From a bacterium D16-56 (GTDB taxonomy: Bacteria > Bacillota > Clostridia > Lachnospirales > Lachnospiraceae), in assembly GCA_003611875.1 (NCBI GenBank), contig RAYY01000003.1, positions 124,001 through 188,000 of the forward strand: 64,000 bases of DNA, given 5' to 3'. Both the position numbers and the translations under genes were made by a program. The notes under the pieces are model-generated. The model was not told the origin of the DNA. It did not search any database and was given only the letters and a program-made list of their open reading frames with translations. Below are positions 1 through 64,000 of this stretch, piece by piece. Numbering within the stretch: position 1 is the first letter of the stretch; each line of letters starts with the position of its first letter.

Positions 1-1537
1 CATGGATCTTAATGTCCATCTGAATGGCCGTAATTCCCTTATGAGTACCGCCCACCTTAAAATCCATATCTCCAAAGAAATCCTCTAATCCCTGAATATC
101 CGTCAGAACAATATAATCGTCATCACTGTCTCCCGTCACCAGGCCGCAGGAAATACCAGCTACCATAGCCTTAATCGGCACACCTGCCGCCATCAGAGAC
201 AGGGTAGAGGCACAGATGCTGGCCTGGGATGTGGAACCGTTGGACTCCATGGTCTCTGATACGGTACGGATTGCATAAGGGAACTCTGCCTCTGTCGGCA
301 GCACCGGAACCAGAGCCCTTTCTGCCAGCGCCCCATGACCGATCTCACGGCGTCCCGGTCCTCTTGACGGTTTGGTCTCCCCTACAGAATAGGAAGGGAA
401 ATTATAATGATGCATATATCTCTTGGAAGTCTCATTCTCATCCAGTCCGTCTAACCGCTGGGCCTCTGACATAGGAGCCAGGGTGCATACATTCAGAATC
501 TGGGTCTGTCCGCGGGTAAACATGCCTGAGCCATGAACTCTGGGAAGCAGATCAATCTCTGCCGCCAAAGGACGGATCTCCGTAACTGCACGGCCATCCG
601 GACGCTTATGGTCTCTCAAAATCATCTTTCGAACCGTCTTTTTCTGATACTGATAAACGGCTTCTCCCAAACCAGCCAGCCATTCTTCCTTATCTGCAAA
701 AGCAGCCTCCAGCTTCTCCGTGATACGACGGATATTCTCCTCCCGGGTCTGCTTGTCGTCGGTAAAGACTGCATTTTCCATCTCTGCAGACGGAACGATC
801 TCCTGGATTGCGCTTAAAAGCTCTGGAGAAACGGCACAGCTCTCATAGGAATGCTTTGGCTTTCCGCATTCCGCCACGATCCTGTCAATAAATTTGATAA
901 TCTCCTGATTCACCTCATGAGCCTTAAAAATGGCTTCGATCATCACCTGTTCCGGTATTTCTTTGGCTCCGGCCTCAATCATGATCACCTTTTCCCTGGT
1001 GGATGCAACCGTCAGGGCCAGATCAGAATCTGTCTTCTGGCTGTTGGTGGGATTGACAATAAACTCACCGCCGATCATACCGATCTGCGTAGTAGCGCAG
1101 GGCCCGTCAAAGGGAATATCCGAGATACAGGTTGCAATGGCAGAACCCAGCATGGCCGTATATTCCGGACTGCAGTCCGGATCTACGGACATCACCAGGT
1201 TGCTTAAGGTCACGTCATTGCGGTAATCCTTTGGAAACAGAGGACGCATGGGCCGGTCAATAACCCGGGCAGTCAGCACCGCATTCTCCGACGCCTTCCC
1301 CTCTCTCCGGTTAAATCCCCCCGGAATCTTACCCACAGAATAAAGCTTTTCTTCAAATTCCACACTCAAAGGGAAGAAGTCAATTCCCTCCCTGGGCTTG
1401 TCTGACGCAGTAGCCGTAGATAATACCACCGTGTCCCCATAATGCATAAACGCGGCCCCGTTTGCCTGCCCTGCTACCCTGCCTACATCCACGGTCAGGG
1501 TTCTCCCGGCCAGCTCCATACTAAAACTTTTGTACAT
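1..1537 (-). CDS. pnp: Polyribonucleotide nucleotidyltransferase (PNPase), N-terminal part, cut by window edge
   Basis: PNPase degrades RNA 3' to 5' by phosphorolysis and takes part in mRNA turnover. About 512 codons are present and the C-terminal part (rest of the second RNase PH core, KH and S1 domains) lies beyond position 1. The N-terminus reads MYKSFSMELAGRTLTVDVG and continues through the family segments GKIPGGFNRREGK and ARVIDRPMRPLFP, typical of the first RNase PH fold. The ATG at 1535-1537 is preceded by an AAGGAG Shine-Dalgarno about 8 nt away, which fixes the start. It lies downstream of rpsO on the same strand, the usual bacterial rpsO-pnp order. A strong hairpin stands between the two genes, so pnp may be only partly co-transcribed with rpsO. 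Identification is very secure; the missing end is only a window effect. Confidence 0.97.
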   Translation of the reverse strand, partial: MYKSFSMELAGRTLTVDVGRVAGQANGAAFMHYGDTVVLSTATASDKPREGIDFFPLSVEFEEKLYSVGKIPGGFNRREGKASENAVLTARVIDRPMRPLFPKDYRNDVTLSNLVMSVDPDCSPEYTAMLGSAIATCISDIPFDGPCATTQIGMIGGEFIVNPTNSQKTDSDLALTVASTREKVIMIEAGAKEIPEQVMIEAIFKAHEVNQEIIKFIDRIVAECGKPKHSYESCAVSPELLSAIQEIVPSAEMENAVFTDDKQTREENIRRITEKLEAAFADKEEWLAGLGEAVYQYQKKTVRKMILRDHKRPDGRAVTEIRPLAAEIDLLPRVHGSGMFTRGQTQILNVCTLAPMSEAQRLDGLDENETSKRYMHHYNFPSYSVGETKPSRGPGRREIGHGALAERALVPVLPTEAEFPYAIRTVSETMESNGSTSQASICASTLSLMAAGVPIKAMVAGISCGLVTGDSDDDYIVLTDIQGLEDFFGDMDFKVGGTHKGITAIQMDIKIH

Positions 1538-1712
1538 AAATTTCGTCTCCTTTTCCCAATATTTTAAAATATTTATATTTAATTCAGAAGACTCCGAAAC
1601 TACTGCTCTGCACGAAAATACCCCTGTCAAAACCAATCCTGCCTTTCGTGTACAGCAGTCGTCTCGGTCTCGCCCTCCGAAAAATATCTATGATTTGCTT
1701 TAAACAACGATA

Positions 1713-1735
1713 GGGTGGAGAACACTTCTCCACCC
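1713..1735 (-). terminator. Hairpin in the rpsO-pnp interval
   Basis: A perfect 10-bp stem (GGGTGGAGAA / TTCTCCACCC) with a 3-nt loop sits 18 nt past the rpsO stop. The T-tract on the minus strand is weak (TATCGTTGTTT), so it may be a partial terminator or a processing site in the rpsO-pnp transcript rather than a full stop. Confidence 0.6.
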
Positions 1736-1752
1736 CCAACTCTGTCCTGTCC

Positions 1753-2019
1753 TTACTTTCTGATCCCCAGCTTCTCAATCAATGCACGATAACCATCCAG
1801 ATCCGTCTTCTTGAGATAATCCAGCAGACCACGCCTGCGTCCTACCATCTTCAAAAGTCCCCGTCTGGAATGATGATCCTTCTTATTCTCCTGCAGATGC
1901 TCGGTAAGCTCTGCAATTCTTGCAGTCAGAATCGCAATCTGCACCTCCGGTGAGCCGGTATCTCCAGGCTTTCTCCCATACTGCTCAATAATCGCTGCTT
2001 TCTTTTCCTTTGAAATCAT
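1753..2019 (-). CDS. rpsO: 30S ribosomal protein S15
   Basis: S15 is a primary 16S rRNA-binding protein of the small subunit. The 88-residue product is the usual length and carries the family signature across its middle, including GDTGSPEVQ (residues 20-28), HHSRRGLL (about 48-55) and the closing LDYLKKTD segment. The ATG follows an AAGGAGG Shine-Dalgarno. It is transcribed towards pnp and has its own promoter and about 90 nt of leader, in keeping with the known S15 habit of repressing its own mRNA through a leader structure. Identification is certain; the autoregulation is inferred from other bacteria. Confidence 0.98.
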
Positions 2020-2112
2020 TTGATTTCCTCCTTACTTTTATGCTTACCGAAAACCAAGCTCCTGGTTGGAGCATCCAAAGAACCGAGCATCGGCGTCCAT
2101 TCATACCGCCTT

Positions 2113-2141
2113 ATCTTACCATAACCTTTTCAAGCTGTCAA
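2113..2141 (-). promoter_or_regulatory. Promoter of rpsO
   Basis: On the minus strand TTGACA (2136-2141) and TAAGAT (2113-2118) are separated by exactly 17 nt, a near-consensus sigma-A promoter. The leader that follows contains an AACCAGGAGCTTGGTT palindrome, a candidate S15 autoregulatory structure. Confidence 0.75.
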
Positions 2142-2170
2142 TCAATTAATTTGGAAGAAATTCCTGGATC

Positions 2171-2632
2171 CTAAAAATATTTTGTGGAAACCAGAAGCGC
2201 CACCAGAATTCCAAGGATCGCCCCTGCCAGCACCTGAAGGGGCGTATGGCCTACTAATTCCTTCAGTTTCTTCTGGAAATGTTCATTGTCCAGATGAAAC
2301 AAATCCTGCTCCATGATCAGATTCAAAAGCTTTGCCTGCTTTCCCGTCTCCTGGCGCACACCAATAGCGTCATACATCACAACCGATGCCAGAATAAAAC
2401 AGATCGCAAACTCAAAAGATTCCACGCCATATCGGATTCCCGCACTGGTAGTCAATGCACAGACTGTAGCTGAGTGGGAACTGGGCATGCCCCCGGATCC
2501 CACCAGCCGCTCTGCAGAAAAGTTCTTATTTAATGCAAATTCAATCAATGTCTTCAGCACCTGAGCCACTGTCCAGCCCGCAACCGCACTGACCAGCACC
2601 TCATTGCTCAACATCTTCTCCCAAAATGGCAT
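2171..2632 (-). CDS. DUF212 (divergent PAP2-like) membrane protein
   Basis: A 153-residue membrane protein of the DUF212/YuiD family, related to acid phosphatase/vanadium-dependent haloperoxidase (PAP2) proteins. The segment GSGGMPSSHSATVCAL (about residues 45-60) is the family hallmark and resembles the PSGHS phosphatase motif; Y-D-A-x-G-V-R-Q-E-T-G follows at about 88-98. Hydrophobic segments lie near residues 8-30, 75-90 and 130-148. The substrate is unknown. It starts 20 nt after glgA ends, with GTAAGGA as ribosome binding site, so it is probably the last gene of a glgA transcript. ATG at 2614 (MLSNEVL) is an alternative start. The family call is firm, the function is not. Confidence 0.9.
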   Translation of the reverse strand: MPFWEKMLSNEVLVSAVAGWTVAQVLKTLIEFALNKNFSAERLVGSGGMPSSHSATVCALTTSAGIRYGVESFEFAICFILASVVMYDAIGVRQETGKQAKLLNLIMEQDLFHLDNEHFQKKLKELVGHTPLQVLAGAILGILVALLVSTKYF

Positions 2633-2652
2633 ACGCTGTCCTTACCCGTCCT

Positions 2653-4098
2653 TTAATAACCAATCAGCCAGTCATACAACTCCTGATACTTCATGGCAGA
2701 GGTCTGCCATGAAAAGTCCTGTGCCATGCCCCGGTCAATGATCTTATTCCACTCCCGCTTTTTATCATAATATACATACTTTGCATACCGGACAGAGTCC
2801 AGCATCTCATGAGCATTATAATTGGCAAAAGAAAATCCTGTGCCGGTACCTTCATATTCATTATAAGGCTGCACCGTATCCTTCAGGCCGCCGGTCTCCC
2901 TCACAATCGGCACCGTGCCGTAGCGCAGCGCCATAAGCTGGCTAAGTCCGCAGGGCTCGAACAGAGACGGCATCAAAAATGCATCGCAGCCGGCATAAAT
3001 TTTATGAGACAGTTCTTCCGAATAATAAATCTGAGCAGAAACACGGTCATGATATTTCCAGTCATAATGACGGAACATATTCTCATACCGCTCGTCGCCA
3101 GTCCCCAGTACGATCAGCTGCAGATCATCCGAACAGAGCTCGTCCATAACACTCTGAATCAGATCCAATCCCTTTTGATCTGTCAGGCGGGACACAATTC
3201 CCACCAGGAACTTCTTATCATCTGCCAGCAGGCCTACCTGCTCCTGCAAAGCCCGCTTATTCTTTGCCTTCTCTTTGCGGAAATTCTTGGCATTGTAAGG
3301 CTGAGCTATAAACTTGTCTGTCTCCGGGTTAAAATCATCGTAATCAATGCCATTGACAATTCCTCTCAGGCTATTGGAGCGGGCCCGCATCAAGCCGTCT
3401 AATCCCTCTCCGTAGAAAGGCATCTTGATCTCCTCCGCATAGGTCTGGCTCACTGTGGTAATGGCATCTGCAAAAACAATGCCTCCCTTTAACATGTTGC
3501 CGTCCTTATATGCCTCCAGCTTATCCGGAGCAAAGTAATAATCCGGGAGACCGGAAAATCTCTGGATGGTTTTCACGTCCCACACTCCCTGGAACTTTAG
3601 GTTGTGGATGGTGATAACAGATTTCATGTTCCGGAAAAACTCACCGCCTCGGAAACGATCCTTTAAGTAAACCGGAATCAATCCGGTCTGCCAGTCATGG
3701 CAGTGTACTACATCCGGCTGGAATCCAATAACCGGCAGGGCTGACAAAGCCGCCTGACAAAAGAAGGAAAACTTCTCTAAGTCATAGAACCAGTCGCCAT
3801 ATGGTCTGTCGCCGGAAAAGTAAGCTTCATTGTCAATAAAATAATAGGTAATCCCATCAAGAACATACTGCAAAATACCCACATAGCGTCCCTGGCCTAG
3901 ATAATCCATATAAAAATGGTTAATATAAGTCATCTCATTGCGCCACTTTTCCTTTATGCACAGGTATTTGGGAATCATCACCCGCACATCAAAGTACTCC
4001 TTATCAAAGCACTTTGGTAAAGAGCCTACCACATCTGCCAAGCCGCCTGTTTTGATAAAAGGCACTGCCTCTGATGCAACAAATAAAATCTTCTTCAT
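2653..4098 (-). CDS. glgA: Glycogen synthase (ADP-glucose type)
   Basis: GlgA transfers glucose from ADP-glucose to the non-reducing end of alpha-1,4-glucan for glycogen storage. The 481-residue protein has the full GT5 layout. The N-terminal catalytic motif is KTGGLADVVGSLPK (about residues 16-29), with HDWQTGLIP near 135, and the C-terminal Rossmann half contains SRLTDQKGLDL and the acidic EPCGLSQLMALRYGT motif near 380. Length matches the family. No other glg genes are in the window, so this glgA stands apart from a glgBCDP operon. It lies about 100 nt downstream of spo0A on the same strand with no evident terminator between them, so some read-through from spo0A is possible. Confidence 0.96.
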   Translation of the reverse strand: MKKILFVASEAVPFIKTGGLADVVGSLPKCFDKEYFDVRVMIPKYLCIKEKWRNEMTYINHFYMDYLGQGRYVGILQYVLDGITYYFIDNEAYFSGDRPYGDWFYDLEKFSFFCQAALSALPVIGFQPDVVHCHDWQTGLIPVYLKDRFRGGEFFRNMKSVITIHNLKFQGVWDVKTIQRFSGLPDYYFAPDKLEAYKDGNMLKGGIVFADAITTVSQTYAEEIKMPFYGEGLDGLMRARSNSLRGIVNGIDYDDFNPETDKFIAQPYNAKNFRKEKAKNKRALQEQVGLLADDKKFLVGIVSRLTDQKGLDLIQSVMDELCSDDLQLIVLGTGDERYENMFRHYDWKYHDRVSAQIYYSEELSHKIYAGCDAFLMPSLFEPCGLSQLMALRYGTVPIVRETGGLKDTVQPYNEYEGTGTGFSFANYNAHEMLDSVRYAKYVYYDKKREWNKIIDRGMAQDFSWQTSAMKYQELYDWLIGY

Positions 4099-4196
4099 CG
4101 AAATAACCTCCTAATCTTTCGTCCGCCCCCAAAGCAGACCTTATGTTTATCAGTATACAATATTTGAGCGGATTTAGGAAGCAAAATCTTTAAAAT

Positions 4197-5000
4197 CTAC
4201 ATTCTTTTATAATCCAGCCTTATTTTATCCGAAATCAGTGCAATAAATTCCGAATTAGTCGGTTTTCCCTTACCGTTGCTGATGGTATATCCAAACAATT
4301 CATGAATGGTATCCAGCCTTCCCCTTGTCCAGGCTACCTCTATGGCATGGCGGATCGCCCGCTCTACCCGGCTGGAAGTTGTATTATGACGTTTCGCAAT
4401 GGTAGGATATAAAACCTTGGTAACACTGACTAAGATCTCCTCCTCCTCCACGGAAATGGCAATGGCATCCCTTAAGTACTGATATCCTTTAATGTGTGCC
4501 GGAATCCCGATCTCATGAAGCAGCCTGGTCACATCATTCTCCAGGTTTTGACGGATGTACTCGTTCCGGTCCATATATGGATTGATCTTTTCATTTTCCG
4601 CATAAGGCAGATTTTTCTCAGATCCGGCACAGACACGCCGGATTTTATCCATGACCAGCTCCTTTTGAAATGGTTTCATAATAAAATAACTTGCTCCCAG
4701 CCGAAACGCATCCCGAGTTACCTGATCACTTCCGGCTGCCGTGACCATAATGAAAGAGGGTACCTTCCTGCCGGTCTTCTCTTTTCTCACCTTTTCCATT
4801 ACACTGATTCCGTCCAGCTTTGGCATGATCACATCCATCAGCACCAGGTCCGGATTCGTATCCACAATCATATTATAAGCATCCACTCCGTTATCCGCTT
4901 TTCCTACTACCCGAAAACCGTTTTCCTCCTCCAGCATATCGTTTAGTAAATTCAGCATTTGTGGGTTATCCTCCGCGATTGCAACATGATACTCCGACAT
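4197..5000 (-). CDS. spo0A: Sporulation master response regulator Spo0A
   Basis: Spo0A is the phosphorelay end-point that switches cells into sporulation. The 267-residue product has an N-terminal receiver ([14 protein letters not shown], phospho-acceptor in [13 protein letters not shown], conserved Lys in FIMKPFQ) and the diagnostic C-terminal Spo0A DNA-binding domain with [22 protein letters not shown] (quoted in parts: [19 protein letters not shown]). The reading frame is open for 31 further codons upstream, but ATG at 4998-5000 has an AGGAGGG Shine-Dalgarno and aligns with the family start. The upstream region holds a sigma-A-like promoter and a 0A box, which suggests autoregulation. With spoIIID in the same window this points strongly to a spore-former. 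Confidence 0.98.
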
Positions 5001-5036
5001 TCTTCTTTCCCTCCTGTTTCTCTTGTTGTAAAATGT

Positions 5037-5066
5037 ATTATAGACGCAACCTTTGTCTGTATGCAA
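5037..5066 (-). promoter_or_regulatory. Promoter of spo0A
   Basis: TTGCAT (5061-5066) and TATAAT (5037-5042) on the minus strand are 18 nt apart, about 35 nt before the spo0A ATG. This is a good sigma-A match; a second sporulation promoter is not excluded. Confidence 0.65.
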
Positions 5067-5085
5067 TGAAATTCCATCGCCAAGT

Positions 5086-5092
5086 TTCGACA
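5086..5092 (-). promoter_or_regulatory. 0A box upstream of spo0A
   Basis: TGTCGAA on the minus strand is an exact match to the Spo0A-binding core. It lies about 20 bp upstream of the -35 element of the spo0A promoter, a position consistent with autoregulation. The motif is short and chance occurrence is possible. Confidence 0.5.
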
Positions 5093-5187
5093 CCCCATTG
5101 AAAACAGCCAGGAACTGCTGCTATTTTAATACAACGAAAAAAGAATGATCTTGTGACACCGACTTTGCCTTCCACCTGAATTTTAGG

Positions 5188-5224
5188 TAAAAAATGCTGA
5201 TACCTCTGCTTCAGGTATCAGCAT
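5188..5224 (-). terminator. Rho-independent terminator after the TAXI gene and GGDEF relic
   Basis: A 12-bp perfect stem (ATGCTGATACCT / AGGTATCAGCAT) with a 7-nt loop, followed on the minus strand by TTTTTT. The stop codon of the GGDEF relic lies inside the stem. It now ends transcripts coming from the TRAP genes. Confidence 0.85.
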
Positions 5225-5475
5225 CCTTCTCGTATCCTCTCCTCCCATCGTCGTTCCTCGTCAATGGGGGAAATCTCCGAAAACATATCCTTCATGGTTT
5301 CATCGTAAAAGCTATACTCCCCGCGCCCATTACGTTTTGCAGAATATAAGGCCCGGTCTGCGCAGTGCAGAATCATCTCATACAGGCAGCTTATGGTCTG
5401 CTGCCTGTTTTACATAATCCATGCCTGCCAAATCTATCTCCACACTGCCTCCCTTGAATCAGGGACCCTTGTGTC
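5218..5475 (-). pseudogene. Relic of a GGDEF (diguanylate cyclase) gene, C-terminal end only
   Basis: Between the TAXI gene and the terminator, one minus-strand frame encodes HCADRALYSAKRNGRG followed by about 28 residues to a TGA at 5218-5220. ADxALYxAKxxGRN is the conserved C-terminal motif of GGDEF domains. The frame is closed upstream by a TAA at 5410-5412. A second frame just upstream (FKGGSVEIDLAGMDYVKQAA) looks like its continuation before a frameshift. The GGDEF active site and all N-terminal domains are absent, so no cyclase can be made. It is read as the leftover 3' end of a gene whose front was removed, keeping its own terminator. The match to the GGDEF tail is clear; the upstream limit is approximate. 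Confidence 0.7.
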
Positions 5476-5487
5476 CAATGATAAGCT

Positions 5488-6573
5488 TTAGTTCAGCACT
5501 CCAATCTCCTTATAATACCGGGCCGCCCCCTCATGCAAGGGCAGCTCTGCAATGTCCTTTACTGCCTCCTCCGGCGTCAGTCCTGCCAGGTTCCCCTGAG
5601 CCTCCCCTAAAGAATCAATGTTCTCCCAAAATGTCTTTGTAAGCTGGTATACGGTCTCCTCATCCAGCTCATCAGAACAGAACATGACCATCTTAATGGC
5701 CGTTGTCTGCACATCCTCATCCTGTCCCGGATAGGTGCCGGCCGGAATGGTAAACGGCGCATACCAAGGATATTCTGCCTGCAGAGCCGAAACAATATCA
5801 TCCTCAATGTTTATCAGCTTACACCCAGAGGTACATGCCTGCGTTACTGCTGAGGCCGGAGCTCCTGACATGATCCACGCACCGTCAATGGTGCCGTTCT
5901 GCAGCATATCTGCCGCATCTGTAAAGGTAATATACTCGCAGTTCAGATCATCCGGAAAAGCCAGGCCTGCTGCTGTAAAATGGTTCTGGCACTCTCCGTA
6001 TACGCTGGAGCCTGCTGATGCTACCGCAAAATGCTTCCCCTTCATCGCTGCACCCTTTAAGGAATCGATCCCGGAGGACCCGGTGACTACAACCTGATTC
6101 GGGTTAAAATACAAACCGGCAATGACCTTCAAATCCTCAAAGGCATATCCCTCAAAGCTGTCTGTGCCATTCAGCGCCTGATAGCAGTTGCTGCTGATGG
6201 CAATGGACACCTGCGCTTCCCCCTCTGATACCAGATTCAGGTTCTCAATACCACCTGCAGAAGCCTGGCTGGAAGCATTGACAAAATCCAGCTCTGTACT
6301 CCACAGATTGGTAATGGCAGCTCCTACTGCATACAAAGCGCCGGAGGCCGACGCGGTAGGAAAGTTAATGATCACCGGCTCATGGTCTGCTGTGCCTGTT
6401 TCCTCTCCTGCTGCCTCCTGACTGCCCTCCTCCTGTTTTTCCTCACCCTCTGCTGCCTTCGAATCCGCGCTCTCTGCTGCCGTCGTCCCGGCTGTGCCGG
6501 AATTGCCGCCGCAGCCTGACAAAGAGCCTGCCGTCAAAAGGGCCGCCAATGTTAAAGATACGATTTTTTTCAT
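5488..6573 (-). CDS. TAXI-family TRAP transporter solute-binding lipoprotein
   Basis: Extracytoplasmic substrate receptor of a TRAP-type secondary transporter. The 361-residue protein begins MKKIVSLTLAALLTAG with a lipobox ending SLSGC, so it should be lipid-anchored outside the cell. An acidic Ser/Glu-rich linker (about residues 30-65) precedes the TAXI fold, which starts with NFPTASASGALYAVGAA and contains the family's YxNP-like FNPNQVVV and GAWIMSG segments. An upstream in-frame ATG exists, but the start at 6571-6573 has an AGGAGAG ribosome binding site and gives a proper signal peptide. It follows the fused TRAP permease on the same strand (155 nt gap), completing the two-gene system. The ligand is unknown; TAXI systems often carry small carboxylates or amino acids such as glutamate. 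Confidence 0.93.
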   Translation of the reverse strand: MKKIVSLTLAALLTAGSLSGCGGNSGTAGTTAAESADSKAAEGEEKQEEGSQEAAGEETGTADHEPVIINFPTASASGALYAVGAAITNLWSTELDFVNASSQASAGGIENLNLVSEGEAQVSIAISSNCYQALNGTDSFEGYAFEDLKVIAGLYFNPNQVVVTGSSGIDSLKGAAMKGKHFAVASAGSSVYGECQNHFTAAGLAFPDDLNCEYITFTDAADMLQNGTIDGAWIMSGAPASAVTQACTSGCKLINIEDDIVSALQAEYPWYAPFTIPAGTYPGQDEDVQTTAIKMVMFCSDELDEETVYQLTKTFWENIDSLGEAQGNLAGLTPEEAVKDIAELPLHEGAARYYKEIGVLN

Positions 6574-6728
6574 TTTCTTCTCTCTCCTTTTTCTGCACAT
6601 AAATTTTATATTATTTTTGTACTGCTCTCATTCCACAGGTTCTGCAAAGCAAACCAGCCTATACAGCCGTTCTTAATCGGCCTGCTGCTTTTGCTCTGCG
6701 CCAAAATCCGATGCCGAAATCTGACCAC

Positions 6729-8690
6729 TCACACAGCCAGGCGTCTGCGCCGGACTGTCTGCAGCCCGGCCACTGCAGCCATTGCTCCGAACCCGATTAA
6801 ATCTGTCAGGGTTCCCGGATACAGCATAAGAGGTGCAACCGCAATCAGTATCATCCGCTCTGCCCAGCCGCTTTGTTGCAGAAACCAGCCTTCCAGTCCT
6901 CCCACCAAGGCAATGGTTCCCACAGAGGCCGTAAACATGGCCCACAGGCTCTCTGCCACTCCAGAAGCAGCGTCTGCGCCGATCAGCAGCACCGGATTTC
7001 CCAAGAAAAAGAACGGTATCAAAAATCCCACCAACCCCAGCCTCACCGATAAAAGACCAGTCCTGGTCTGGTTTGAACCAGCAATTCCCGCCGCCACATA
7101 AGCGCTCATGGCCACCGGCGGAGTAATATTAGACAGGCAGGCATAGATCAGGCAGAACATGTGAGCCGCAATATCCAATGCCCCTACCTTAATCAGTACC
7201 GGCACTGCCACTGCCTCCACAATCACATAGGCTGCCACTCCCGGCACACCCATACCCAAAATCGTGGACATAATCATCACCAGCAGCCCGGTCAGATACA
7301 GATTGCCATCCTTCACCAAATCCAGAATCAAATATCCCATGTTCAGTCCCAGGCTTGTCAAAGTAACCGTCCCGATGATCACACCGATCACCACACAGCA
7401 GACTCCCACGGAAACAGCGCTTCTTGCGCCCTCCACAGTAGCCGCCACAATCTTTTCCCAGGTCATGCGGGTACTTTTCCGCAGCCAGCTTGCCCCGATG
7501 GTGGCAAAGATGGCAATCACTGCCGCGTAGAGAGGGGTATATCCCATACACATAATCACAATCAGCACCACCAGCGGAATCGCCAGATGTCCCTGCTCCT
7601 TCAGGACCTTTTTCGCCTCTGGTATATTTTCCTTTGACAAGCCGGAAAGTCCCAGCCTTTTTGCCTCAAAATGAACGGCAAACAAAAGACCCAGATAATA
7701 AAGAAAAGCAGGTGCAATGGCAGCGATCATCACCTTTGTGTAGCTGATACCCAAAAACTCGGCCATAACAAACCCCACTGCCCCCATAATCGGAGGGCAG
7801 AACTGGCCGCCTGTGGAAGCCACTGCCTCCACTGCCCCGGCAAACTCCTTTTTATATCCGGTCTGCTTCATCAGCGGTATGGTAATGGTTCCGGTGGTCG
7901 CCACATTGGCAATGGCCGAGCCATTGATCATTCCCATAAGAGCAGAGGCAAGCACCGCTACCTTTGCTGGTCCGCCGGGTGTCTGTCCTACCAGGGTCAG
8001 GGAAAAATCATTGATAAACTTAGAAAAACCACTGTATTTCAAAAATGCCCCAAACACCACAAACAAAAATATGTAGGTAGCCGAAACACCGATCCCGGTC
8101 CCCAGCACCCCCTGGGTTCCCCAGAACTGAGTAGTCAGAACCCGCTTTAGAGAAAACCCGTTATGTCCCAGCATTCCCGGCAGATATTTTCCAAACCAGT
8201 TATAAGCCAGAAAAACAAGTGCCAATATGGCCAGATTTCCCGACGCCCTCCTGGCTGCCTCAAACACAACTACCAGCGCCACACCGGCCACGATCAATTC
8301 AAAGCTGCTGACTCTTCCGCCGTTCTGTGCTATTCTGGTATAATTTAAAATCAGATAGCCGAAGGCTGCTGCTGCCAGCAGAATCAGCCCTATATCCCAC
8401 ACCGGGGGAAGCCTGCGAAGACGCCGTTCTTTCTTATAAGAAGGATACAGCAAAAAAGTAAAGCCCAGCAAAAACATACAGTGAAATGCCCTCAGATTGA
8501 CGGCGCTCATCACACCAAAGGTCGTAAAATACAGTTGAAATACCGCCCAGGCAAAAAGCAGCACAACCAATGCCTTCTCCATAGGGCCTGTATAGGTGCG
8601 TGTGCGGGATTCCGAATCCTTTTCCTCCAGCAGCTGCTGTGCCTTCTGCTCCAGCCTGTCCTGCTCGGAAATCTTGTCCTGATTTTCCAT
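6729..8690 (-). CDS. TRAP transporter fused permease (4TM/12TM, TAXI partner)
   Basis: The 653-residue membrane protein combines the small (DctQ-like) and large (DctM-like) TRAP subunits in one chain, as is normal for TAXI systems. A hydrophilic N-terminus with coiled-coil character (about residues 1-35) leads into a series of hydrophobic helices. The DctM-type segments GMINGSAIANVATTGTITIP and EAVASTGGQFCPPIMGA mark the transport core. The frame is open far upstream, but the ATG at 8688-8690 has an AGGAG site and matches the family start. The TAXI receptor gene follows it. A terminator separates the pair from the CitMHS gene upstream, so the two genes probably form their own unit. Confidence 0.93.
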   Translation of the reverse strand: MENQDKISEQDRLEQKAQQLLEEKDSESRTRTYTGPMEKALVVLLFAWAVFQLYFTTFGVMSAVNLRAFHCMFLLGFTFLLYPSYKKERRLRRLPPVWDIGLILLAAAAFGYLILNYTRIAQNGGRVSSFELIVAGVALVVVFEAARRASGNLAILALVFLAYNWFGKYLPGMLGHNGFSLKRVLTTQFWGTQGVLGTGIGVSATYIFLFVVFGAFLKYSGFSKFINDFSLTLVGQTPGGPAKVAVLASALMGMINGSAIANVATTGTITIPLMKQTGYKKEFAGAVEAVASTGGQFCPPIMGAVGFVMAEFLGISYTKVMIAAIAPAFLYYLGLLFAVHFEAKRLGLSGLSKENIPEAKKVLKEQGHLAIPLVVLIVIMCMGYTPLYAAVIAIFATIGASWLRKSTRMTWEKIVAATVEGARSAVSVGVCCVVIGVIIGTVTLTSLGLNMGYLILDLVKDGNLYLTGLLVMIMSTILGMGVPGVAAYVIVEAVAVPVLIKVGALDIAAHMFCLIYACLSNITPPVAMSAYVAAGIAGSNQTRTGLLSVRLGLVGFLIPFFFLGNPVLLIGADAASGVAESLWAMFTASVGTIALVGGLEGWFLQQSGWAERMILIAVAPLMLYPGTLTDLIGFGAMAAVAGLQTVRRRRLAV

Positions 8691-8786
8691 GTTCCTCTCC
8701 TGTTTTGTTTTCTCGATTACTTTATCAGATAAAAGCACTAAAGTGAAAACCTTGTATACTATAGCACAGTGGTCCGAAAAATGCAA

Positions 8787-8841
8787 GAAAAAACTGCGGG
8801 TATCCGGATTACGAAATTCCCTTCCGCTTCCGAACACCCGC
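8787..8841 (-). terminator. Terminator after the CitMHS carrier gene
   Basis: On the minus strand a GCGGGT / ACCCGC stem, extended inward by CGGA / TCCG, is followed by AGTTTTTTC. It sits 17 nt after the carrier's stop codon. Confidence 0.75.
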
Positions 8842-8857
8842 ATCCAATATATTTTAT

Positions 8858-10195
8858 TTAAAAAGTCAGTACTCCCAATACCAGCCCGGCCAAAAGGCAC
8901 ACAATACTGACACCCCAGATCCAGAAAAAGCTGTTTCGAATATGATCCTTGATCTCCACACCGGCCAGGCCGACTCCCAGAAAAGTAGCCGGAACCACTG
9001 GACTGATAAAGGTGGCACAATTTCGGCAGACAACCATAGAAACTGCCGTATGGACCGGATCCACGCCAAACTGGTTTCCCACACCGATCAATACCGGAAG
9101 CAGACCGTAAAAATAAGAATCTGTACAGAACAATAAGGTCAGCGGCACAGACAATACACCGATCATCAACGGCAGGAAACGTCCCATAGACTGTGGAATA
9201 AAAGAAGCTAATATGGCTGCCATATGATTCATGATCTCACTGTCCTCCAGCACCCCTAAAAACACTCCGGCAGCCAGAATCGTGGAGGCCATGGTCAGAG
9301 CCGGCCCTGCATGAGATTTGATGATCCTCCCCTGCAGCTTTGCTCCTGGATAATTCACCAGCAGCGCTACCACACATCCCACCATAAAAGCATAGTACGA
9401 CGGCACATCTAAAAACACCAGTGCTGCAATGATCAGCAAAGTCCATATTACATTAAATCCAAACATCTTTGGCCTTGTCAGGTCTTCTGAGGAAGCAGTC
9501 TCCTTTATGTCTTCAGAGCCTTCTGCCTCCTCCAATACCAGGGTACTGTTTTCACCGGCTCCCCGCTTTTTTTCCACAGTTCCCCAGAAAAACGCAGTAA
9601 ACAACGCAATTCCAATTCCCACAAGCTGCATAGGCAAAAGCTTCATCCACAAGGTATTGGCCTCGAGTTCCAGCACAGAAGCCGCCCGCATGGTGGGTCC
9701 TCCCCAAGGCATCAGATTCATGACGCCCATAGCTGTTACACAGATTAAAAGCAAGGTAGTGGAACGCATTTTCAATCTTTTATACACCGGAAGCATCGCG
9801 GGGACGGTAATCAAAAAGGTAGAAGCGCCGCCGCCATCCAAATGTCCGATCATGGCTATAATGCAGGTCATAAAGGCAACCCCCACCACATTGTTCCCGA
9901 CCTTTTTCATTAGAGCATTGATAATTCTGTCAAACATCCCCACATCTGACATAATTCCAAAAAACAACACAGAAAAAATAAACAAAGCTGCCGTAGAATG
10001 AACCCCTTTCACACCTGCGGAAATAAAATCTCCCATTTCCCCTATGCTGAAAGTCCCTGTCAAAACCAGAATCAATGCTGTGACCGTAGATACCCCGATA
10101 AAAGCAATGGCCGGCACGGTCACATTTCTCAGCAGCAGCACGATGATCATAATGATTGTTGCAAAGCCCAGTAATGCAAGCATCATTTCACTCAT
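8858..10195 (-). CDS. CitMHS-family citrate/carboxylate transporter
   Basis: A 445-residue membrane protein of the CitMHS family (metal-citrate or related di/tricarboxylate:proton symporters such as CitM/CitN). Hydrophobic helices fill the chain, broken by a hydrophilic central loop (about residues 215-245, rich in Glu and Ser). GHLDGGGASTFLITVPAMLP and LMPWGGPTMRAASV are characteristic family segments. A GGAGGG ribosome binding site lies just before the ATG at 10195. The gene lies downstream of, and on the same strand as, a histidine kinase gene, which fits the common pairing of such carriers with two-component sensors, but the exact substrate cannot be read from the sequence. Confidence 0.88.
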   Translation of the reverse strand: MSEMMLALLGFATIIMIIVLLLRNVTVPAIAFIGVSTVTALILVLTGTFSIGEMGDFISAGVKGVHSTAALFIFSVLFFGIMSDVGMFDRIINALMKKVGNNVVGVAFMTCIIAMIGHLDGGGASTFLITVPAMLPVYKRLKMRSTTLLLICVTAMGVMNLMPWGGPTMRAASVLELEANTLWMKLLPMQLVGIGIALFTAFFWGTVEKKRGAGENSTLVLEEAEGSEDIKETASSEDLTRPKMFGFNVIWTLLIIAALVFLDVPSYYAFMVGCVVALLVNYPGAKLQGRIIKSHAGPALTMASTILAAGVFLGVLEDSEIMNHMAAILASFIPQSMGRFLPLMIGVLSVPLTLLFCTDSYFYGLLPVLIGVGNQFGVDPVHTAVSMVVCRNCATFISPVVPATFLGVGLAGVEIKDHIRNSFFWIWGVSIVCLLAGLVLGVLTF

Positions 10196-10358
10196 GATTT
10201 CCCTCCTCCTTCATGTCTGTCGTATTTGTTTTCTTGATTATGAGGAGAGTATAACGCCCAAAGCTTACATCTTCTATCAAGCTGTCTTAATTTGGTTTAA
10301 GGTTTTCCTTACAGTTTATTAAGATCCCTCCGATCCGCAGCAGTCTTGGCTAAAACCA

Positions 10359-12580
10359 TTATTCCGACCTTTCCTTTATGGCTTTCAGTATAGAGGAAAT
10401 GGAAACCGGCTTGTCAATATAGCCATCTATAATCCCTCGCTGCTTTGCCTCCACCAGCTCCCTCGTCACCTGATCTGCCATCACGATCATGATCATGTCC
10501 GGATATTTTCCTTGAACAGACATACAGAAATCTATAGCACTCCTCCCTCCGATCTCCTGCTCTGCCGCCAATGCATCGAAACGTCCATGAGGATCGTCTC
10601 CGGCATTCAGCCCCTTGTCTTCCATTCCTTGATCTTCCTGCCCTTCTAATGCCCGCCGGGCATCCTCAAAGCTCATCCTGCAGTCCAGGCTGATTTCCTC
10701 TTCCACCGTACTGGTTGTTTTGCCAGGCTTCTCTGCACTTGGAAGCCGCGCTCCGTCCCGTTCCAGCAGCTTCAGCACCTTTGGATTATCATCCACCACC
10801 AGAAGACGTAGGCAGCGCCTTCCCTTTCTATATTTTTTTGATTCCATAGGACCCTTCATCCCTGCCTCATAAACCGGAAGATAAATAAAAAAGGAACTGC
10901 CCTGTCCCGGCTCACTTTCCACATTCAGGCAGCCCTTATGAGAATGAATGATCTGCTCATACCGCATCCATTATCCCGAATCTCCACACAGACATACTGG
11001 CTCCAGTTTTCTGAGGCAGTCATTTGATACCGCCCTGACCCATTGAGCTTGTCCAATTTCCTCTGGTCTGCCAGTGCGGCCTCTGCCACAATCTCTCCAT
11101 TCCTGTGGTCAATGGCGTGGATTGCATTGACACAAATATTCAGGATCACCTGATTCATCTGGGTCTCATTGCACAAAATATATTCGTCGTCCAGGCAGAT
11201 CTTATCTTTCAATGTTACATTGGAAGGACAGACAGAACGAACCATCTTCAGCGCACGGATCAGCATTTTCTTCACACTCATATTTTTGTAAGCTGTCTCC
11301 ATATTTTTGCGGCTTAAAGACGAAATCTGCTGAATAATCTCCTTTGCCTTCGCAGATGCCTCATAAATCTCCGCAGCACTGTCATACTGTTCCGAATCCT
11401 GGGGAAGCTCCAGCATCAGCAAATCCGCATAGCCCATAATCGGGGTCAGAAGATTGTTGAACTCATGGGCAATGCCTCCGGTCATGGTTCCCATAATCTG
11501 CAGCCGCTGCTGATGAGCAATGGTTTCTTCACTGCGGTGCATTTCCTCCAAAAGACGGTTCAATTCTGTCAGATATGCAATCTGCTCCGTGTCTTTCTGC
11601 TTCTGCAGCATCATTCTTACAATATACAATGCCATCATAACCATTACCAGAAAAAACACCAGAAACAGCATCACCAGACGAAATACCCCTTTTGCGACCG
11701 GAATGTAAATGTCATCATAATCCATCACCGCACTTAATATCAGGAAATCTTCTCCTATCCGCACCGGACAGTAGGCGCTGATCTTTCGCACCCGCGGATA
11801 TCCTTCCTCTACCCACCAGTAGGAATAATACTCCTCCACACCTGCCCTTCCTTGCTTCTGATGTTCGATCAGCCCTGCCAGACTTTCTAAATCCAGGTTC
11901 GGATACATTTCCATCCGTCCTCCGATCACCTCAATTCCCCACTGCGCTCGTTCCGGATGAAGCCAGATGCGCCCTTCTGCGTCCTTGAGAACAATATAGC
12001 CATTTGTCCCTACCTGCAGACCCAGAATCAGTTTTTGATAATAGGTTTCTAAATTCACACTCATGGAAATGGCTCCCTTTTGAGGAATCTCCTGTCTGAG
12101 AATCAAACACATCTTCCCATTATCTGTCTTTGCCAACTGAAGGCTTCTTCTTTTGTCCATATGGCTGACTGCACAAATCTGCCAAGCCGGAAGCCTTCTG
12201 GTGCCTGCTATGATTTCCCCCTGTTCATCCTCCATTATCACATCCTGCACAAAAACACTGTGGCTGTCTGCATATTTCTGCAGAATGCTTTCCAGCTCCC
12301 AGACCGGACGTTTTTCCCCCATTTTGTAAAGTCCTTCCAGATCCTCCGCGCACCCCTCAAAAAACACCTCCATATTTTCACTCAGGCTCTGTACGGTCAG
12401 AAGCATCTGCCTTTTTTGTGTATCAATTACCGCATCCCGATATTCGTTCCAAATGCCTGCACCTACCCCTATTGCCATTGCCAGCACCACAAAAAGAACC
12501 GGTATCAAAATCCTTCCTGCCGACCATACGGTCCCCCGTCTTTTCTCCTGTCCCTTGCTCTCCTTCTTTTGCCTGCTCAC
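10359..12580 (-). pseudogene. Hybrid sensor histidine kinase with a frameshifting deletion in the ATPase domain and a degenerate receiver
   Basis: The locus reads as one hybrid kinase split into two overlapping frames (12580 to 10925, then 10967 to 10359). Part one starts at GTG 12578-12580 (AGGGGG site) and has a membrane helix (about 22-42), an extracytoplasmic sensor region (about 43-275), a second helix (about 295-315), the H-box GGIAHEFNNLL with His near 372, an N-box (NICVNAIHAID) and the G1 box RDNGCGM, then runs out of frame to a stop. Part two resumes at YEQIIHSHKGCLN and GQGSSFFIYLP, the end of the same ATPase fold. Roughly 30 residues with the F and G2 boxes are missing at the join. 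The attached receiver keeps LLVVDDNP and the Lys in YIDKPVS, but the phospho-Asp position appears to be Glu (FDALAAEQE) and the conserved Thr/Ser is Ala. Kinase activity is not expected. Confidence 0.82.
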
Positions 12581-12605
12581 TGCTGCACCCCCTCTCTGGC
12601 AGTTC

Positions 12606-12634
12606 TTAACTAAAGATTATCTTAATACTATAAT
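12606..12634 (+). promoter_or_regulatory. Putative promoter of the OmpR-type regulator
   Basis: TATAAT at 12629-12634 is preceded 17 nt upstream by TTAACT, a moderate -35 match. The repeated TTAA steps in this 98-bp divergent spacer could be binding sites for the regulator itself, which is inference only. Confidence 0.45.
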
Positions 12635-12678
12635 ATTTTCAATACTGTTTTTAACAATTTTACGCTCAGGAGGTCCCT

Positions 12679-13371
12679 ATGGCAGATAAAATTTTAATCG
12701 TTGACGATGACCCTGCTATCCGCAAGCTGCTAGAAAAGGTTATGCACAGCAATGAAATGGAGACCACTGCCGCCGACAGCGGATCCGCTGCCCTGCGGCT
12801 GCTTGCCGCCAACACCTATGATCTGATTTTAATGGACGTAATGCTGGGCGATATGGAAGGATTTGAGGTCATCAAACGCCTCCGCAGCCAAGGAATCAAA
12901 ACCCCTGTTATCATTGTCAGCGGACACAATGAGGACTATGACTCTCTGTATGGACTGTCCATAGGCGCTGACGATTACATCACCAAGCCCTTTCGCCCCG
13001 TAGTGTTAGGGGCTAAGGTAAAAGCTCTGATACGCCGCAACCGGGATATGATACTAAACAAACCCGACGTACTGGAATGCGGTCCCTTTACCTACGACTA
13101 TTCCACCATGCGCTTTTACAAAAACAGCCAGGAGCTGATTCTTTCCACCCGGGAGGCTGCTCTGTTTCTGCTGTTTTTGCAGCATCCCGGCCAGGTCTAC
13201 ACCAAAGATATGATCTACGAGCAGATTTGGGGGACGGATGTGGCAGTGGATGACAATGCAATTATGGTCTATATTAACCGTCTCCGCGGCAAAATCGAAG
13301 ACGACCGGGGAAAGCCTGCCCATATTGTGACTGTGCGCGGATTAGGATACCGTTTCATGCCCACTGGTTGA
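12679..13371 (+). CDS. OmpR/PhoB-family response regulator
   Basis: A 230-residue two-component regulator. The receiver (residues 1-118) has the acidic pair in KILIVDDDPAI, the phospho-acceptor Asp in LILMDVMLGD and the conserved Lys in YITKPFRP. A C-terminal winged helix (about 130-229) ends in the typical VTVRGLGYRF motif. The ATG follows an AGGAGGT site. It is transcribed away from the disrupted hybrid kinase across a 98-bp spacer, so that kinase could once have been its partner. With the kinase broken, the regulator may respond to another kinase or be an orphan. Targets are unknown. Confidence 0.93.
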   Translation: MADKILIVDDDPAIRKLLEKVMHSNEMETTAADSGSAALRLLAANTYDLILMDVMLGDMEGFEVIKRLRSQGIKTPVIIVSGHNEDYDSLYGLSIGADDYITKPFRPVVLGAKVKALIRRNRDMILNKPDVLECGPFTYDYSTMRFYKNSQELILSTREAALFLLFLQHPGQVYTKDMIYEQIWGTDVAVDDNAIMVYINRLRGKIEDDRGKPAHIVTVRGLGYRFMPTG

Positions 13372-13480
13372 CATTTGTCCTCCCCGGTGATAAACTAATT
13401 TCATCGAAAACATGCGGCAGTGAAATCCTCTGATCAGTTATAAAACCTTCCACCTGCTGCAGAAAATCAGGAGAAAAATT

Positions 13481-14485
13481 ATGTTAGACGGAAAAAAAGT
13501 ACTATTCAGCGGCATGCAGGCAACCGGCAGCCTGACGTTAGGCAATTATCTGGGCGCATTGAAAAACTGGGTCAGCATTGCAGACGAATATGAGACCTTT
13601 TACGGAGTGGTGGACATGCACTCTATTACAGTCCGCCAGGATCCTGCCGAGCTGCGCAAGCGGGCGCGGACTCTTCTGACCTTGTATATTGCCGCAGGAC
13701 TGGATCCGGAGAAGAACTGTATTTACTATCAGTCCCACGTAACCGGCCATGCCGAGCTTGCATGGATTTTAAACTGTTTCACCTACATGGGCGAATTAAA
13801 CCGCATGACCCAGTTTAAGGATAAGGCCTCCAAGCATGCTGACAATATTAACGCCGGCTTGTTCACCTATCCGGTTCTGATGGCGGCTGATATCCTGCTG
13901 TATCAGTCTGATGTGGTTCCCGTAGGCATGGACCAGATGCAGCATTTGGAGATTACCCGCGACATTGCACAGCGGTTCAACGCCATCTACGGCGATGTAT
14001 TTACCATACCAGAGGCATACATCGGCAAGGTAGGGGCCAAGATCATGAGTCTGCAGGATCCATCCAAAAAAATGTCCAAGTCTGACGAGAATCCCAATGC
14101 CAGCATCTATCTGATGGATGATCCGGATACGGTTATGCGCAAGTTCAAGCGTGCAGTCACAGATTCCGAAGCCTGTGTGCGTTATCGGGACCAGCAGCCA
14201 GGCATCCGCAACCTGATTGACATCTACTGCGCCTGTACTGGCAAAACTCCTGCCGAGACAGAACAAGAGTTTGACGGCAAAGGTTATGGAGATTTCAAGA
14301 CTGCTGTCGGAGAATCCGTAGTAGCCGTGTTAAAGCCACTGCAGGACCGTTTTACAGACCTGAGCAAGAATAAAGACTATTTAAACAGTGTCATTAAAAG
14401 CAACGCGGAGAAAGCACAGTATCTTTCCAACAAGACCTTGAGAAAGGTACAGAAAAAAATCGGATTTCCCGAGCGGATCCGCTGA
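13481..14485 (+). CDS. trpS: Tryptophanyl-tRNA synthetase
   Basis: TrpRS charges tRNA-Trp with tryptophan. The 334-residue class I synthetase has the HIGH-like signature as TGSLTLGNYLGAL (about residues 15-27), the GMDQMQHLEITRD segment near 148 and a perfect KMSKS loop in SKKMSKSDENPN near 200. The ATG has a CAGGAG Shine-Dalgarno. It is a single-gene unit ended by a strong terminator. No T-box leader was seen in the 110 bp before it. Confidence 0.97.
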   Translation: MLDGKKVLFSGMQATGSLTLGNYLGALKNWVSIADEYETFYGVVDMHSITVRQDPAELRKRARTLLTLYIAAGLDPEKNCIYYQSHVTGHAELAWILNCFTYMGELNRMTQFKDKASKHADNINAGLFTYPVLMAADILLYQSDVVPVGMDQMQHLEITRDIAQRFNAIYGDVFTIPEAYIGKVGAKIMSLQDPSKKMSKSDENPNASIYLMDDPDTVMRKFKRAVTDSEACVRYRDQQPGIRNLIDIYCACTGKTPAETEQEFDGKGYGDFKTAVGESVVAVLKPLQDRFTDLSKNKDYLNSVIKSNAEKAQYLSNKTLRKVQKKIGFPERIR

Positions 14486-14489
14486 TCCA

Positions 14490-14536
14490 GGACTTTTCAT
14501 ACAGAAATCTATTTTCATGTATGAAAAGTCCTTTTT
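14490..14536 (+). terminator. Rho-independent terminator of trpS
   Basis: A 14-bp stem (GGACTTTTCATACA / TGTATGAAAAGTCC) with a 14-nt loop is followed by CTTTTTC, 5 nt after the trpS stop. Confidence 0.9.
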
Positions 14537-14547
14537 CGTTCATATCA

Positions 14548-14673
14548 TTACTATAAAAGCCCCATCGCCGCAGGTGATCTAAAATCAGGACTGCCGAATG
14601 CGCCCGCCAGGCTTTCATAGTTAGTGGCGCGTCCGCCGCCGGGCGCATGGAGGTTTCCTGTGAAAGTCCTGCC
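14548..14673 (+). repeat. Dispersed TTACT-bounded structured repeat, copy A plus the start of a second unit
   Basis: This copy begins TTACTATAAAAG and ends GGAGGTTTCCTG (14660). The next bases (14661-14673, TGAAAGTCCTGCC) look like the start of a further unit. It contains hairpin P2 (ATCGCC / GGTGAT) and the complementary arms ATGCGCCCG and CGGGCGCAT (P3), which flank the P1 3' arm. It lies between the trpS terminator and the ATPase gene and creates a false upstream extension of the ATPase frame. Confidence 0.8.
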
Positions 14674-14698
14674 ATTGAATAGGGAAAGGAGATACGGC

Positions 14699-17356
14699 AT
14701 GAGCGATTGGTATCTGTCTCCAAAAGAAAGTGTATTAGCCCGGCTGCATACATCAGAAAGGGGGTTAACTGCCCACGAAGCAAAGGTAATCCTGGATGAG
14801 ACAGGAGAAAACACCCTGAAGGAACAGATACAGAAAAAAGCATGGCAGGTATTTCTGGAACAATTTCAGGACTTACTGGTAATCATCCTTATGGTTGCCG
14901 CTGTGATCTCCATGATGTCTGACAATGTAGAAAGCACCATTGTCATTTTTGCCGTGATCCTTTTAAACGCAGTGCTGGGAACCACACAGCATCAGAAAGC
15001 CCAGAAATCCCTGCGCAGCCTGAAAGCCTTATCCTCTCCTGCAGCGCGGGTCCTTCGGGACGGGCAGATCATGGAAATCCCCTCTGCCCTGGTAGTTCCC
15101 GGAGACATTCTCTTTTTGGAAGCCGGGGATCTTGTTGTGGCAGACGGAAGGCTTTTAGAATGTCATAATCTGATGGTAAACGAAAGCTCCTTAACCGGAG
15201 AATCCGACAATGTGGAAAAACAATCCGGCGCCTTAAACAGCTCCCCGGTTCCCTTGGCAGAACAGAGCAACATGGTCTTTTCCGGTTCCCTCATCACAGG
15301 AGGACGCGCCAAAGCTGTCGTCACGGCTACCGGCATGGACACGGAAATCGGAAAAATTGCCGCTATGATGAATGCAGCAGAAGAAAAAAAGACACCTTTG
15401 CAGATAAGTTTAGACCAGTTCGGCAGCCGCCTTGCCGCTATGATCATGCTGATCTGTGCATTAGTTTTTATTCTGAGCCTGTACCGGAAAACTTCTATCC
15501 TGGAATCTCTCATGTTTGCTGTTGCCCTGGCAGTAGCCGCAATCCCGGAAGCCCTAGGCTCGATCGTCACCATCGTACAGGCAATGGGGACACAGCGCAT
15601 GGCAAAGGAACACGCCATTATCAAAGATTTAAAGGCTGTGGAAAGTCTGGGCTGTGTATCGGTTATCTGCTCTGACAAAACCGGAACCCTGACCCAGAAC
15701 CGCATGAGCGTTCAGGAGGTGTATGCTGACAGCCGTCTCATGAAGCCCTTTGGCTTAAACCTGTGTCATCCGGTACACCGGTATTTGCTTTATGCCTCTG
15801 TTCTCACCAATGACGCCCAGCCTGCAAAGGCTGCCCCGCCTTCTGCCTTTCCTGCCAACAATTCCGCTTCCTCCTTGCCTGACCACCGGCTGGGGGATCC
15901 CACGGAAACTGCCTTGTTAGAAATGGCTGAAATGGCAAACGCAGATATTTTGCTTCTTCGCAGCCAAATGCCCCGCCTGGAAGAACTTCCTTTTGATTCT
16001 GCCAGAAAACGGATGTGTACCCTGCATCAAATCAATGACAGCTATATCGCATTTGAAAAAGGAGCCCTGGATGTGCTTCTTGACAAAAGCACCCACATCC
16101 TTACTACTGCCGGAATCCGTCTGCTGAACGGCCCCCAAAAGCAGCAGATTCTAGAGCAAAATAAAAAATGGTCAGCCCAGGGACTCCGGGTGCTTGCCAT
16201 GGTATACAAAGAAATACAGAACCAAAACGCATGGGAAGCCCAGGCAGAACAGGACACGGTTTTCCTTGGCATGGCGGCTATGATGGATCCTCCCCGAATC
16301 GAATCCAAAACCGCCGTATTAAATGCCCGCCGTGCCGGTATACGTCCTGTCATGATCACCGGAGACCATAAAATCACTGCCATTGCCATCGCACAAAAAA
16401 TCGGCTTATTCCTTACCGGAGATCTGGCTGTCACAGGGCCTGAACTGGATTCCATGGAGGACTCCTGGCTGCTGCAGAATCTGAGCCGGATATCCGTCTA
16501 TGCCCGTGTCTCCCCGGAACACAAGATTCGTATTGTAAAAGCCTGGCAGTCCCGCGGACACATTGTAGCCATGACCGGAGACGGGGTCAATGACGCCCCT
16601 GCCTTAAAACAAGCAGACATCGGCGTAGCTATGGGTATCTCCGGAACCGAGGTCTCCAAGGACGCTGCCTCCATGATCCTTACAGACGACAATTTTGCCA
16701 CGATTATCAAGGCTGTGGCCAACGGCAGGAATGTATACCGCAATATCCGTCACGCCATCCAGTTCCTGCTTTCCGGCAATATGGCGGGAATCTTCAGTGT
16801 ACTCTATACTTCCCTGCGGGCGCTGCCCATGCCTTTTGCCCCGGTACACCTTCTGTTCATCAATCTGCTGACCGACTCTCTGCCTGCCATTGCCATCGGT
16901 ATGGAGCCACAGGAGGAGGGACTCTTAGACCAGCCGCCCCGCGATCCGAAGGAAGGGATCCTTACCAAACGCTTTCTCTCCCGCATTCTTCTTCAGGGAG
17001 GACTGATTGCTGTCTGCACAATGATTGCCTTCCATTTAGGATTAGAAACCGGCGGCGCCGGAGCTGCCAGTACCATGGCCTTTGCCACCCTGACGTTGGC
17101 CCGCCTGTTCCATGGCTTTAACTGCCGCAGTGAACACTCCATTATCCGTCTGGGCTTTTCCGGCAATCTGTGGAGCGTGATGGCCTTTGAAGCTGGTGCA
17201 GTACTGCTGGCAGCCGTTCTGTTCCTGCCAGGACTTCAGGTCCTTTTTGCCGTGGCAGATTTAAATCCTCATCAGCTTCTTACCATTGTGATCTTTGCCG
17301 TCATCCCCACGGCTGTCATCCAGGCAGCCAAAACACTGCGGGAGGCACTGCAGTAA
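14699..17356 (+). CDS. P2-type cation-transporting ATPase (calcium-ATPase-like)
   Basis: An 885-residue P-type ATPase that would pump a cation, probably Ca2+ or a related divalent ion, across the cytoplasmic membrane. It shows the actuator TGES loop (SLTGESDNVEK), the phosphorylation motif CSDKTGTLTQNRM with catalytic Asp near residue 325, the nucleotide-domain KGA motif and the hinge TGDGVNDAPALKQADIG. The fourth-helix motif is AIPEALGSIVTI rather than the PEGLP of classic Ca2+ pumps, and the sixth helix has NLLTDSLPA. The ATG at 14699 has an AAAGGAG site; the frame is open 25 codons further up, but that part is the repeat. The last codons are CAG TAA, and CAGTAA recurs in the downstream spacer. 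The ion is uncertain. Confidence 0.93.
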   Translation: MSDWYLSPKESVLARLHTSERGLTAHEAKVILDETGENTLKEQIQKKAWQVFLEQFQDLLVIILMVAAVISMMSDNVESTIVIFAVILLNAVLGTTQHQKAQKSLRSLKALSSPAARVLRDGQIMEIPSALVVPGDILFLEAGDLVVADGRLLECHNLMVNESSLTGESDNVEKQSGALNSSPVPLAEQSNMVFSGSLITGGRAKAVVTATGMDTEIGKIAAMMNAAEEKKTPLQISLDQFGSRLAAMIMLICALVFILSLYRKTSILESLMFAVALAVAAIPEALGSIVTIVQAMGTQRMAKEHAIIKDLKAVESLGCVSVICSDKTGTLTQNRMSVQEVYADSRLMKPFGLNLCHPVHRYLLYASVLTNDAQPAKAAPPSAFPANNSASSLPDHRLGDPTETALLEMAEMANADILLLRSQMPRLEELPFDSARKRMCTLHQINDSYIAFEKGALDVLLDKSTHILTTAGIRLLNGPQKQQILEQNKKWSAQGLRVLAMVYKEIQNQNAWEAQAEQDTVFLGMAAMMDPPRIESKTAVLNARRAGIRPVMITGDHKITAIAIAQKIGLFLTGDLAVTGPELDSMEDSWLLQNLSRISVYARVSPEHKIRIVKAWQSRGHIVAMTGDGVNDAPALKQADIGVAMGISGTEVSKDAASMILTDDNFATIIKAVANGRNVYRNIRHAIQFLLSGNMAGIFSVLYTSLRALPMPFAPVHLLFINLLTDSLPAIAIGMEPQEEGLLDQPPRDPKEGILTKRFLSRILLQGGLIAVCTMIAFHLGLETGGAGAASTMAFATLTLARLFHGFNCRSEHSIIRLGFSGNLWSVMAFEAGAVLLAAVLFLPGLQVLFAVADLNPHQLLTIVIFAVIPTAVIQAAKTLREALQ

Positions 17357-17380
17357 AGCGGCAGTAAAAAACAGCCCCTC

Positions 17381-17440
17381 ACAGTAACCCCCTCTCATTC
17401 CTGGTGGTGCGTCCGCCGCTGGGCGCATGGGGGTTACTGT
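17381..17440 (+). repeat. Dispersed repeat, copy B (right half with terminal inverted repeat)
   Basis: The right half of the repeat (GGTGGTGCGTCCGCCGCTGG and onward to TTACT at 17434-17438) is bounded by a perfect 12-bp inverted repeat, ACAGTAACCCCC (17381-17392) and GGGGGTTACTGT (17429-17440). It lies between two convergent genes and its TTA is the stop codon of the minus-strand gene. It could act as a bidirectional terminator, though T-tracts are lacking. Confidence 0.75.
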
Positions 17441-17613
17441 AACTGTAAAATCGTATATTCAAACATCTCATAGCGCAGTCTCATGCCTTCCTCAATATTC
17501 TCAGGAAGCAGGGCACGGGCCACCAGCTTTCTTTCCTGATCCGGCTCATCCGTTCTTCGAAGCTGTGCATAGTCCCCATCAATCTGCTCTATTATGTACT
17601 CAAATGGACCCAT
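17434..17613 (-). CDS. Small DUF3006-like protein
   Basis: A 59-residue protein beginning MGPFEYIIEQIDGDYAQL and containing LLPENIEEGMRLRYE. The pattern of a short beta-rich N-terminus with xxDGDYA and a central LLPxxxxEG step resembles DUF3006 proteins, whose role is unknown. The start ATG overlaps the stop of the ArsC/Spx-like gene (TAATG), a translational-coupling arrangement, so the seven residues before it are not counted. It ends in LQLQ-stop, with the final CAG TAA lying in repeat copy B. It is the last gene of the cupin-arsC-like unit. Confidence 0.65.
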   Translation of the reverse strand: MGPFEYIIEQIDGDYAQLRRTDEPDQERKLVARALLPENIEEGMRLRYEMFEYTILQLQ

Positions 17614-17963
17614 TACAGCAAAGCCTCCTCCCATTCCTTCTCCTTAAAGCCAACCAGCACCACCTTTTCTCCCACAATTATAGGACGTTTTACCAACATC
17701 CCGTCACTTGCCAAAAGCGAGATCTTCTCCTCTGCCGTCATGTCAGCCAGCTTGTCCTTTAACCCTAAATCCTTGTATTTCATACCGCTGGTATTAAAAA
17801 ACCGCTTCATATCCAGCCCGGAGCGCGGAATCCATTTCTCCAGTTCTTCTTTTGTAGGGTTTGCCTCCACAATATGCCGGTCTTCAAACTCAATCTTATG
17901 ACTTTCCAGCCACTTTTTCGCCTTCTTGCAGGTACTGCACTTAGGATATTCAATAAAAAGCAT
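17613..17963 (-). CDS. ArsC/Spx-family thioredoxin-fold protein
   Basis: A 116-residue protein with an N-terminal thioredoxin fold beginning MLFIEYPKCSTCKKAKKWL. The CxxC (Cys-Ser-Thr-Cys) corresponds to the redox switch of Spx/ArsC proteins. FFNTSGMKYKDLGL and MLVKRPIIV are the other conserved ArsC-family blocks. The function may be arsenate reductase-like or Spx-like; the family in Clostridia is usually called Spx/MgsR or ArsC-related and its substrate is not established. ATG at 17961-17963 with an AGGAGGAG site is preferred over an upstream start. It overlaps the next gene by one base (TAATG) and follows the cupin gene. Confidence 0.9.
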   Translation of the reverse strand: MLFIEYPKCSTCKKAKKWLESHKIEFEDRHIVEANPTKEELEKWIPRSGLDMKRFFNTSGMKYKDLGLKDKLADMTAEEKISLLASDGMLVKRPIIVGEKVVLVGFKEKEWEEALL

Positions 17964-17994
17964 TCCTTGCTCCTCCTTTTTCTTAATCATAGTG

Positions 17995-18321
17995 CTATTT
18001 TACAAAATCCTCCCGCATCGGTGTAAAGATATCCAATAACACCGTATCCTCCAACACCACAACCCCATGCTCTGTCCCAGGCTTTACATAATAGGTATCC
18101 CCCGTATGGAGCTCCTTGTCCTCACACCCCTCCTCCTGATAAATCAGGCTTCCTGACACAATGTACCCAATCTGCTCATGAGGATGGGAATGCTTTGCCC
18201 CCACTGCCCCTTTTGGAAAATGCAGTTCCACGGTCATCAGATTTTGGCTGTAAGACAAGATCTTCCTTGTCACCCCACCCTCCAGGTTCCGGGGTGCAAT
18301 GGTACTATTTTCCGTATACAT
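17995..18321 (-). CDS. Cupin-domain protein
   Basis: A 108-residue single-domain cupin. The first metal-binding motif is GAKHSHPHEQIGYIVSG (residues 36-52) and the second is PGTEHGVVVLED (about 81-92), so all His/Glu ligands of a metal-binding cupin_2 barrel are present. The role cannot be told from the fold, as such proteins range from sugar isomerases to dioxygenases and sensors. It heads a three-gene minus-strand unit (cupin, ArsC-like, DUF3006-like). The tandem repeat pair lies in its upstream region. Confidence 0.9.
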   Translation of the reverse strand: MYTENSTIAPRNLEGGVTRKILSYSQNLMTVELHFPKGAVGAKHSHPHEQIGYIVSGSLIYQEEGCEDKELHTGDTYYVKPGTEHGVVVLEDTVLLDIFTPMREDFVK

Positions 18322-18440
18322 TATTCGAATCCTCCTTAACTTTATTTCTGTTCTTCTGCTTTTTACATCTTACCCCATTCTCCCTAAAAACACAATGCAT
18401 ATTCTGCCCTTTTTCCATTTCCTTTCCTGCATCCAAACGA

Positions 18441-18550
18441 TTACTATGAAAGTCCCGCCGCCGATTAGGCGGCATTAATTCAGGGATGCCAAATGCACCC
18501 GCCGGACTTTCATGGGACAATGGTGTGTCCGCTGCCGGGCGCATGAAGGT
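18441..18550 (+). repeat. Dispersed repeat, copy C1 (first unit of a 110-bp tandem pair)
   Basis: The best-preserved unit. P1 ATGAAAGTCC (18446-18455) pairs with GGACTTTCAT (18504-18513). P2 is the hairpin GCCGCC-GATTA-GGCGGC (18457-18473). P3 ATGCACCCG (18493-18501) pairs with CGGGCGCAT (18536-18544) with one mismatch. P4 is GGACA / TGTCC (18515-18530). P1 and P3 interleave, giving a pseudoknot topology if single-stranded. Confidence 0.85.
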
Positions 18551-18665
18551 TTACTACGGAAGTCCCGACGCCGATTAGGCGGCATTAATTCAGGGATGCC
18601 AAATGCACCCGCCGGACTTTCATGGGACGGTGGTGTGTCCGCTGCCGGGCGCATGAAGGTTTACT
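18551..18665 (+). repeat. Dispersed repeat, copy C2 (second tandem unit)
   Basis: A second 110-bp unit starting TTACTACGGAAGTCCC, nearly identical to C1, followed by the closing TTACT (18661-18665). The TTA of that TTACT is the stop codon of the minus-strand gene at 18661. The few differences lie mostly in P1 (ATGAAAG to ACGGAAG) and the P4 loop. Confidence 0.85.
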
Positions 18666-19728
18666 GCTTTTTCCCCTTCCTCCCATAAGGCCAAAAACCC
18701 CGGATCATCCACAGCGCCGCAAGAATCATAAGCCCGGCAAAAAACAGAACTGCTCCAATTCCAACAGTCAGCAAAAGGGTCTGGGTAATCCTCTCCCACA
18801 GCCTGGCAAGAGCCGGAAACGCCGCAGCGGCAGAAGGTGTATCCTCTATCTGAGCTGCCGCGTCCTCCTCCCTTGTTTCCTCTGTCTCCTCCTCAATACG
18901 TTCCTCCTCTCCCGCTTTGTAAACTGCAGATGTTCTCCATGCCTCATATGCCGGAAATTCAGCCATTCCTTCATATACCAACCGATAATCCCGAACCAGC
19001 TTTTTCCCAAAGGCCGCCGCATCCCGGCAAAGCTCTCCTGCTTCATCCTCATACGGCTCCCCATCCCATCGGACCTCTGTCACCTGATACTCTTTCGGCG
19101 ATACTCCGATCTCCTCCAGCAAAAGCTCCTCACATCCATCCAACTGGGGCTTCTCCTCATTTCCATAAATCATACGGTCTCCCAGCCGGTAGACCCCAGC
19201 GTCATATCGATGGAATGTCACCGGAAAAGAAAAATCCTCCTGCCATTCTTCCCTTACGGATGTCTTTTCCTTCAAATAACAGGACACTTCCGCCTTCTGC
19301 TTTCCTTCCCAGGCTGTCACCATAATGCTTTCCGGAATCAGGGAAATCCCCTCCATGGGGCCGCAAACCCCTTCTGTCTTCACCATACGCCTCTGAGCCG
19401 GAACCTGAATACACTCAATCTCCCAGGACAGCAGAGGATATTCCGCTCCATCTTCTGCCACATGCACATTCCCTGGCTCGGGACAATCCTCCTTGCTTTG
19501 ATAAACCTCAGACAATACCACGATTCTGTCTCCCTGTCCTTCTGATACTGCACCATTTTGTTCTTGTGCATATACCTCCATATTTCCCACCACGGTCATT
19601 TGAATCAGAATCACGCCAACCCACAAAACCATCTGGAGCAAACGTGCCTTTTTTCTCATTCCATCGTCTCTGGTATCTTCCTCTGACCGCAGGGTTCCTT
19701 TTCTGACTGCCTTTTTACCTTTTTTCAA
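18661..19728 (-). CDS. Unknown membrane-anchored extracytoplasmic protein
   Basis: I do not recognise this family. The 355-residue protein has a basic N-terminus, a hydrophobic signal/anchor (about residues 30-52), an extracytoplasmic region with acidic, beta-rich character and several Cys, a Glu/Thr-rich spacer (about 275-300), and a C-terminal membrane helix (about 320-345) followed by the basic tail RKGKKQ. This gives a protein anchored at both ends with its middle outside. The start is TTG at 19726-19728, supported by an AAGGAGG site 9 nt upstream; MRKKARLL further in is an alternative. The last codon and stop (CAG TAA) come from repeat C2. It has its own promoter with two direct repeats in the leader. 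Confidence 0.75.
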   Translation of the reverse strand: MKKGKKAVRKGTLRSEEDTRDDGMRKKARLLQMVLWVGVILIQMTVVGNMEVYAQEQNGAVSEGQGDRIVVLSEVYQSKEDCPEPGNVHVAEDGAEYPLLSWEIECIQVPAQRRMVKTEGVCGPMEGISLIPESIMVTAWEGKQKAEVSCYLKEKTSVREEWQEDFSFPVTFHRYDAGVYRLGDRMIYGNEEKPQLDGCEELLLEEIGVSPKEYQVTEVRWDGEPYEDEAGELCRDAAAFGKKLVRDYRLVYEGMAEFPAYEAWRTSAVYKAGEEERIEEETEETREEDAAAQIEDTPSAAAAFPALARLWERITQTLLLTVGIGAVLFFAGLMILAALWMIRGFWPYGRKGKKQ

Positions 19729-19788
19729 ATAAAAATCCTCCTTTTCCGCTGCATTTTTTTAAGCTCTTTAACCAACATGGGATAACCA

Positions 19789-19834
19789 GCCAAGAACTGA
19801 CCAGCCTCTCAGAACCTTGCCAAGAACTGACAAG
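19789..19834 (-). promoter_or_regulatory. Two direct repeats in the leader of the unknown membrane-protein gene
   Basis: GCCAAGAACTGACCAG (19789-19804) and GCCAAGAACTGACAAG (19819-19834) are 30 bp apart, about three helical turns, between the promoter and the start codon. They could be repressor operators or RNA sites; no regulator is known. Confidence 0.4.
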
Positions 19835-19847
19835 ATTTGTTATTTTT

Positions 19848-19876
19848 ATTATACAAAAAGGAGCCTGAAATTTCAA
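19848..19876 (-). promoter_or_regulatory. Promoter of the unknown membrane-protein gene
   Basis: TTGAAA (19871-19876) and TATAAT (19848-19853) are 17 nt apart on the minus strand, a near-consensus sigma-A promoter. The -35 overlaps the end of the HD gene. Confidence 0.7.
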
Positions 19877-20415
19877 GCCCCGAAAACAAACTGATACAAA
19901 TCTTTATATTCCTGATAAGCCGGATATTCTGACAAATCCTCCAATCCATCCAGAATCCCCTTGGCATACCACTTATGAAGCTCCTTTCGCCTCTCATTAA
20001 AACGTACCCAGATCTCATCTCCCATTACCATATAGTCCCGGGCCGTAGCACGTATATTGCTCAGCTTGTCCGCCAGGGTCAAAAGCTTTACCTCCAAGGA
20101 TGCATGCTCCAGATGCCGGATCGTCTGACCCTTCCGCTCCTTCCAGGTCAGCGACTTGTCCTCTGTCTCTGCCTGCACCAATGCCAATACCCTGCTTCCA
20201 AAGATCTGTCCCAATTCCTCTGCAGTCACCGGCGTATCCTCCAACACATCATGCAGATAAGCCGCAGCAATCACCTCTGCATCCTGCGTCATCCGGGACA
20301 CCAGCAGCGCCACCTCCATCGGATGATAAATATAAGGCATACTGCCGCCCTTCCGTACCATCCCCTCATGAGCTTTTATGGCAAACCTTGCCGCTTTTTG
20401 TATCATATTTTTCAT
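19873..20415 (-). CDS. HD-domain hydrolase, (p)ppGpp hydrolase-like
   Basis: A 180-residue HD-superfamily protein resembling the hydrolase half of RelA/SpoT and the small Mesh1-type (p)ppGpp hydrolases. Metal-site motifs are in order: His in YIYHPMEVA (about 29-37), the HD pair in AAYLHDVLEDT (about 51-61) and the later Asp in TLADKLSNIRA (about 112-122). There is no synthetase domain, so hydrolysis of (p)ppGpp or a related nucleotide is the likely role; the substrate is inferred. ATG 20415 is followed three codons later by another ATG (20406) with better spacing to AAAGGGGA, so the true start may be the second. A terminator separates it from the PrcB-like gene upstream. Confidence 0.88.
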   Translation of the reverse strand: MKNMIQKAARFAIKAHEGMVRKGGSMPYIYHPMEVALLVSRMTQDAEVIAAAYLHDVLEDTPVTAEELGQIFGSRVLALVQAETEDKSLTWKERKGQTIRHLEHASLEVKLLTLADKLSNIRATARDYMVMGDEIWVRFNERRKELHKWYAKGILDGLEDLSEYPAYQEYKDLYQFVFGA

Positions 20416-20492
20416 TCCCCTTTATATTCTGAAAAAACACTCTGCCAGGTATCCTTCCAGATACTTTGTAAACCTTCCATCCTGCACCCTAT

Positions 20493-20520
20493 AAAAAAAG
20501 GCAGACAACAATCTGCCTTC
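20493..20520 (-). terminator. Terminator between the PrcB-like and HD genes
   Basis: On the minus strand GGCAGA / TCTGCC closes a short loop and is followed by TTTTTTT. It lies about 200 nt after the PrcB-like stop codon, so repeat D falls in that gene's 3' untranslated region. Confidence 0.75.
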
Positions 20521-20572
20521 TGTCTTTTATTATATCATATCTGTTTCCTTCTGAAAAGAGCTGCCGGAAAAT

Positions 20573-20725
20573 TTACTATAAAAGTCCCAAATTATGCCCG
20601 CTTTTGGCATTTTGGCGCGTCATACGGTCAGCGCAGCCAGTGCGTAGACCTACAGCAAGAATTCGGGACTTTCACACTACCCCCTTTTATTCATGGTGTT
20701 GCCTCTGCGGGCCATGGGGATTACT
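20573..20725 (+). repeat. Dispersed repeat, copy D (diverged, 153 bp)
   Basis: It starts TTACTATAAAAGTCCC and ends GGGGATTACT. AAAGTCCC (5' side) can pair with GGGACTTT (near 20665-20672), as in P1 of the family. The middle is unlike the other copies and GC-rich. The closing TTA (20721-20723) is the stop codon of the PrcB-like gene. Confidence 0.6.
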
Positions 20726-21152
20726 GAAAAATCACCGGATTTTCCAGACTCTCTGTCTGCACTACAAGATAAGGGTATGATTTTTCCACTCCCACAGTCT
20801 CTCCCTTTTCCGGCCCTAAAAGCTCAGTATCAATCACAATGGAATTTTCTGTCAAATACAATTCATTGACAGAAATACTGTATCCGCCTGTAGGCTGCTC
20901 CCCGTATCCTACTGCTATGTAAAGTCCCTGATCATTACTGTAAGTCAGCTTAAAGGGAGCCGCCTTTTTTTCTTCCACCAGACTTTTCAGCTCCTCCGGC
21001 AGATCTGCCTCTCCCACTACGGTTGACTCTAAATCCCGCACCTTATCCTGATTTTCCTTCTCAACACTGCATCCGGTCAAATATCTTACCATCATCACCC
21101 AGCACAGCAAAAAAACCACCCATACCATCTTTCCGCTTATCCGTTTGCCCAT
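20721..21152 (-). CDS. PrcB_C-domain lipoprotein
   Basis: A 143-residue protein with an N-terminal hydrophobic signal and a lipobox-like VRYLTGC, so probably lipid-anchored outside the membrane. The C-terminal half reads GLYIAVGYGEQPTGGYSISV and later PYLVVQTESLENPVIF, which matches the PrcB_C (protease complex subunit PrcB) domain pattern of a GxxxTGGY turn followed by a PxxVV strand. Function in Firmicutes is unknown. ATG at 21150-21152 is chosen because GGAGG lies 5 nt upstream; the ATG 12 nt earlier overlaps that site. The stop codon lies in repeat copy D. Confidence 0.75.
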   Translation of the reverse strand: MGKRISGKMVWVVFLLCWVMMVRYLTGCSVEKENQDKVRDLESTVVGEADLPEELKSLVEEKKAAPFKLTYSNDQGLYIAVGYGEQPTGGYSISVNELYLTENSIVIDTELLGPEKGETVGVEKSYPYLVVQTESLENPVIFQ

Positions 21153-21324
21153 AACAACCTCCATAAAATTTGACTACTACTAATCTATTCCCTAAAGATT
21201 GTACCTATTCCCCAAAATGAAAATTTACGAAAATAAAGTTACTGCAAAATTTCTTTCCCTGTTCTTGTCAAAACCCATCCAATGCCATAAAATATAGGAA
21301 AACACCGAAAGGACAAGCCCTCCC

Positions 21325-22329
21325 ATGAATATTCTAAAAAAATGCTACTGCCGTACCTTTCAGACTGCCTTCCGGCTTGCGCTGCCTTTTCTCCCTTATA
21401 GAAAGCCGGTGCTTATGCCAAAAATCTCCCATCTTCCTGCAGTCTTGAAGCAAAAAGGCTCCAGCATAGACTGTGCAAAAGCTGCAGGCGCCTGCATTGC
21501 AAGACCCCGCCTCCCTCTGAAAAAAATGAAGGGGATTTTAAAGATCCGCCGAAAGCTTCCCCTGCTGATTGCAATTCCCACCACAGCCGGAACCGGAAGC
21601 GAGGCAACCCTTTCTGCAGTTATCACAGATTCCTCCACCCGACACAAATATCCCATCAATGACTTTTCATTGATTCCGGACTACGCCGTATTAGATCCCA
21701 GGCTCACGATCAGTCTGCCTCCTTTGCTCACTGCTGCCACCGGCATGGATGCCCTTACCCACGCCGTTGAAGCATATATTGGCAGCAGCACTGCCAGAGA
21801 CACCCGAAAAGCAGCATTAAAAGCCGTTCGTCTGATTTTTTCCAGCTTAGAGGATGCCTATCAGGACGGGAAAAATATTCCTGCCAGAAAACGGATGCTG
21901 ACGGCATCCTATTATGCCGGATGTGCATTTACCAAATCCTATGTGGGATATGTCCACGCTGTAGCCCATTCTCTGGGCGGAGCATACAACATCCCCCACG
22001 GACTTGCCAATGCTATTCTGCTGCCCTATGTGCTTGATGCTTATGGCCCCTCCGTTTATAAAAAATTAAAGGAGCTTGCCGTTGCAGCCGGCCTTGCCGG
22101 CCTGGACACGCCTCCGCAAGAAGCTGCCAAGTGCTTTATTCAGTCCATCCGGCAAATGAAAAAACGTTTCGGCATCCAGGACACGCTCCCCGATATTTTG
22201 GAAAATCACATTCCGCTGCTGGCAAAATATGCCGACCTGGAAGCCAATCCTCTTTATCCTGTTCCTGTGCTGATGAATGCAAAGGAGCTGACACGTTTTT
22301 ACTATCCTCTTTTAAAGCAACGCCAATAA
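21325..22329 (+). CDS. Iron-containing alcohol dehydrogenase with an internal deletion
   Basis: A group III (Fe-ADH) enzyme fragment of 334 residues, where relatives are near 400. The C-terminal part is intact: PTTAGTGSEATLSAVITD, GMDALTHAVEAYI and the metal-site His in VGYVHAVAHSLGGAYNIPHG. The N-terminus starts normally (RLALPFLPYRKPVL) but jumps from VLKQKG straight to SSIDCAKAAGA. The expected NAD-binding stretch, including the GGGS dinucleotide loop preceding SIDCAKA, is missing (about 75-80 residues, in frame). The product probably cannot bind NAD(P). It is followed 71 nt later by an aldehyde dehydrogenase, suggesting an alcohol/aldehyde conversion pair before the deletion. Confidence 0.85.
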   Translation: MNILKKCYCRTFQTAFRLALPFLPYRKPVLMPKISHLPAVLKQKGSSIDCAKAAGACIARPRLPLKKMKGILKIRRKLPLLIAIPTTAGTGSEATLSAVITDSSTRHKYPINDFSLIPDYAVLDPRLTISLPPLLTAATGMDALTHAVEAYIGSSTARDTRKAALKAVRLIFSSLEDAYQDGKNIPARKRMLTASYYAGCAFTKSYVGYVHAVAHSLGGAYNIPHGLANAILLPYVLDAYGPSVYKKLKELAVAAGLAGLDTPPQEAAKCFIQSIRQMKKRFGIQDTLPDILENHIPLLAKYADLEANPLYPVPVLMNAKELTRFYYPLLKQRQ

Positions 22330-22400
22330 GCTTTTCCACAGGCAAGACCTGTCTCCGTATCACCCTACAGCATAAAAACGTCGTAAGGAAAGGAAAAACA

Positions 22401-23786
22401 ATGACTAACAAAGAACAGGAAATCCATCAAATCGTAGAAAAACAACGCTCCTGGTTCCTCACCGGCGCTACCCTGAATCTAAACAGCCGCATTGAGGCAC
22501 TAAACAGGCTGAAGACCTGTATTCTCCAGCAAAAAGCCAATATCCACGAAGCACTTAGCAAAGATTTGGGAAAAAGCAGCTTTGAGAGCTATATGTGTGA
22601 AACCGGCCTTGTCTTAAGCGAAATCACCTATATGCTGAAACATATCCGCCGCTTTGCCCGTGAAAAGACAGTCCCCACCCCTCTGGCACAATTTCACTCC
22701 AGAAGCTACCAAAAGCCATCTCCTTACGGTGTAGTCCTGATTATGAGTCCCTGGAACTATCCGTTTTTGCTGGCCCTTGACCCCCTGATAGACGCCATTG
22801 CAGCCGGCAACACGGTTGTCCTAAAACCCAGCGCCTATTCTCCCTGCACCAGCCAGGTAATCCACTCCATCATCAGCCAGTGCTTTGAAGAAAAGCAAGC
22901 CGCGGTTGTCACCGGAGGCAGAGCAGAAAATACCTGTCTGCTGCATCAGCATTTTGACTATATCTTTTTTACCGGAAGTCAGGCAGTCGGAAAAGAGGTT
23001 ATGACCCATGCCGCCGCCCATTTAACCCCTGTGACCCTGGAGCTGGGCGGAAAAAGTCCCTGTGTGATAGAGCGCACTGCCAACCTGCGTCTGGCTGCCC
23101 GCCGTATTGTGTTTGGAAAATTCTTAAACTGCGGACAGACCTGCGTAGCGCCGGATTACATTTACTGTGACCAGTCTGTAAAAGACCGGCTGATAAAAGA
23201 GCTCCAAAAGCAGATCAAACGCCAATTTGGCAAAAACCCGCTGAAAAACCAGAACTATGGAAAAATCATTAATGAAAAACATTTCCAACGCCTGACTGGC
23301 CTGATAGAGTCCTCTAAGATCGTGTGGGGCGGTGGTTCTGACTGTCAGGCTCTCAAGATTGAACCGACCCTTATGGATCACACTGCCTTTTCTGATCCTG
23401 TTATGCAGGAGGAAATTTTCGGCCCGATCCTGCCTATATTAACCTTTTCTTCCTTAGATGAAGCCATCCGCAGAATCAACTCCCTGCCCCACCCTCTGGC
23501 ATTGTATATCTTTACCAGTGACAGCCGCGCCGCTAAAAAAATCACGGCACACTGCGGCTTTGGAGGCGGATGCATCAATGATACGGTCATTCATCTTGCC
23601 ACCAGCCAGATGGGCTTCGGCGGCTTCGGAGAAAGCGGCATGGGTGCCTACCACGGAAAAGAAGGCTTTGAAACCTTTTCCCATAAAAAAAGCATGGTAG
23701 ATAAAAAAACCTGGCTGGATCTGCCCATGCGGTATCAGCCTTATCGAAAGCTTTATCAAAAGCTGATTACCCTGTTTCTAAAATGA
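22401..23786 (+). CDS. Aldehyde dehydrogenase (class 3-like)
   Basis: NAD(P)-dependent oxidation of aldehydes to acids. The 461-residue length and the C-terminal hydrophobic tail (YQKLITLFLK) are typical of class 3/YwdH-type enzymes. Motifs: SPWNYPFLLALDPLIDAIAAG (split here as SPWNYPFLL and DAIAAGN), the NAD-loop FTGSQAVGKEV, the general base Glu in TLELGGKSP and the catalytic Cys in FLNCGQTCVAPDY. The ATG at 22401 has an AAGGAAAGG site; the frame is open much further upstream into the ADH gene, which is coincidental. It follows the deleted Fe-ADH and ends at a terminator shared with spoIIID. Confidence 0.95.
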   Translation: MTNKEQEIHQIVEKQRSWFLTGATLNLNSRIEALNRLKTCILQQKANIHEALSKDLGKSSFESYMCETGLVLSEITYMLKHIRRFAREKTVPTPLAQFHSRSYQKPSPYGVVLIMSPWNYPFLLALDPLIDAIAAGNTVVLKPSAYSPCTSQVIHSIISQCFEEKQAAVVTGGRAENTCLLHQHFDYIFFTGSQAVGKEVMTHAAAHLTPVTLELGGKSPCVIERTANLRLAARRIVFGKFLNCGQTCVAPDYIYCDQSVKDRLIKELQKQIKRQFGKNPLKNQNYGKIINEKHFQRLTGLIESSKIVWGGGSDCQALKIEPTLMDHTAFSDPVMQEEIFGPILPILTFSSLDEAIRRINSLPHPLALYIFTSDSRAAKKITAHCGFGGGCINDTVIHLATSQMGFGGFGESGMGAYHGKEGFETFSHKKSMVDKKTWLDLPMRYQPYRKLYQKLITLFLK

Positions 23787-23809
23787 CGGGAAATCGCCAA
23801 ATATTTTCC

Positions 23810-23850
23810 GATTCAAAAGAGCCACTCACCCGGAATGGCTCTTTTGAATC
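23810..23850. terminator. Bidirectional terminator between convergent ALDH and spoIIID
   Basis: A 15-bp stem (GATTCAAAAGAGCCA / TGGCTCTTTTGAATC) sits between the two convergent stop codons. U-rich stretches occur within the stem on both strands (CTTTTGAATCCTTCT). Confidence 0.8.
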
Positions 23851-23859
23851 CTTCTGATA

Positions 23860-24135
23860 TTAATCCTCCTCTTTACTGCAGATCGCCAGACGGTGCTGAT
23901 ACTTTTCCCGCGTAGCCAGCCCGCCGCGAATATGCCGCTCCGACTTGTTTACATCCAGCACCACCCGCGCCTGAGCCGCCAGGGAAGGATTAATATGCTC
24001 CAGTCTGTCTGTCACATCTTTATGTACCGTACTCTTGCTTATTCCAAACCGTTTTGCCGTCTGCCGCACCGTTGCATTATGGTCTATGATGTAATTGGCG
24101 ATTGCCACCGCCCGTTCTTCGATATAATCCTTCAT
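23860..24135 (-). CDS. spoIIID: Sporulation transcription factor SpoIIID
   Basis: SpoIIID is the mother-cell DNA-binding regulator acting between sigma-E and sigma-K. The 91-residue product is of family length and carries the conserved helix-turn-helix VRQTAKRFGISKSTVHKDVT (residues 23-42) and the basic C-terminal segment HIRGGLATREKY. It is monocistronic between a convergent terminator and a 196-bp upstream region. I could not assign its sigma-E promoter with confidence. With spo0A it shows that the organism carries sporulation control genes. Confidence 0.97.
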   Translation of the reverse strand: MKDYIEERAVAIANYIIDHNATVRQTAKRFGISKSTVHKDVTDRLEHINPSLAAQARVVLDVNKSERHIRGGLATREKYQHRLAICSKEED

Positions 24136-24331
24136 GGTTTTACCCTTGAGAATGTTTTTTACATCTTATGCAGCCATGATTTTCATTATGAATGGAATGC
24201 AAAATACTAATTCCGGCCTGCAATGCGAAAATTTTCCATCCTCCCTTTATTTTTCCTGCAAAACGTCGATATAGTTAATAAATGGTATTCCCATAATTTT
24301 ATTTTATCACTTCAAAAAGGAGGACTTATTT

Positions 24332-24952
24332 ATGCAGGTTAATAGTCAAGATCTTGCTGTCCGTCAATACGCACAGACAAATCAGACCACAAAGACCAAT
24401 GCTGCCAGCGGCAATACCAGCACACAGACTGCAGCAGGCGCAGAAGCCGGCAAGGATACGCCGGATGTAGACCGTGTTGAACTGACAAACCCGGATTTTA
24501 ACAAGATGAGCGATTCGGATCGTTCCAAACTGGTAGAAAGCTTAAAGTCAGATCTGGACAGCCAGATGTCCCGTTTTACCAACATGATGGTACAGACCTT
24601 TCAGAAACAGGGCATTTCCGCTTCTTCTCTTCAGGGAGACAATTTCTGGAAATTCATGGCAAGCGGTAATTATACCGTGGATGCCAAGACAAAAGCCGAG
24701 GCTCAGGAGGCCATCTCTGAGGATGGTTTCTGGGGTGTAAAGCAGACTTCCCAGAGAATCTTTGACTTCGCCCAGGCAGTGGCAGGCGATGATGTGGAGA
24801 CCATGAAGAAAATGCAGGCTGCTGTAGAAAAAGGTTTTGAACAGGCAGGCGCTGCATGGGGCGGCGACCTTCCCTCTATCTGCGGCGACACCCATACGGC
24901 TGTGGGCAAGCTCTTTGACGAGTACTATGCCAGCCATGGAGCTACCGCTTAA
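24332..24952 (+). CDS. Conserved protein of unknown function, Lachnospiraceae type
   Basis: A 206-residue soluble protein without signal peptide. The N-terminal third (to about 50) is low-complexity Gln/Thr/Ala/Asn-rich (QTNQTTKTNAASGNTSTQTA). A Ser/Asp-rich helix follows, then the well-ordered half with FWKFMASGNYTVDAKTKAEA, EDGFWGVKQTSQRIFDFAQA and PSICGDTHTAVGKLFDEYY. The segments look strongly conserved and the layout (disordered N-terminus, helical C-terminus, AAAGGAGGAC ribosome site) suggests a well-expressed cytosolic or surface-associated protein. I recognise the pattern from Clostridia but know no function. It has its own terminator. Confidence 0.8.
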   Translation: MQVNSQDLAVRQYAQTNQTTKTNAASGNTSTQTAAGAEAGKDTPDVDRVELTNPDFNKMSDSDRSKLVESLKSDLDSQMSRFTNMMVQTFQKQGISASSLQGDNFWKFMASGNYTVDAKTKAEAQEAISEDGFWGVKQTSQRIFDFAQAVAGDDVETMKKMQAAVEKGFEQAGAAWGGDLPSICGDTHTAVGKLFDEYYASHGATA

Positions 24953-24988
24953 ATTTTCATATCAGCCCTATATGCTGTAATCTTTAAG

Positions 24989-25036
24989 AAGGCCAGCACC
25001 CTATCTCCGGTTTTCCGAACGGATGCTGGCCTTTTT
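24989..25036 (+). terminator. Terminator of the 206-residue protein gene
   Basis: AAGGCCAGCA / TGCTGGCCTT stem followed by TTTTT, 37 nt after the stop codon. Confidence 0.85.
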
Positions 25037-25070
25037 ATGCTACAATAAGAAAAACAGGAGGAACTTGTTA

Positions 25071-26312
25071 ATGTTCACGAAAAAAATCAAGCGTCAGGCC
25101 CTTATACTCTGTCTGGCTCTTACATGCTGTGCCATGCTTCTCCAAGGCTGCAGCGGCAAATCACCCAAAACCACACAAGATTACCTTTCGGACATGAAGG
25201 AATTTTCCACTCCGGATAAAACCGTATCCATTTATTTTGACCAGAATTGGCAGACCGAGGATCTGGAGATGGAATGCTGGCTTGGCGCAGGCAACAAAAA
25301 AGGCGACAAAGCTGCCGCTCTTCTGCAATTTCCCAAAACCGGCTCCAATATGATGGCCAACTCCATGGAAATGGCAGCAGAGATGGTGGAAGCCAGCTAC
25401 CATGTCTCTGATAAACAAGATGTAGACGCCCCTGATCTTCCGGGGATGGAGAATGTGACAGCCTATACCTGCAAAATGTCCGCAGACGGCGTCACAGGCG
25501 GCGCTTATCTGATCTATGGGGAGACTGCTTATGCTTACTATGCGCTTACCTATATAGCAAACAAGCTCACCGATGGAGATATTGCCTCATTCAATGCCTC
25601 CTGTTCCAAGTTCCAGGAAAACGCACCTGAAGTCGAAGATAACTTTTCAACTGAAATGACCGACACGATTCGATGGTTCAATGCCACTTATGCCATCCTG
25701 ACGGATATTAACGGGAGAGATTACAATCTCTTCGGCGGCATGCCTGCCAATGACGATTCAAAAGCACTGATGCAGGGAAGCCTTCCTGAATCATGGGGTG
25801 TAGACGATCGGGCCAGTGCGGATGAAAATATGGAATGGCTTCTTTCAGAGGGCCATCGTACATCCTTTGCAGAAGAAATGAAATCCCTAGAGGATATAGG
25901 CGTAACTGCAGATACCTCCACAGAAGATCTGATTGCTCTCCTTAAAGATGAATATGGCTTTGATGAGGATGAAGCCGGCTCCTACGCCAGAGCTTTTGCC
26001 GTTTATACAGAGCATGGAGCAGATGCCATCGCCGGCTGGGATTACTGCCGTGCCATGTACCTGCTTCCCGCTTATTATCATGCAGGATACTATACAGAGC
26101 AGGAGGCCCTGGACAAGTCCTTAGAGGTTGCCCAGATCATGCAGCCCATGTATGAATCCTGGGACGACCTGATGGACAGCTATCTATGGGGTTATGATTA
26201 TTGGGCTGGAGAAGAAAGCACAGAGCGCCGTGGGATTTATGAGAAACTAAAAGGCCAAAGCGACAATCCATTCCGGATCGATTATAAAATGAACCTGGAA
26301 AAAACCTGGTAA
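25071..26312 (+). CDS. DUF1266-domain lipoprotein
   Basis: A 413-residue secreted lipoprotein. The signal ends in AMLLQGC, a clear lipobox. Residues about 30-195 form an unassigned domain, and the C-terminal half matches DUF1266: ESWGVDDRASADENMEWLLS, then the GWDYCRAMYLLPAYYHAGY block and the late SWDDLMDSYLWGYDYW block. DUF1266 proteins have no known biochemical role. ATG at 25071 with AGGAGGAACTT upstream is preferred over an earlier in-frame ATG that lies within the preceding terminator. It is monocistronic, with a hairpin about 100 nt downstream. Confidence 0.82.
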   Translation: MFTKKIKRQALILCLALTCCAMLLQGCSGKSPKTTQDYLSDMKEFSTPDKTVSIYFDQNWQTEDLEMECWLGAGNKKGDKAAALLQFPKTGSNMMANSMEMAAEMVEASYHVSDKQDVDAPDLPGMENVTAYTCKMSADGVTGGAYLIYGETAYAYYALTYIANKLTDGDIASFNASCSKFQENAPEVEDNFSTEMTDTIRWFNATYAILTDINGRDYNLFGGMPANDDSKALMQGSLPESWGVDDRASADENMEWLLSEGHRTSFAEEMKSLEDIGVTADTSTEDLIALLKDEYGFDEDEAGSYARAFAVYTEHGADAIAGWDYCRAMYLLPAYYHAGYYTEQEALDKSLEVAQIMQPMYESWDDLMDSYLWGYDYWAGEESTERRGIYEKLKGQSDNPFRIDYKMNLEKTW

Positions 26313-26410
26313 TACGGCATTGGCCCCACCCATACCATTTTGCACCCGATAAAGGGGGGCATGCAATACTCAAAAACCGCCATGTACTGTGAAGCATGTA
26401 CAGGGTAGCA

Positions 26411-26456
26411 GAAAGCATGACAGGACTGAATCTGCATTCACCTGCCATGCTTTTTC
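26411..26456 (+). terminator. Terminator after the DUF1266 gene
   Basis: AAAGCATG-A-CAGG pairs with CCTG-C-CATGCTTT around a 14-nt loop and is followed by TTTTCTTTT. The hairpin may also stop hemB transcription from the other side, where the T-tract is weaker. Confidence 0.75.
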
Positions 26457-26514
26457 TTTTATATCTTCTTTTTATGTCTTGTTTTTATGCCCTCTTTTTT
26501 ATCCCTGTCAGCTT

Positions 26515-27495
26515 CTATCCGATTACCCCCGCGTCCATCAATCGTGCTGTTTCTTCTGCAAAGTATGTAATATAAACAGAAGCGCCGGCCCGAAAGGCTC
26601 CCACTGCCATCTCGGCAATCATCCGGTCCTCTTCCACATATCCCAGTTGAGCGCCTGCCTTTACCATGGCATATTCTCCGCTGACACTATATGCTGCCAC
26701 CGGAATTTCCACCAAATCTGCCACCTCACGGATCATATCCTGATAGGCAAGAGCTGGCTTTATGATCAGGAGATCTGCCCCCTCCTCCACATCTGTCAAA
26801 GCTTCCTTGATCCCTTCTTTTCGATTGTGAAAATCCATCTGATAAGACTTCCGGTCTCCAAAGGACGGCGCGGAGCCTGCTGCATCCCGAAACGGTCCAT
26901 AAAAGCCAGAAGCATATTTCACTGCATAGGACATAATCGGAACCTGGGTATACCCCTTTTCATCCAATTCATTGCGGATTGCCAGTACCCTGCCATCCAT
27001 CATATCTGAGGGAGCCACCATATCTGCCCCGGCCTGGGCGTGGGAAAGAGCTGTTCTTGCCAAAAGCTTTAAGGTTGGATCATTGTCCACTTCATGCCCC
27101 TTCAGCACTCCGCAATGTCCGTGGGAGGTATATTCGCACATGCACACATCCGTGATCAAATACAGATCCTCTCCAAACTGCCGTTTTGCCTCTCTGAGAG
27201 CCTTCTGTACAATTCCATTCTCTGCATAGGCCCCGCTTCCTGCTTCATCCTTTTCTTCCGGAATCCCGAAAAAAATCACGCTGTCCACCCCTGCTTTTTT
27301 CAACTCCTCCAGCTTGCCGGGCATCTTATCAATAGTATATCGGTATTGCCCCGGCATCGTAGGGATTTCCTCCTGAATATTCCTTCCCTCCCGGACAAAA
27401 ATCGGGTAGACCAAAGAGGATTTATCCACCCTGGTCTCCCGCACCATTTTCCGCAGCAAAGCATTTCCTCTTAACCGTCTTGGTCTCTGTATCAT
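26515..27495 (-). CDS. hemB: Porphobilinogen synthase (5-aminolevulinate dehydratase)
   Basis: HemB condenses two 5-aminolevulinate molecules to porphobilinogen. The 326-residue protein has the cysteine-rich metal site DVCMCEYTSHGHCGVL (about residues 118-133), the first active-site Lys in SYAVKYASGFYGPFRD and the Schiff-base Lys in LLIIKPALAYQDMI. The Cys-rich site indicates the zinc-dependent type. ATG at 27493-27495 (MIQRPRRLRGN) matches the family start better than an upstream one. It is the last gene of hemC-cobA-hemD, hemL, hemA-sirC, hemB, starting 36 nt after hemA-sirC ends. Confidence 0.97.
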   Translation of the reverse strand: MIQRPRRLRGNALLRKMVRETRVDKSSLVYPIFVREGRNIQEEIPTMPGQYRYTIDKMPGKLEELKKAGVDSVIFFGIPEEKDEAGSGAYAENGIVQKALREAKRQFGEDLYLITDVCMCEYTSHGHCGVLKGHEVDNDPTLKLLARTALSHAQAGADMVAPSDMMDGRVLAIRNELDEKGYTQVPIMSYAVKYASGFYGPFRDAAGSAPSFGDRKSYQMDFHNRKEGIKEALTDVEEGADLLIIKPALAYQDMIREVADLVEIPVAAYSVSGEYAMVKAGAQLGYVEEDRMIAEMAVGAFRAGASVYITYFAEETARLMDAGVIG

Positions 27496-27530
27496 TTTAT
27501 CCTGTCCTTCCTTCCCTGTTCCGGCTATTC

Positions 27531-29252
27531 TTATCCCCGTGCAAATTGCTTCAGCCATGACTGCAGACGCCCTGTCACCTCGCTTGCCATCCTGTGGTCT
27601 GTTCCGGAAGCAGTTATCCCTGCCACCAGATTCCCTTCCCTGGCAATACCAGGAAAATAAAAATCACACAAGCTTTTATCTCCTGCATGGTTGACAAGAA
27701 TCTGCCTCTCCCTGCACAGCTCTGCCGCCTGCCGGTTTACCTGGCTGTCATCTGTCGCCGCAATCACCAGATCACACCCGTCTATATCCTCTGGCATAAA
27801 CCGTCGTCTTTCCCAATGTACCAGACCATCCATGGCAAGCCTGGCAGCCTGTTGGGTTCCGTCAGGAGCAACCATCCAAACCTTTGCTCCAAATCCTGCC
27901 AACGCTTCGGCCCGGCGTGATGCGATCTTCCCCGCTCCCACCACCAGGACACGTTTCCCGTCCAGATTGAAAAACAAAGGAAAATGAGCGGCCGTATTTT
28001 CCTGCTTTTTTTTAGAGACTGAAACCGGCCGAGCCTGATCTCTGCGCTTTTCTTCCTCATTCACCTTTTTTAATACTGCAAGAAAACCTTCTACCTCCTC
28101 CACAGTACCTGCTTCCCGAATCTGATAAAGAAGCCGGCTCATGGCTGCCTCTGCTCCCTTTTCCGCCACATCCCGTATTGCAGACTCTTTCCATTCTTCC
28201 ATGGCTTCCTGGCTTCCTTTATAGAGATACCATTTTATAAACCGGTCTTCATATTCCTCAATAATCTGATCTGCCGCCTGAACCTGGGCCTGCTTCTGCT
28301 GGTTATTGAAGCGTGCCAGCTCTGTCATGTCTTCTATATCGTAATACCACGCCTCGGAAATCTTCGGCTTTTCAATATCCGCAGGCACCGCCAAATCCAC
28401 AAACACCCGGGGCTTTTTCGTCTTTATATGCTGCTCCAGCTCATATGCTGTCACCGTATAATGGGGACTGGATGTGGCACTCACAATCACATCCATCTCG
28501 TCCATCCGCAAATACCTGTCTTCATAAGCAATGGTCTGATAGCGGAGTCCCCTCCCCAGCTTATCTGGGGAAGAATGGCTCCGCATAGTCACATAAATCT
28601 CCAGACCGGAAATCTGCTGCACATTTTTCAAGATAATATTTCCGATACGTCCTGTGGCCCCGATGATCATCATCCTCTTTCCCTTCAGCCCGCCCAGCCG
28701 CTCCTGTGCCGCCTTCACTGCCAGACTTGCCGTGGAAACGGAAGTTCTGGAAAGCTCTGTATCGGTCTTTACCCTTTTTGCCCCGGTCACTGCGTCTCGA
28801 AACAAGGTATTCAAATATATCCGGCAATATCCTCTCTCATGAGAAAAATCATATGCCTGTTTTACCTGTCCGAGAATCTGATCCTCCCCCACCACCATGG
28901 AATCCAACCCTGCCGCTACCTGAAACAGATGGTGAACCGCCTGTCTTCCATGATAACGGCGAATAAAACGTCGTATATCTTCCACCTTTAAAACATTTTC
29001 TGCCCCTGCAGCCGCCCTGACCGCCGCATTTTCCATAGCCTCCAAAATCCGGCCGTCCCAGTGCTCTTTACCAGATCCATGACAATAAATCTCCATTCTG
29101 TTACAGGTAGAAAGCACTACTGCCTCATCGATCAGATCAGACTCCAGCAGCTCCTCCAGAACCTGAAGCTTCTCCCTTTCCGAATAGGCAAAAAGAGAAC
29201 GAACCGCAAGAGGCGTTGTCTTATGGCTCAGACTCAGCAAATAAATCCCCAT
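27531..29252 (-). CDS. hemA: Glutamyl-tRNA reductase fused to precorrin-2 dehydrogenase (SirC/CysG-N)
   Basis: A 573-residue bifunctional protein. Residues 1 to about 400 are HemA: the nucleophilic Cys in VLSTCNRMEIYC, GEDQILGQVKQAY and the NADPH-binding GKRMMIIGATGRIGN. It makes glutamate-1-semialdehyde from Glu-tRNA. After a charged linker, residues from about 430 form a second Rossmann unit starting GKRVLVVGAGKIASRRAEAL with CDFYFPGIAREGNLVAGI, the signature of SirC/Met8-type precorrin-2 dehydrogenases, which oxidise precorrin-2 to sirohydrochlorin; some members also insert iron. The first and a late sirohaem step are thus on one chain. ATG at 29250-29252 has AGGGAG 6 nt upstream; earlier in-frame ATGs (to 29294) are possible. 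It lies between hemL and hemB. Confidence 0.95.
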   Translation of the reverse strand: MGIYLLSLSHKTTPLAVRSLFAYSEREKLQVLEELLESDLIDEAVVLSTCNRMEIYCHGSGKEHWDGRILEAMENAAVRAAAGAENVLKVEDIRRFIRRYHGRQAVHHLFQVAAGLDSMVVGEDQILGQVKQAYDFSHERGYCRIYLNTLFRDAVTGAKRVKTDTELSRTSVSTASLAVKAAQERLGGLKGKRMMIIGATGRIGNIILKNVQQISGLEIYVTMRSHSSPDKLGRGLRYQTIAYEDRYLRMDEMDVIVSATSSPHYTVTAYELEQHIKTKKPRVFVDLAVPADIEKPKISEAWYYDIEDMTELARFNNQQKQAQVQAADQIIEEYEDRFIKWYLYKGSQEAMEEWKESAIRDVAEKGAEAAMSRLLYQIREAGTVEEVEGFLAVLKKVNEEEKRRDQARPVSVSKKKQENTAAHFPLFFNLDGKRVLVVGAGKIASRRAEALAGFGAKVWMVAPDGTQQAARLAMDGLVHWERRRFMPEDIDGCDLVIAATDDSQVNRQAAELCRERQILVNHAGDKSLCDFYFPGIAREGNLVAGITASGTDHRMASEVTGRLQSWLKQFARG

Positions 29253-29311
29253 CTTCTGCTCCCTTTCCATAACCGCTCCCACACATGAAAGCATAAATCG
29301 TTATCCTTTCC

Positions 29312-30583
29312 TCACCCGCAGATAGCCCTGCAGGTTTCCTCAATCTCCTCATCCGTGTGAGCCACTGACACAAACATTGCCTCAAACTGAGACGGCGCCA
29401 CATAAATCCCCTGCTCCAGCATCCGTCCAAAATATTCCCCATAAGCCTTTGTATCAGAATTTGCCGCACTGTCATAATCCCGAACCGGACCTGGTGCAAA
29501 AAATGCGCTGAGCAATGAACCGATCTGATTTACCCAGATCGCTTCCCCGGTTTTCTTGCTTCTTTCCTCAAACGCTGCTGCCAGCCGTTTTGTCTTTCTT
29601 TCAAGTTCCCCGTAATACTCTGGGTGTGCCTTTAAAATATCCAGCGTAACAATGCCTGCCGTGGTGGCGATGGGATTGCCTGACAAGGTTCCTGCCTGAT
29701 ACACAGATCCCACCGGAGACACCTGATCCATAATATCTGCCCGTCCTCCATAGGCTGCCATAGGCATACCGCCTCCAACGATCTTCCCCAAGGTCGTCAG
29801 ATCCGGTGTTACATGAAAATATTCCTGAGCCCCGCCATATCCCAGCCGAAATCCGGTAATCACCTCATCAAAAATTAAAAGCGTGTCATACCGAACCGTA
29901 ATTTCCCGCAAAAACTCCAGAAATCCTTTTTCCGGCAGAACTACCCCCATGTTGGCTGCCACCGGCTCCACGATAATGGCCGCCACCTGATTTTGATACT
30001 TTTCCATCAGTTCTTCCACTGAATCCGGATTATTATACAATGCTACCAAGGTATTCTGTGTGTAGGATGCCGGCACTCCGCTGCTGTCCGGCACTGCTGT
30101 CGTCAATGCCGCTGAGCCTGCCTTTACCAGCAGACCGTCCGAATGACCGTGATAATTTCCCTTAAACTTTAGTATCAGATCCCTGCCGGTATAACCCCTT
30201 GCCACCCGGATAGCACTCATCACTGCCTCGGTTCCGGAACTGACCAGACGCACCTTTTCTACCGATCCCATGGCCTCATGAATCAGCTCTGCCAGCTTCC
30301 ACTCCTTTTCTGTAGGCGCCCCATAGGTAAGCCCGTCCATACAGGCTTTCCGGACCGCCTCAATCACCGTCGGGTGAGCGTGGCCTAAAATCCCCGGACC
30401 CCAGGAGCACACATAATCCAAAAATGTATTCCCGTCCACATCCGTGATGCGGCTGCCCTTTGCATGGTCAATAAACAGCGGTGTCCGTCCCACAGACCCA
30501 AAAGCCCTCACCGGGCTGTTTACCCCGCCTGGGATTCGTCTCCTGGATTTTTCAAACAATTCCTTTGATCTGCTGGTATTCAT
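29312..30583 (-). CDS. hemL: Glutamate-1-semialdehyde 2,1-aminomutase
   Basis: HemL converts glutamate-1-semialdehyde to 5-aminolevulinate with pyridoxamine phosphate. The 423-residue protein shows GGVNSPVRAFGSVG at the N-terminus, the PLP-pocket Asp in LLIFDEVITGFRLGYGG and the cofactor Lys in TLGKIVGGGMPMAAYGG, all as in the family. ATG at 30581-30583 has GGAGG 5 nt upstream; the ATG 12 nt earlier overlaps that site. It sits between the hemC fusion and hemA-sirC in the same direction and with short gaps, so it is part of the operon. Confidence 0.96.
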   Translation of the reverse strand: MNTSRSKELFEKSRRRIPGGVNSPVRAFGSVGRTPLFIDHAKGSRITDVDGNTFLDYVCSWGPGILGHAHPTVIEAVRKACMDGLTYGAPTEKEWKLAELIHEAMGSVEKVRLVSSGTEAVMSAIRVARGYTGRDLILKFKGNYHGHSDGLLVKAGSAALTTAVPDSSGVPASYTQNTLVALYNNPDSVEELMEKYQNQVAAIIVEPVAANMGVVLPEKGFLEFLREITVRYDTLLIFDEVITGFRLGYGGAQEYFHVTPDLTTLGKIVGGGMPMAAYGGRADIMDQVSPVGSVYQAGTLSGNPIATTAGIVTLDILKAHPEYYGELERKTKRLAAAFEERSKKTGEAIWVNQIGSLLSAFFAPGPVRDYDSAANSDTKAYGEYFGRMLEQGIYVAPSQFEAMFVSVAHTDEEIEETCRAICG

Positions 30584-30624
30584 ATTGTCCTCCATTTTGT
30601 GTATGGTTTGTTACAAAGGATACT

Positions 30625-33078
30625 CTAAAGAACATCAGCCAAAATTGCTGCTGCAATTCCTTCTGCCGTATATTCTGCGGCTGTCCTGTGAACCGAAAGC
30701 CCCATCTGCTGTGCCGCTTTTGTCGTAGACGGGCCAATGGAGATTACCCTGGCCTTGATGTTCTCCCTGTCTTCCATCATCCCGCACAAAGCCCGAACCG
30801 CAGAACTGCTGGCCACTGTCACATAATCCACCTGACGAATCACTCGGTTTAATTCCTCTTTTCGCCGTTCATCCACCCAAGTCTCATAAACCGGCACATC
30901 TGCAAAAGCCACGCCTGCTTCTGACAGCTTCTCAGTCAGAACCAAAGATCCATCCTGTGCCCGCAGCAGCAGCGCCCTTTGGCCCTTATCCAAGGTGGGA
31001 ATCCATTCCCGGGCCAAATCCGCTCCCGAAAACCCTGACGGCACAAAATCACAGAAAAATCCATGCCTTTTCAGAGCATCTGCCGTCTTTCTCCCGATTA
31101 CTGCAAACTTTAATCCCATAAGACACCGCAGGTCAATCTCCTTTTCCTTTAAAAGCTCAAAGAACAAATCCACTCCGTTGCTGCTGGTAAATACGGCCCA
31201 CTGATAATCTTTTATGGAATCCAGCTCATCCTGCAGCCCCTTTGTCCACATCACCCGGCTCTCAATCAAACTGACTGTCACCGTATCCGCTCCATATGGA
31301 GAAAGCGCCTTCTCCATCTCTCTGGCCATATACCGGCTTCCGGTAATAAGGATTCTTTTGCCGGCCAAAAGCCCTTTCCCAAACCAATCCAGCTTATCCT
31401 CCAGCCTTACCACATCTCCCACTATGGTAATAGCCGGAGTCTCTATTCTGTGCTTTTTGGCTTCCTCCACAATATGCTCCAGGGTGGAAACTGCCTTTTT
31501 CTGCCCTGCCGTAGTCCCCTGCTGAATCACTGCCGCAGGCGTTTCCCCGGGCTTGCCATGAGCCAAAAGCAGACCTGCAATCCGTTCCAGGTTCTTTAAG
31601 CCCATAAGAAAAATCAAAGTCCCCTCTGCCTTTGCCAAAGCAGCATAATCCAGCACATCTTCTGTTTTACCGGCATCCTCATGCCCTGTGATAACATGAA
31701 AAGAAGAAGCCATTCCTCTCTGGGTCACAGGAATCCCCCCATAAGCAGGAACACTGTAGGAAGACGAGATTCCCGGCACGATCTCAAAAGGAATCCCCTG
31801 GGCCTTTAAAGCCAGCGCTTCTTCTCCTCCCCGTCCAAAAATAAAAGGATCTCCCCCTTTAAGACGAACCACATATTTTCCAAGCATGGCTTTCTCAACC
31901 AACAGCTGATTGATCTCATCCTGCGTTAAATGATGATGATGGGAACGCTTTCCTGCATAGATCAGCTCTGCCTCCAAGGGCGCCTCATTCAGAATGGATC
32001 CAGAAATCAAGTTGTCATACACAATCACCTCTGCCTGCCGGACACATTCCAGTCCCTTCCTGGTAAATAGTCCTGCATCCCCTGGCCCCGCTCCCACTAA
32101 GGATACAGGACGCAGGCGCACCTTTCCTGCCAGACGTTCTGCAAGCTTCTTCCCACAATTCATCATCATAGCTGTCTGGTCTGCTGATTTCTTTTCGCAG
32201 GCTGTCAGCCCGTTTTTGCATTTTTCATCTTTTTCTAAAAACTCCGCCAGCTCTACACTTTCTTCCTGGAAGACCGAATGCAGTCCGTCCCTGGCAAACA
32301 TCACAGACATGGTCAGCCGCTGTCCCTCTCTCCTGCAGTACGCTCCGCAAGGTGCATTGCAGCTTCCTCCCAGAACTGTCAGATAACGCCTTTCTGCCGC
32401 CAGCATAGCAGCGTCCTCCGGTGAATGAATTGCCGTCATAATATCAGAAAGCTCCCCCTGCCGGATCTCTACTCCCATAATCCCCTGGCCTGGAGCCGGA
32501 ATAAACCTTCTTGTATCCAGATATTCCAAAAATATCCCGTCCTGCTCTGTGATTCCCAGACGCTTAAGCCCTGCTGCTGCCAGCAAGATCCCGTCATAAT
32601 TTCCCTGACGCAGCTTATCCAGTCTGGTCAGCACATTTCCCCGCAGCAGCCGGATCCTTACCTGTGGATTCATCCTTCGAATCTGCAGCTCCCTGCGCAG
32701 ACTGCTGGTGCCAATTACACTTCCCGCCGGAAGCTCCCTGGCCGAAATCCCGCTTGTCGTCACCAGAACATCTCCTGGCGTCTCCCGGGGAAGCACGGCT
32801 CCCAAAGAAAGTCCTTCCGGAAATTCCATGGGCATATCCTTAGCGCTGTGCACCGCCATATCAATGTCCCCCCGCAAAAGAGCCTCCTCCAGCTCCCTGG
32901 TAAACACCCCCTTTCCTCCAAAGCTGGTGAGAGACTGCTCTAAATGCCGGTCTCCCTTGGTGCTAATCGGCACCAGCTCAATCTCCACATCCGGAAAGCA
33001 GCCCAAAATCGCCTCCCTTACCAAATGTGTCTGAACCATAGCCAGCTTGCTCTTCCTTGTTCCTATACGAAGCCTCAT
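30625..33078 (-). CDS. hemC: Triple fusion: hydroxymethylbilane synthase, uroporphyrinogen-III C-methyltransferase, uroporphyrinogen-III synthase
   Basis: An 817-residue trifunctional protein. Residues 1 to about 310 are HemC (RIGTRKSKLAMVQT, SAKDMPMEFPEGL, and the dipyrromethane-binding Cys in LGGSCNAPCGAY). About 330-570 is CobA/SUMT (VSLVGAGPGDAGLFTRKG, VRLKGGDPFIFGRGGEE, GIPVTQRGMASSF). About 580-817 is HemD (GKRILITGSRYMA, AVFTSSNGVDLFFE, TVASSSAVRALCGM). One chain therefore takes porphobilinogen to uroporphyrinogen III and on to precorrin-2. CobA-HemD fusions are known in Clostridia; adding HemC is less usual. ATG at 33076-33078 has an AGGAGA site and gives the normal HemC start. It heads the sirohaem operon, downstream of asrABC. 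Confidence 0.95.
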   Translation of the reverse strand: MRLRIGTRKSKLAMVQTHLVREAILGCFPDVEIELVPISTKGDRHLEQSLTSFGGKGVFTRELEEALLRGDIDMAVHSAKDMPMEFPEGLSLGAVLPRETPGDVLVTTSGISARELPAGSVIGTSSLRRELQIRRMNPQVRIRLLRGNVLTRLDKLRQGNYDGILLAAAGLKRLGITEQDGIFLEYLDTRRFIPAPGQGIMGVEIRQGELSDIMTAIHSPEDAAMLAAERRYLTVLGGSCNAPCGAYCRREGQRLTMSVMFARDGLHSVFQEESVELAEFLEKDEKCKNGLTACEKKSADQTAMMMNCGKKLAERLAGKVRLRPVSLVGAGPGDAGLFTRKGLECVRQAEVIVYDNLISGSILNEAPLEAELIYAGKRSHHHHLTQDEINQLLVEKAMLGKYVVRLKGGDPFIFGRGGEEALALKAQGIPFEIVPGISSSYSVPAYGGIPVTQRGMASSFHVITGHEDAGKTEDVLDYAALAKAEGTLIFLMGLKNLERIAGLLLAHGKPGETPAAVIQQGTTAGQKKAVSTLEHIVEEAKKHRIETPAITIVGDVVRLEDKLDWFGKGLLAGKRILITGSRYMAREMEKALSPYGADTVTVSLIESRVMWTKGLQDELDSIKDYQWAVFTSSNGVDLFFELLKEKEIDLRCLMGLKFAVIGRKTADALKRHGFFCDFVPSGFSGADLAREWIPTLDKGQRALLLRAQDGSLVLTEKLSEAGVAFADVPVYETWVDERRKEELNRVIRQVDYVTVASSSAVRALCGMMEDRENIKARVISIGPSTTKAAQQMGLSVHRTAAEYTAEGIAAAILADVL

Positions 33079-33160
33079 GTTCTCTCCTCCATCTATCCCA
33101 AACAGCCAGATTCCCGCCAATTTTCCCATCCTGCCGCACTCCCATCAGTATACTGTCTTT

Positions 33161-33234
33161 TTACGAAAAATACAAGCCCCGCCATGCTTTCATGATTGAT
33201 AGTGCATACGCAGCCGGGGGCATGGAGGTTTACT
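33161..33234 (+). repeat. Dispersed repeat, copy E (internally shortened)
   Basis: It starts TTACGAAAAATAC and ends GGAGGTTTACT; hairpin P2 and the P1 5' arm are missing. P3 arms read AAGCCCCG and CGGGGGC: the C-G pair at one position replaces the G-C pair of other copies, a compensatory change. It lies between asrC and the hemC fusion. Confidence 0.7.
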
Positions 33235-33255
33235 GTCTGGATTAGGTTGCCAACA

Positions 33256-33310
33256 GCCAAAGAAAGGTGCAGTCCCACTGGTCAACCAGTGAGCTGCACC
33301 TTCCTTTGGC
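33256..33310 (-). terminator. Long hairpin after asrC
   Basis: GCCAAAG and AAGGTGCAG arms pair with CTGCACCTT and CTTTGGC around a palindromic core (ACTGGTCAACCAGT), 38 nt after the asrC stop. No T-tract follows on the minus strand, so it may stabilise or process the transcript rather than end it. Confidence 0.6.
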
Positions 33311-33347
33311 TGCTTCACTCCTCAAAAAGGAGAATCCCTTTATCCTC

Positions 33348-34412
33348 TTATGCCTGCGGACCCGCATGCTCATGCTGAGACAGAGGCATTACATGCATAT
33401 TTCCTCTCTGCTCATTCTCAGCCCAGTAAATATCATCTGCCATCTTGGCTTCTGGATTGAACTCCACACCCTCAAAAATGTGCTTTACAAATCCCTTGTA
33501 GCCCACGCGGTCGATCAGATGTCCGCCATGCAGGTATTCCGGCTTATAATCCAAAGCCCATGCAGAGAATTTCTGCCAGTTGCCGAACATGCCAAGGATC
33601 ACATCCTCTGTTACCCAGTTTAAGAACAGCTTGCCGGAACGCGGATTCTTCTTGCCGGTACGTCCGCCTAATGTTACGCGGTACAGCTTCTTCGGGTTCC
33701 TGGTCCATGCGCTGGTGGGGCAGGCAAGAACACACTCGCCGCAGCCTACACAGCAGCAGGTATCCTTGTCGATCTTACCGTCCTTATTCAGGGTAAGAAC
33801 GCCGGTTGCGTGATGCTCACATGCTTTCGCACAAGCGCCGCAGCCGATACAGCGGTCATAGTCATAAACCATCTTATTGATACCCATAATACCAAAATCA
33901 TTGAAGTTAGCCTTCACACAATCGTTGGGGCATCCTGCCACTGCCACCTTGATATGATAGTGGGACGGGAAAATCAATTTCTCGATCTTGTGAGCCATAT
34001 CCTGGGTATTTACATTACCCTTAATGCAGTGGATATTACCGATACAAGCCATGATGTTACGGGCGCCGATGGTGGGATAGCCCTTCTCCGGGTCATACTC
34101 TACCGGCTCATGAGCAATGGTACCCATATCCACATCGCACATCTCCACGTCTACATCTTTGATATACTCTTTCAGCCTCTTATTGCAGGCTTCGATATTC
34201 TCATACTTAATACCAGGAATGTCAAATGTCATTCTGGTTCCGAAATGGAATGTTCCGTTACCGAATTCCTCACACAGCTCCTGTACAAAGGACAGATACT
34301 TAGCATCGACCAACGCTCCGGGAACGCGAAGCTGAAGCATGAATTCTCCCGCAACCTTGGACTGTCTGTAACAATTTATACGGACTTTCTTAACGTCGAT
34401 ATCGTGATTCAT
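33348..34412 (-). CDS. asrC: Anaerobic sulfite reductase subunit C (sirohaem subunit)
   Basis: The catalytic subunit reducing sulfite to sulfide. The 354-residue protein has the nitrite/sulfite reductase fold with the sirohaem-[4Fe-4S] ligands in the C-x5-C motif ACIGNIHCIKG (about residues 121-131) and the C-x3-C motif VAGCPNDCVKA (about 157-167). Two ferredoxin clusters follow: CIGCGACAKACEHH and CVGCGECVLACP. The order matches AsrC of Salmonella-type dissimilatory sulfite reductases. It is the third gene of asrABC, 18 nt after asrB. The adjacent operon makes sirohaem, the cofactor it needs. Confidence 0.96.
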   Translation of the reverse strand: MNHDIDVKKVRINCYRQSKVAGEFMLQLRVPGALVDAKYLSFVQELCEEFGNGTFHFGTRMTFDIPGIKYENIEACNKRLKEYIKDVDVEMCDVDMGTIAHEPVEYDPEKGYPTIGARNIMACIGNIHCIKGNVNTQDMAHKIEKLIFPSHYHIKVAVAGCPNDCVKANFNDFGIMGINKMVYDYDRCIGCGACAKACEHHATGVLTLNKDGKIDKDTCCCVGCGECVLACPTSAWTRNPKKLYRVTLGGRTGKKNPRSGKLFLNWVTEDVILGMFGNWQKFSAWALDYKPEYLHGGHLIDRVGYKGFVKHIFEGVEFNPEAKMADDIYWAENEQRGNMHVMPLSQHEHAGPQA

Positions 34413-34430
34413 ATATTTACGCTCCCTTCC

Positions 34431-35222
34431 TTAGTCTACCAGATATTTTGCCTGGGTGTAGTTAAACACCGGACCTTCCAGGCATACATACACCTCGTCA
34501 ATACGACAATGGCCGCACTTACCTACCGCACAGGACATTCTACGCTCGTAGGATACCCAAATCTTCTCATCCGGCACCCCGCACTTGCTGCACTCAATGC
34601 CAGTAAACTTCATCATTGGCGGCGGTCCCACGATCACAACCTCATAATTGTCGCCAAAGGATGCCCAGTCAACCTTGGAAACGAACTCAGTCACAAAACC
34701 GGTATTCCAGCCTTCCTTCTTCTCTGCATCCAGGGTATAGAAAGTGGTAAAGCGGTCTTTCCACTTCTCCAGCTCACCCTTAAACACGATTCCTTCTTCA
34801 TTCTTAAAGCCGGTAATCAGGGTAACGCTCTTGGTATAATCAGGCTCATTATAAAACTTATTCAGCATGCTTCTCACAGGAGCCAGTCCGGTACCGCCGG
34901 TAATGACCACAACATTCTTGCCCTCAAACTTTTCTACCGGCCAGCCCTTGCCGTAAGCGCCTCTCAAAAACAGCACATCGCCCGGGCCCTTGGTAAAGAT
35001 CTCGTCTGTAACCTTTCCTACAGAACGAATAGTAAAATCAATCCAGCCGTCGCCATAAGCGCTGACCGAGATGGGAGCCTCGCCGATCTTGGGAATGGAG
35101 AGCTGTAAAAACTGTCCATGAGCAGGCTTAATATCAGTTTCCACCTTAAAGGTATATTCCAACTTGCTTTCTTTCTTAACTTCCAGAATCTTACACGGAA
35201 CCGGTTTTACAATGTTATTCAT
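34431..35222 (-). CDS. asrB: Anaerobic sulfite reductase subunit B (flavin/NAD subunit)
   Basis: The electron-input subunit, related to dihydroorotate dehydrogenase electron-transfer (PyrK-like) proteins. The 263-residue chain has a ferredoxin-reductase FAD domain, the NAD-binding VVITGGTGLAPVRSML and a C-terminal [2Fe-2S] site with Cys in MSCAVGKCGHCRIDEVYVC. It is predicted to pass electrons from NADH to the Fe-S subunits. It is encoded between asrA and asrC with gaps of 18 nt on each side and clear ribosome sites. Confidence 0.95.
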   Translation of the reverse strand: MNNIVKPVPCKILEVKKESKLEYTFKVETDIKPAHGQFLQLSIPKIGEAPISVSAYGDGWIDFTIRSVGKVTDEIFTKGPGDVLFLRGAYGKGWPVEKFEGKNVVVITGGTGLAPVRSMLNKFYNEPDYTKSVTLITGFKNEEGIVFKGELEKWKDRFTTFYTLDAEKKEGWNTGFVTEFVSKVDWASFGDNYEVVIVGPPPMMKFTGIECSKCGVPDEKIWVSYERRMSCAVGKCGHCRIDEVYVCLEGPVFNYTQAKYLVD

Positions 35223-35240
35223 TCTGTTCGTCCCCCTTCC

Positions 35241-36275
35241 TTATTTGCTTTCTTCTGCAAGGATCTCATCTATCGCCTTTGCCATCTTGTTTACGGTAGC
35301 GGTGATGGAGATAAACTCCGGACATCTGCTGGTACAGCGGCCGCAGCCCACGCACATATGGAAATCCTTGAAACGGGCCTTATAGTCATGGAATTTGTGA
35401 AGCACCTTATAGCGCATTCTCTCACCGGCAGTTCTGCGGAATACATGTCCGCCTGCCATGTCGGTAAAGCCCTCGATCTGACAGGAAGCGGTGGTTCTCT
35501 TTCTCTCGCCCACGTTGGTATTTTCGTTATAAATCACATCTGTGGTATTAAAACAGGTACAGGTGCTGCAGGCCACAGTACAGGAACCGCAGGAAATGCA
35601 GCGCTTGTTGTACTCATTCCACATAGGATGGCTCTTTAGCTTGGTCAGAACCTCCTTGTTGGGAATCTCAGGAATCGTAAGCTCAATCTGATTCTTTTCA
35701 ATATATTCCGGCTTGAAATCAGCGGAAGCGGCCTGTGCGAATAAAGAAGCAAACGCATCATCCTTCACGTCCACAGTCAGCTCCCCTTCGCCCACACGGA
35801 CTGCCATGGCATAATCCTCAGACTTATTGGAACCCATACTTACACAGAAGCAGGTATCCCAGCCCTCGGTACATTCCATCATCACGATCTTGACCTTCTC
35901 GTTCATCCTCTTGTAGTACATATCGGTAAAACCGCCGTTCTCCAGGTAAATCTTCTCCTGATGATGCTGTGCGTTGATATCACACGGACGCATAAAGATC
36001 AGAAGTTTCTTGCTGGTGGCCTTGCTCTCACGGTATTCATCCTCAGTAAAGTAGAACAGGGACTGAGTAACCGGGCTCAGAACCTCCTTTGCCGGATAAT
36101 CGGACTTCTCTGCAAATTCAATCTCCTCCACCTTAGACACCTTATCATACTTGATAATGTCTGTGTCGGAATAACGTCCTTTTCCGACAAATCTTTTGGG
36201 AGCCCAGATCTCGTATTCGCTCTGAAGCTGGTCGAAGATTTTATTCACTTCTTCGAAGCTGACTTTGTATCCCAT
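35241..36275 (-). CDS. asrA: Anaerobic sulfite reductase subunit A (ferredoxin-like)
   Basis: The 344-residue iron-sulfur subunit begins MGYKVSFEEVNKIFDQL. Two [4Fe-4S] sites lie near the C-terminus: CISCGSCTVACSTCTCF (about 226-242) and CVGCGRCTSRCPEF (about 304-317). It is the first gene of asrABC with a GGAGGAT ribosome site. The 167-bp AT-rich upstream region should hold the operon promoter; I see a TACAAT -10 candidate and a half-site resembling a Rex box (TTGTTAATG), neither strong enough to call. Confidence 0.95.
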   Translation of the reverse strand: MGYKVSFEEVNKIFDQLQSEYEIWAPKRFVGKGRYSDTDIIKYDKVSKVEEIEFAEKSDYPAKEVLSPVTQSLFYFTEDEYRESKATSKKLLIFMRPCDINAQHHQEKIYLENGGFTDMYYKRMNEKVKIVMMECTEGWDTCFCVSMGSNKSEDYAMAVRVGEGELTVDVKDDAFASLFAQAASADFKPEYIEKNQIELTIPEIPNKEVLTKLKSHPMWNEYNKRCISCGSCTVACSTCTCFNTTDVIYNENTNVGERKRTTASCQIEGFTDMAGGHVFRRTAGERMRYKVLHKFHDYKARFKDFHMCVGCGRCTSRCPEFISITATVNKMAKAIDEILAEESK

Positions 36276-36442
36276 ACTTTCTTATCCTCCTTCATTTTCT
36301 GCAGGCCCTGCCGGTATCCCCGCACCCGGCATCCTGATGAACTTTTGTCGCAGTTCCTATTGTACCATATCTAATAAAAATTTTCATTAACAAAAATTAA
36401 AATTTCATCAAAATCTTGTTAGTTTTTGTGAAAGATTGTCAC

Positions 36443-37540
36443 TTATAGCTGATTTATGGCAGCATTGTCCTTCAAAAATGTCCTGACCTTATTGCTCATG
36501 GCAACCTCATCCACAGCATCTTTTCCATATGCCTCCTGAAGCTCCTCCACGCTCATATAATACATCTCGGCAAGCTCCTCCCGGTCTGCATCCTCCACCT
36601 GAAAACCTTCCTTTTCTGCAATGGCCTTTACCAGAAGCTGCACCTTGATGCTGGTCTCCACATTCTCCCGAAGGTCCTTTTCCATCTCCTCCGGCGTCAT
36701 GTCAGACATCTGGGCATAATCCTCCATAGTCATTCCATACATCTGAATCATGCTGGTTAAATAAGACATCTGATTCTCATACTGCTGATTCACCGCATCT
36801 TCATTTAACTCAAACTGGGAATTTTCCACTGCCGCCAGGAAAATATCGGTTTCCAGCTGCTGATCCGCAATCTGCCCCTTCTCTGTCTCAATATCTGCCC
36901 GTGTATCCGCCTTAAACTCATCCACAGTAGTAAAGTCTGACATTCTCTGGACAAAATTATCATCTAATACCGCATCCCTTTTTTCCTCGATTCCGTTGAC
37001 CGTCACGTCAAATACCACAGCCTGCCCGGCCAGCTCCTCTGAGTGATACTGCTCCGGAAAGGTCAGGTCAAGGCTCCGCTTCTCGCCGATCTTTGCCCCC
37101 ACCAGGCCTTCCTCAAAGCCGTCAATAAAGCTTCCGGAGCCCAGCTCCAGCTTGTAGCCCTCTGATGTTCCTCCCTCAAACGCCACGCCGTCCTTCATTC
37201 CTACATAATCAATGTCAACAATATCTCCTTCCTTGGCTGCCCGGTTCGTAATCGCTACGTATTCCGGGTTGGCATCCAGAATGCTTTGAATCCGGGTATC
37301 TAATTCCTCATCCGTAACCTCTACAGACATTCGATCCACCTTAAGCCCCTTATATTCCCCCAGGCTTGTGACTTCTCCCAGATCCACCGGGACCTCCGGC
37401 TCATCTTCCGCCGAGGAGGATGCCTCTGCCGAGGTCTCTGTGGGACCTTCTGCTGTCCCCGGATTCTCCTTTTTCGAGCACCCTGCTGCCAACACCGCAA
37501 CCATCATGCCGCACAACAGCGGCTTAACAAATTTTCTCAT
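36443..37540 (-). CDS. Trigger-factor-like FKBP-type peptidyl-prolyl isomerase lipoprotein
   Basis: A 365-residue extracytoplasmic folding factor. The signal MRKFVKPLLCGMMVAV ends at a lipobox LAAGC. Residues about 60-200 hold an FKBP-type PPIase domain (GDIVDIDYVGMKDGVAFEGG, then SGSFIDGFEEGLVGAKIGE) flanked by trigger-factor-like segments; a long helical C-terminal chaperone arm with MTPEEMEKDLRE follows. It resembles trigger factor but lacks the ribosome-binding domain and is exported, so it probably assists folding of secreted proteins. The start ATG 37538-37540 is placed by AAAGGA spacing; an ATG two codons upstream is equally in frame. It follows the M18 aminopeptidase gene. Confidence 0.9.
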   Translation of the reverse strand: MRKFVKPLLCGMMVAVLAAGCSKKENPGTAEGPTETSAEASSSAEDEPEVPVDLGEVTSLGEYKGLKVDRMSVEVTDEELDTRIQSILDANPEYVAITNRAAKEGDIVDIDYVGMKDGVAFEGGTSEGYKLELGSGSFIDGFEEGLVGAKIGEKRSLDLTFPEQYHSEELAGQAVVFDVTVNGIEEKRDAVLDDNFVQRMSDFTTVDEFKADTRADIETEKGQIADQQLETDIFLAAVENSQFELNEDAVNQQYENQMSYLTSMIQMYGMTMEDYAQMSDMTPEEMEKDLRENVETSIKVQLLVKAIAEKEGFQVEDADREELAEMYYMSVEELQEAYGKDAVDEVAMSNKVRTFLKDNAAINQL

Positions 37541-37672
37541 TCTCATTTCCTTTCTGTTTTTGATTTCTATACTCGTGAGCCAAAGGATCTGCCAGCCTAT
37601 TCTCCGTATTTCAGGACGATTCCCAATCATTCGGAAAATTCGGAAAAACAATGCTCTTGAATATCTATTGAT

Positions 37673-39079
37673 TTAAATTTTGTAAAATGCCTTAAATGCC
37701 TTGTAGGTATTGTACACATCCAGCTTGGAAACCATCTCAAAGGGCGCATGCATGGACAGCACCGGAACGCCTAAGTCCACCACATCCACATCAAGCTGTG
37801 CCACATATTTGGCAATGGTTCCGCCTCCGCCCTGGTCCACGGCCCCCAGCTCTCCTGCCTGCCAGTAAACATGGTCGCCCTCCATAGCGGCGATTACCCG
37901 CGCCATGGTCTCGGCGCTGGCATCATTGGCTCCAGATTTTCCTCTTGCTCCCGTATACTTGGTAAGCACACAGCCTTTATTTACATAACTGGCATTATTT
38001 GCTTCAAATACCTCTGAAAACGTGGGATCAAAGGCCGCATTCACATCAGAAGACAGGCACAATCCATTTCGGAATACATCCCGCACGGATACGCCGGAAA
38101 TCTCTGCCAGATCCTCCATATAATGCTTCAGATAGGCAGAATTCATCCCTGTATTTCCCTCAGAGCCGATCTCCTCTTTATCGGTCAGAATCGTTACCGT
38201 GGTATATTTGGGATGCAGGGTCTCAAGCTCTGCCATAAGAGCCGTGTAGGCACACACCCGGTCGTCCTGCCCATAAGCGCCTACCATGCTCCGGTCCAGT
38301 CCCACATCCACTGCCTTCTGTGCCGGAACCATCTCGATCTCTGCCCGGAAAAAATCCGCCTCCGTAAGACCATACTTTTCATAAAGCAGCTTCATTGTCA
38401 TCAGCTTTACCGGCTCCTTCACCGCCTCATCCTGAAACGGCAGAGAACCAACAATAATATTCAGCTCCTCCCCCTTTAATCCTTCTGCAAGCTTTCTCTC
38501 ATTCTGCTTTGCCGCCAGATGAGGAAGCAGGTCGCTGATACAAAATACCGGATCCCCAGGTTCCTCTCCGATACACAAAGAAATTGTGGTTCCGTCCTTT
38601 TTTACCGCTACCCCGTGAAGGGCAAGAGGCACAGTCCCCCATTGATACTTACGGATTCCCCCATAATAATGAGTCTTAAAAAAGGCGATCTCGTTCTTTT
38701 CATAAAGCGGGCAGGGCTTTAAATCCAGCCGCGGCGAATCAATATGCGCTCCATTGATCCGTACCCCCTTATCAAGAGGCTCCTGGCCAAAGGTAGTGGC
38801 CAAAATTGACTTATGACGGTTTACCTGGTACACCTTGTCCCCCGGCTGATACTGCTTTCCCCGCTCAAAGGGACGATAGCCTGCCTTCTCAAGCATTCTG
38901 ACAGCAGTCAATACACACTCCCGCTCTGTTTTTCCTTCATTCAAAAAAACCTTGTAGCCCTCACAGAAGTCAGCCGCCTCCTCTATCTGTTCAGGCGCCA
39001 TTTTCCCGATATGGGGAAATTTCCAAAAAAGCTTTTCCTCCAAAAGCTTTCCCTCTGATTTTTCTTTCTCCTCTGCCAT
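37673..39079 (-). CDS. M18-family aminopeptidase
   Basis: A 468-residue zinc aminopeptidase of family M18 (aspartyl aminopeptidase/ApeA-like). Metal and active-site motifs: GAHIDSPRLDLKP (first His-Asp), DKEEIGSEGNTGMNS with the catalytic and bridging Glu, GLCLSSDVNAAFDP and the late His in PVLSMHAPFEMVSK. Length and order fit the family. Cytosolic, probably a peptide-scavenging role. ATG at 39079 follows a GGAGGAT site. It heads a possible two-gene unit with the PPIase lipoprotein (132-nt gap). Confidence 0.94.
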   Translation of the reverse strand: MAEEKEKSEGKLLEEKLFWKFPHIGKMAPEQIEEAADFCEGYKVFLNEGKTERECVLTAVRMLEKAGYRPFERGKQYQPGDKVYQVNRHKSILATTFGQEPLDKGVRINGAHIDSPRLDLKPCPLYEKNEIAFFKTHYYGGIRKYQWGTVPLALHGVAVKKDGTTISLCIGEEPGDPVFCISDLLPHLAAKQNERKLAEGLKGEELNIIVGSLPFQDEAVKEPVKLMTMKLLYEKYGLTEADFFRAEIEMVPAQKAVDVGLDRSMVGAYGQDDRVCAYTALMAELETLHPKYTTVTILTDKEEIGSEGNTGMNSAYLKHYMEDLAEISGVSVRDVFRNGLCLSSDVNAAFDPTFSEVFEANNASYVNKGCVLTKYTGARGKSGANDASAETMARVIAAMEGDHVYWQAGELGAVDQGGGGTIAKYVAQLDVDVVDLGVPVLSMHAPFEMVSKLDVYNTYKAFKAFYKI

Positions 39080-39458
39080 GTTTGTCTTATCCTCCTTCTG
39101 TCGCAGTCAGGCCCTCCGGCCTCCCCTGCTGTCTTATCGCTCCCTATTATATCACAGCCTGTCAATCTTAGAAACCTTGTATCTTCTGGATATCTCTTTT
39201 TCCCATAGTTTCCGCATTCCTTCCATGGTTAATTTTTTGTAAATATTTTGTAATAAAGAGCTTGTTCTGCAATTTTGCCCAAAAAAGAAAAAGCTCTGTA
39301 CCGTGATGGGCAGCACAGAGCCTTTTTCAATAGGAATTGGGCTTCAAAAAGGATTAAGGATTTAATCTTTTCTATTTCGTATGTCTATACTATACCACAA
39401 CATTTTCCTGAATGTTTGTAAAATGATTAAATAGATTATGAAGATTTTCTTAATTCCC
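39080..39458. other. Intergenic region between licT and the M18 gene
   Basis: 379 bp without a gene. It contains a terminator hairpin (listed separately) and the upstream region of the M18 gene. The AT-rich part 39160-39280 should contain its promoter, but no strong -35/-10 pair was found. Confidence 0.6.
39287..39327. terminator. Terminator downstream of the bgl operon
   Basis: AAAAAGCTCTGT and ACAGAGC-CTTTTT form a stem with A- and T-tracts on its two sides, so it can act in both directions. It lies about 130 nt past the licT stop. Confidence 0.75.
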
Positions 39459-40292
39459 TTATCCCATAACAATCCTGGCAATATGAATCGTAAGATACAA
39501 AAGCTCTTCTCTGGAAATCTCCTCTTTCTGGACCCCCTGGATATAGGCGCCGATCTTTTGGGCGCAGCAATAGCTCTCCGGATGTCCCTCTGCAATCTGT
39601 TCAAAAATATCCAGTTCACTTCCCGAAAGCATTTTATGCTCCAGCACCCGCTGTAAAAAGAACTGCATATGGGTTACAAAGCGGGTATAGTGTATGGAAT
39701 CTGTCCGAATCCTGTTGGCAAAGGAATACTGAACAATATTAAAAATATCCTTCAGCATTCTTACCTCCTGTATGGTCTGCTCTATATTCGGATTTTCCGT
39801 CTGAGCATTTACCAGATGAAAAGCAATATTTCCGGCTTCCTCCTCCGGCAGCCTAATCTGCAGCCGCTGATTCAGATATTCAATCATTTTTTTCCCCAGA
39901 GCAAATTCTGCAGGATAAAACTGCCTCACCTCCCACAAAAGGCGGTTTTGAAGAATAATATTCTTCTCCTGACGCTCCAAGGCAAAAATCAGATGATCAA
40001 AAAGGGTAATAAAAACCTGGCTGTTCATTTTTCCCGGCATCGCCTCATCCGCCAGCATGATTGCCGAATGAATCGCTTCTCCATGATCCTCCGAAATGCC
40101 CTCCAGCATCTGCTGCCAGTCGCCAACTGATTTCTTATCCTTCAGCGCAAAAATTTTCTGAACATTTTCCTCTTTCAGCTCACTACCTACCTGATTGGAA
40201 AATCGCAGCCCCTTGCCCATAACAATACATTCATTTCCATTCACATCCTCTACTAATATATAATTATTATTCAGGATTTTTACCACCCTCAT
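39459..40292 (-). CDS. licT: BglG/LicT-family transcription antiterminator
   Basis: A 277-residue antiterminator controlling the operon. The N-terminal RNA-binding CAT domain (residues 1-55, VVKILNNNYILVEDVNGNE) binds a RAT hairpin, and two PRD domains follow (about 65-170 and 172-277), each with a phosphorylatable His (for example in HGEAIHSAIMLADEA and LVNAQTENPNIEQTI region). In the absence of beta-glucosides the PTS phosphorylates and inactivates it. It is the third gene after the PTS and GH1 genes. The matching RAT/terminator lies before the PTS gene. The symbol follows the closest Bacillus paralogue, which shares this layout. Confidence 0.93.
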   Translation of the reverse strand: MRVVKILNNNYILVEDVNGNECIVMGKGLRFSNQVGSELKEENVQKIFALKDKKSVGDWQQMLEGISEDHGEAIHSAIMLADEAMPGKMNSQVFITLFDHLIFALERQEKNIILQNRLLWEVRQFYPAEFALGKKMIEYLNQRLQIRLPEEEAGNIAFHLVNAQTENPNIEQTIQEVRMLKDIFNIVQYSFANRIRTDSIHYTRFVTHMQFFLQRVLEHKMLSGSELDIFEQIAEGHPESYCCAQKIGAYIQGVQKEEISREELLYLTIHIARIVMG

Positions 40293-40319
40293 ATTATCCC
40301 CCTAATCTGCGGCGGCTTT

Positions 40320-43683
<3,364 letters not shown>

Positions 43684-43730
43684 AAGATCTCCTTTCTCTT
43701 ATATGGCCTTTTACCGGAAAATAAGGAAAA

Positions 43731-43783
43731 TAAAAAGACCACAACAAAAATAACGTCGTTTAAACGTATTCTTGTGTGGTCTT
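43731..43783 (-). terminator. Conditional terminator in the bgl leader
   Basis: AAGACCACA (3' end of the RAT) pairs with TGTGGTCTT, followed by TTTATTTT on the minus strand. It is mutually exclusive with the RAT hairpin, since both use the same AAGACC bases. Confidence 0.88.
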
Positions 43784-43805
43784 GCCTGCATTACCAGTAA
43801 CAGCC
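43778..43805 (-). promoter_or_regulatory. Ribonucleic antiterminator (RAT) for LicT
   Basis: The 28-nt element starts GGCTGTTACTGGTAATG and ends CAGGCAAGACC, very close to the LicT/BglG RAT consensus. LicT binding to it would block the overlapping terminator and turn the operon on. Confidence 0.9.
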
Positions 43806-43826
43806 ATTTGTTTTATGTTTAAACAT

Positions 43827-43855
43827 ACTCTAGCATATCCCTTCGGAAAAGTCAA
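43827..43855 (-). promoter_or_regulatory. Promoter of the bgl operon
   Basis: TTGACT (43850-43855) and TAGAGT (43827-43832) are 17 nt apart on the minus strand. The perfect palindrome ATGTTTAAACAT (43815-43826) follows directly and could be an operator. Confidence 0.7.
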
Positions 43856-43940
43856 CTGGATTTTCCTTTCAGATCGTCAATCCGGCAAATGTCCGCGAAT
43901 ACCCTAATAGTAAACAGAAGAAAGCTGCAGGTATGTTCTT

Positions 43941-44834
43941 TTGAACCATGCAAAACTTCAGATTCATGGGCTTAACACAAACGGGCTTGACGGCAGAGGC
44001 ATCGGCGTCGCCGTTCTGGACACCGGCTGCTTTCCCCATGAAGACTTAGATCATAGAATCGCTGCATTCTGCGATATTGTACAGAAACGTCCGGCGCCGT
44101 ATGATGACAATGGCCACGGCACCCATGTGTGCGGGATCATTGGAGGCACAGGAAGGTCAGAAGAAGGGCTTTACTGCGGCATTGCTCCCGGCTGCCACCT
44201 GATTCCTGTAAAGGTACTGGACCGCCGGGGCAACGGCTACTCCTCTGATGTGCTTGCCGGACTGCGGTGGATCCGAGAGAACCGGGTCAGGCTCAACATC
44301 CGCATTGTAAATATTTCCGTCGGATCCTTCTGCCGCCGAAATATGAGTGAAAACTCTGCTCTGGTCCGCGGCGTCAACGCCGCATGGGATGACGGACTGG
44401 TAGTAGTAGTGGCTGCCGGCAATATGGGGCCAAAAAGCGGTACCATCACCACACCCGGAATCAGCCGAAAGGTGATTACCGTAGGCTGCTCTGACGACCA
44501 TAAGGAGGTAAATGTTATGGGAAACCGGATGATCGATTATTCCGGCCGCGGACCCACCAACGCCTGCATCTGCAAGCCGGACATCGTTGCACCTGGCGCT
44601 TCCATCATAAGCTGCGCCAATCAGTCTGGCAAATACACAGGAAAAAGCGGAACCTCCATGGCCACCCCCCTGGTTTCCGGCGCTATTGCACTGCTTCTGG
44701 AAAAATATCCGGAAATGAACAACCGGGATGTAAAACTGCATCTGCGGGACCGGGCATTAGATATCGGACTGCCGAAAAATCAACAGGGATGGGGGCTGCT
44801 GGATGTAGAGAGGCTGTTAGCTGATGTAGTGTGA
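43941..44834 (+). CDS. Subtilase (S8) serine protease, non-secreted type
   Basis: A 297-residue subtilisin-like protease with a complete catalytic triad: Asp in GVAVLDTGCFPH (about 23-34), His in DNGHGTHVCGIIGG (about 56-69) and Ser in GKSGTSMATPLVSGA (about 231-245), plus the oxyanion Asn in VVVAAGNMGP. There is no signal peptide or propeptide, as in the intracellular serine proteases of Firmicutes. The best start is TTG at 43941; there is no strong ribosome site and the frame opens only 30 nt further up, so a slightly longer or differently started N-terminus is possible. It ends convergent to DUF1015, with a shared terminator. Confidence 0.9.
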   Translation: MNHAKLQIHGLNTNGLDGRGIGVAVLDTGCFPHEDLDHRIAAFCDIVQKRPAPYDDNGHGTHVCGIIGGTGRSEEGLYCGIAPGCHLIPVKVLDRRGNGYSSDVLAGLRWIRENRVRLNIRIVNISVGSFCRRNMSENSALVRGVNAAWDDGLVVVVAAGNMGPKSGTITTPGISRKVITVGCSDDHKEVNVMGNRMIDYSGRGPTNACICKPDIVAPGASIISCANQSGKYTGKSGTSMATPLVSGAIALLLEKYPEMNNRDVKLHLRDRALDIGLPKNQQGWGLLDVERLLADVV

Positions 44835-44901
44835 GCTTTGGACTGCCCTGTCTGGCAAATGGCAGAGTTATGAACAGAAGGGAAGGGAAAGCAAAGAAAA
44901 G

Positions 44902-44946
44902 AAAAAGAGAGCCGATTCCGTTTTATTGCTTCAATCGGCTCTTTTA
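44902..44946. terminator. Bidirectional terminator between the S8 protease and DUF1015
   Basis: AAAGAGAGCCGATT pairs with AATCGGCTCTTTT, with A- and T-tracts on the two sides; it stands between convergent stop codons. Confidence 0.85.
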
Positions 44947-44967
44947 TTGTGCATCTGCCGGAAAACC

Positions 44968-46344
44968 TTATATCTTGAAGCTATGAATAAACAGCCCGCT
45001 CCGCAGCTTCGGCTCAAACCAGGTAGATTTCGGCGGCATTAACAGCCCTGCATCCGCCACCGAAAATAGCTCCTGGACAGAGGTCGGGTACATGGCAAAT
45101 GCCACTGCCCCCTCCCCCTTATCCACCAACCGCTCCAGCTCGGCAATACCTCTGATTCCCCCTACAAACTGTATCCTCTCATCTGTCCGAGGATCATGAA
45201 TCCCCAGTATCGGTTCCAAAAGAAGATCCTGCAGAATGGATACATCCAGTCCTTTGACCGGATCCTTCGTGATATATTCTGGCTTTACCTCAAGCTCATA
45301 CCACTGCCCTTCCAGATACATTCCCATATGGTGCGGTTCCTTCGGCTGACACGACGGCCCGCTGGCATGTTTCTCGGTCTCTCCATTTTCAGTACGTCCT
45401 TCCTCCATTCTTCCTGCGTCCACACATTCCCTGACCATAAACCGCTCTCCGGCCTTCTCTAACAATCCGGCTGCACTCCATCCATTTAAGTCCTTCACCA
45501 CTCGGTTATAGGGCATGATCAAAAGCTGGTCATCCGGAAACAGCACAGACAAAAAGAAATGAAAAGCTTCCTGGCCGCTGTAATCCGGATGTTCTTTTCT
45601 TCGCTTCAATCCTACCTTCACTGCCGAGGCCGCCCGATGATGGCCATCCGCAATATAAATGGACTTCATCTGTTCAAACTGTCTCCGAATCCGGCTTGTC
45701 CAATCGTCATCTCCGGCCTTTTCTGCCTGATTTGGCTTTTTTTCATCTGCCATATCCGCAGCATCCCCACTGGTTTTCCCTTCAACTGCCTTCCACACCC
45801 GATGCCGCACCCCGTCCTCTGCCGTAAAATCATACAGCGCCTCCTGGCTGCGCACCTCATCCACAATCCGGTTCAGCTCCGGATCGGAGCGGTAAGCCAG
45901 AAAAATCGGCCCTGTGTGGGCTTCTGTCACATCCACATGGCAGATTCGATCCTGCTCCTTGTCCTCCCTGGTATTTTCATGTTTTTTGATCACACCATCC
46001 ACATAATCATCCACAGAGGCACATGCCACGATCCCTGCCTGGCTGCGCCCGTTCATAGTCAGCTCATACACATAATAGCACTCTGCATGATCCTCAAGTA
46101 AAATCCCTTCCTCCTGCCATTTCCCCAAAAGCTCCCTGGCTTTTTCATAAACCCTTGGATCATGAAGATCCACATCATCGGGAAATTGTGTTTCTGCCCG
46201 GTCCACTGCCAGAAATGACATGGGATTTTTCTCCACTTCCTTTTTTGCCTCCTGCCGGCTGTAAACATCATAAGGAAGCGCCGCCACCATTGACGCCGCT
46301 TCCCTTGCAGGACGGATACACCGAAACGGTCTTATCTCCGCCAT
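44968..46344 (-). CDS. DUF1015 family protein
   Basis: A 458-residue soluble protein of the DUF1015 family, whose activity is unproven. The N-terminus IRPFRCIRPAREAASMVAAL and VAALPYDVYSRQEA matches the family start, and IADGHHRAASAVKVG is its central conserved block. In Clostridia it often accompanies serA and serC, as here, where it lies 68 nt downstream of serA, so a link to serine metabolism is suspected. A stretch of about 30 acidic/polar residues near 310-340 (EEGRTENGETEKHASG) is probably a loop insertion. Confidence 0.88.
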   Translation of the reverse strand: MAEIRPFRCIRPAREAASMVAALPYDVYSRQEAKKEVEKNPMSFLAVDRAETQFPDDVDLHDPRVYEKARELLGKWQEEGILLEDHAECYYVYELTMNGRSQAGIVACASVDDYVDGVIKKHENTREDKEQDRICHVDVTEAHTGPIFLAYRSDPELNRIVDEVRSQEALYDFTAEDGVRHRVWKAVEGKTSGDAADMADEKKPNQAEKAGDDDWTSRIRRQFEQMKSIYIADGHHRAASAVKVGLKRRKEHPDYSGQEAFHFFLSVLFPDDQLLIMPYNRVVKDLNGWSAAGLLEKAGERFMVRECVDAGRMEEGRTENGETEKHASGPSCQPKEPHHMGMYLEGQWYELEVKPEYITKDPVKGLDVSILQDLLLEPILGIHDPRTDERIQFVGGIRGIAELERLVDKGEGAVAFAMYPTSVQELFSVADAGLLMPPKSTWFEPKLRSGLFIHSFKI

Positions 46345-46412
46345 ATCTGTTCTCCCTTTCGTTGATTCTTGTCGTTCTATATCATTTCTATTTGTTAAAG
46401 AACACCATTATC

Positions 46413-47576
46413 TTATTTGATTACCCGCACCCGAAGAATCCCGTTGATCGCCTCCAGCTTCTTTACGATCTGCGCATCCGGCTGTTTGTCAAGATCCATC
46501 AGGGTATATGCATATTTTTCCCGGCTCTTATTGGTCATGTCGGAAATGTTGATTCCGCTTGAAGCCATGGTTCCTGTCATCTGACCGATCATGTTGGGTA
46601 CATTCAAATGCATTACTGCCACACGGCTCTCGGTCTTGCACACTCCCATATCGCAGGACGGATAATTGACGGAATTGCGGATATTACCGTTTTCCAGATA
46701 ATCCATCAGCTCCATCACTGCCATCTTGGCACAGTTATCCTCCGATTCCTCTGTAGATGCTCCCAAATGAGGAATCACAATCGCACCAGGCATATTGACT
46801 ACCTTTGGATTGGGGAAATCGCTGATATACCTTTTCACCTTGCCGGAATCAAGCGCTGCAGCCATATCCTCATCATTGACCAGCAGGTCCCGGGCAAAAT
46901 TCAGCACCACGACCCCATCCTTCATCTTGGCAAGAGTCTCCTGGTTGATCATTGCTCTGGTAGAATCCAAAAGCGGCACATGAACCGAGATAAAATCACA
47001 TTCCTGATAAATGGTGTCCACGCTTGTAATATGCTTTACATCTCTGGACAGCATCCAGGCAGCATTGACTGAAATATAAGGGTCATATCCATAGACTTCC
47101 ATCCCCAGAGCCGCCGCGGCATTGGCCACCTCGGCGCCAATGGCCCCCAGACCAATCACTCCCAGCTTTTTGCCCTTGATCTCTCCGCCGGCAAAAGCTT
47201 TTTTACTCTTCTCTACCGTCTTGGAGATGTTTTCATCGCCCTTATTGTCCTGACACCAGGCTATACCGCCGATAATATCACGGCTTGCCAGCAAGAGTCC
47301 GGCCAGCACCAGCTCCTTCACTCCATTGGCATTTGCCCCCGGAGTGTTGAATACAACAATACCGCTCTCTGCACAATCCTCCAGCGGAATATTGTTCACG
47401 CCTGCCCCTGCCCTGGCTACAGCCAGAAGGGAATCCGAAAACTTCGTGTCGTGAAGAGACGCACTCCGCACCAAAATCCCCTGTGCCTCATTGATTTCGT
47501 CTGTCAGCTTATAATCCTCTGTCAAAAATCCCAAACCATATTTAGAAATAGCGTTTAAACAATGAATGGTCTTCAT
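46413..47576 (-). CDS. serA: D-3-phosphoglycerate dehydrogenase
   Basis: First step of serine synthesis: 3-phosphoglycerate to 3-phosphohydroxypyruvate with NAD. The 387-residue short form has a Rossmann NAD motif KLGVIGLGAIGAEVANAAA (residues about 136-154), catalytic residues in FDVHVP-like SVHVPLLDSTR, and the His in VIPHLGASTEESE. The C-terminal 75 residues form an ACT domain, probably sensing serine. It overlaps serC by 4 bases (ATGA), so the two are translationally coupled. Confidence 0.95.
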   Translation of the reverse strand: MKTIHCLNAISKYGLGFLTEDYKLTDEINEAQGILVRSASLHDTKFSDSLLAVARAGAGVNNIPLEDCAESGIVVFNTPGANANGVKELVLAGLLLASRDIIGGIAWCQDNKGDENISKTVEKSKKAFAGGEIKGKKLGVIGLGAIGAEVANAAAALGMEVYGYDPYISVNAAWMLSRDVKHITSVDTIYQECDFISVHVPLLDSTRAMINQETLAKMKDGVVVLNFARDLLVNDEDMAAALDSGKVKRYISDFPNPKVVNMPGAIVIPHLGASTEESEDNCAKMAVMELMDYLENGNIRNSVNYPSCDMGVCKTESRVAVMHLNVPNMIGQMTGTMASSGINISDMTNKSREKYAYTLMDLDKQPDAQIVKKLEAINGILRVRVIK

Positions 47577-48658
47577 GCCTGATGTGCCTCCTCAAACTTT
47601 TTCATAAACTCTACCAGCTTTTCCACGCCTTCCACAGGCATCGCATTATAAATGCTGGCCCGCATACCGCCTACGCTTCTGTGTCCCTTCAGATTCACAA
47701 AGCCCGCGGCGGACGCCTCTTTAATAAACTGCGCATCCAGGTCTGCATCTCCTGTCACAAAGGGAACATTCATCAGAGAACGGTCCTCTTTTACCACGGT
47801 TCCCTTAAAAAGCTTGCTCTCATCCAGAAAATCATAGAGGATCTTTGCCTTTTTCTCATTATGCTCCTTCATAACTCCCAGGCCGCCTTTTGCCTTCAGC
47901 CATTTAAACACCTTACCGCAGATATAAATGCCGTAAGCCGGAGGAGTATTGTACAGAGACTTGGCATCTGCATGAGTCTTGTACTGACACATGGTAGGAG
48001 TCCCCTCCAGCACATCCTCTGTAATCAGATCCTCACGGATGATCACGATCACCACGCCTGCCGGACCGACATTCTTCTGTACACCGCCATAGATCACCCC
48101 GTACTTGGTCACATCCACCGGCTCGGAAAGGAAACAGGAAGAAACATCCGCCACCAAAGTCTTTCCCTTGGTGTTGGGCAGAGTCTTAAACTTAGTTCCG
48201 TAAATCGTATTATTCTCACAAATATATACGTAATCTGCGTCCTCATCTATGGGCAGATCCGAGCAGTCCGGAATATAGCTGAAGGTCTTGTCCTCGCTGG
48301 AGGCCACTGCCACTGCCTTTCCATATTTCTGAGCTTCCTTAAATGCCTTTTTCGCCCACTGCCCTGTGATAATATAATCCGCAACCTTATTTTTCATCAG
48401 ATTCTGAGGAATCATGGAGAACTGCAGGTGAGCTCCGCCCTGAAGAAACAATACCCTATAATTATCCGGAATATTCATCAGATCCCGAAGATCTGCCTCT
48501 GCCTCCTGAATAATTCCCTCAAATGCCTTGGAGCGATGGCTCATCTCCATCACAGACATGCCAGTACCCTTATAGTCCAGCATCTCCTCTGCAGCCTCTT
48601 TTAAAACCTCCTCCGGCAGCACAGCCGGACCTGCCGAAAAGTTATACACTCTTCCCAT
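47573..48658 (-). CDS. serC: Phosphoserine aminotransferase
   Basis: Second step of serine synthesis, with PLP. The 361-residue product starts MGRVYNFSAGPAVLPEEVL, has LFLQGGAHLQFSMIP and the cofactor Lys in YGGVQKNVGPAGVV (about residues 190-203), and ends with the conserved GGMRASIYNAMP block. It follows ilvB with a 27-nt gap and overlaps serA, so leuB-ilvD-ilvB-serC-serA can be one transcript. No serB phosphatase is present in the window. Confidence 0.96.
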   Translation of the reverse strand: MGRVYNFSAGPAVLPEEVLKEAAEEMLDYKGTGMSVMEMSHRSKAFEGIIQEAEADLRDLMNIPDNYRVLFLQGGAHLQFSMIPQNLMKNKVADYIITGQWAKKAFKEAQKYGKAVAVASSEDKTFSYIPDCSDLPIDEDADYVYICENNTIYGTKFKTLPNTKGKTLVADVSSCFLSEPVDVTKYGVIYGGVQKNVGPAGVVIVIIREDLITEDVLEGTPTMCQYKTHADAKSLYNTPPAYGIYICGKVFKWLKAKGGLGVMKEHNEKKAKILYDFLDESKLFKGTVVKEDRSLMNVPFVTGDADLDAQFIKEASAAGFVNLKGHRSVGGMRASIYNAMPVEGVEKLVEFMKKFEEAHQA

Positions 48659-48685
48659 TGATTTTTCCTCCTCATATAATAACTG

Positions 48686-50434
48686 TTATTGAATCTTTAG
48701 ATCTGTATCATCAAAAGCATCCTGAATGGGAGCTCCCGGTGAAACCATCGGATACACCTTGTCATCGCAGTTGATCTGGCAGTCAATCACTGCCGGCGCT
48801 CCCAGCGCCAGAGCCTCCTCAAGCACAGGGCGAAGCTCATCCCGGCTGCTGACCCGGTATGCCCTTGCGCCCATTGCCTCTGCCAGCTTTACAAAATCCA
48901 CTGCATCATTTAATACCGTATGCGAGTAGCGTTTTCCGTAGAACAGCGTCTGCCATTGGCGAACCATTCCCAGCACATGATTGTTCATCACCACCTGAAC
49001 AATGGGAATATTGTACCGGACTGCCGTGGCAATCTCATTCATATTCATCCGGAAGCAGCCGTCGCCTGCAATATTGATCACCTTTTTGTCCGGCTCTCCC
49101 ATATCACGGCATCCCATCTTGGCTCCCAGAGCTGCCCCCAAACCGTATCCCATGGTTCCCAAGCCTCCTGATGTGAGAAGGGTTCTGGGCTTTTTATATT
49201 TATAATACTGGGCTGCCCACATCTGGTGCTGGCCTACCTCAGTGACAATCACGGCATCTCCCTTTGTCATATCATAGATGGTTTCCATAATATAAGGACC
49301 TGTCAGAACGCTTTTGTCATACCGCAGAGGATACATATCCTTCATCCTCTCCACATGGTTTACCCACTCGTCATGGTTGATCGGATCCAGACGGGCATTG
49401 AGTCTGCGCAGCACCACCTTCAGATCGCCGATAATACTGGCATGGGTCCGGATATTTTTGTTGATCTCCGCCGGGTCCACATCAATCTGCAGAATCTTTG
49501 CATTCTGGGCAAACTTTTCGGCATTGCCCGTAACCCGGTCACTGAAACGGGCTCCCGCCACGATCAGCAGATCGCATTCCGTAATCCCATAATTGGAGGT
49601 CTTGGTCCCATGCATTCCCACCATGCCGGTATACATCTCGTCTGTGCCGTCAAAAGCGCCCTTTCCCATAAGGGAATCTGCCACCGGGGCCTGAATCCGA
49701 TGTGCCAGTGTTCGAAGCTCCTCTGAGGCATTGGCAAGCACTGCCCCGCCTCCCACAAAGATAAAGGGCTTCTGGGCATTGCGGATCATCTCCAAGGCGT
49801 TTTCCAGATCCTCCTCCCGGATCGTATCCGTCTGACGCTCCATAGGCTCCGGCTCCACAGGCGTATACTCACAGGTTCCGGCTGTCACATCCTTGGTAAT
49901 GTCAATGAGCACAGGACCAGGACGGCCGCTTTGGGCAATGGTAAAGGCCCTGCGGACCACATAAGCCAGCTTGTTAATATCCTTGACAATAAAATTATAT
50001 TTGGTAATGGGCATAGTCACACCCAAAATATCGATCTCCTGGAAACTGTCCTTTCCCAGCAGGTTCACCCCTACATTGCAGGTAATGGCCACAATCGGGA
50101 TGGAATCCATATAAGCAGTGGCAATCCCCGTCACCAGATTGGTGGCGCCGGGACCAGAGGTGGCCAGACAGACCCCTACCTTTCCGGTTGCCCTTGCATA
50201 TCCGTCTGCTGCATGGGCTGCTCCCTGTTCATGAGAGGTGAGCACATGGGTGATCTCCCCCTGATGTTTGTAGAGTGCATCGTAAATGTTCAAAATCGCA
50301 CCGCCCGGATAGCCAAAGACGGTCTTGACGCCCTGTTCCTTCAAACACTCAATCAGAATCTCAGAACCATTCAGCACAACAGGCTCCGAGCCTGACTGGG
50401 TAGAGTGCATTTCTGGGGTGTTGGTTTTTGACAT
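48686..50434 (-). CDS. ilvB: Acetolactate synthase, large (catalytic) subunit
   Basis: TPP enzyme condensing pyruvate with pyruvate or 2-oxobutyrate in branched-chain amino acid synthesis. The 582-residue protein has the catalytic Glu region SHEQGAAHAADGYARA (about 66-81), the FAD-binding middle domain and the TPP/Mg motif GDGCFRMNMNEIATAVRYN (about 463-481). A long form with C-terminal GAPIQDAF. No ilvN-like regulatory subunit is adjacent, so one is either elsewhere or not used. It lies between ilvD and serC. Confidence 0.95.
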   Translation of the reverse strand: MSKTNTPEMHSTQSGSEPVVLNGSEILIECLKEQGVKTVFGYPGGAILNIYDALYKHQGEITHVLTSHEQGAAHAADGYARATGKVGVCLATSGPGATNLVTGIATAYMDSIPIVAITCNVGVNLLGKDSFQEIDILGVTMPITKYNFIVKDINKLAYVVRRAFTIAQSGRPGPVLIDITKDVTAGTCEYTPVEPEPMERQTDTIREEDLENALEMIRNAQKPFIFVGGGAVLANASEELRTLAHRIQAPVADSLMGKGAFDGTDEMYTGMVGMHGTKTSNYGITECDLLIVAGARFSDRVTGNAEKFAQNAKILQIDVDPAEINKNIRTHASIIGDLKVVLRRLNARLDPINHDEWVNHVERMKDMYPLRYDKSVLTGPYIMETIYDMTKGDAVIVTEVGQHQMWAAQYYKYKKPRTLLTSGGLGTMGYGLGAALGAKMGCRDMGEPDKKVINIAGDGCFRMNMNEIATAVRYNIPIVQVVMNNHVLGMVRQWQTLFYGKRYSHTVLNDAVDFVKLAEAMGARAYRVSSRDELRPVLEEALALGAPAVIDCQINCDDKVYPMVSPGAPIQDAFDDTDLKIQ

Positions 50435-50469
50435 TATAAAAGCTCCTTTTCTTTTACTTTAAAAAACTT

Positions 50470-52131
50470 TTAATTTCCTTTCAGCACTGCGCCTTTCTCT
50501 GCACTGGTTACTTGTTCAGCATACCGCTTGAGATAACCTGTAACCTCTTTTTTCTTGGGAGTCCAGGCTTCACGGCGTTTTGCCAGCTCCTCATCCGATA
50601 CCTTTACATTGATCGTATTGGCATTAATATCAATGGAAATAATATCCCCTTCCTTTACCAGGCCAATGGGACCTCCCGCAGCCGCCTCCGGACATACATG
50701 GCCAATGGAGGCGCCGCGGGACGCGCCGCTGAAACGCCCGTCCGTGATCAGAGCCACAGAAGCCCCCAGTCCCATTCCTGCAATCGCAGAGGTGGGATTA
50801 AGCATTTCTCTCATGCCTGGTCCGCCCTTTGGCCCCTCATAGCGAATCACCACCACATCACCTGCCACGATCCTGCCGCCCATGATAGCTGCAATAGCAT
50901 CCTCCTCACCGTCAAACACTCTGGCCGGCCCTTCATGGCAAAGCATCTCCGGCACTACGGCCGAACGCTTCACCACACAGGAATCCGGCGCCAAGTTGCC
51001 CCGCAGCACTGCAATTCCTCCGGTAGCTGAATAAGGATTCTCCACCGTGCGGATCACCTGAGGATTCTTATTCTCGCAGCCCTTTATATTCTCACCTACC
51101 GTCTTTCCGGTGACTGTCATACAATCCAGATTCAGAAGTCCCAGCTTACTAATCTCATTCATCACGGCATACACGCCGCCAGCCTCATTTAAATCTTCCA
51201 TATAAGTAGGTCCGGCAGGCGCTAAGTGGCACAGATTGGGAGTCTTTGCACTGATCTCATTGGCAATATCCACATTCAGCTCCACTCCGGCCTCATGAGC
51301 AATGGCAGGCAGATGCAGCATGCTGTTAGTGCTGCAGCCTAATGCCATATCCATGGTCAGAGCATTTCTAAAGGCTGCCTCTGTCATAATATCCTTTGGA
51401 CAGACATTCTTCTCCACCATATCCATCACTGCCATACCGGCATGCTTGGCCAGGCGGATTCTCTCGGAATAGACTGCAGGAATGGTTCCGTTGCCCTTAA
51501 GCCCCATGCCCAGCACCTCTGTCAGGCAATTCATACTGTTGGCCGTGTACATGCCAGAGCAAGAGCCGCAGGTAGGACATACCTTATTGGCAAAATCCTC
51601 CACATCCTCCTCTGTCATGGTTCCTGCCGCATAGGCACCCACTGCCTCAAACATACTGGAAAGGCTCTTCTTCTCGCCCTTCACACGTCCTGCCAGCATA
51701 GGACCTCCGCTGACAAATACCGTGGGAATATTCAAACGGGCCGCTGCCATCAAAAGCCCCGGCACATTCTTGTCACAGTTTGGAACCATCACCAGCCCGT
51801 CAAACTGATGGGCCAGAGCCATACATTCCGTAGAGTCGGCAATCAGATCTCTTGTCACCAGAGAATACTTCATCCCCATATGTCCCATGGCAATGCCGTC
51901 GCAGACCGCAATGGCCGGGAACACAATAGGCGTTCCTCCTGCCATTGCCACACCCTGCTTGACTGCCTCTACAATCTTATCCAGGTTCATATGTCCTGGA
52001 ACAATCTCATTATAAGAGCTGACCACCCCGATCAGCGGCCTTGCCAGCTCCTCCTCCGTATAACCCAAGGCCCGGAACAAAGATCTTGCCGGAGCCTGCT
52101 GTATTCCTGATTTTGCATTATCACTTCTCAT
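50470..52131 (-). CDS. ilvD: Dihydroxy-acid dehydratase
   Basis: Dehydrates 2,3-dihydroxy acids to 2-oxo acids for valine, isoleucine and leucine. The 553-residue protein carries the Fe-S cluster Cys residues in [10 protein letters not shown] and [18 protein letters not shown], and the late [20 protein letters not shown] block, all family hallmarks. It sits between leuB (81-nt gap) and ilvB (35-nt gap) and has an AAAAGGAGA ribosome site. Confidence 0.97.
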
Positions 52132-52211
52132 GGTTCCATTCTCCTTTTGCTTGTCTTTATATACAATCCATTTTCTAATTCTTTCTTCTTCTGGCTAAAG
52201 AACCGTTCCTA

Positions 52212-53300
52212 TTATAAATAAATCTGTGCTGCAATCAAATCTCCCATTTTCGCAGTTCCCACCTTTTTACAGCCCTCTGCCATAATATCAGATGTTCGCC
52301 ATCCCTCTGTAAGCACTCTCTGTACCGCCACCTCAATCGCCTCGGCCTCCATATCCAGGTCAAACGAATACCGAAGCATCATAGCCGCAGACAAAATCGT
52401 TGCAATCGGATTGGCAATATCCTTGCCCGCTATGTCCGGTGCAGAACCATGGCTGGGTTCATACATCCCGAATTTTCCTTCGTTCAGGCTGGCAGACGAC
52501 AGCATTCCTATGGAGCCTGTAATCATACTGGCTTCGTCTGACAAAATATCCCCAAACATATTCTCTGTCAGAACCACGTCAAACTGTCCCGGATTCATCA
52601 CAAGCTGCATGGCGCAATTATCCACCAGCATGTGTTCCAGCTTCACGTCCGGATAATCCTCTGCCACCTGCTCCACCACCTTGCGCCACAGCCTTGAGGA
52701 ATCCAGCACATTTGCCTTGTCCACACTGATCACATGGTTTCTCCGCTTTCTGGCAATATCAAAAGCCTTCACCGCAATGCGCCGTATCTCGTTTTCATTA
52801 TATGTAAGGGTATCTGTAGCCTGCAGCACACCGTCTACCTCCTTGGTATGCCGCTCTCCAAAATAAAGCCCCCCTGTCAGCTCCCGCATGATCACCAGAT
52901 CAAATCCATCACCGATAATCTCTTTTTTCAGCGGGCAGGCATCTGCCAATTCATGATACAGATAAGCCGGCCGAATGTTGGCAAACAGATTCAATCCCTT
53001 ACGGATAGCCAAAAGTCCTGCCTCCGGCCTTAAATCCGGCGCTGCGTCATACCAGCGGGAATTGCCTACATTTCCTCCCACTGCACCCAAAAGAACCGCA
53101 TCGCTCTGCCTGGCTGTCTCCAGGGCTTCCTTTGTCAGCGGAACTCCATGGGCATCAATAGAACAGCCCCCCATCAGCACCTCTGTATAATGAAACGAAT
53201 GGCCATATACCTGCGCCACCTTATCCAATACCTTGCATGCCTCCCGGACGATCTCCGGTCCGATCCCGTCCCCCGGGATGGTCACTATCCTGCAATCCAT
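52212..53300 (-). CDS. leuB: 3-isopropylmalate dehydrogenase
   Basis: Oxidative decarboxylation in leucine synthesis. The 362-residue protein begins [18 protein letters not shown] and has [10 protein letters not shown] (about residues 65-74), [13 protein letters not shown]-like [14 protein letters not shown] and the metal-binding [14 protein letters not shown] (about 240-253). ATG at 53298-53300 is chosen by the family start and AGGTGG spacing. It is the first gene of the leuB-ilvD-ilvB-serC-serA-DUF1015 block; leuA and leuCD are not in the window. A promoter about 220 nt upstream leaves a long leader. Confidence 0.96.
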
Positions 53301-53553
53301 CGTCTGCCACCTCTTTTTTCTTCTCAAATTTCTGCGTTTCCTATCATCTTATCGCATTTGCTTTCATTTTTCAACATTTGAATGGGATTTTATTTAGAAA
53401 ATATATACGAGAATGGAATTAAATGTATAACTCACGGTTATTTCCGGCAATGCCGTTCATTTTTCGTTCACAGATCATTCAAAAACCTTTTACACAAACA
53501 TCATGATTTCTTCATGTTTTCTCTTTATACTATGTCTTGTAAGCAACCATCAA
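53301..53553 (-). promoter_or_regulatory. Promoter and long leader of the leuB operon
   Basis: TTGATG (53548-53553) and TATAAA (53524-53529) are 18 nt apart on the minus strand. About 215 nt of AT-rich leader follow. No T-box (no AGGGTGG-ACCGCG) and no leader peptide rich in Leu/Val/Ile was found; the only clear stem is the small palindrome CGGCATTGCCG. CodY-like or other control is possible but unproven. Confidence 0.5.
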
Positions 53554-53655
53554 TGCCGTATATGTGATATGCTTATAAGATTTTTTTCATAATACTCGAG
53601 CTGATATAGAATTATCAGCTCTCCTCCCTTTTTAACCTCTTATAAAACTGTAGTA

Positions 53656-53687
53656 GAAAAACCCCCTTCACACGAAGGGGTTTTTTC
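53656..53687 (-). terminator. Terminator of the CaCA antiporter gene
   Basis: AAAAACCCCCTTC / GAAGGGGTTTTTT stem with a 5-nt loop, 7 nt after the stop codon; A/T-tracts on both sides. Confidence 0.9.
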
Positions 53688-53693
53688 TATGGA

Positions 53694-54617
53694 CTATCGA
53701 ATACAGATATATACCAGATAACCTGCATACATTCCCAGCATAATCAATCCCTCCAAACGGCTCAGCCGTTCTCTGCTCCGGCACAAAATCAATGTAACCA
53801 GGCTGAACACCACCAGACACACGGCATCAATTACTGCAAAGGAATTAACCGGTATCGGCTTCACTGCCGCTGACACAGCCAGAACCATCATAATATTGAA
53901 TATATTGGAGCCGATCACATTGCCCAGCGCCAAACCGTTCTCTCCCTTTCGGGACGCCACCATGGAAGTCACCAGCTCCGGAAGAGAGGTTCCCAGCGCC
54001 ACCACGGTAAGTCCTACTAATGTCTGGCTCAGCCCAAAGGCCAATGCGATCTGGCTGGCACAATCCACCACCAAATCACCGCCCCATACAATGGCAGCCA
54101 AACCGCCGGCAATGTAGAGGAAACAGCGAACCGGCGGCAAAGTCTCCTGAACCTCCTCCGCCTGAACCCGATTGATCAGCGCATCCCGCACAGTTAAGGT
54201 CATAAACGCCGCAAACAGCCCCAAAAGAATAAATGCCTCTGTCCGGCTTAAAAACTGATCCCAAAAAATCATAGCAAGCAAAAGCACCCCTGCCAGTATG
54301 GAAGCCGCAAAATCCCAGCGAAGACGGACCTTAAAGGTACGGATTGCGCCGCAGGCTCCTAATACCACCAGAAGATTAAAAATATTAGAGCCGATCACAT
54401 TGCCCACTGCAATCTCATTGCTGCCTGCCAGAGAAGCGGTGGTGCTGACCGCCAGCTCCGGCGCACTGGTACCAAACGCAACGATTGTCAGACCGATAAT
54501 AATACTGGGTACTCTAAGCATTCTGGCCACCGATGAACTGGCCTCCACGAAAAAATCCGCGCCTTTAATCAAAAGCACAAAGCCCACCAGCAGCATTACA
54601 TACACCATCATGTTCAT
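53694..54617 (-). CDS. CaCA-family cation exchanger (YrbG-like), probably a manganese or calcium exporter
   Basis: A 307-residue membrane antiporter with about 10 hydrophobic helices and the two alpha-repeats of the CaCA family: VAFGTSAPELAVSTTASL with GNVIGSNIFNLLVV, and VALGTSLPELVTSMVAS with GNVIGSNIFNIMMV. Family members exchange Ca2+ (or other divalents) for Na+ or H+. ATG at 54615-54617 with a GAGGG site is chosen. An upstream open extension lies in the riboswitch terminator and is not coding. Control by a yybP-ykoY riboswitch suggests that manganese is the physiological signal and maybe the substrate, which is inference. Confidence 0.93.
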   Translation of the reverse strand: MNMMVYVMLLVGFVLLIKGADFFVEASSSVARMLRVPSIIIGLTIVAFGTSAPELAVSTTASLAGSNEIAVGNVIGSNIFNLLVVLGACGAIRTFKVRLRWDFAASILAGVLLLAMIFWDQFLSRTEAFILLGLFAAFMTLTVRDALINRVQAEEVQETLPPVRCFLYIAGGLAAIVWGGDLVVDCASQIALAFGLSQTLVGLTVVALGTSLPELVTSMVASRKGENGLALGNVIGSNIFNIMMVLAVSAAVKPIPVNSFAVIDAVCLVVFSLVTLILCRSRERLSRLEGLIMLGMYAGYLVYICIR

Positions 54618-54676
54618 CCCTTTTCCCTCTTTCTTCTTTTCCTTTGATTGCTGTCCCGAAAAATCCCTGCGGCTAC

Positions 54677-54725
54677 AAAAAAAACGAGGCTTTTGCTGCA
54701 TCACAAGGATACAACAAAAGTCTCG
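54677..54725 (-). terminator. Riboswitch-controlled terminator
   Basis: CGAGACTTTTGTTGT pairs with GCAGCAAAAGCCTCG (with G-U pairs), followed by TTTTTTTT. Its 5' arm contains the GAGACTTTT that also closes the aptamer, so the two folds exclude each other. Confidence 0.88.
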
Positions 54726-54886
54726 CTTATTATATGCGTACCGGGCTACTCTTACTCAATCATACCGCCAAGCCTCCTGCCTGCCGGCTTCCCTTTATAA
54801 GCAGCTCACCGTGATGACGATATCGCATAACACCTTAGGAACGGTAAATCCCGCCTTACAAGGTGCAAGCTACTCCCTTTCATTAA
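54717..54886 (-). ncRNA. yybP-ykoY (manganese) riboswitch aptamer
   Basis: The minus-strand leader begins GAAAGGGAGTAGCTTGC and ends AAGCGAGACTTTTG. GGGAGTAGC and the closing GAGAC are the conserved loop elements of the yybP-ykoY family, and GAAAG pairs with CTTTT to close P1. Manganese binding should stabilise P1, free the terminator's 3' arm and allow expression of the exporter. Confidence 0.85.
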
Positions 54887-54890
54887 TTTC

Positions 54891-54919
54891 AGTATATTCA
54901 CTTTTTGTGCGCTTGTCAA
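54891..54919 (-). promoter_or_regulatory. Promoter of the riboswitch-antiporter transcript
   Basis: TTGACA (54914-54919) and TATACT (54891-54896) are 17 nt apart on the minus strand; transcription would start at about 54884, at the aptamer's 5' edge. Confidence 0.8.
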
Positions 54920-55015
54920 GGCGAAATTTGCCTATTTGATGTTTCGGTAAATTTGGTAATAGTTTTACCGCACCTCCACATAAAATGAGAGTAAAAGCTC
55001 TCAGGTAGACTCAAA

Positions 55016-56413
55016 ATGAAAGCTGCAGCAGAAACACTTCATTTTCTTATATGGGGACCTTGGACTCTGGTACTGTTTTTAGGAACAGGGCTTTGGTTCA
55101 CCATTGGATCTGGTTTTTTTCAATTTTTCGGCATAAAAAAATGGTGGAATGAAACGGCAGGCAGTCTTTTGCAGGCAAAAAAGTCAGATAAAAATACAAA
55201 ACAAAAAATCACCCGCTTTCAGTCAGCCTGCACGGCGCTTGCTGCCACCATTGGCACCGGAAATATTGTGGGCGTGGCCACGGCCCTGACTGCCGGCGGC
55301 CCCGGGGCACTGTTTTGGATGTGGATCTCTGCTGCAATCGGCATGATGACTGCCTACAGCGAAACCTTCCTGGGACAAATATACCGTTATCGCAGGGAGG
55401 ATGGGGAATGGATGTGCGGGCCTATGGTATATATGGACCGGGGACTGCAGTGCCCTGCTCTGGGAACCCTGTATGCGTTATTTGCCGTCCTTTCCTCACT
55501 TGGTATGGGAAGCATGGTACAGTCTAACTCGATCAGCGAAACCCTGCACTTCGGCGCAGACCTGCCATATTGGATCAGCGGTCTTTTTGTAACAGCTCTG
55601 ACCGCATTGGTCATTGCTGGAGGAATACAGCGAATTTCCAAGGTATCCGAAAAGCTGATGCCGGTCTCCGCAGGAATCTATATAGTATTTTCCCTGATTG
55701 TAATTCTCTCCTGCCTGGATATTCTGCCGGCAGTATTTGGAATGATATTCCGAGATGCCTTTCGTCCCCAGTCGGTAAGCGGCGGAATTTCCGGCTTTCT
55801 TTTGAGCCGCAGTGTCCGGTATGGCTTGTCCCGCGGTGTTTTTTCCAATGAAGCCGGTCTTGGCAGCCTGGCTGTGCTTCATGGAGCTGCGGAAGACACC
55901 ACTCCCCAGCAGCAGGGTATGTGGGCCATGTTTGAAGTGTTTTTTGATACGATTGTAATCTGCACCCTGACTGCACTGGTCATTCTCTGTGTAAAATACA
56001 AAAGCCCAGTCAATCCGGAAGTCTTTGCAGGGCTGGAAGGAGCTGCTCTGACAGCCTGCTGCTTTTCTGCCCGTCTGGGAATCCTTGGAGAGGGATTGGT
56101 ATCCGCATCCATGGCAGTATTCGCCTTTGCCACAATCATTGCCTGGTATTATCTTGGAAAACAGACCTTCCATTATCTTGTAAAGCGTCCGGGCATCCAA
56201 ATGTACATGGCTCTTTCTGAAAAAGCAGAAAGCAGACTGTACCTGATACTCTATCTTCTGGCAGTATTATGGGGCAGCGTCTGCCGTCTGGAGATCGTTT
56301 GGCTGATTTCTGACTTATGGAACGGACTAATGGCCTACCCCAACATCCTAACCATATTATGGCTGAGCCGAAAAATCAAATTCCCCAGCCGCGTCAAATT
56401 TTCCGCACCATAA
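55016..56413 (+). CDS. Sodium:alanine symporter family (AGCS) carrier
   Basis: A 465-residue amino acid:sodium symporter. The family signature lies in TALAATIGTGNIVGVATALTAGGPG (residues about 74-98, seen as ATIGTGNIVGVATAL and GGPGALFWMW), with the late YGLSRGVFSNEAGLGS block near 270. About 10-11 membrane helices. The substrate is likely alanine or glycine but cannot be fixed. It is divergent from the riboswitch-controlled antiporter and followed 76 nt later by the phospholipase-like gene. Confidence 0.93.
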   Translation: MKAAAETLHFLIWGPWTLVLFLGTGLWFTIGSGFFQFFGIKKWWNETAGSLLQAKKSDKNTKQKITRFQSACTALAATIGTGNIVGVATALTAGGPGALFWMWISAAIGMMTAYSETFLGQIYRYRREDGEWMCGPMVYMDRGLQCPALGTLYALFAVLSSLGMGSMVQSNSISETLHFGADLPYWISGLFVTALTALVIAGGIQRISKVSEKLMPVSAGIYIVFSLIVILSCLDILPAVFGMIFRDAFRPQSVSGGISGFLLSRSVRYGLSRGVFSNEAGLGSLAVLHGAAEDTTPQQQGMWAMFEVFFDTIVICTLTALVILCVKYKSPVNPEVFAGLEGAALTACCFSARLGILGEGLVSASMAVFAFATIIAWYYLGKQTFHYLVKRPGIQMYMALSEKAESRLYLILYLLAVLWGSVCRLEIVWLISDLWNGLMAYPNILTILWLSRKIKFPSRVKFSAP

Positions 56414-56489
56414 AAACCTGCTCTCGCATTTTTTCTTTATATGTGGTATGATAAAACTATCAAAATGAAGAAAGAAGAGAGATCTTACC

Positions 56490-57470
56490 ATGCCAGGCTT
56501 TACTACCCATTATATTCTTGGAATGAAGGCATTTAACGACATGCCTAACAACCAGTTAAAATACATGATCGCCAAATACCGCTGGCTCTATCAGCTAGGA
56601 CTTCAGGGACCGGATATCTTTTTCTATAACATCCCGATTCTGCGTCATCGGGACTACCGCAATGTAGGCTCTTATATGCATGAGCATCACATCCAGGACT
56701 TTTTTTCCTGTTATTTGGAAGCCTTGGGAGACATTCCCTCCAAACAGCAGCGGGCTGAGGGCCTTGCCTATTTCTGCGGCTATCTCTGCCACTATATAGG
56801 CGACTCCATCTGTCATCCCTATGTATACGGAAGAATCGGCTACGACGCAAAAGCGCCCACTGCCCAGGCCCATGGTATGCATGCAGCATTAGAAAATGAT
56901 ATAGATGCACTGCTTCTGTTAAAGTATAAAAAGAAAAAACCATCCCAATTTAATCAGGCCGCCACCATATGCCTTAATGGAATGGAAATTCAGTTCATCT
57001 CTCGATTTTTGTCAAAATGTATCAACAAAACCTACTATCCGATCACCTGTCACAACAATTTTCAGGTGACTCCACAAATGGTTCATCGTTCCATTCTCGC
57101 CATTCGGTTTGGATGCCGTACCCTGGCAGACCCATCCGGAAGAAAGCGGAACAGCATTGCTTTTGTAGAGAACCTCCTTTTGCGGAATCCTCTGGCCTCC
57201 ACCAAGCTGGTTACGGACCAGGTTTCTAACCCTCGTGGGTGTCTGAACCTGGATCATGAAACATGGTGTAATCCCTGGGACCGGCGTCTTGCCTCCAAAG
57301 CATCCTTTCCGGAGCTGTTCCGCCAGTCTCTTTTAAAATGTTCCAATGTCTATGCGATCCTGAACACAGCCATTGATCATGCCCAGATCTCTCAGGAACA
57401 TGATATTACCCGGCTGTTGGACGAGCTGGGCTGCTACTCCTATCACAGCGGGCTGGCTGTCACAGATTAA
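56490..57470 (+). CDS. Zinc-dependent phospholipase C-like protein
   Basis: A 326-residue protein of the zinc-dependent phospholipase C/S1-P1 nuclease-like family. Conserved His/Asp positions appear as PGFTTHYILGMKAF at the N-terminus, LGLQGPDIFFY (about 42-52), then CGYLCHYIGDSICHPYVYGR (about 107-126) and the AHGMHAALENDID block (about 136-148). There is no signal peptide, so it is probably cytosolic, unlike secreted toxins of this fold; the substrate is unknown. It ends convergent to an XRE regulator. Confidence 0.88.
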   Translation: MPGFTTHYILGMKAFNDMPNNQLKYMIAKYRWLYQLGLQGPDIFFYNIPILRHRDYRNVGSYMHEHHIQDFFSCYLEALGDIPSKQQRAEGLAYFCGYLCHYIGDSICHPYVYGRIGYDAKAPTAQAHGMHAALENDIDALLLLKYKKKKPSQFNQAATICLNGMEIQFISRFLSKCINKTYYPITCHNNFQVTPQMVHRSILAIRFGCRTLADPSGRKRNSIAFVENLLLRNPLASTKLVTDQVSNPRGCLNLDHETWCNPWDRRLASKASFPELFRQSLLKCSNVYAILNTAIDHAQISQEHDITRLLDELGCYSYHSGLAVTD

Positions 57471-57567
57471 ACAGATCATCCGACTTGCACCCATACAAGC
57501 TTGGACAAATTCTCGAATAGACAGCAAATGTTATCTGCTTCGGGATTTATCCGGTGGAGTATAACAA

Positions 57568-57599
57568 TACAGTATGGCTGCCAAAGCAGCCATACTGTA
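57568..57599. terminator. Hairpin between convergent phospholipase-like and XRE genes
   Basis: ACAGTATGGCTG / CAGCCATACTGT-type perfect stem (12-13 bp) with a 5-nt loop. T-tracts are poor on both strands. Confidence 0.65.
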
Positions 57600-57629
57600 A
57601 CTGTAAAAAGTAAAAAAGCGGCATTCCCA

Positions 57630-57977
57630 TCAGAGATATCGCTTGAGCTCTGCTAAAATCTGCCATAGCTCTTGCCTCTTTGTCTGGTCCATCCGCTCCC
57701 AATTATCCATAATTGATGCAACATCTTCATTCACTGTCTCTTGTGGCGCTTCCGTTATTTCTTCTTGATTTTCCAACGTATCTCCTGCAGAATATCCCAG
57801 CACATAGTCTGTCGATACACGAAAATAGTCAGCCAGGGTAATTAACACATCAACCTGTATCTTACTTCTGTCTCGTTCCATCCGGCTGATGGCCTGTTGG
57901 GAAAGCCCAATCTGCTCACCTAATATTTTCTGTGAAATATTCCGCTGCTTCCGAAGTTGTTTGATATTACTCCTCAT
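57630..57977 (-). CDS. XRE-family transcriptional regulator
   Basis: A 115-residue regulator. The N-terminal helix-turn-helix (residues 1-62) has QKILGEQIGLSQQAISRMER and ends DYVLGYSAG, the typical Cro/CI layout. The C-terminal part (about 70-115) is acidic and helical and has no clear effector motif. It is monocistronic. Targets are unknown; an imperfect palindrome (CACTTATATGTG) in its upstream region is a possible own operator. Confidence 0.9.
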   Translation of the reverse strand: MRSNIKQLRKQRNISQKILGEQIGLSQQAISRMERDRSKIQVDVLITLADYFRVSTDYVLGYSAGDTLENQEEITEAPQETVNEDVASIMDNWERMDQTKRQELWQILAELKRYL

Positions 57978-58149
57978 AACCGTAAATTCCCTCCATTTAT
58001 TTTCATTTTAACAAACATAACGAAGAAAACCACTTATATGTGAAGTTTATTTACCCATTTTATTAGTTTTTATAACTACTCTGCGGCGTTTTATCTTCAG
58101 GATATTTTATCGTCCGACAACAAATTTCCCTGCTAAAGATTCCTGATTT

Positions 58150-58261
58150 TTACTTTGAACGTTCCATCGCCGGAGGCGATTTAAAATCAGGTATTTCAAA
58201 TGCGCCCGCCAAGCTTTCATGATTGGTGATACGTTCGCTGCCGGGCGCATGGAGGTTTACT
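58150..58261 (+). repeat. Dispersed repeat, copy F
   Basis: It runs from TTACTTTGAACG to GGAGGTTTACT. Hairpin P2 is perfect (ATCGCC-GGA-GGCGAT), and P3 arms are perfect (ATGCGCCCG / CGGGCGCAT). P1 has decayed. It lies 3' of the MBL-fold gene, past its terminator, 40 kb from the main cluster. Confidence 0.8.
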
Positions 58262-58291
58262 TTTCAGGTGTACATTTGACAGAAAAATCCG

Positions 58292-58313
58292 AATAAAATT
58301 GCCTTCGGCAATG
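58292..58313 (-). terminator. Terminator of the MBL-fold gene
   Basis: ATTGCC-GAA-GGCAAT hairpin followed by TTTTATTC on the minus strand, 16 nt after the stop codon. Confidence 0.75.
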
Positions 58314-58328
58314 GAATTTCTATGCTTA

Positions 58329-59615
58329 TCAGCGAATCACCTGGTCTCCGTCCTTTGTGCAATAATGCCTCTGAACATTCAGACGAGAGATCCACCCCTT
58401 TGTCTCCGCTGTACGGTATTTGCTGCCTACATTGTCCCACAGCCAGCCTGGCGTAGGCCATAAGCAAATCTCCGGATTGATCGCCCTATAGACATCTTCC
58501 CCCACACCGTTCTGCCCGTGATGGGCCATCTGGACAATATCAGACTTTAAGCCGTCCGAACCATTCTCTGCCAGCAGACGCTGTCCGCCCTCCTCTGCCA
58601 TATCGCCAAGAAACAGAATGGATTTGCCGTTCACCCACAGCTTATACACGATCCCGGCATTGTTTCCCTTATCCGATCCCGTCTCATACCGGTCATTCAT
58701 TACCTGAATGGTTACATCATCCACCTGAATGGTCTGGCCTCTGGTTACAGTATTCAGCATGGCTTCCGGCAGTCCGGAAAAGCTTCCTATGATTGCATGA
58801 GCCATAGTCTGTTCGGAAGAGTCATTGTTTGTATACCATTCCGGATCCGCAAAAGAATAATAAATACCGTCAATCTGGATTCCTGACCGGATTCCTGCCG
58901 CTTCATCCTGCAGAATCTTGTATAAAGCTCCTACATGATCACCGTGAGGGTGGGTAATCAGCCACGCCGCCACATGGGAACCTCTGGCCTGAATCTGACT
59001 GCGCAGAAAGTCTCCATCCTCTCCCAGTCCTCCGTCTATTACGATCAGGCTGCCCTGACTTGTCTGCAGAATGGCTGACAAAATCTGACTATCACCCCGG
59101 GAATTAAAAAGTGTCAGCGAAGCGCCTCCTAAAATAACATCTTGAGGTAATACCTGCTTTTCTCCCTCTGTTATAATATTTCCATATATGGACGGTCCCA
59201 CACTCCCCGTACCGTCCTGTCCTGCCGTGATAACCCTGCTGCCTCCTGTATTTGTTCCTGGATCCGGAGCAGCAGTTTGCTGTGTCCCGGAAGGCATCTG
59301 TCCCGTCCCTTGGCTTGTCTGTGTGGATACCGGGCTCATCTGGTTCGGATTTTCCGTACTTTCTGCCTGGCCCGGCGACCGAAGCTGTGTCACCTCTGAC
59401 GCAATATACTCGGTCAGGAAAAAGCTGCTTTTTTTAACAGGAAGATAAGCTGCATACATACCAGCATCTTCTGCCGCCTCCAAACCATTGTCTGACAAGA
59501 ATGATCTGTCTCTTACCATATTGGAATCCGTCCCTGGCACACTCATGATGGATGCTGCAAAAAGCCCTGTTACCAGCATACCGCCAAGCCAATTTCTCTG
59601 TCCTCTCTGTCTCAT
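58329..59615 (-). CDS. Extracytoplasmic metallo-beta-lactamase-fold hydrolase (ComEC C-domain-like)
   Basis: A 428-residue protein with an N-terminal membrane anchor (about residues 10-27), a Ser/Gln/Thr/Pro-rich linker (about 75-130), and a metallo-beta-lactamase domain from about 155. The zinc motif is ITHPHGDHVGAL (HxHxDH), with LFLGDMAEEGGQ and VQMAHHGQNGV as the later metal ligands. The best match is the detached C-terminal domain type found in ComEC/Rec2 proteins and secreted nuclease-like hydrolases. Orientation puts the catalytic part outside the cell. The substrate is unknown. Confidence 0.88.
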   Translation of the reverse strand: MRQRGQRNWLGGMLVTGLFAASIMSVPGTDSNMVRDRSFLSDNGLEAAEDAGMYAAYLPVKKSSFFLTEYIASEVTQLRSPGQAESTENPNQMSPVSTQTSQGTGQMPSGTQQTAAPDPGTNTGGSRVITAGQDGTGSVGPSIYGNIITEGEKQVLPQDVILGGASLTLFNSRGDSQILSAILQTSQGSLIVIDGGLGEDGDFLRSQIQARGSHVAAWLITHPHGDHVGALYKILQDEAAGIRSGIQIDGIYYSFADPEWYTNNDSSEQTMAHAIIGSFSGLPEAMLNTVTRGQTIQVDDVTIQVMNDRYETGSDKGNNAGIVYKLWVNGKSILFLGDMAEEGGQRLLAENGSDGLKSDIVQMAHHGQNGVGEDVYRAINPEICLWPTPGWLWDNVGSKYRTAETKGWISRLNVQRHYCTKDGDQVIR

Positions 59616-59873
59616 AAAAACATGCCTCTCTCTCGTGATTCGTTCCTATTGTGCTCATAACCGCTCAGTCAGCTAAACTGAATCGCTATGGTTTATTCTA
59701 CCAGAGACCGCAGCCTTTGGGTAGCACTTTTATAGAATCGTCAGAAAATCTTTATATTTCCGTCCCGCATTTTTTTCATTTTCCGCTTGCTTTTTTTTCC
59801 CAGCCATGCTATCATTTGTTCAAAAGTTTTTTATTTTATATATTTTTGAACAAATCTTTGGAGGAAAACCACC

Positions 59874-61433
59874 GTGAAAAAACTTTCGCCGTCTACCCCG
59901 CTGTTACAACAATTAGACCTGTTTACAACCCTGATTCCTTTTATCTGTATCGCCTCCTTATGTATTCTGTTCGTATTATTTCCGGACGGTTCCTCCCTTA
60001 TTCTGGATCGGATCCGTTTCTTTCTGGGAGATCAAATGGGAAGCTACTATCTTTTGATCGGATTGGGAGTATTTATCTGTTCTCTCTATTTGGCTTTTTC
60101 CCGGTATGGTTCTATTCGCCTGGGCAATACAGACAGACCAGAATACTCCCCCTTCCGCTGGGGCTCCATGATGTTCACAGCCGGTCTTGCAGCCGATATC
60201 CTGTTTTACTCCTGCTGTGAATGGCTCATCTATGCCGCAGACCCCCATGTGGCAGAAATGGGTCCCGTAGAAGACTGGGCAGCCGCCTATCCGTTATTCC
60301 ACTGGGGGCCAATCCCCTGGGGCTTTTATCTGGTGCTTGCCGTGGCCTTTGGATTTATGCTTCATGTGCGAAAACGTCATAAGCAAAAATATTCTGAATC
60401 CTGCCGGGCCCTGTTAGGAGACCGGGTAGACGGCTGGGCAGGCCGGCTCATTGACCTGACTGCTGTCTTTGCACTTCTGGCAGGCACAGCCACCACATTT
60501 TCCCTGGCCACCCCCCTTTTAGCTATGGCGATCAGCCGAGTGACCGGGATTGCAGCCACCACCACCTTAACCATTGTGATTCTGGCGGTCGTGTGCTGTA
60601 TCTATACCTGTTCGGTCTATTTTGGCATGAAAGGAATCCAGCGATCCGCCGCCTGCTGCAGCTATTTATTCTTTTTACTGCTGGCCTATGTATTTTTCTT
60701 TGGCGGGGAAAGCCGATTTATTGTGGAAACCGGGATCACCTCCCTTGGTCTTCTTGCCCAGAACTTTATTGGCCTGTCAACCTGGACAGACTCTCTGAGG
60801 ACCACCTCATTTCCTCAGGCCATGACGATCTTCTACTGGGCCTACTGGATGGTTTGGTGTGTAGCAGCGCCCTTTTTCATCGGCGCTATCAGCAAAGGCC
60901 GGACGATACGCCAGACGATTCTGGGAGGATATTTCTGGGGGCTTTCCGGCACCTTTACTTCCTTTATTATTTTAGGAAACTATGGACTGGGACTGCAGAT
61001 GCATGGGCGTCTGGATTCCCTATCAGGCTACCTGGCTTCCGGAGGCTCCAACACATCCCTTTACACTGCCATCATTACCCTTTTAGAGCAGCTTCCCCTG
61101 TCTGGTTTTGTGATTCTCCTGCTGGTAGTGTGTATGATTACTTTTTACTCCACCTCCTTTGACTCTATTACCCTGGTAGCTGCCTCCTATTCCTACCGGG
61201 AACTAAAGCACGGACAGGATCCGGACCGGCGTGTCAAGCTTTTTTGGGCAATCTTTCTGATTCTCCTTCCCATTGCCTTGATTTTCTCTGAAAAATCCAT
61301 GGCAAACCTGCAGTCTGTATCCATTATTGCAGCCTTTCCGGTTGGAATAATTATGATCTTAATCATCGCAAGCTTCTTTAAGGATGCCAGCACATATCTA
61401 AAGGAAGCATATAACCGTTCAGATGCCCTCTGA
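59874..61433 (+). CDS. BCCT-family (betaine/choline/carnitine) transporter
   Basis: A 519-residue transporter with 12 predicted helices. The core is visible in the tryptophan-rich fourth helix area (CCEWLIYAADP, WGPIPWGFYLVLA) and in the signature FYWAYWMVWCVAAPFFIGAI. The family imports quaternary amines such as glycine betaine, choline or carnitine. The start is GTG at 59874, with GGAGGAAAACCACC before it. There is no choline- or carnitine-processing gene nearby, so the role may be osmoprotection. Confidence 0.93.
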   Translation: MKKLSPSTPLLQQLDLFTTLIPFICIASLCILFVLFPDGSSLILDRIRFFLGDQMGSYYLLIGLGVFICSLYLAFSRYGSIRLGNTDRPEYSPFRWGSMMFTAGLAADILFYSCCEWLIYAADPHVAEMGPVEDWAAAYPLFHWGPIPWGFYLVLAVAFGFMLHVRKRHKQKYSESCRALLGDRVDGWAGRLIDLTAVFALLAGTATTFSLATPLLAMAISRVTGIAATTTLTIVILAVVCCIYTCSVYFGMKGIQRSAACCSYLFFLLLAYVFFFGGESRFIVETGITSLGLLAQNFIGLSTWTDSLRTTSFPQAMTIFYWAYWMVWCVAAPFFIGAISKGRTIRQTILGGYFWGLSGTFTSFIILGNYGLGLQMHGRLDSLSGYLASGGSNTSLYTAIITLLEQLPLSGFVILLLVVCMITFYSTSFDSITLVAASYSYRELKHGQDPDRRVKLFWAIFLILLPIALIFSEKSMANLQSVSIIAAFPVGIIMILIIASFFKDASTYLKEAYNRSDAL

Positions 61434-61569
61434 GCTGTTGCAGCATACATCCGTTTAAAACCGCTTCGCGACGGCCGTATGCCCGCAGGCGTTATGTGCT
61501 TTCGCACGATCCGGGCAGCGCGTACACAGACCGCCCTGAACTGTTATGGAAACATCCGGGCAGCAAAAC
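61434..61569. other. GC-rich spacer with a short direct repeat
   Basis: The 136-bp spacer between convergent genes is GC-rich and holds ATCCGGGCAGC twice (61509-61519 and 61554-61564). It has loose likeness to the middle of repeat copy D (TATGCCCGC followed by GCGC blocks). No coding potential seen. Confidence 0.4.
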
Positions 61570-61592
61570 AGATAGCGGCTCAGCCGCTATCT
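61570..61592 (-). terminator. Terminator hairpin overlapping the end of the CcdA-TlpA gene
   Basis: AGATAGCGGCT-G-AGCCGCTATCT, followed on the minus strand by TGTTTTG. The TAG stop codon of the gene lies inside the stem. Confidence 0.75.
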
Positions 61593-62942
61593 GCGCTTTC
61601 CTTCCATGGTCTGACGGATAATGCTTTCCATCATATCCATGGTAAGCTGTCCGCTGATATAGCCAAAAACGTTTCCGTCCCGATCAATCATAAATGTTGT
61701 GGGAAAAGACTGAATCCCATAACTGTAGAACAATTCCCCGGTAGTGTCCATGAGCACCGGATAGGTATAACCATTTTCCTCTAAAAATGCTTTAATCCCT
61801 TCCTCATCCTTCTCCTGTCCCAGCTCAGGCGCCGCTACGCCAAGAACGATCAGCGCTTCCTCTCCTTCCTGACTATAGCTTTCATAAAGCTTCTGAATAT
61901 CCGGCATTTCAGCCCTGCAGGGAGGACACCAGGTAGCCCAGAAATTCAGAAATATGGTTTTTCCCTTATAAGCTTCCAGGGTATGCGTATTTCCATATTG
62001 ATCCTGAAGCTGGAAATCCACTGCGGGAGGAAGATTTTTGTCTGTATCCTCCCCATTGGTTTCTTCTGTATCTGCCTCCTCCGAATGCTCTGTCTGAGAT
62101 TCTGTTTCTGCCTTCTCATTTTCAGACGGTTTTGTTCCATAATCTGAATTTTCGTCGTTTTCGGCCTGCGCCCCTCCATCTTTTGTTTCCTCTGCCGCTG
62201 ATGGTTCTTGAGAAAACCCGGACAGATATCCCGTCACATCGTTCATCTTCCCGGTAAACATCATAAATCCCATCAAAACCAGAAGAAGTCCTCCGATTTT
62301 CACTGTATAACGTACCACATTCCGGTATTTCTTAAAAAGCTCCAGCAGCGAAGCCGTAAAAAACCCCACTGCCAGAAAAGGCAAAACAAAACCCATGGTA
62401 TACACACCGATCAGAAAAAACCCGGTTCCTCTGGTGGACGCGGAAGCTGCCATCAAAAGCACCCCGGTAAGAGCCGGCCCTACACAGGGAGTCCAGGCAA
62501 AGCTGAAGGTAAATCCCATAAGCAAAGCAGTAATCGGCGACATGGCCAGCGCATCTGCCCGAAAAGGCAGGCGGTGCTCCTGTTCCAGCACATGAGAAGC
62601 TCCAAATACCCCCAGTTGATAAAGCCCGAACAGCATAACCAGAATCCCTCCGATTCTGGCAAACAGCATCTGGCTGGATTGAAAAAACCTTCCTGCCGCA
62701 GACACACCAAACCCCAGCAGAAAAAAAGTAAAGCTAACACCGGCTACAAAACAGAAGGTGTGGACCGCTACGGTTTTCTGCTGATAATGAATCCTCCCAT
62801 CCTCCCCCCGCATGCCGGTCCCTCCAGATAAATATCCCATATAAAGAGGCAAAAGCGGCAGCACACAGGGAGAAAAAAAGCTGAGAAGTCCCTGAAAAAA
62901 CACCGTCATTGCCGGAACTCCCACATTCAGCGAAAATCCCAT
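61587..62942 (-). CDS. CcdA-type thiol transporter fused to a TlpA-like thioredoxin
   Basis: A 451-residue fusion that would carry reducing power across the membrane. Residues 1 to about 230 are the CcdA/DsbD membrane domain, with the Cys-containing SFFSPCVLPLLPLYMGYL and AWTCPVG-like FAWTPCVGPALTG segments. A Glu/Asp/Asn-rich linker (about 235-300) leads to an extracytoplasmic thioredoxin with the active-site FWATWCPPCRAEMP (about 330-343) and the cis-Pro in SFPTTFMIDRDG. Both halves of a relay are thus on one chain. It starts 31 nt after larC, on the same strand, with an AAGGAGGG site. Confidence 0.94.
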   Translation of the reverse strand: MGFSLNVGVPAMTVFFQGLLSFFSPCVLPLLPLYMGYLSGGTGMRGEDGRIHYQQKTVAVHTFCFVAGVSFTFFLLGFGVSAAGRFFQSSQMLFARIGGILVMLFGLYQLGVFGASHVLEQEHRLPFRADALAMSPITALLMGFTFSFAWTPCVGPALTGVLLMAASASTRGTGFFLIGVYTMGFVLPFLAVGFFTASLLELFKKYRNVVRYTVKIGGLLLVLMGFMMFTGKMNDVTGYLSGFSQEPSAAEETKDGGAQAENDENSDYGTKPSENEKAETESQTEHSEEADTEETNGEDTDKNLPPAVDFQLQDQYGNTHTLEAYKGKTIFLNFWATWCPPCRAEMPDIQKLYESYSQEGEEALIVLGVAAPELGQEKDEEGIKAFLEENGYTYPVLMDTTGELFYSYGIQSFPTTFMIDRDGNVFGYISGQLTMDMMESIIRQTMEGKRR

Positions 62943-62973
62943 TTTGCATCACCCTCCTTGTCTTGTAATAGGA

Positions 62974-64000
62974 TCAGTCTTTTATCCATGCTCTTTTTGC
63001 TTCCTCATAGACACTCTGAAAATCTATTCCTTTGTCCCTGCAGATTTTCCGAATGCTTTCGTATTCCGGATAACAGAACGCTTTGTTTTTGTAACAGCAC
63101 ACCTTCACATCAACCACTCCATATTTTGTCTCCACCTGCTGGATCTGCCGCTCCAGAACCGTTCTCTCCGCCGGATAACGGCGGATTCCTATGGTGGTAG
63201 TATGGACAAATAAAATATCTTCCAGCCGTTCCCTCACATCTTCTTTACATAGAACAGAAAGCTGATATGCCGGACGGTTTTTCTTCATAAATATAGGGCT
63301 GTACCATACATCTGCCGCTCCGGCTTCCAACAGAGCTTCCATGGCAAAGCCGAGCATTTCTCCGGTACTGTCATCTAAGTTAGCTTCCAAAACCCACATC
63401 TGCCTGTTGATATTTACTGCTTCTTCCAAGGAACCTTTTATGGTTGTTTTTGCTTCGTTTTCTTCTTCCATCTCCTCCAGCAGCATAATGCGCAGCACAT
63501 TGGCCTGGCGGAATGTTTTGTTTCCTGCTCCCATACCGATCTTGAGCAGACGACAGCCAGAAGGAAGCCCCTTTTTTGTTCTCAGCGCCGCTGCAATCGC
63601 TGCACCGGTAGGAGTCACCATCTCACCTTCATTATCTGTAAAACGAAGTTCCAGACCATGAGAAGATACAATGTTCGCCGTGGCAGGCACCGGTACAGGA
63701 AGGATACCATGCTGGCAGTGGACATGTCCATGTCCCTCGCAAAGCGGTGATACTGCCACTTCCTCTATTCCCAGATTATCCACACATACAGCCACACTTA
63801 CAATGTCAATAATTGAGTCAATTGCCCCCACTTCATGAAAATGTACCTGGTCTATGGGAAGTCCGTGAGCTTTGGCCTCTGCCTCTGCTACAATAGAAAA
63901 CATCCTTTTGGCCAGATCCTTAACATGATCGTTGGAATCCAAGCGGTCAATGATCTCATACACATCATAAAGATTTCTGTGGATGTGGGAATGGATGTGA
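62974..64000 (-). CDS. larC: LarC, nickel pincer cofactor synthesis protein (N-terminal end outside the window)
   Basis: LarC inserts nickel into the pyridinium thiocarboxylate cofactor used by lactate racemase (LarA) and its relatives. At least 340 residues are present and the frame is open to the window edge. The edge segment is His-rich (HSHIHRNLYDVYEIID), as expected for the nickel-handling loop of LarC. Further motifs include GLPIDQVHFHEVGAIDSIID, MVTPTGAAIAAAL and LEANLDDSTGEMLGFAME. A GTG-started shorter form is not needed, because the homology continues upstream. LarA and LarB would be expected beyond the window. Confidence 0.93.
   Translation of the reverse strand, partial: HIHSHIHRNLYDVYEIIDRLDSNDHVKDLAKRMFSIVAEAEAKAHGLPIDQVHFHEVGAIDSIIDIVSVAVCVDNLGIEEVAVSPLCEGHGHVHCQHGILPVPVPATANIVSSHGLELRFTDNEGEMVTPTGAAIAAALRTKKGLPSGCRLLKIGMGAGNKTFRQANVLRIMLLEEMEEENEAKTTIKGSLEEAVNINRQMWVLEANLDDSTGEMLGFAMEALLEAGAADVWYSPIFMKKNRPAYQLSVLCKEDVRERLEDILFVHTTTIGIRRYPAERTVLERQIQQVETKYGVVDVKVCCYKNKAFCYPEYESIRKICRDKGIDFQSVYEEAKRAWIKD

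Follow-up and report, generated by a model that had tools for sequence, protein, structure and literature searches.

The repeat that recurs through the window, the 64,000-nucleotide stretch of Lachnospiraceae bacterium D16-56 analysed here, is real and larger than first reported, forming a family with a unit of about 110 bases and some hundred copies or more across the D16-56 genome. Its features suggest a very small mobile element that carries no gene and inserts near TTAC, rather than a new regulatory RNA, and we give somewhat better than even odds (about 55%) to its being a non-autonomous element that moves as single-stranded DNA, with a Y1 HUH transposase acting in trans. Mobile DNA is favoured over a regulatory RNA by the sites that are empty in a sister species, by the arrays of copies and by the TTACT ends.

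The sequence-only reading had listed seven copies of about 110 bp in the window. A profile search found full-length copies at four of the seven places (E 1e-29 or better), while two places (17381 and 33161) hold the right part alone and one (20573) a composite; twenty shuffled windows combined gave one match at E<=0.01. The copies are as follows.

14548..14659, + strand: full-length copy with ATCGCC-type P2 and right end TTCCT; profile match 14548-14658
17383..17438, + strand: right-half variant with palindrome AGTAACCCCC...GGGGGTTACT; profile match 17392-17436 (E 5e-7)
18441..18555, + strand: full-length leading member of a head-to-tail pair, with P2 of the GCCGCC type
18551..18665, + strand: full-length copy, second of the head-to-tail pair
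20573..20725, + strand: composite of 153 bases, in which P1-like arms enclose a different repeat family and a right-end variant follows
33178..33234, + strand: copy that lacks its left part and keeps the right half; profile match E 2e-11
58150..58261, + strand: full-length copy with ATCGCC-type P2; profile match 58150-58260

One TTACT is common to the 18441 and 18551 copies, and the letters downstream of the 14548 copy resemble a further left end at about 14655-14683 (E 5.2, weak). The palindromic right-half variant at 17383..17438 is the sole clear case among the D16-56 loci examined, and the profile match at 20573 is weak (20655-20717, E 0.23) because the composite has another repeat inside it.

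Across the 5.5 Mb D16-56 genome, a covariance model gave at least 131 matches at E<=0.1, with 150 of 1793 candidates scored. The analyses below rest on an alignment of 209 copies (281 profile hits, of which 221 were full-length, 211 of these unique and 209 retained by length), on one of 59 copies reduced from 65, and on 104 single non-redundant copies taken from the 221. Most copies are intergenic with the right end often at a stop codon, and thus, like REPs, may come to lie in 3' untranslated regions. By eye, among the low-scoring D16-56 copies listed, about nine lack the left part and about six the right, and retroposition, which predicts 5'-truncated copies only, was rejected since copies lack either side. 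BLAST of one copy and a search with one exact right-end pattern found no match in phages, plasmids or viral contigs.

Complementarity is conserved in the family, and its three helices are located in the 18441 copy as follows.

18447..18512, + strand: P1, arms 18447-18454 and 18505-18512; 85% of cells paired in 209 copies
18457..18473, + strand: P2 hairpin, arms 18457-18462 and 18468-18473; 97% paired in 209 copies, with two sequence types
18493..18544, + strand: P3, arms 18493-18501 and 18536-18544; 96% paired in 209 copies, interleaved with P1

Because pairing in these helices falls to 17-55% in the same 209 copies once the partner is slid by 1-3 columns, single-strand folding of the repeat is supported as something that matters. 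Covariation as an argument for selection on a folded RNA or single-stranded DNA form is not established. P2 keeps its pairing while its sequence changes (G-C in 32 and A-U in 27, C-G in 31 and U-A in 25, among 59 copies), and the T-to-C with A-to-G change noted in P1 is present in one of the 59. The proposed G-C to C-G swap in P3 falls within the 20573 composite. In a tree-based test, however, only linked P2 subtype columns exceeded the null, unpaired columns among them, while the listed P3 pairs had E values of 168-181 and no P1 pair occurred among the 45 listed. The interleaving described earlier likewise holds for P1 and P3 as complementarity, but the pseudoknot itself stays a candidate because columns 82-90 (18523-18531 in the 18441 copy) offer the 3' arm of P3 a rival partner in a simple hairpin, paired at about 84% over 209 copies and 91.5% over 59. 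An HDV-like helix order was considered and rejected.

The complementarity might instead belong to a functional folded RNA, such as a 3' untranslated element, an attenuator or a small RNA, kept for host regulation. This would agree with the position of neighbouring genes, since at 53 of 73 intergenic hits the next ORF (by a crude ORF caller) runs toward the element's right end, and the antisense strand of the repeat may thus often be transcribed within 3' untranslated regions. We nevertheless consider such a role unlikely, given that the genes flanking the 73 hits follow no single arrangement (28, 25, 14 and 6 in four arrangements), that P1 and P3 do not covary beyond the tree-based null, that no Rfam family matches and that all 14 anchored sister-species sites described below lack a copy. 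A regulatory RNA known to Rfam was rejected: the window gave no match at gathering score, one copy pair in locus L003 gave none at E<=10, and 14500-20800 at E<=5 gave one weak match, to BTnc005 (E 0.3, far below gathering score), overlapping 20573. Moreover, no description of the repeat was found in the literature searched, in agreement with the initial remark that no named family has such a layout.

Comparison with the sister genome G023, of a species about 80% identical, bears directly on mobility. Each of the 14 D16-56 sites anchored on both sides in G023 is without a copy there, and when the 14 gaps were searched at E<=1, one 25-base fragment came up (E 0.92). The 14548, 18551 and 58150 copies are absent from the homologous place in G023, and the 20573 composite was not seen there in the alignment. 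Together with dispersed copies up to 98.2% identical, these empty sites suggest activity after the split. Copies are also arrayed head to tail, sharing one TTACT, in arrays that contain partial units as well. Nine of 22 neighbouring pairs join different P2 types, and the 13 that share a type compare with 50% of random pairs, a near-random distribution that argues for separate insertions; neighbours are somewhat more alike than random pairs (mean identity 0.855 vs 0.797). This likeness, the partial units, the truncation on either side and the want of a linked partner enzyme would all suit an immobile relic that spread long ago and is now merely reshuffled by slippage and recombination, an explanation made improbable by the near-identical dispersed copies and by the sites empty in the sister species.

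The ends of the repeat may reflect insertion at a short target. Each base of the TTACT that was said to bound the copies is 78-97% conserved at both ends, target conservation extends over about 5 bases only, and TTAC occurs at the left end of 169, the right end of 148 and both ends of 127 of the 209 copies. The ends, TTACTNTGAAAG and NAGGTTTACT, are direct and terminal inverted repeats are absent, which ruled out a DDE-type MITE. Variable target duplication was rejected as well: in at most 7 of the 104 single copies do the two ends agree in a non-consensus base (five at position 3 and two at position 5), and these are better explained by array remnants because left-end remnants mostly lie beyond their right ends. 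Where empty sites allowed junctions to be read, the right junction was TTAC at three of four (L044, L060 and L119; TCAC at L038), and the left was TTAT or TTAA at four of five (14548, 20573, L056 and L049; TTAC at L055). At L119 the base that follows the right TTAC belongs to the host.

These ends resemble those of known single-strand transposons in part. IS608 inserts 3' of TTAC, is guided by an AAAG at the foot of its left hairpin and has TCAA as its right end (PMC5934647). Like IS608 and the IS200/IS605 group, the repeat lacks inverted repeats, has a hairpin close to each end, carries TTAC at the left end and AAAG by the left hairpin, and favours a particular base just past the presumed cut. 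It differs in carrying neither tnpA nor tnpB and having no linked partner gene, in a right end that is also TTAC instead of the TCAA of IS608, in the mere 4 bases that separate TTAC from AAAG, in empty-site left junctions that are mostly not TTAC, and in showing no lagging-strand bias (47:34 clusters vs 123:102 for background TTACT, P 0.70); a replication-strand bias that appeared at first (44 of 65 copies) was gone against that background. The candidate left guide is placed as follows.

18449..18452, + strand: candidate left guide AAAG, directly 5' of a TCCC/GGGA stem, with TTAC at 18441-18444

AAAG or AAAA occupies this position in 167 of 209 copies and the adjacent stem is 86% paired; by analogy with IS608, AAAG may act as a guide; pair 14/45 of the stem reaches only 55%, and the resemblance to IS608 could be chance. 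Beside the right hairpin, GT[AG]G is found in 139 of 209 copies, and an AAAG-like right guide is a weak candidate (AAAT in 108 and AAGT in 34, 142 of 209).

REP-like repeats are best studied in Proteobacteria, often with a RAYT gene. TnpA-REP cleaves between C and T beside GTAG-tagged hairpins (PMC8266576), tandem clusters are known for REPINs (PMC3116915) and CGTC-tagged REPs are palindromic, seemingly without a dedicated transposase (PMC3733652). Our repeat is similar to REPs and REPINs in its high copy number, mostly intergenic location, GT[AG]G before a hairpin in 139 of 209 copies, C-T step at the ends and tandem clusters. Unlike RAYT-associated REPs and REPINs, it is about 110 bases long, asymmetric and arranged head to tail rather than as inverted pairs, and no RAYT was found beside it in the loci searched. 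The apparent lack of a dedicated transposase is shared with CGTC-tagged REPs, which are simple palindromes of 20-40 bases, mostly from Alphaproteobacteria. Classical DDE MITEs are likewise short, gene-less, dispersed and mostly intergenic, and are set apart by terminal inverted repeats where our element has direct TTACT.

The repeat is too short for a transposase gene, and the search for a moving enzyme covered TnpA and TnpB only. A tblastn search used 10 frames translated from Y1 loci of the genus, of which L247 is probably not TnpA; among the loci searched, matches were confined to L064 and L106 (the same gene) and L336. The sole Y1 gene found in the element loci searched is truncated and lies 2.3 kb from an array. 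Besides, the repeat does not form the ends in any of the 52 tnpA/tnpB loci scanned (L064 included), in which two significant repeat hits occur, at L380 (about 0.2 kb after the tnpB ORF) and L368 (about 1.4 kb from the tnpA ORF). A Y1 or TnpB gene as linked parent was rejected for the loci searched. The carriers G016, G158, G140 and G271 gave no Y1 match at E<=0.01 (G140 and G271 are 84% complete), which leaves some room, still a doubtful prospect, for a mobile element of another mechanism, whether rolling-circle (IS91-like), IS110/bridge-RNA-like or an unknown recombinase inserting at TTAC(T). The head-to-tail arrays would fit such a mechanism, as would left-end remnants (at least 5 of 6 letters) after the right end in 19 of the 104 single copies, against a background of 78 of 1044 TTACT sites in D16-56 loci that includes element left ends, as multi-unit insertion would give. 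Bridge-RNA targets, however, are longer than the roughly 5 conserved bases, and the IS91 target differs from TTAC.

Under the preferred Y1 HUH reading, the element of about 107-110 bases would be a REP/MITE-like relative of IS200/IS605 ends. Working in trans, a TnpA of the REP or IS200/IS605 type would bind the folded single strand and cut 3' of TTAC at both ends, with AAAG by the left hairpin and GT[AG]G by the right one serving as guides, and the excised strand would be joined 3' of TTAC in new DNA. P1 would mask the AAAG guide with CTTT, and could thus act as a switch whose two states are a locked pseudoknot and a cutting form. A bolder and quite tentative version, to which we give little credence, is an orphan class of single-stranded-DNA mobile repeats with a whole-body pseudoknot, in which P1 hides AAAG behind CTTT, a single arm is contested by P3 and the right hairpin, and the element switches itself between locked and cutting states, spreading head to tail with an enzyme borrowed in trans.

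If the mobile-element reading is true, the REP-like kind would extend to Lachnospiraceae, which are major gut bacteria, and the fold would let one ask whether element structure controls single-strand transposition. The carriers without a Y1 match additionally raise the question of what moves repeats having no transposase. The high-copy, TTACT-bounded and asymmetric family is patchy across Lachnospiraceae genera: nine of 60 related genomes carry it at E<=0.001, D16-56 not counted, as do at least 8 of 249 genomes of the bacterial family at E<=1e-6, where no more than 15 candidates were scored in each genome.

We read the repeat as a single-stranded-DNA element of the REP/MITE kind whose body is unusual in being asymmetric and possibly pseudoknotted. 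The seven-copy family described in the sequence-only reading proved to be real, although only four of its seven listed places hold full-length copies: in a profile search of the window (G000:C135:124001-188000), full-length copies at four places and right halves at two had E<1e-6, the place at 20573 came out only at E 0.23, and 20 shuffled windows pooled gave one match at E<=0.01. The host's own genome (G000; 5.54 Mb, 202 contigs) yielded 62 matches at E<=1 using BLAST with the 18441 copy as query, and at least 131 at E<=0.1 using R1, a covariance model built from 59 copies (scoring covered 150 of 1793 candidates); the weakest matches are fragments or doubtful. Full copies are ordered as follows:

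First part: TTACT-N-TGAAAGTCCC, then the P2 hairpin, a linker and ATGCGCCCG (P3 5' arm)
Middle: after ATGCGCCCG, GACTTTCA (P1 3' arm), GGTGG and a GTGCGTCCG-like stretch
End: CGGGCGCAT (P3 3' arm), NAGGT and the closing TTACT

Two copies in relatives (L158 near 6610 and L164 near 2654) have the P1 3' arm and GGTGG part duplicated internally. The 20573 place is a composite, within which a second repeat family (TGCCCGCTTTTGGCATTTTGG...ATACGGTCAGCGCAGCC) is nested at 20606-20680; the composite's whole 153 bases as query gave 24 own-genome matches, itself included, most spanning only the inner repeat, and similar sequence flanks the copies at L125 and L132.

Across 209 unique copies from the own and related genomes, the proportion of paired cells was 85% in P1, 97% in P2 and 96% in P3, compared with 19-55%, 21-52% and 17-55%, respectively, when the partner was slid by 1-3 columns, and the P1 and P3 arms are interleaved. 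Judged from the sequences, a pseudoknot from P1 and P3 is possible, and it is graded no higher because the P3 3' arm has a rival partner in the GTGCGTCCG stretch, with which it forms a simple hairpin (about 84% paired in the 209 copies). When the 18441 copy is folded without pseudoknots, this hairpin forms (-53.1 kcal/mol, z -4.4); nested folds of the 14548 and 58150 copies are less distinct (z -1.3 and -1.6). Covariation, earlier proposed as a sign of a selected fold, gained no support for P1 and P3, which did not rise above a tree-based null, and double changes were concentrated in P2. In the 59 own copies, the pseudoknot structure had 94.5% of cells paired versus a shuffled mean of 92.3. 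Changes on both sides affected 66 cells, against a shuffled mean of 29.4, and two P2 pairs accounted for 52 of these; pairs showing any double change were no more numerous than in the shuffles (6 versus 5.4). The tree-based test, devised for this analysis, re-dealt substitutions along a FastTree tree (209 copies, 60 null alignments), and the null was exceeded only by one block of columns that go with the two P2 types, unpaired column pairs among them. The P3 pairs reaching the test's list had E 168-181, and none of the 45 column pairs listed belonged to P1, whose previously cited compensatory change does exist, in one of the 59 copies.

Comparison with a sister species (G023; about 80% identical, 1.2 Mb covered) revealed no copy between the flanks at any of the 14 own-genome sites anchored on both sides, and the alignment at 20573 likewise lacked one. 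Four right junctions were readable in G023, namely TTACTTTGC (L044), GGTTACTGG (L060), TTTTACAC (L119, where the host supplies the base following the right TTAC) and TCACTTCAC (L038). The five readable left junctions (TTA followed by T or A at 14548, 20573, L056 and L049; TTAC at L055) are not what a strict TTAC target would give, with the caveat that single bases are blurred at 20% divergence. A copy (L124 3512-3622/L100) lies in some 3 kb that the two genomes share at 99.8% identity and that may therefore be recently transferred DNA or a binning error or contamination. Neighbouring array units have one TTACT in common; neighbours differed in P2 type in 9 of 22 pairs, near random pairing, and were somewhat more alike overall (0.855 versus 0.797), and dispersed copies are up to 98.2% identical.

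The direct TTACT ends, near-end hairpins, short tags and lack of inverted repeats fit the world of Y1 HUH transposases. According to one account, IS608 inserts 3' of TTAC and has a left guide, AAAG, at a hairpin base (PMC5934647); similarly, the element has AAAG or AAAA (167/209) directly 5' of a TCCC/GGGA stem, 86% paired, that carries P2. REP enzymes are described as cutting C|T beside GTAG-tagged hairpins (PMC8266576), and the element's right hairpin is preceded by GT[AG]G (139/209) and its ends are C|T. By analogy, both tags would act as guides. Against a Y1 partner, the search of the own genome gave just a truncated tnpA and a weak fragment, four carriers gave no Y1 match, and the ends of the element recur at none of 52 scanned loci with tnpA or tnpB. 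For orphan families, CGTC-tagged REPs offer a precedent (PMC3733652). Four head-to-tail copies, three equal in score, occur at L106 3451-3882 (G000:C146:43150-43581), 2.3 kb from the own genome's only above-cut-off Y1 match, which lacks the profile start. The only own-genome match to the TnpB family is a 437-aa ORF (L381 406-1719; G000:C122 near 42847), on a contig other than those of the Y1 matches; it may be a TnpB whose transposon is gone.

An exact right-end pattern matched 85 stretches among 84,980 genomes, the 80 listed titles being Hungatella, Enterocloster, [Clostridium] citroniae, Lachnospiraceae, Clostridia or Clostridiaceae. Apart from the own genome, model matches were found in at least nine of 60 relatives and eight of 249 family genomes, lower bounds since few candidates were scored. 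Searches of phage and plasmid records, and of IMG/VR (one exact pattern), gave no match.

Strand choice did not differ from that of background TTACT (47:34 versus 123:102). By crude ORF calling, 73 of 96 element matches fell between genes, and the right-hand ORF pointed towards the element in 53 of these. In 13 of the 96, the end of this ORF coincides exactly with the TTA in the right-end pentamer, which is a TAA stop on the complementary strand, as expected if stop codons tolerate insertions. Directly before the 14548 copy, an inverted repeat followed by T (GGACTTTTCATACA...TGTATGAAAAGTCC; 14490-14537), similar to sequence present in G023, resembles an intrinsic terminator.
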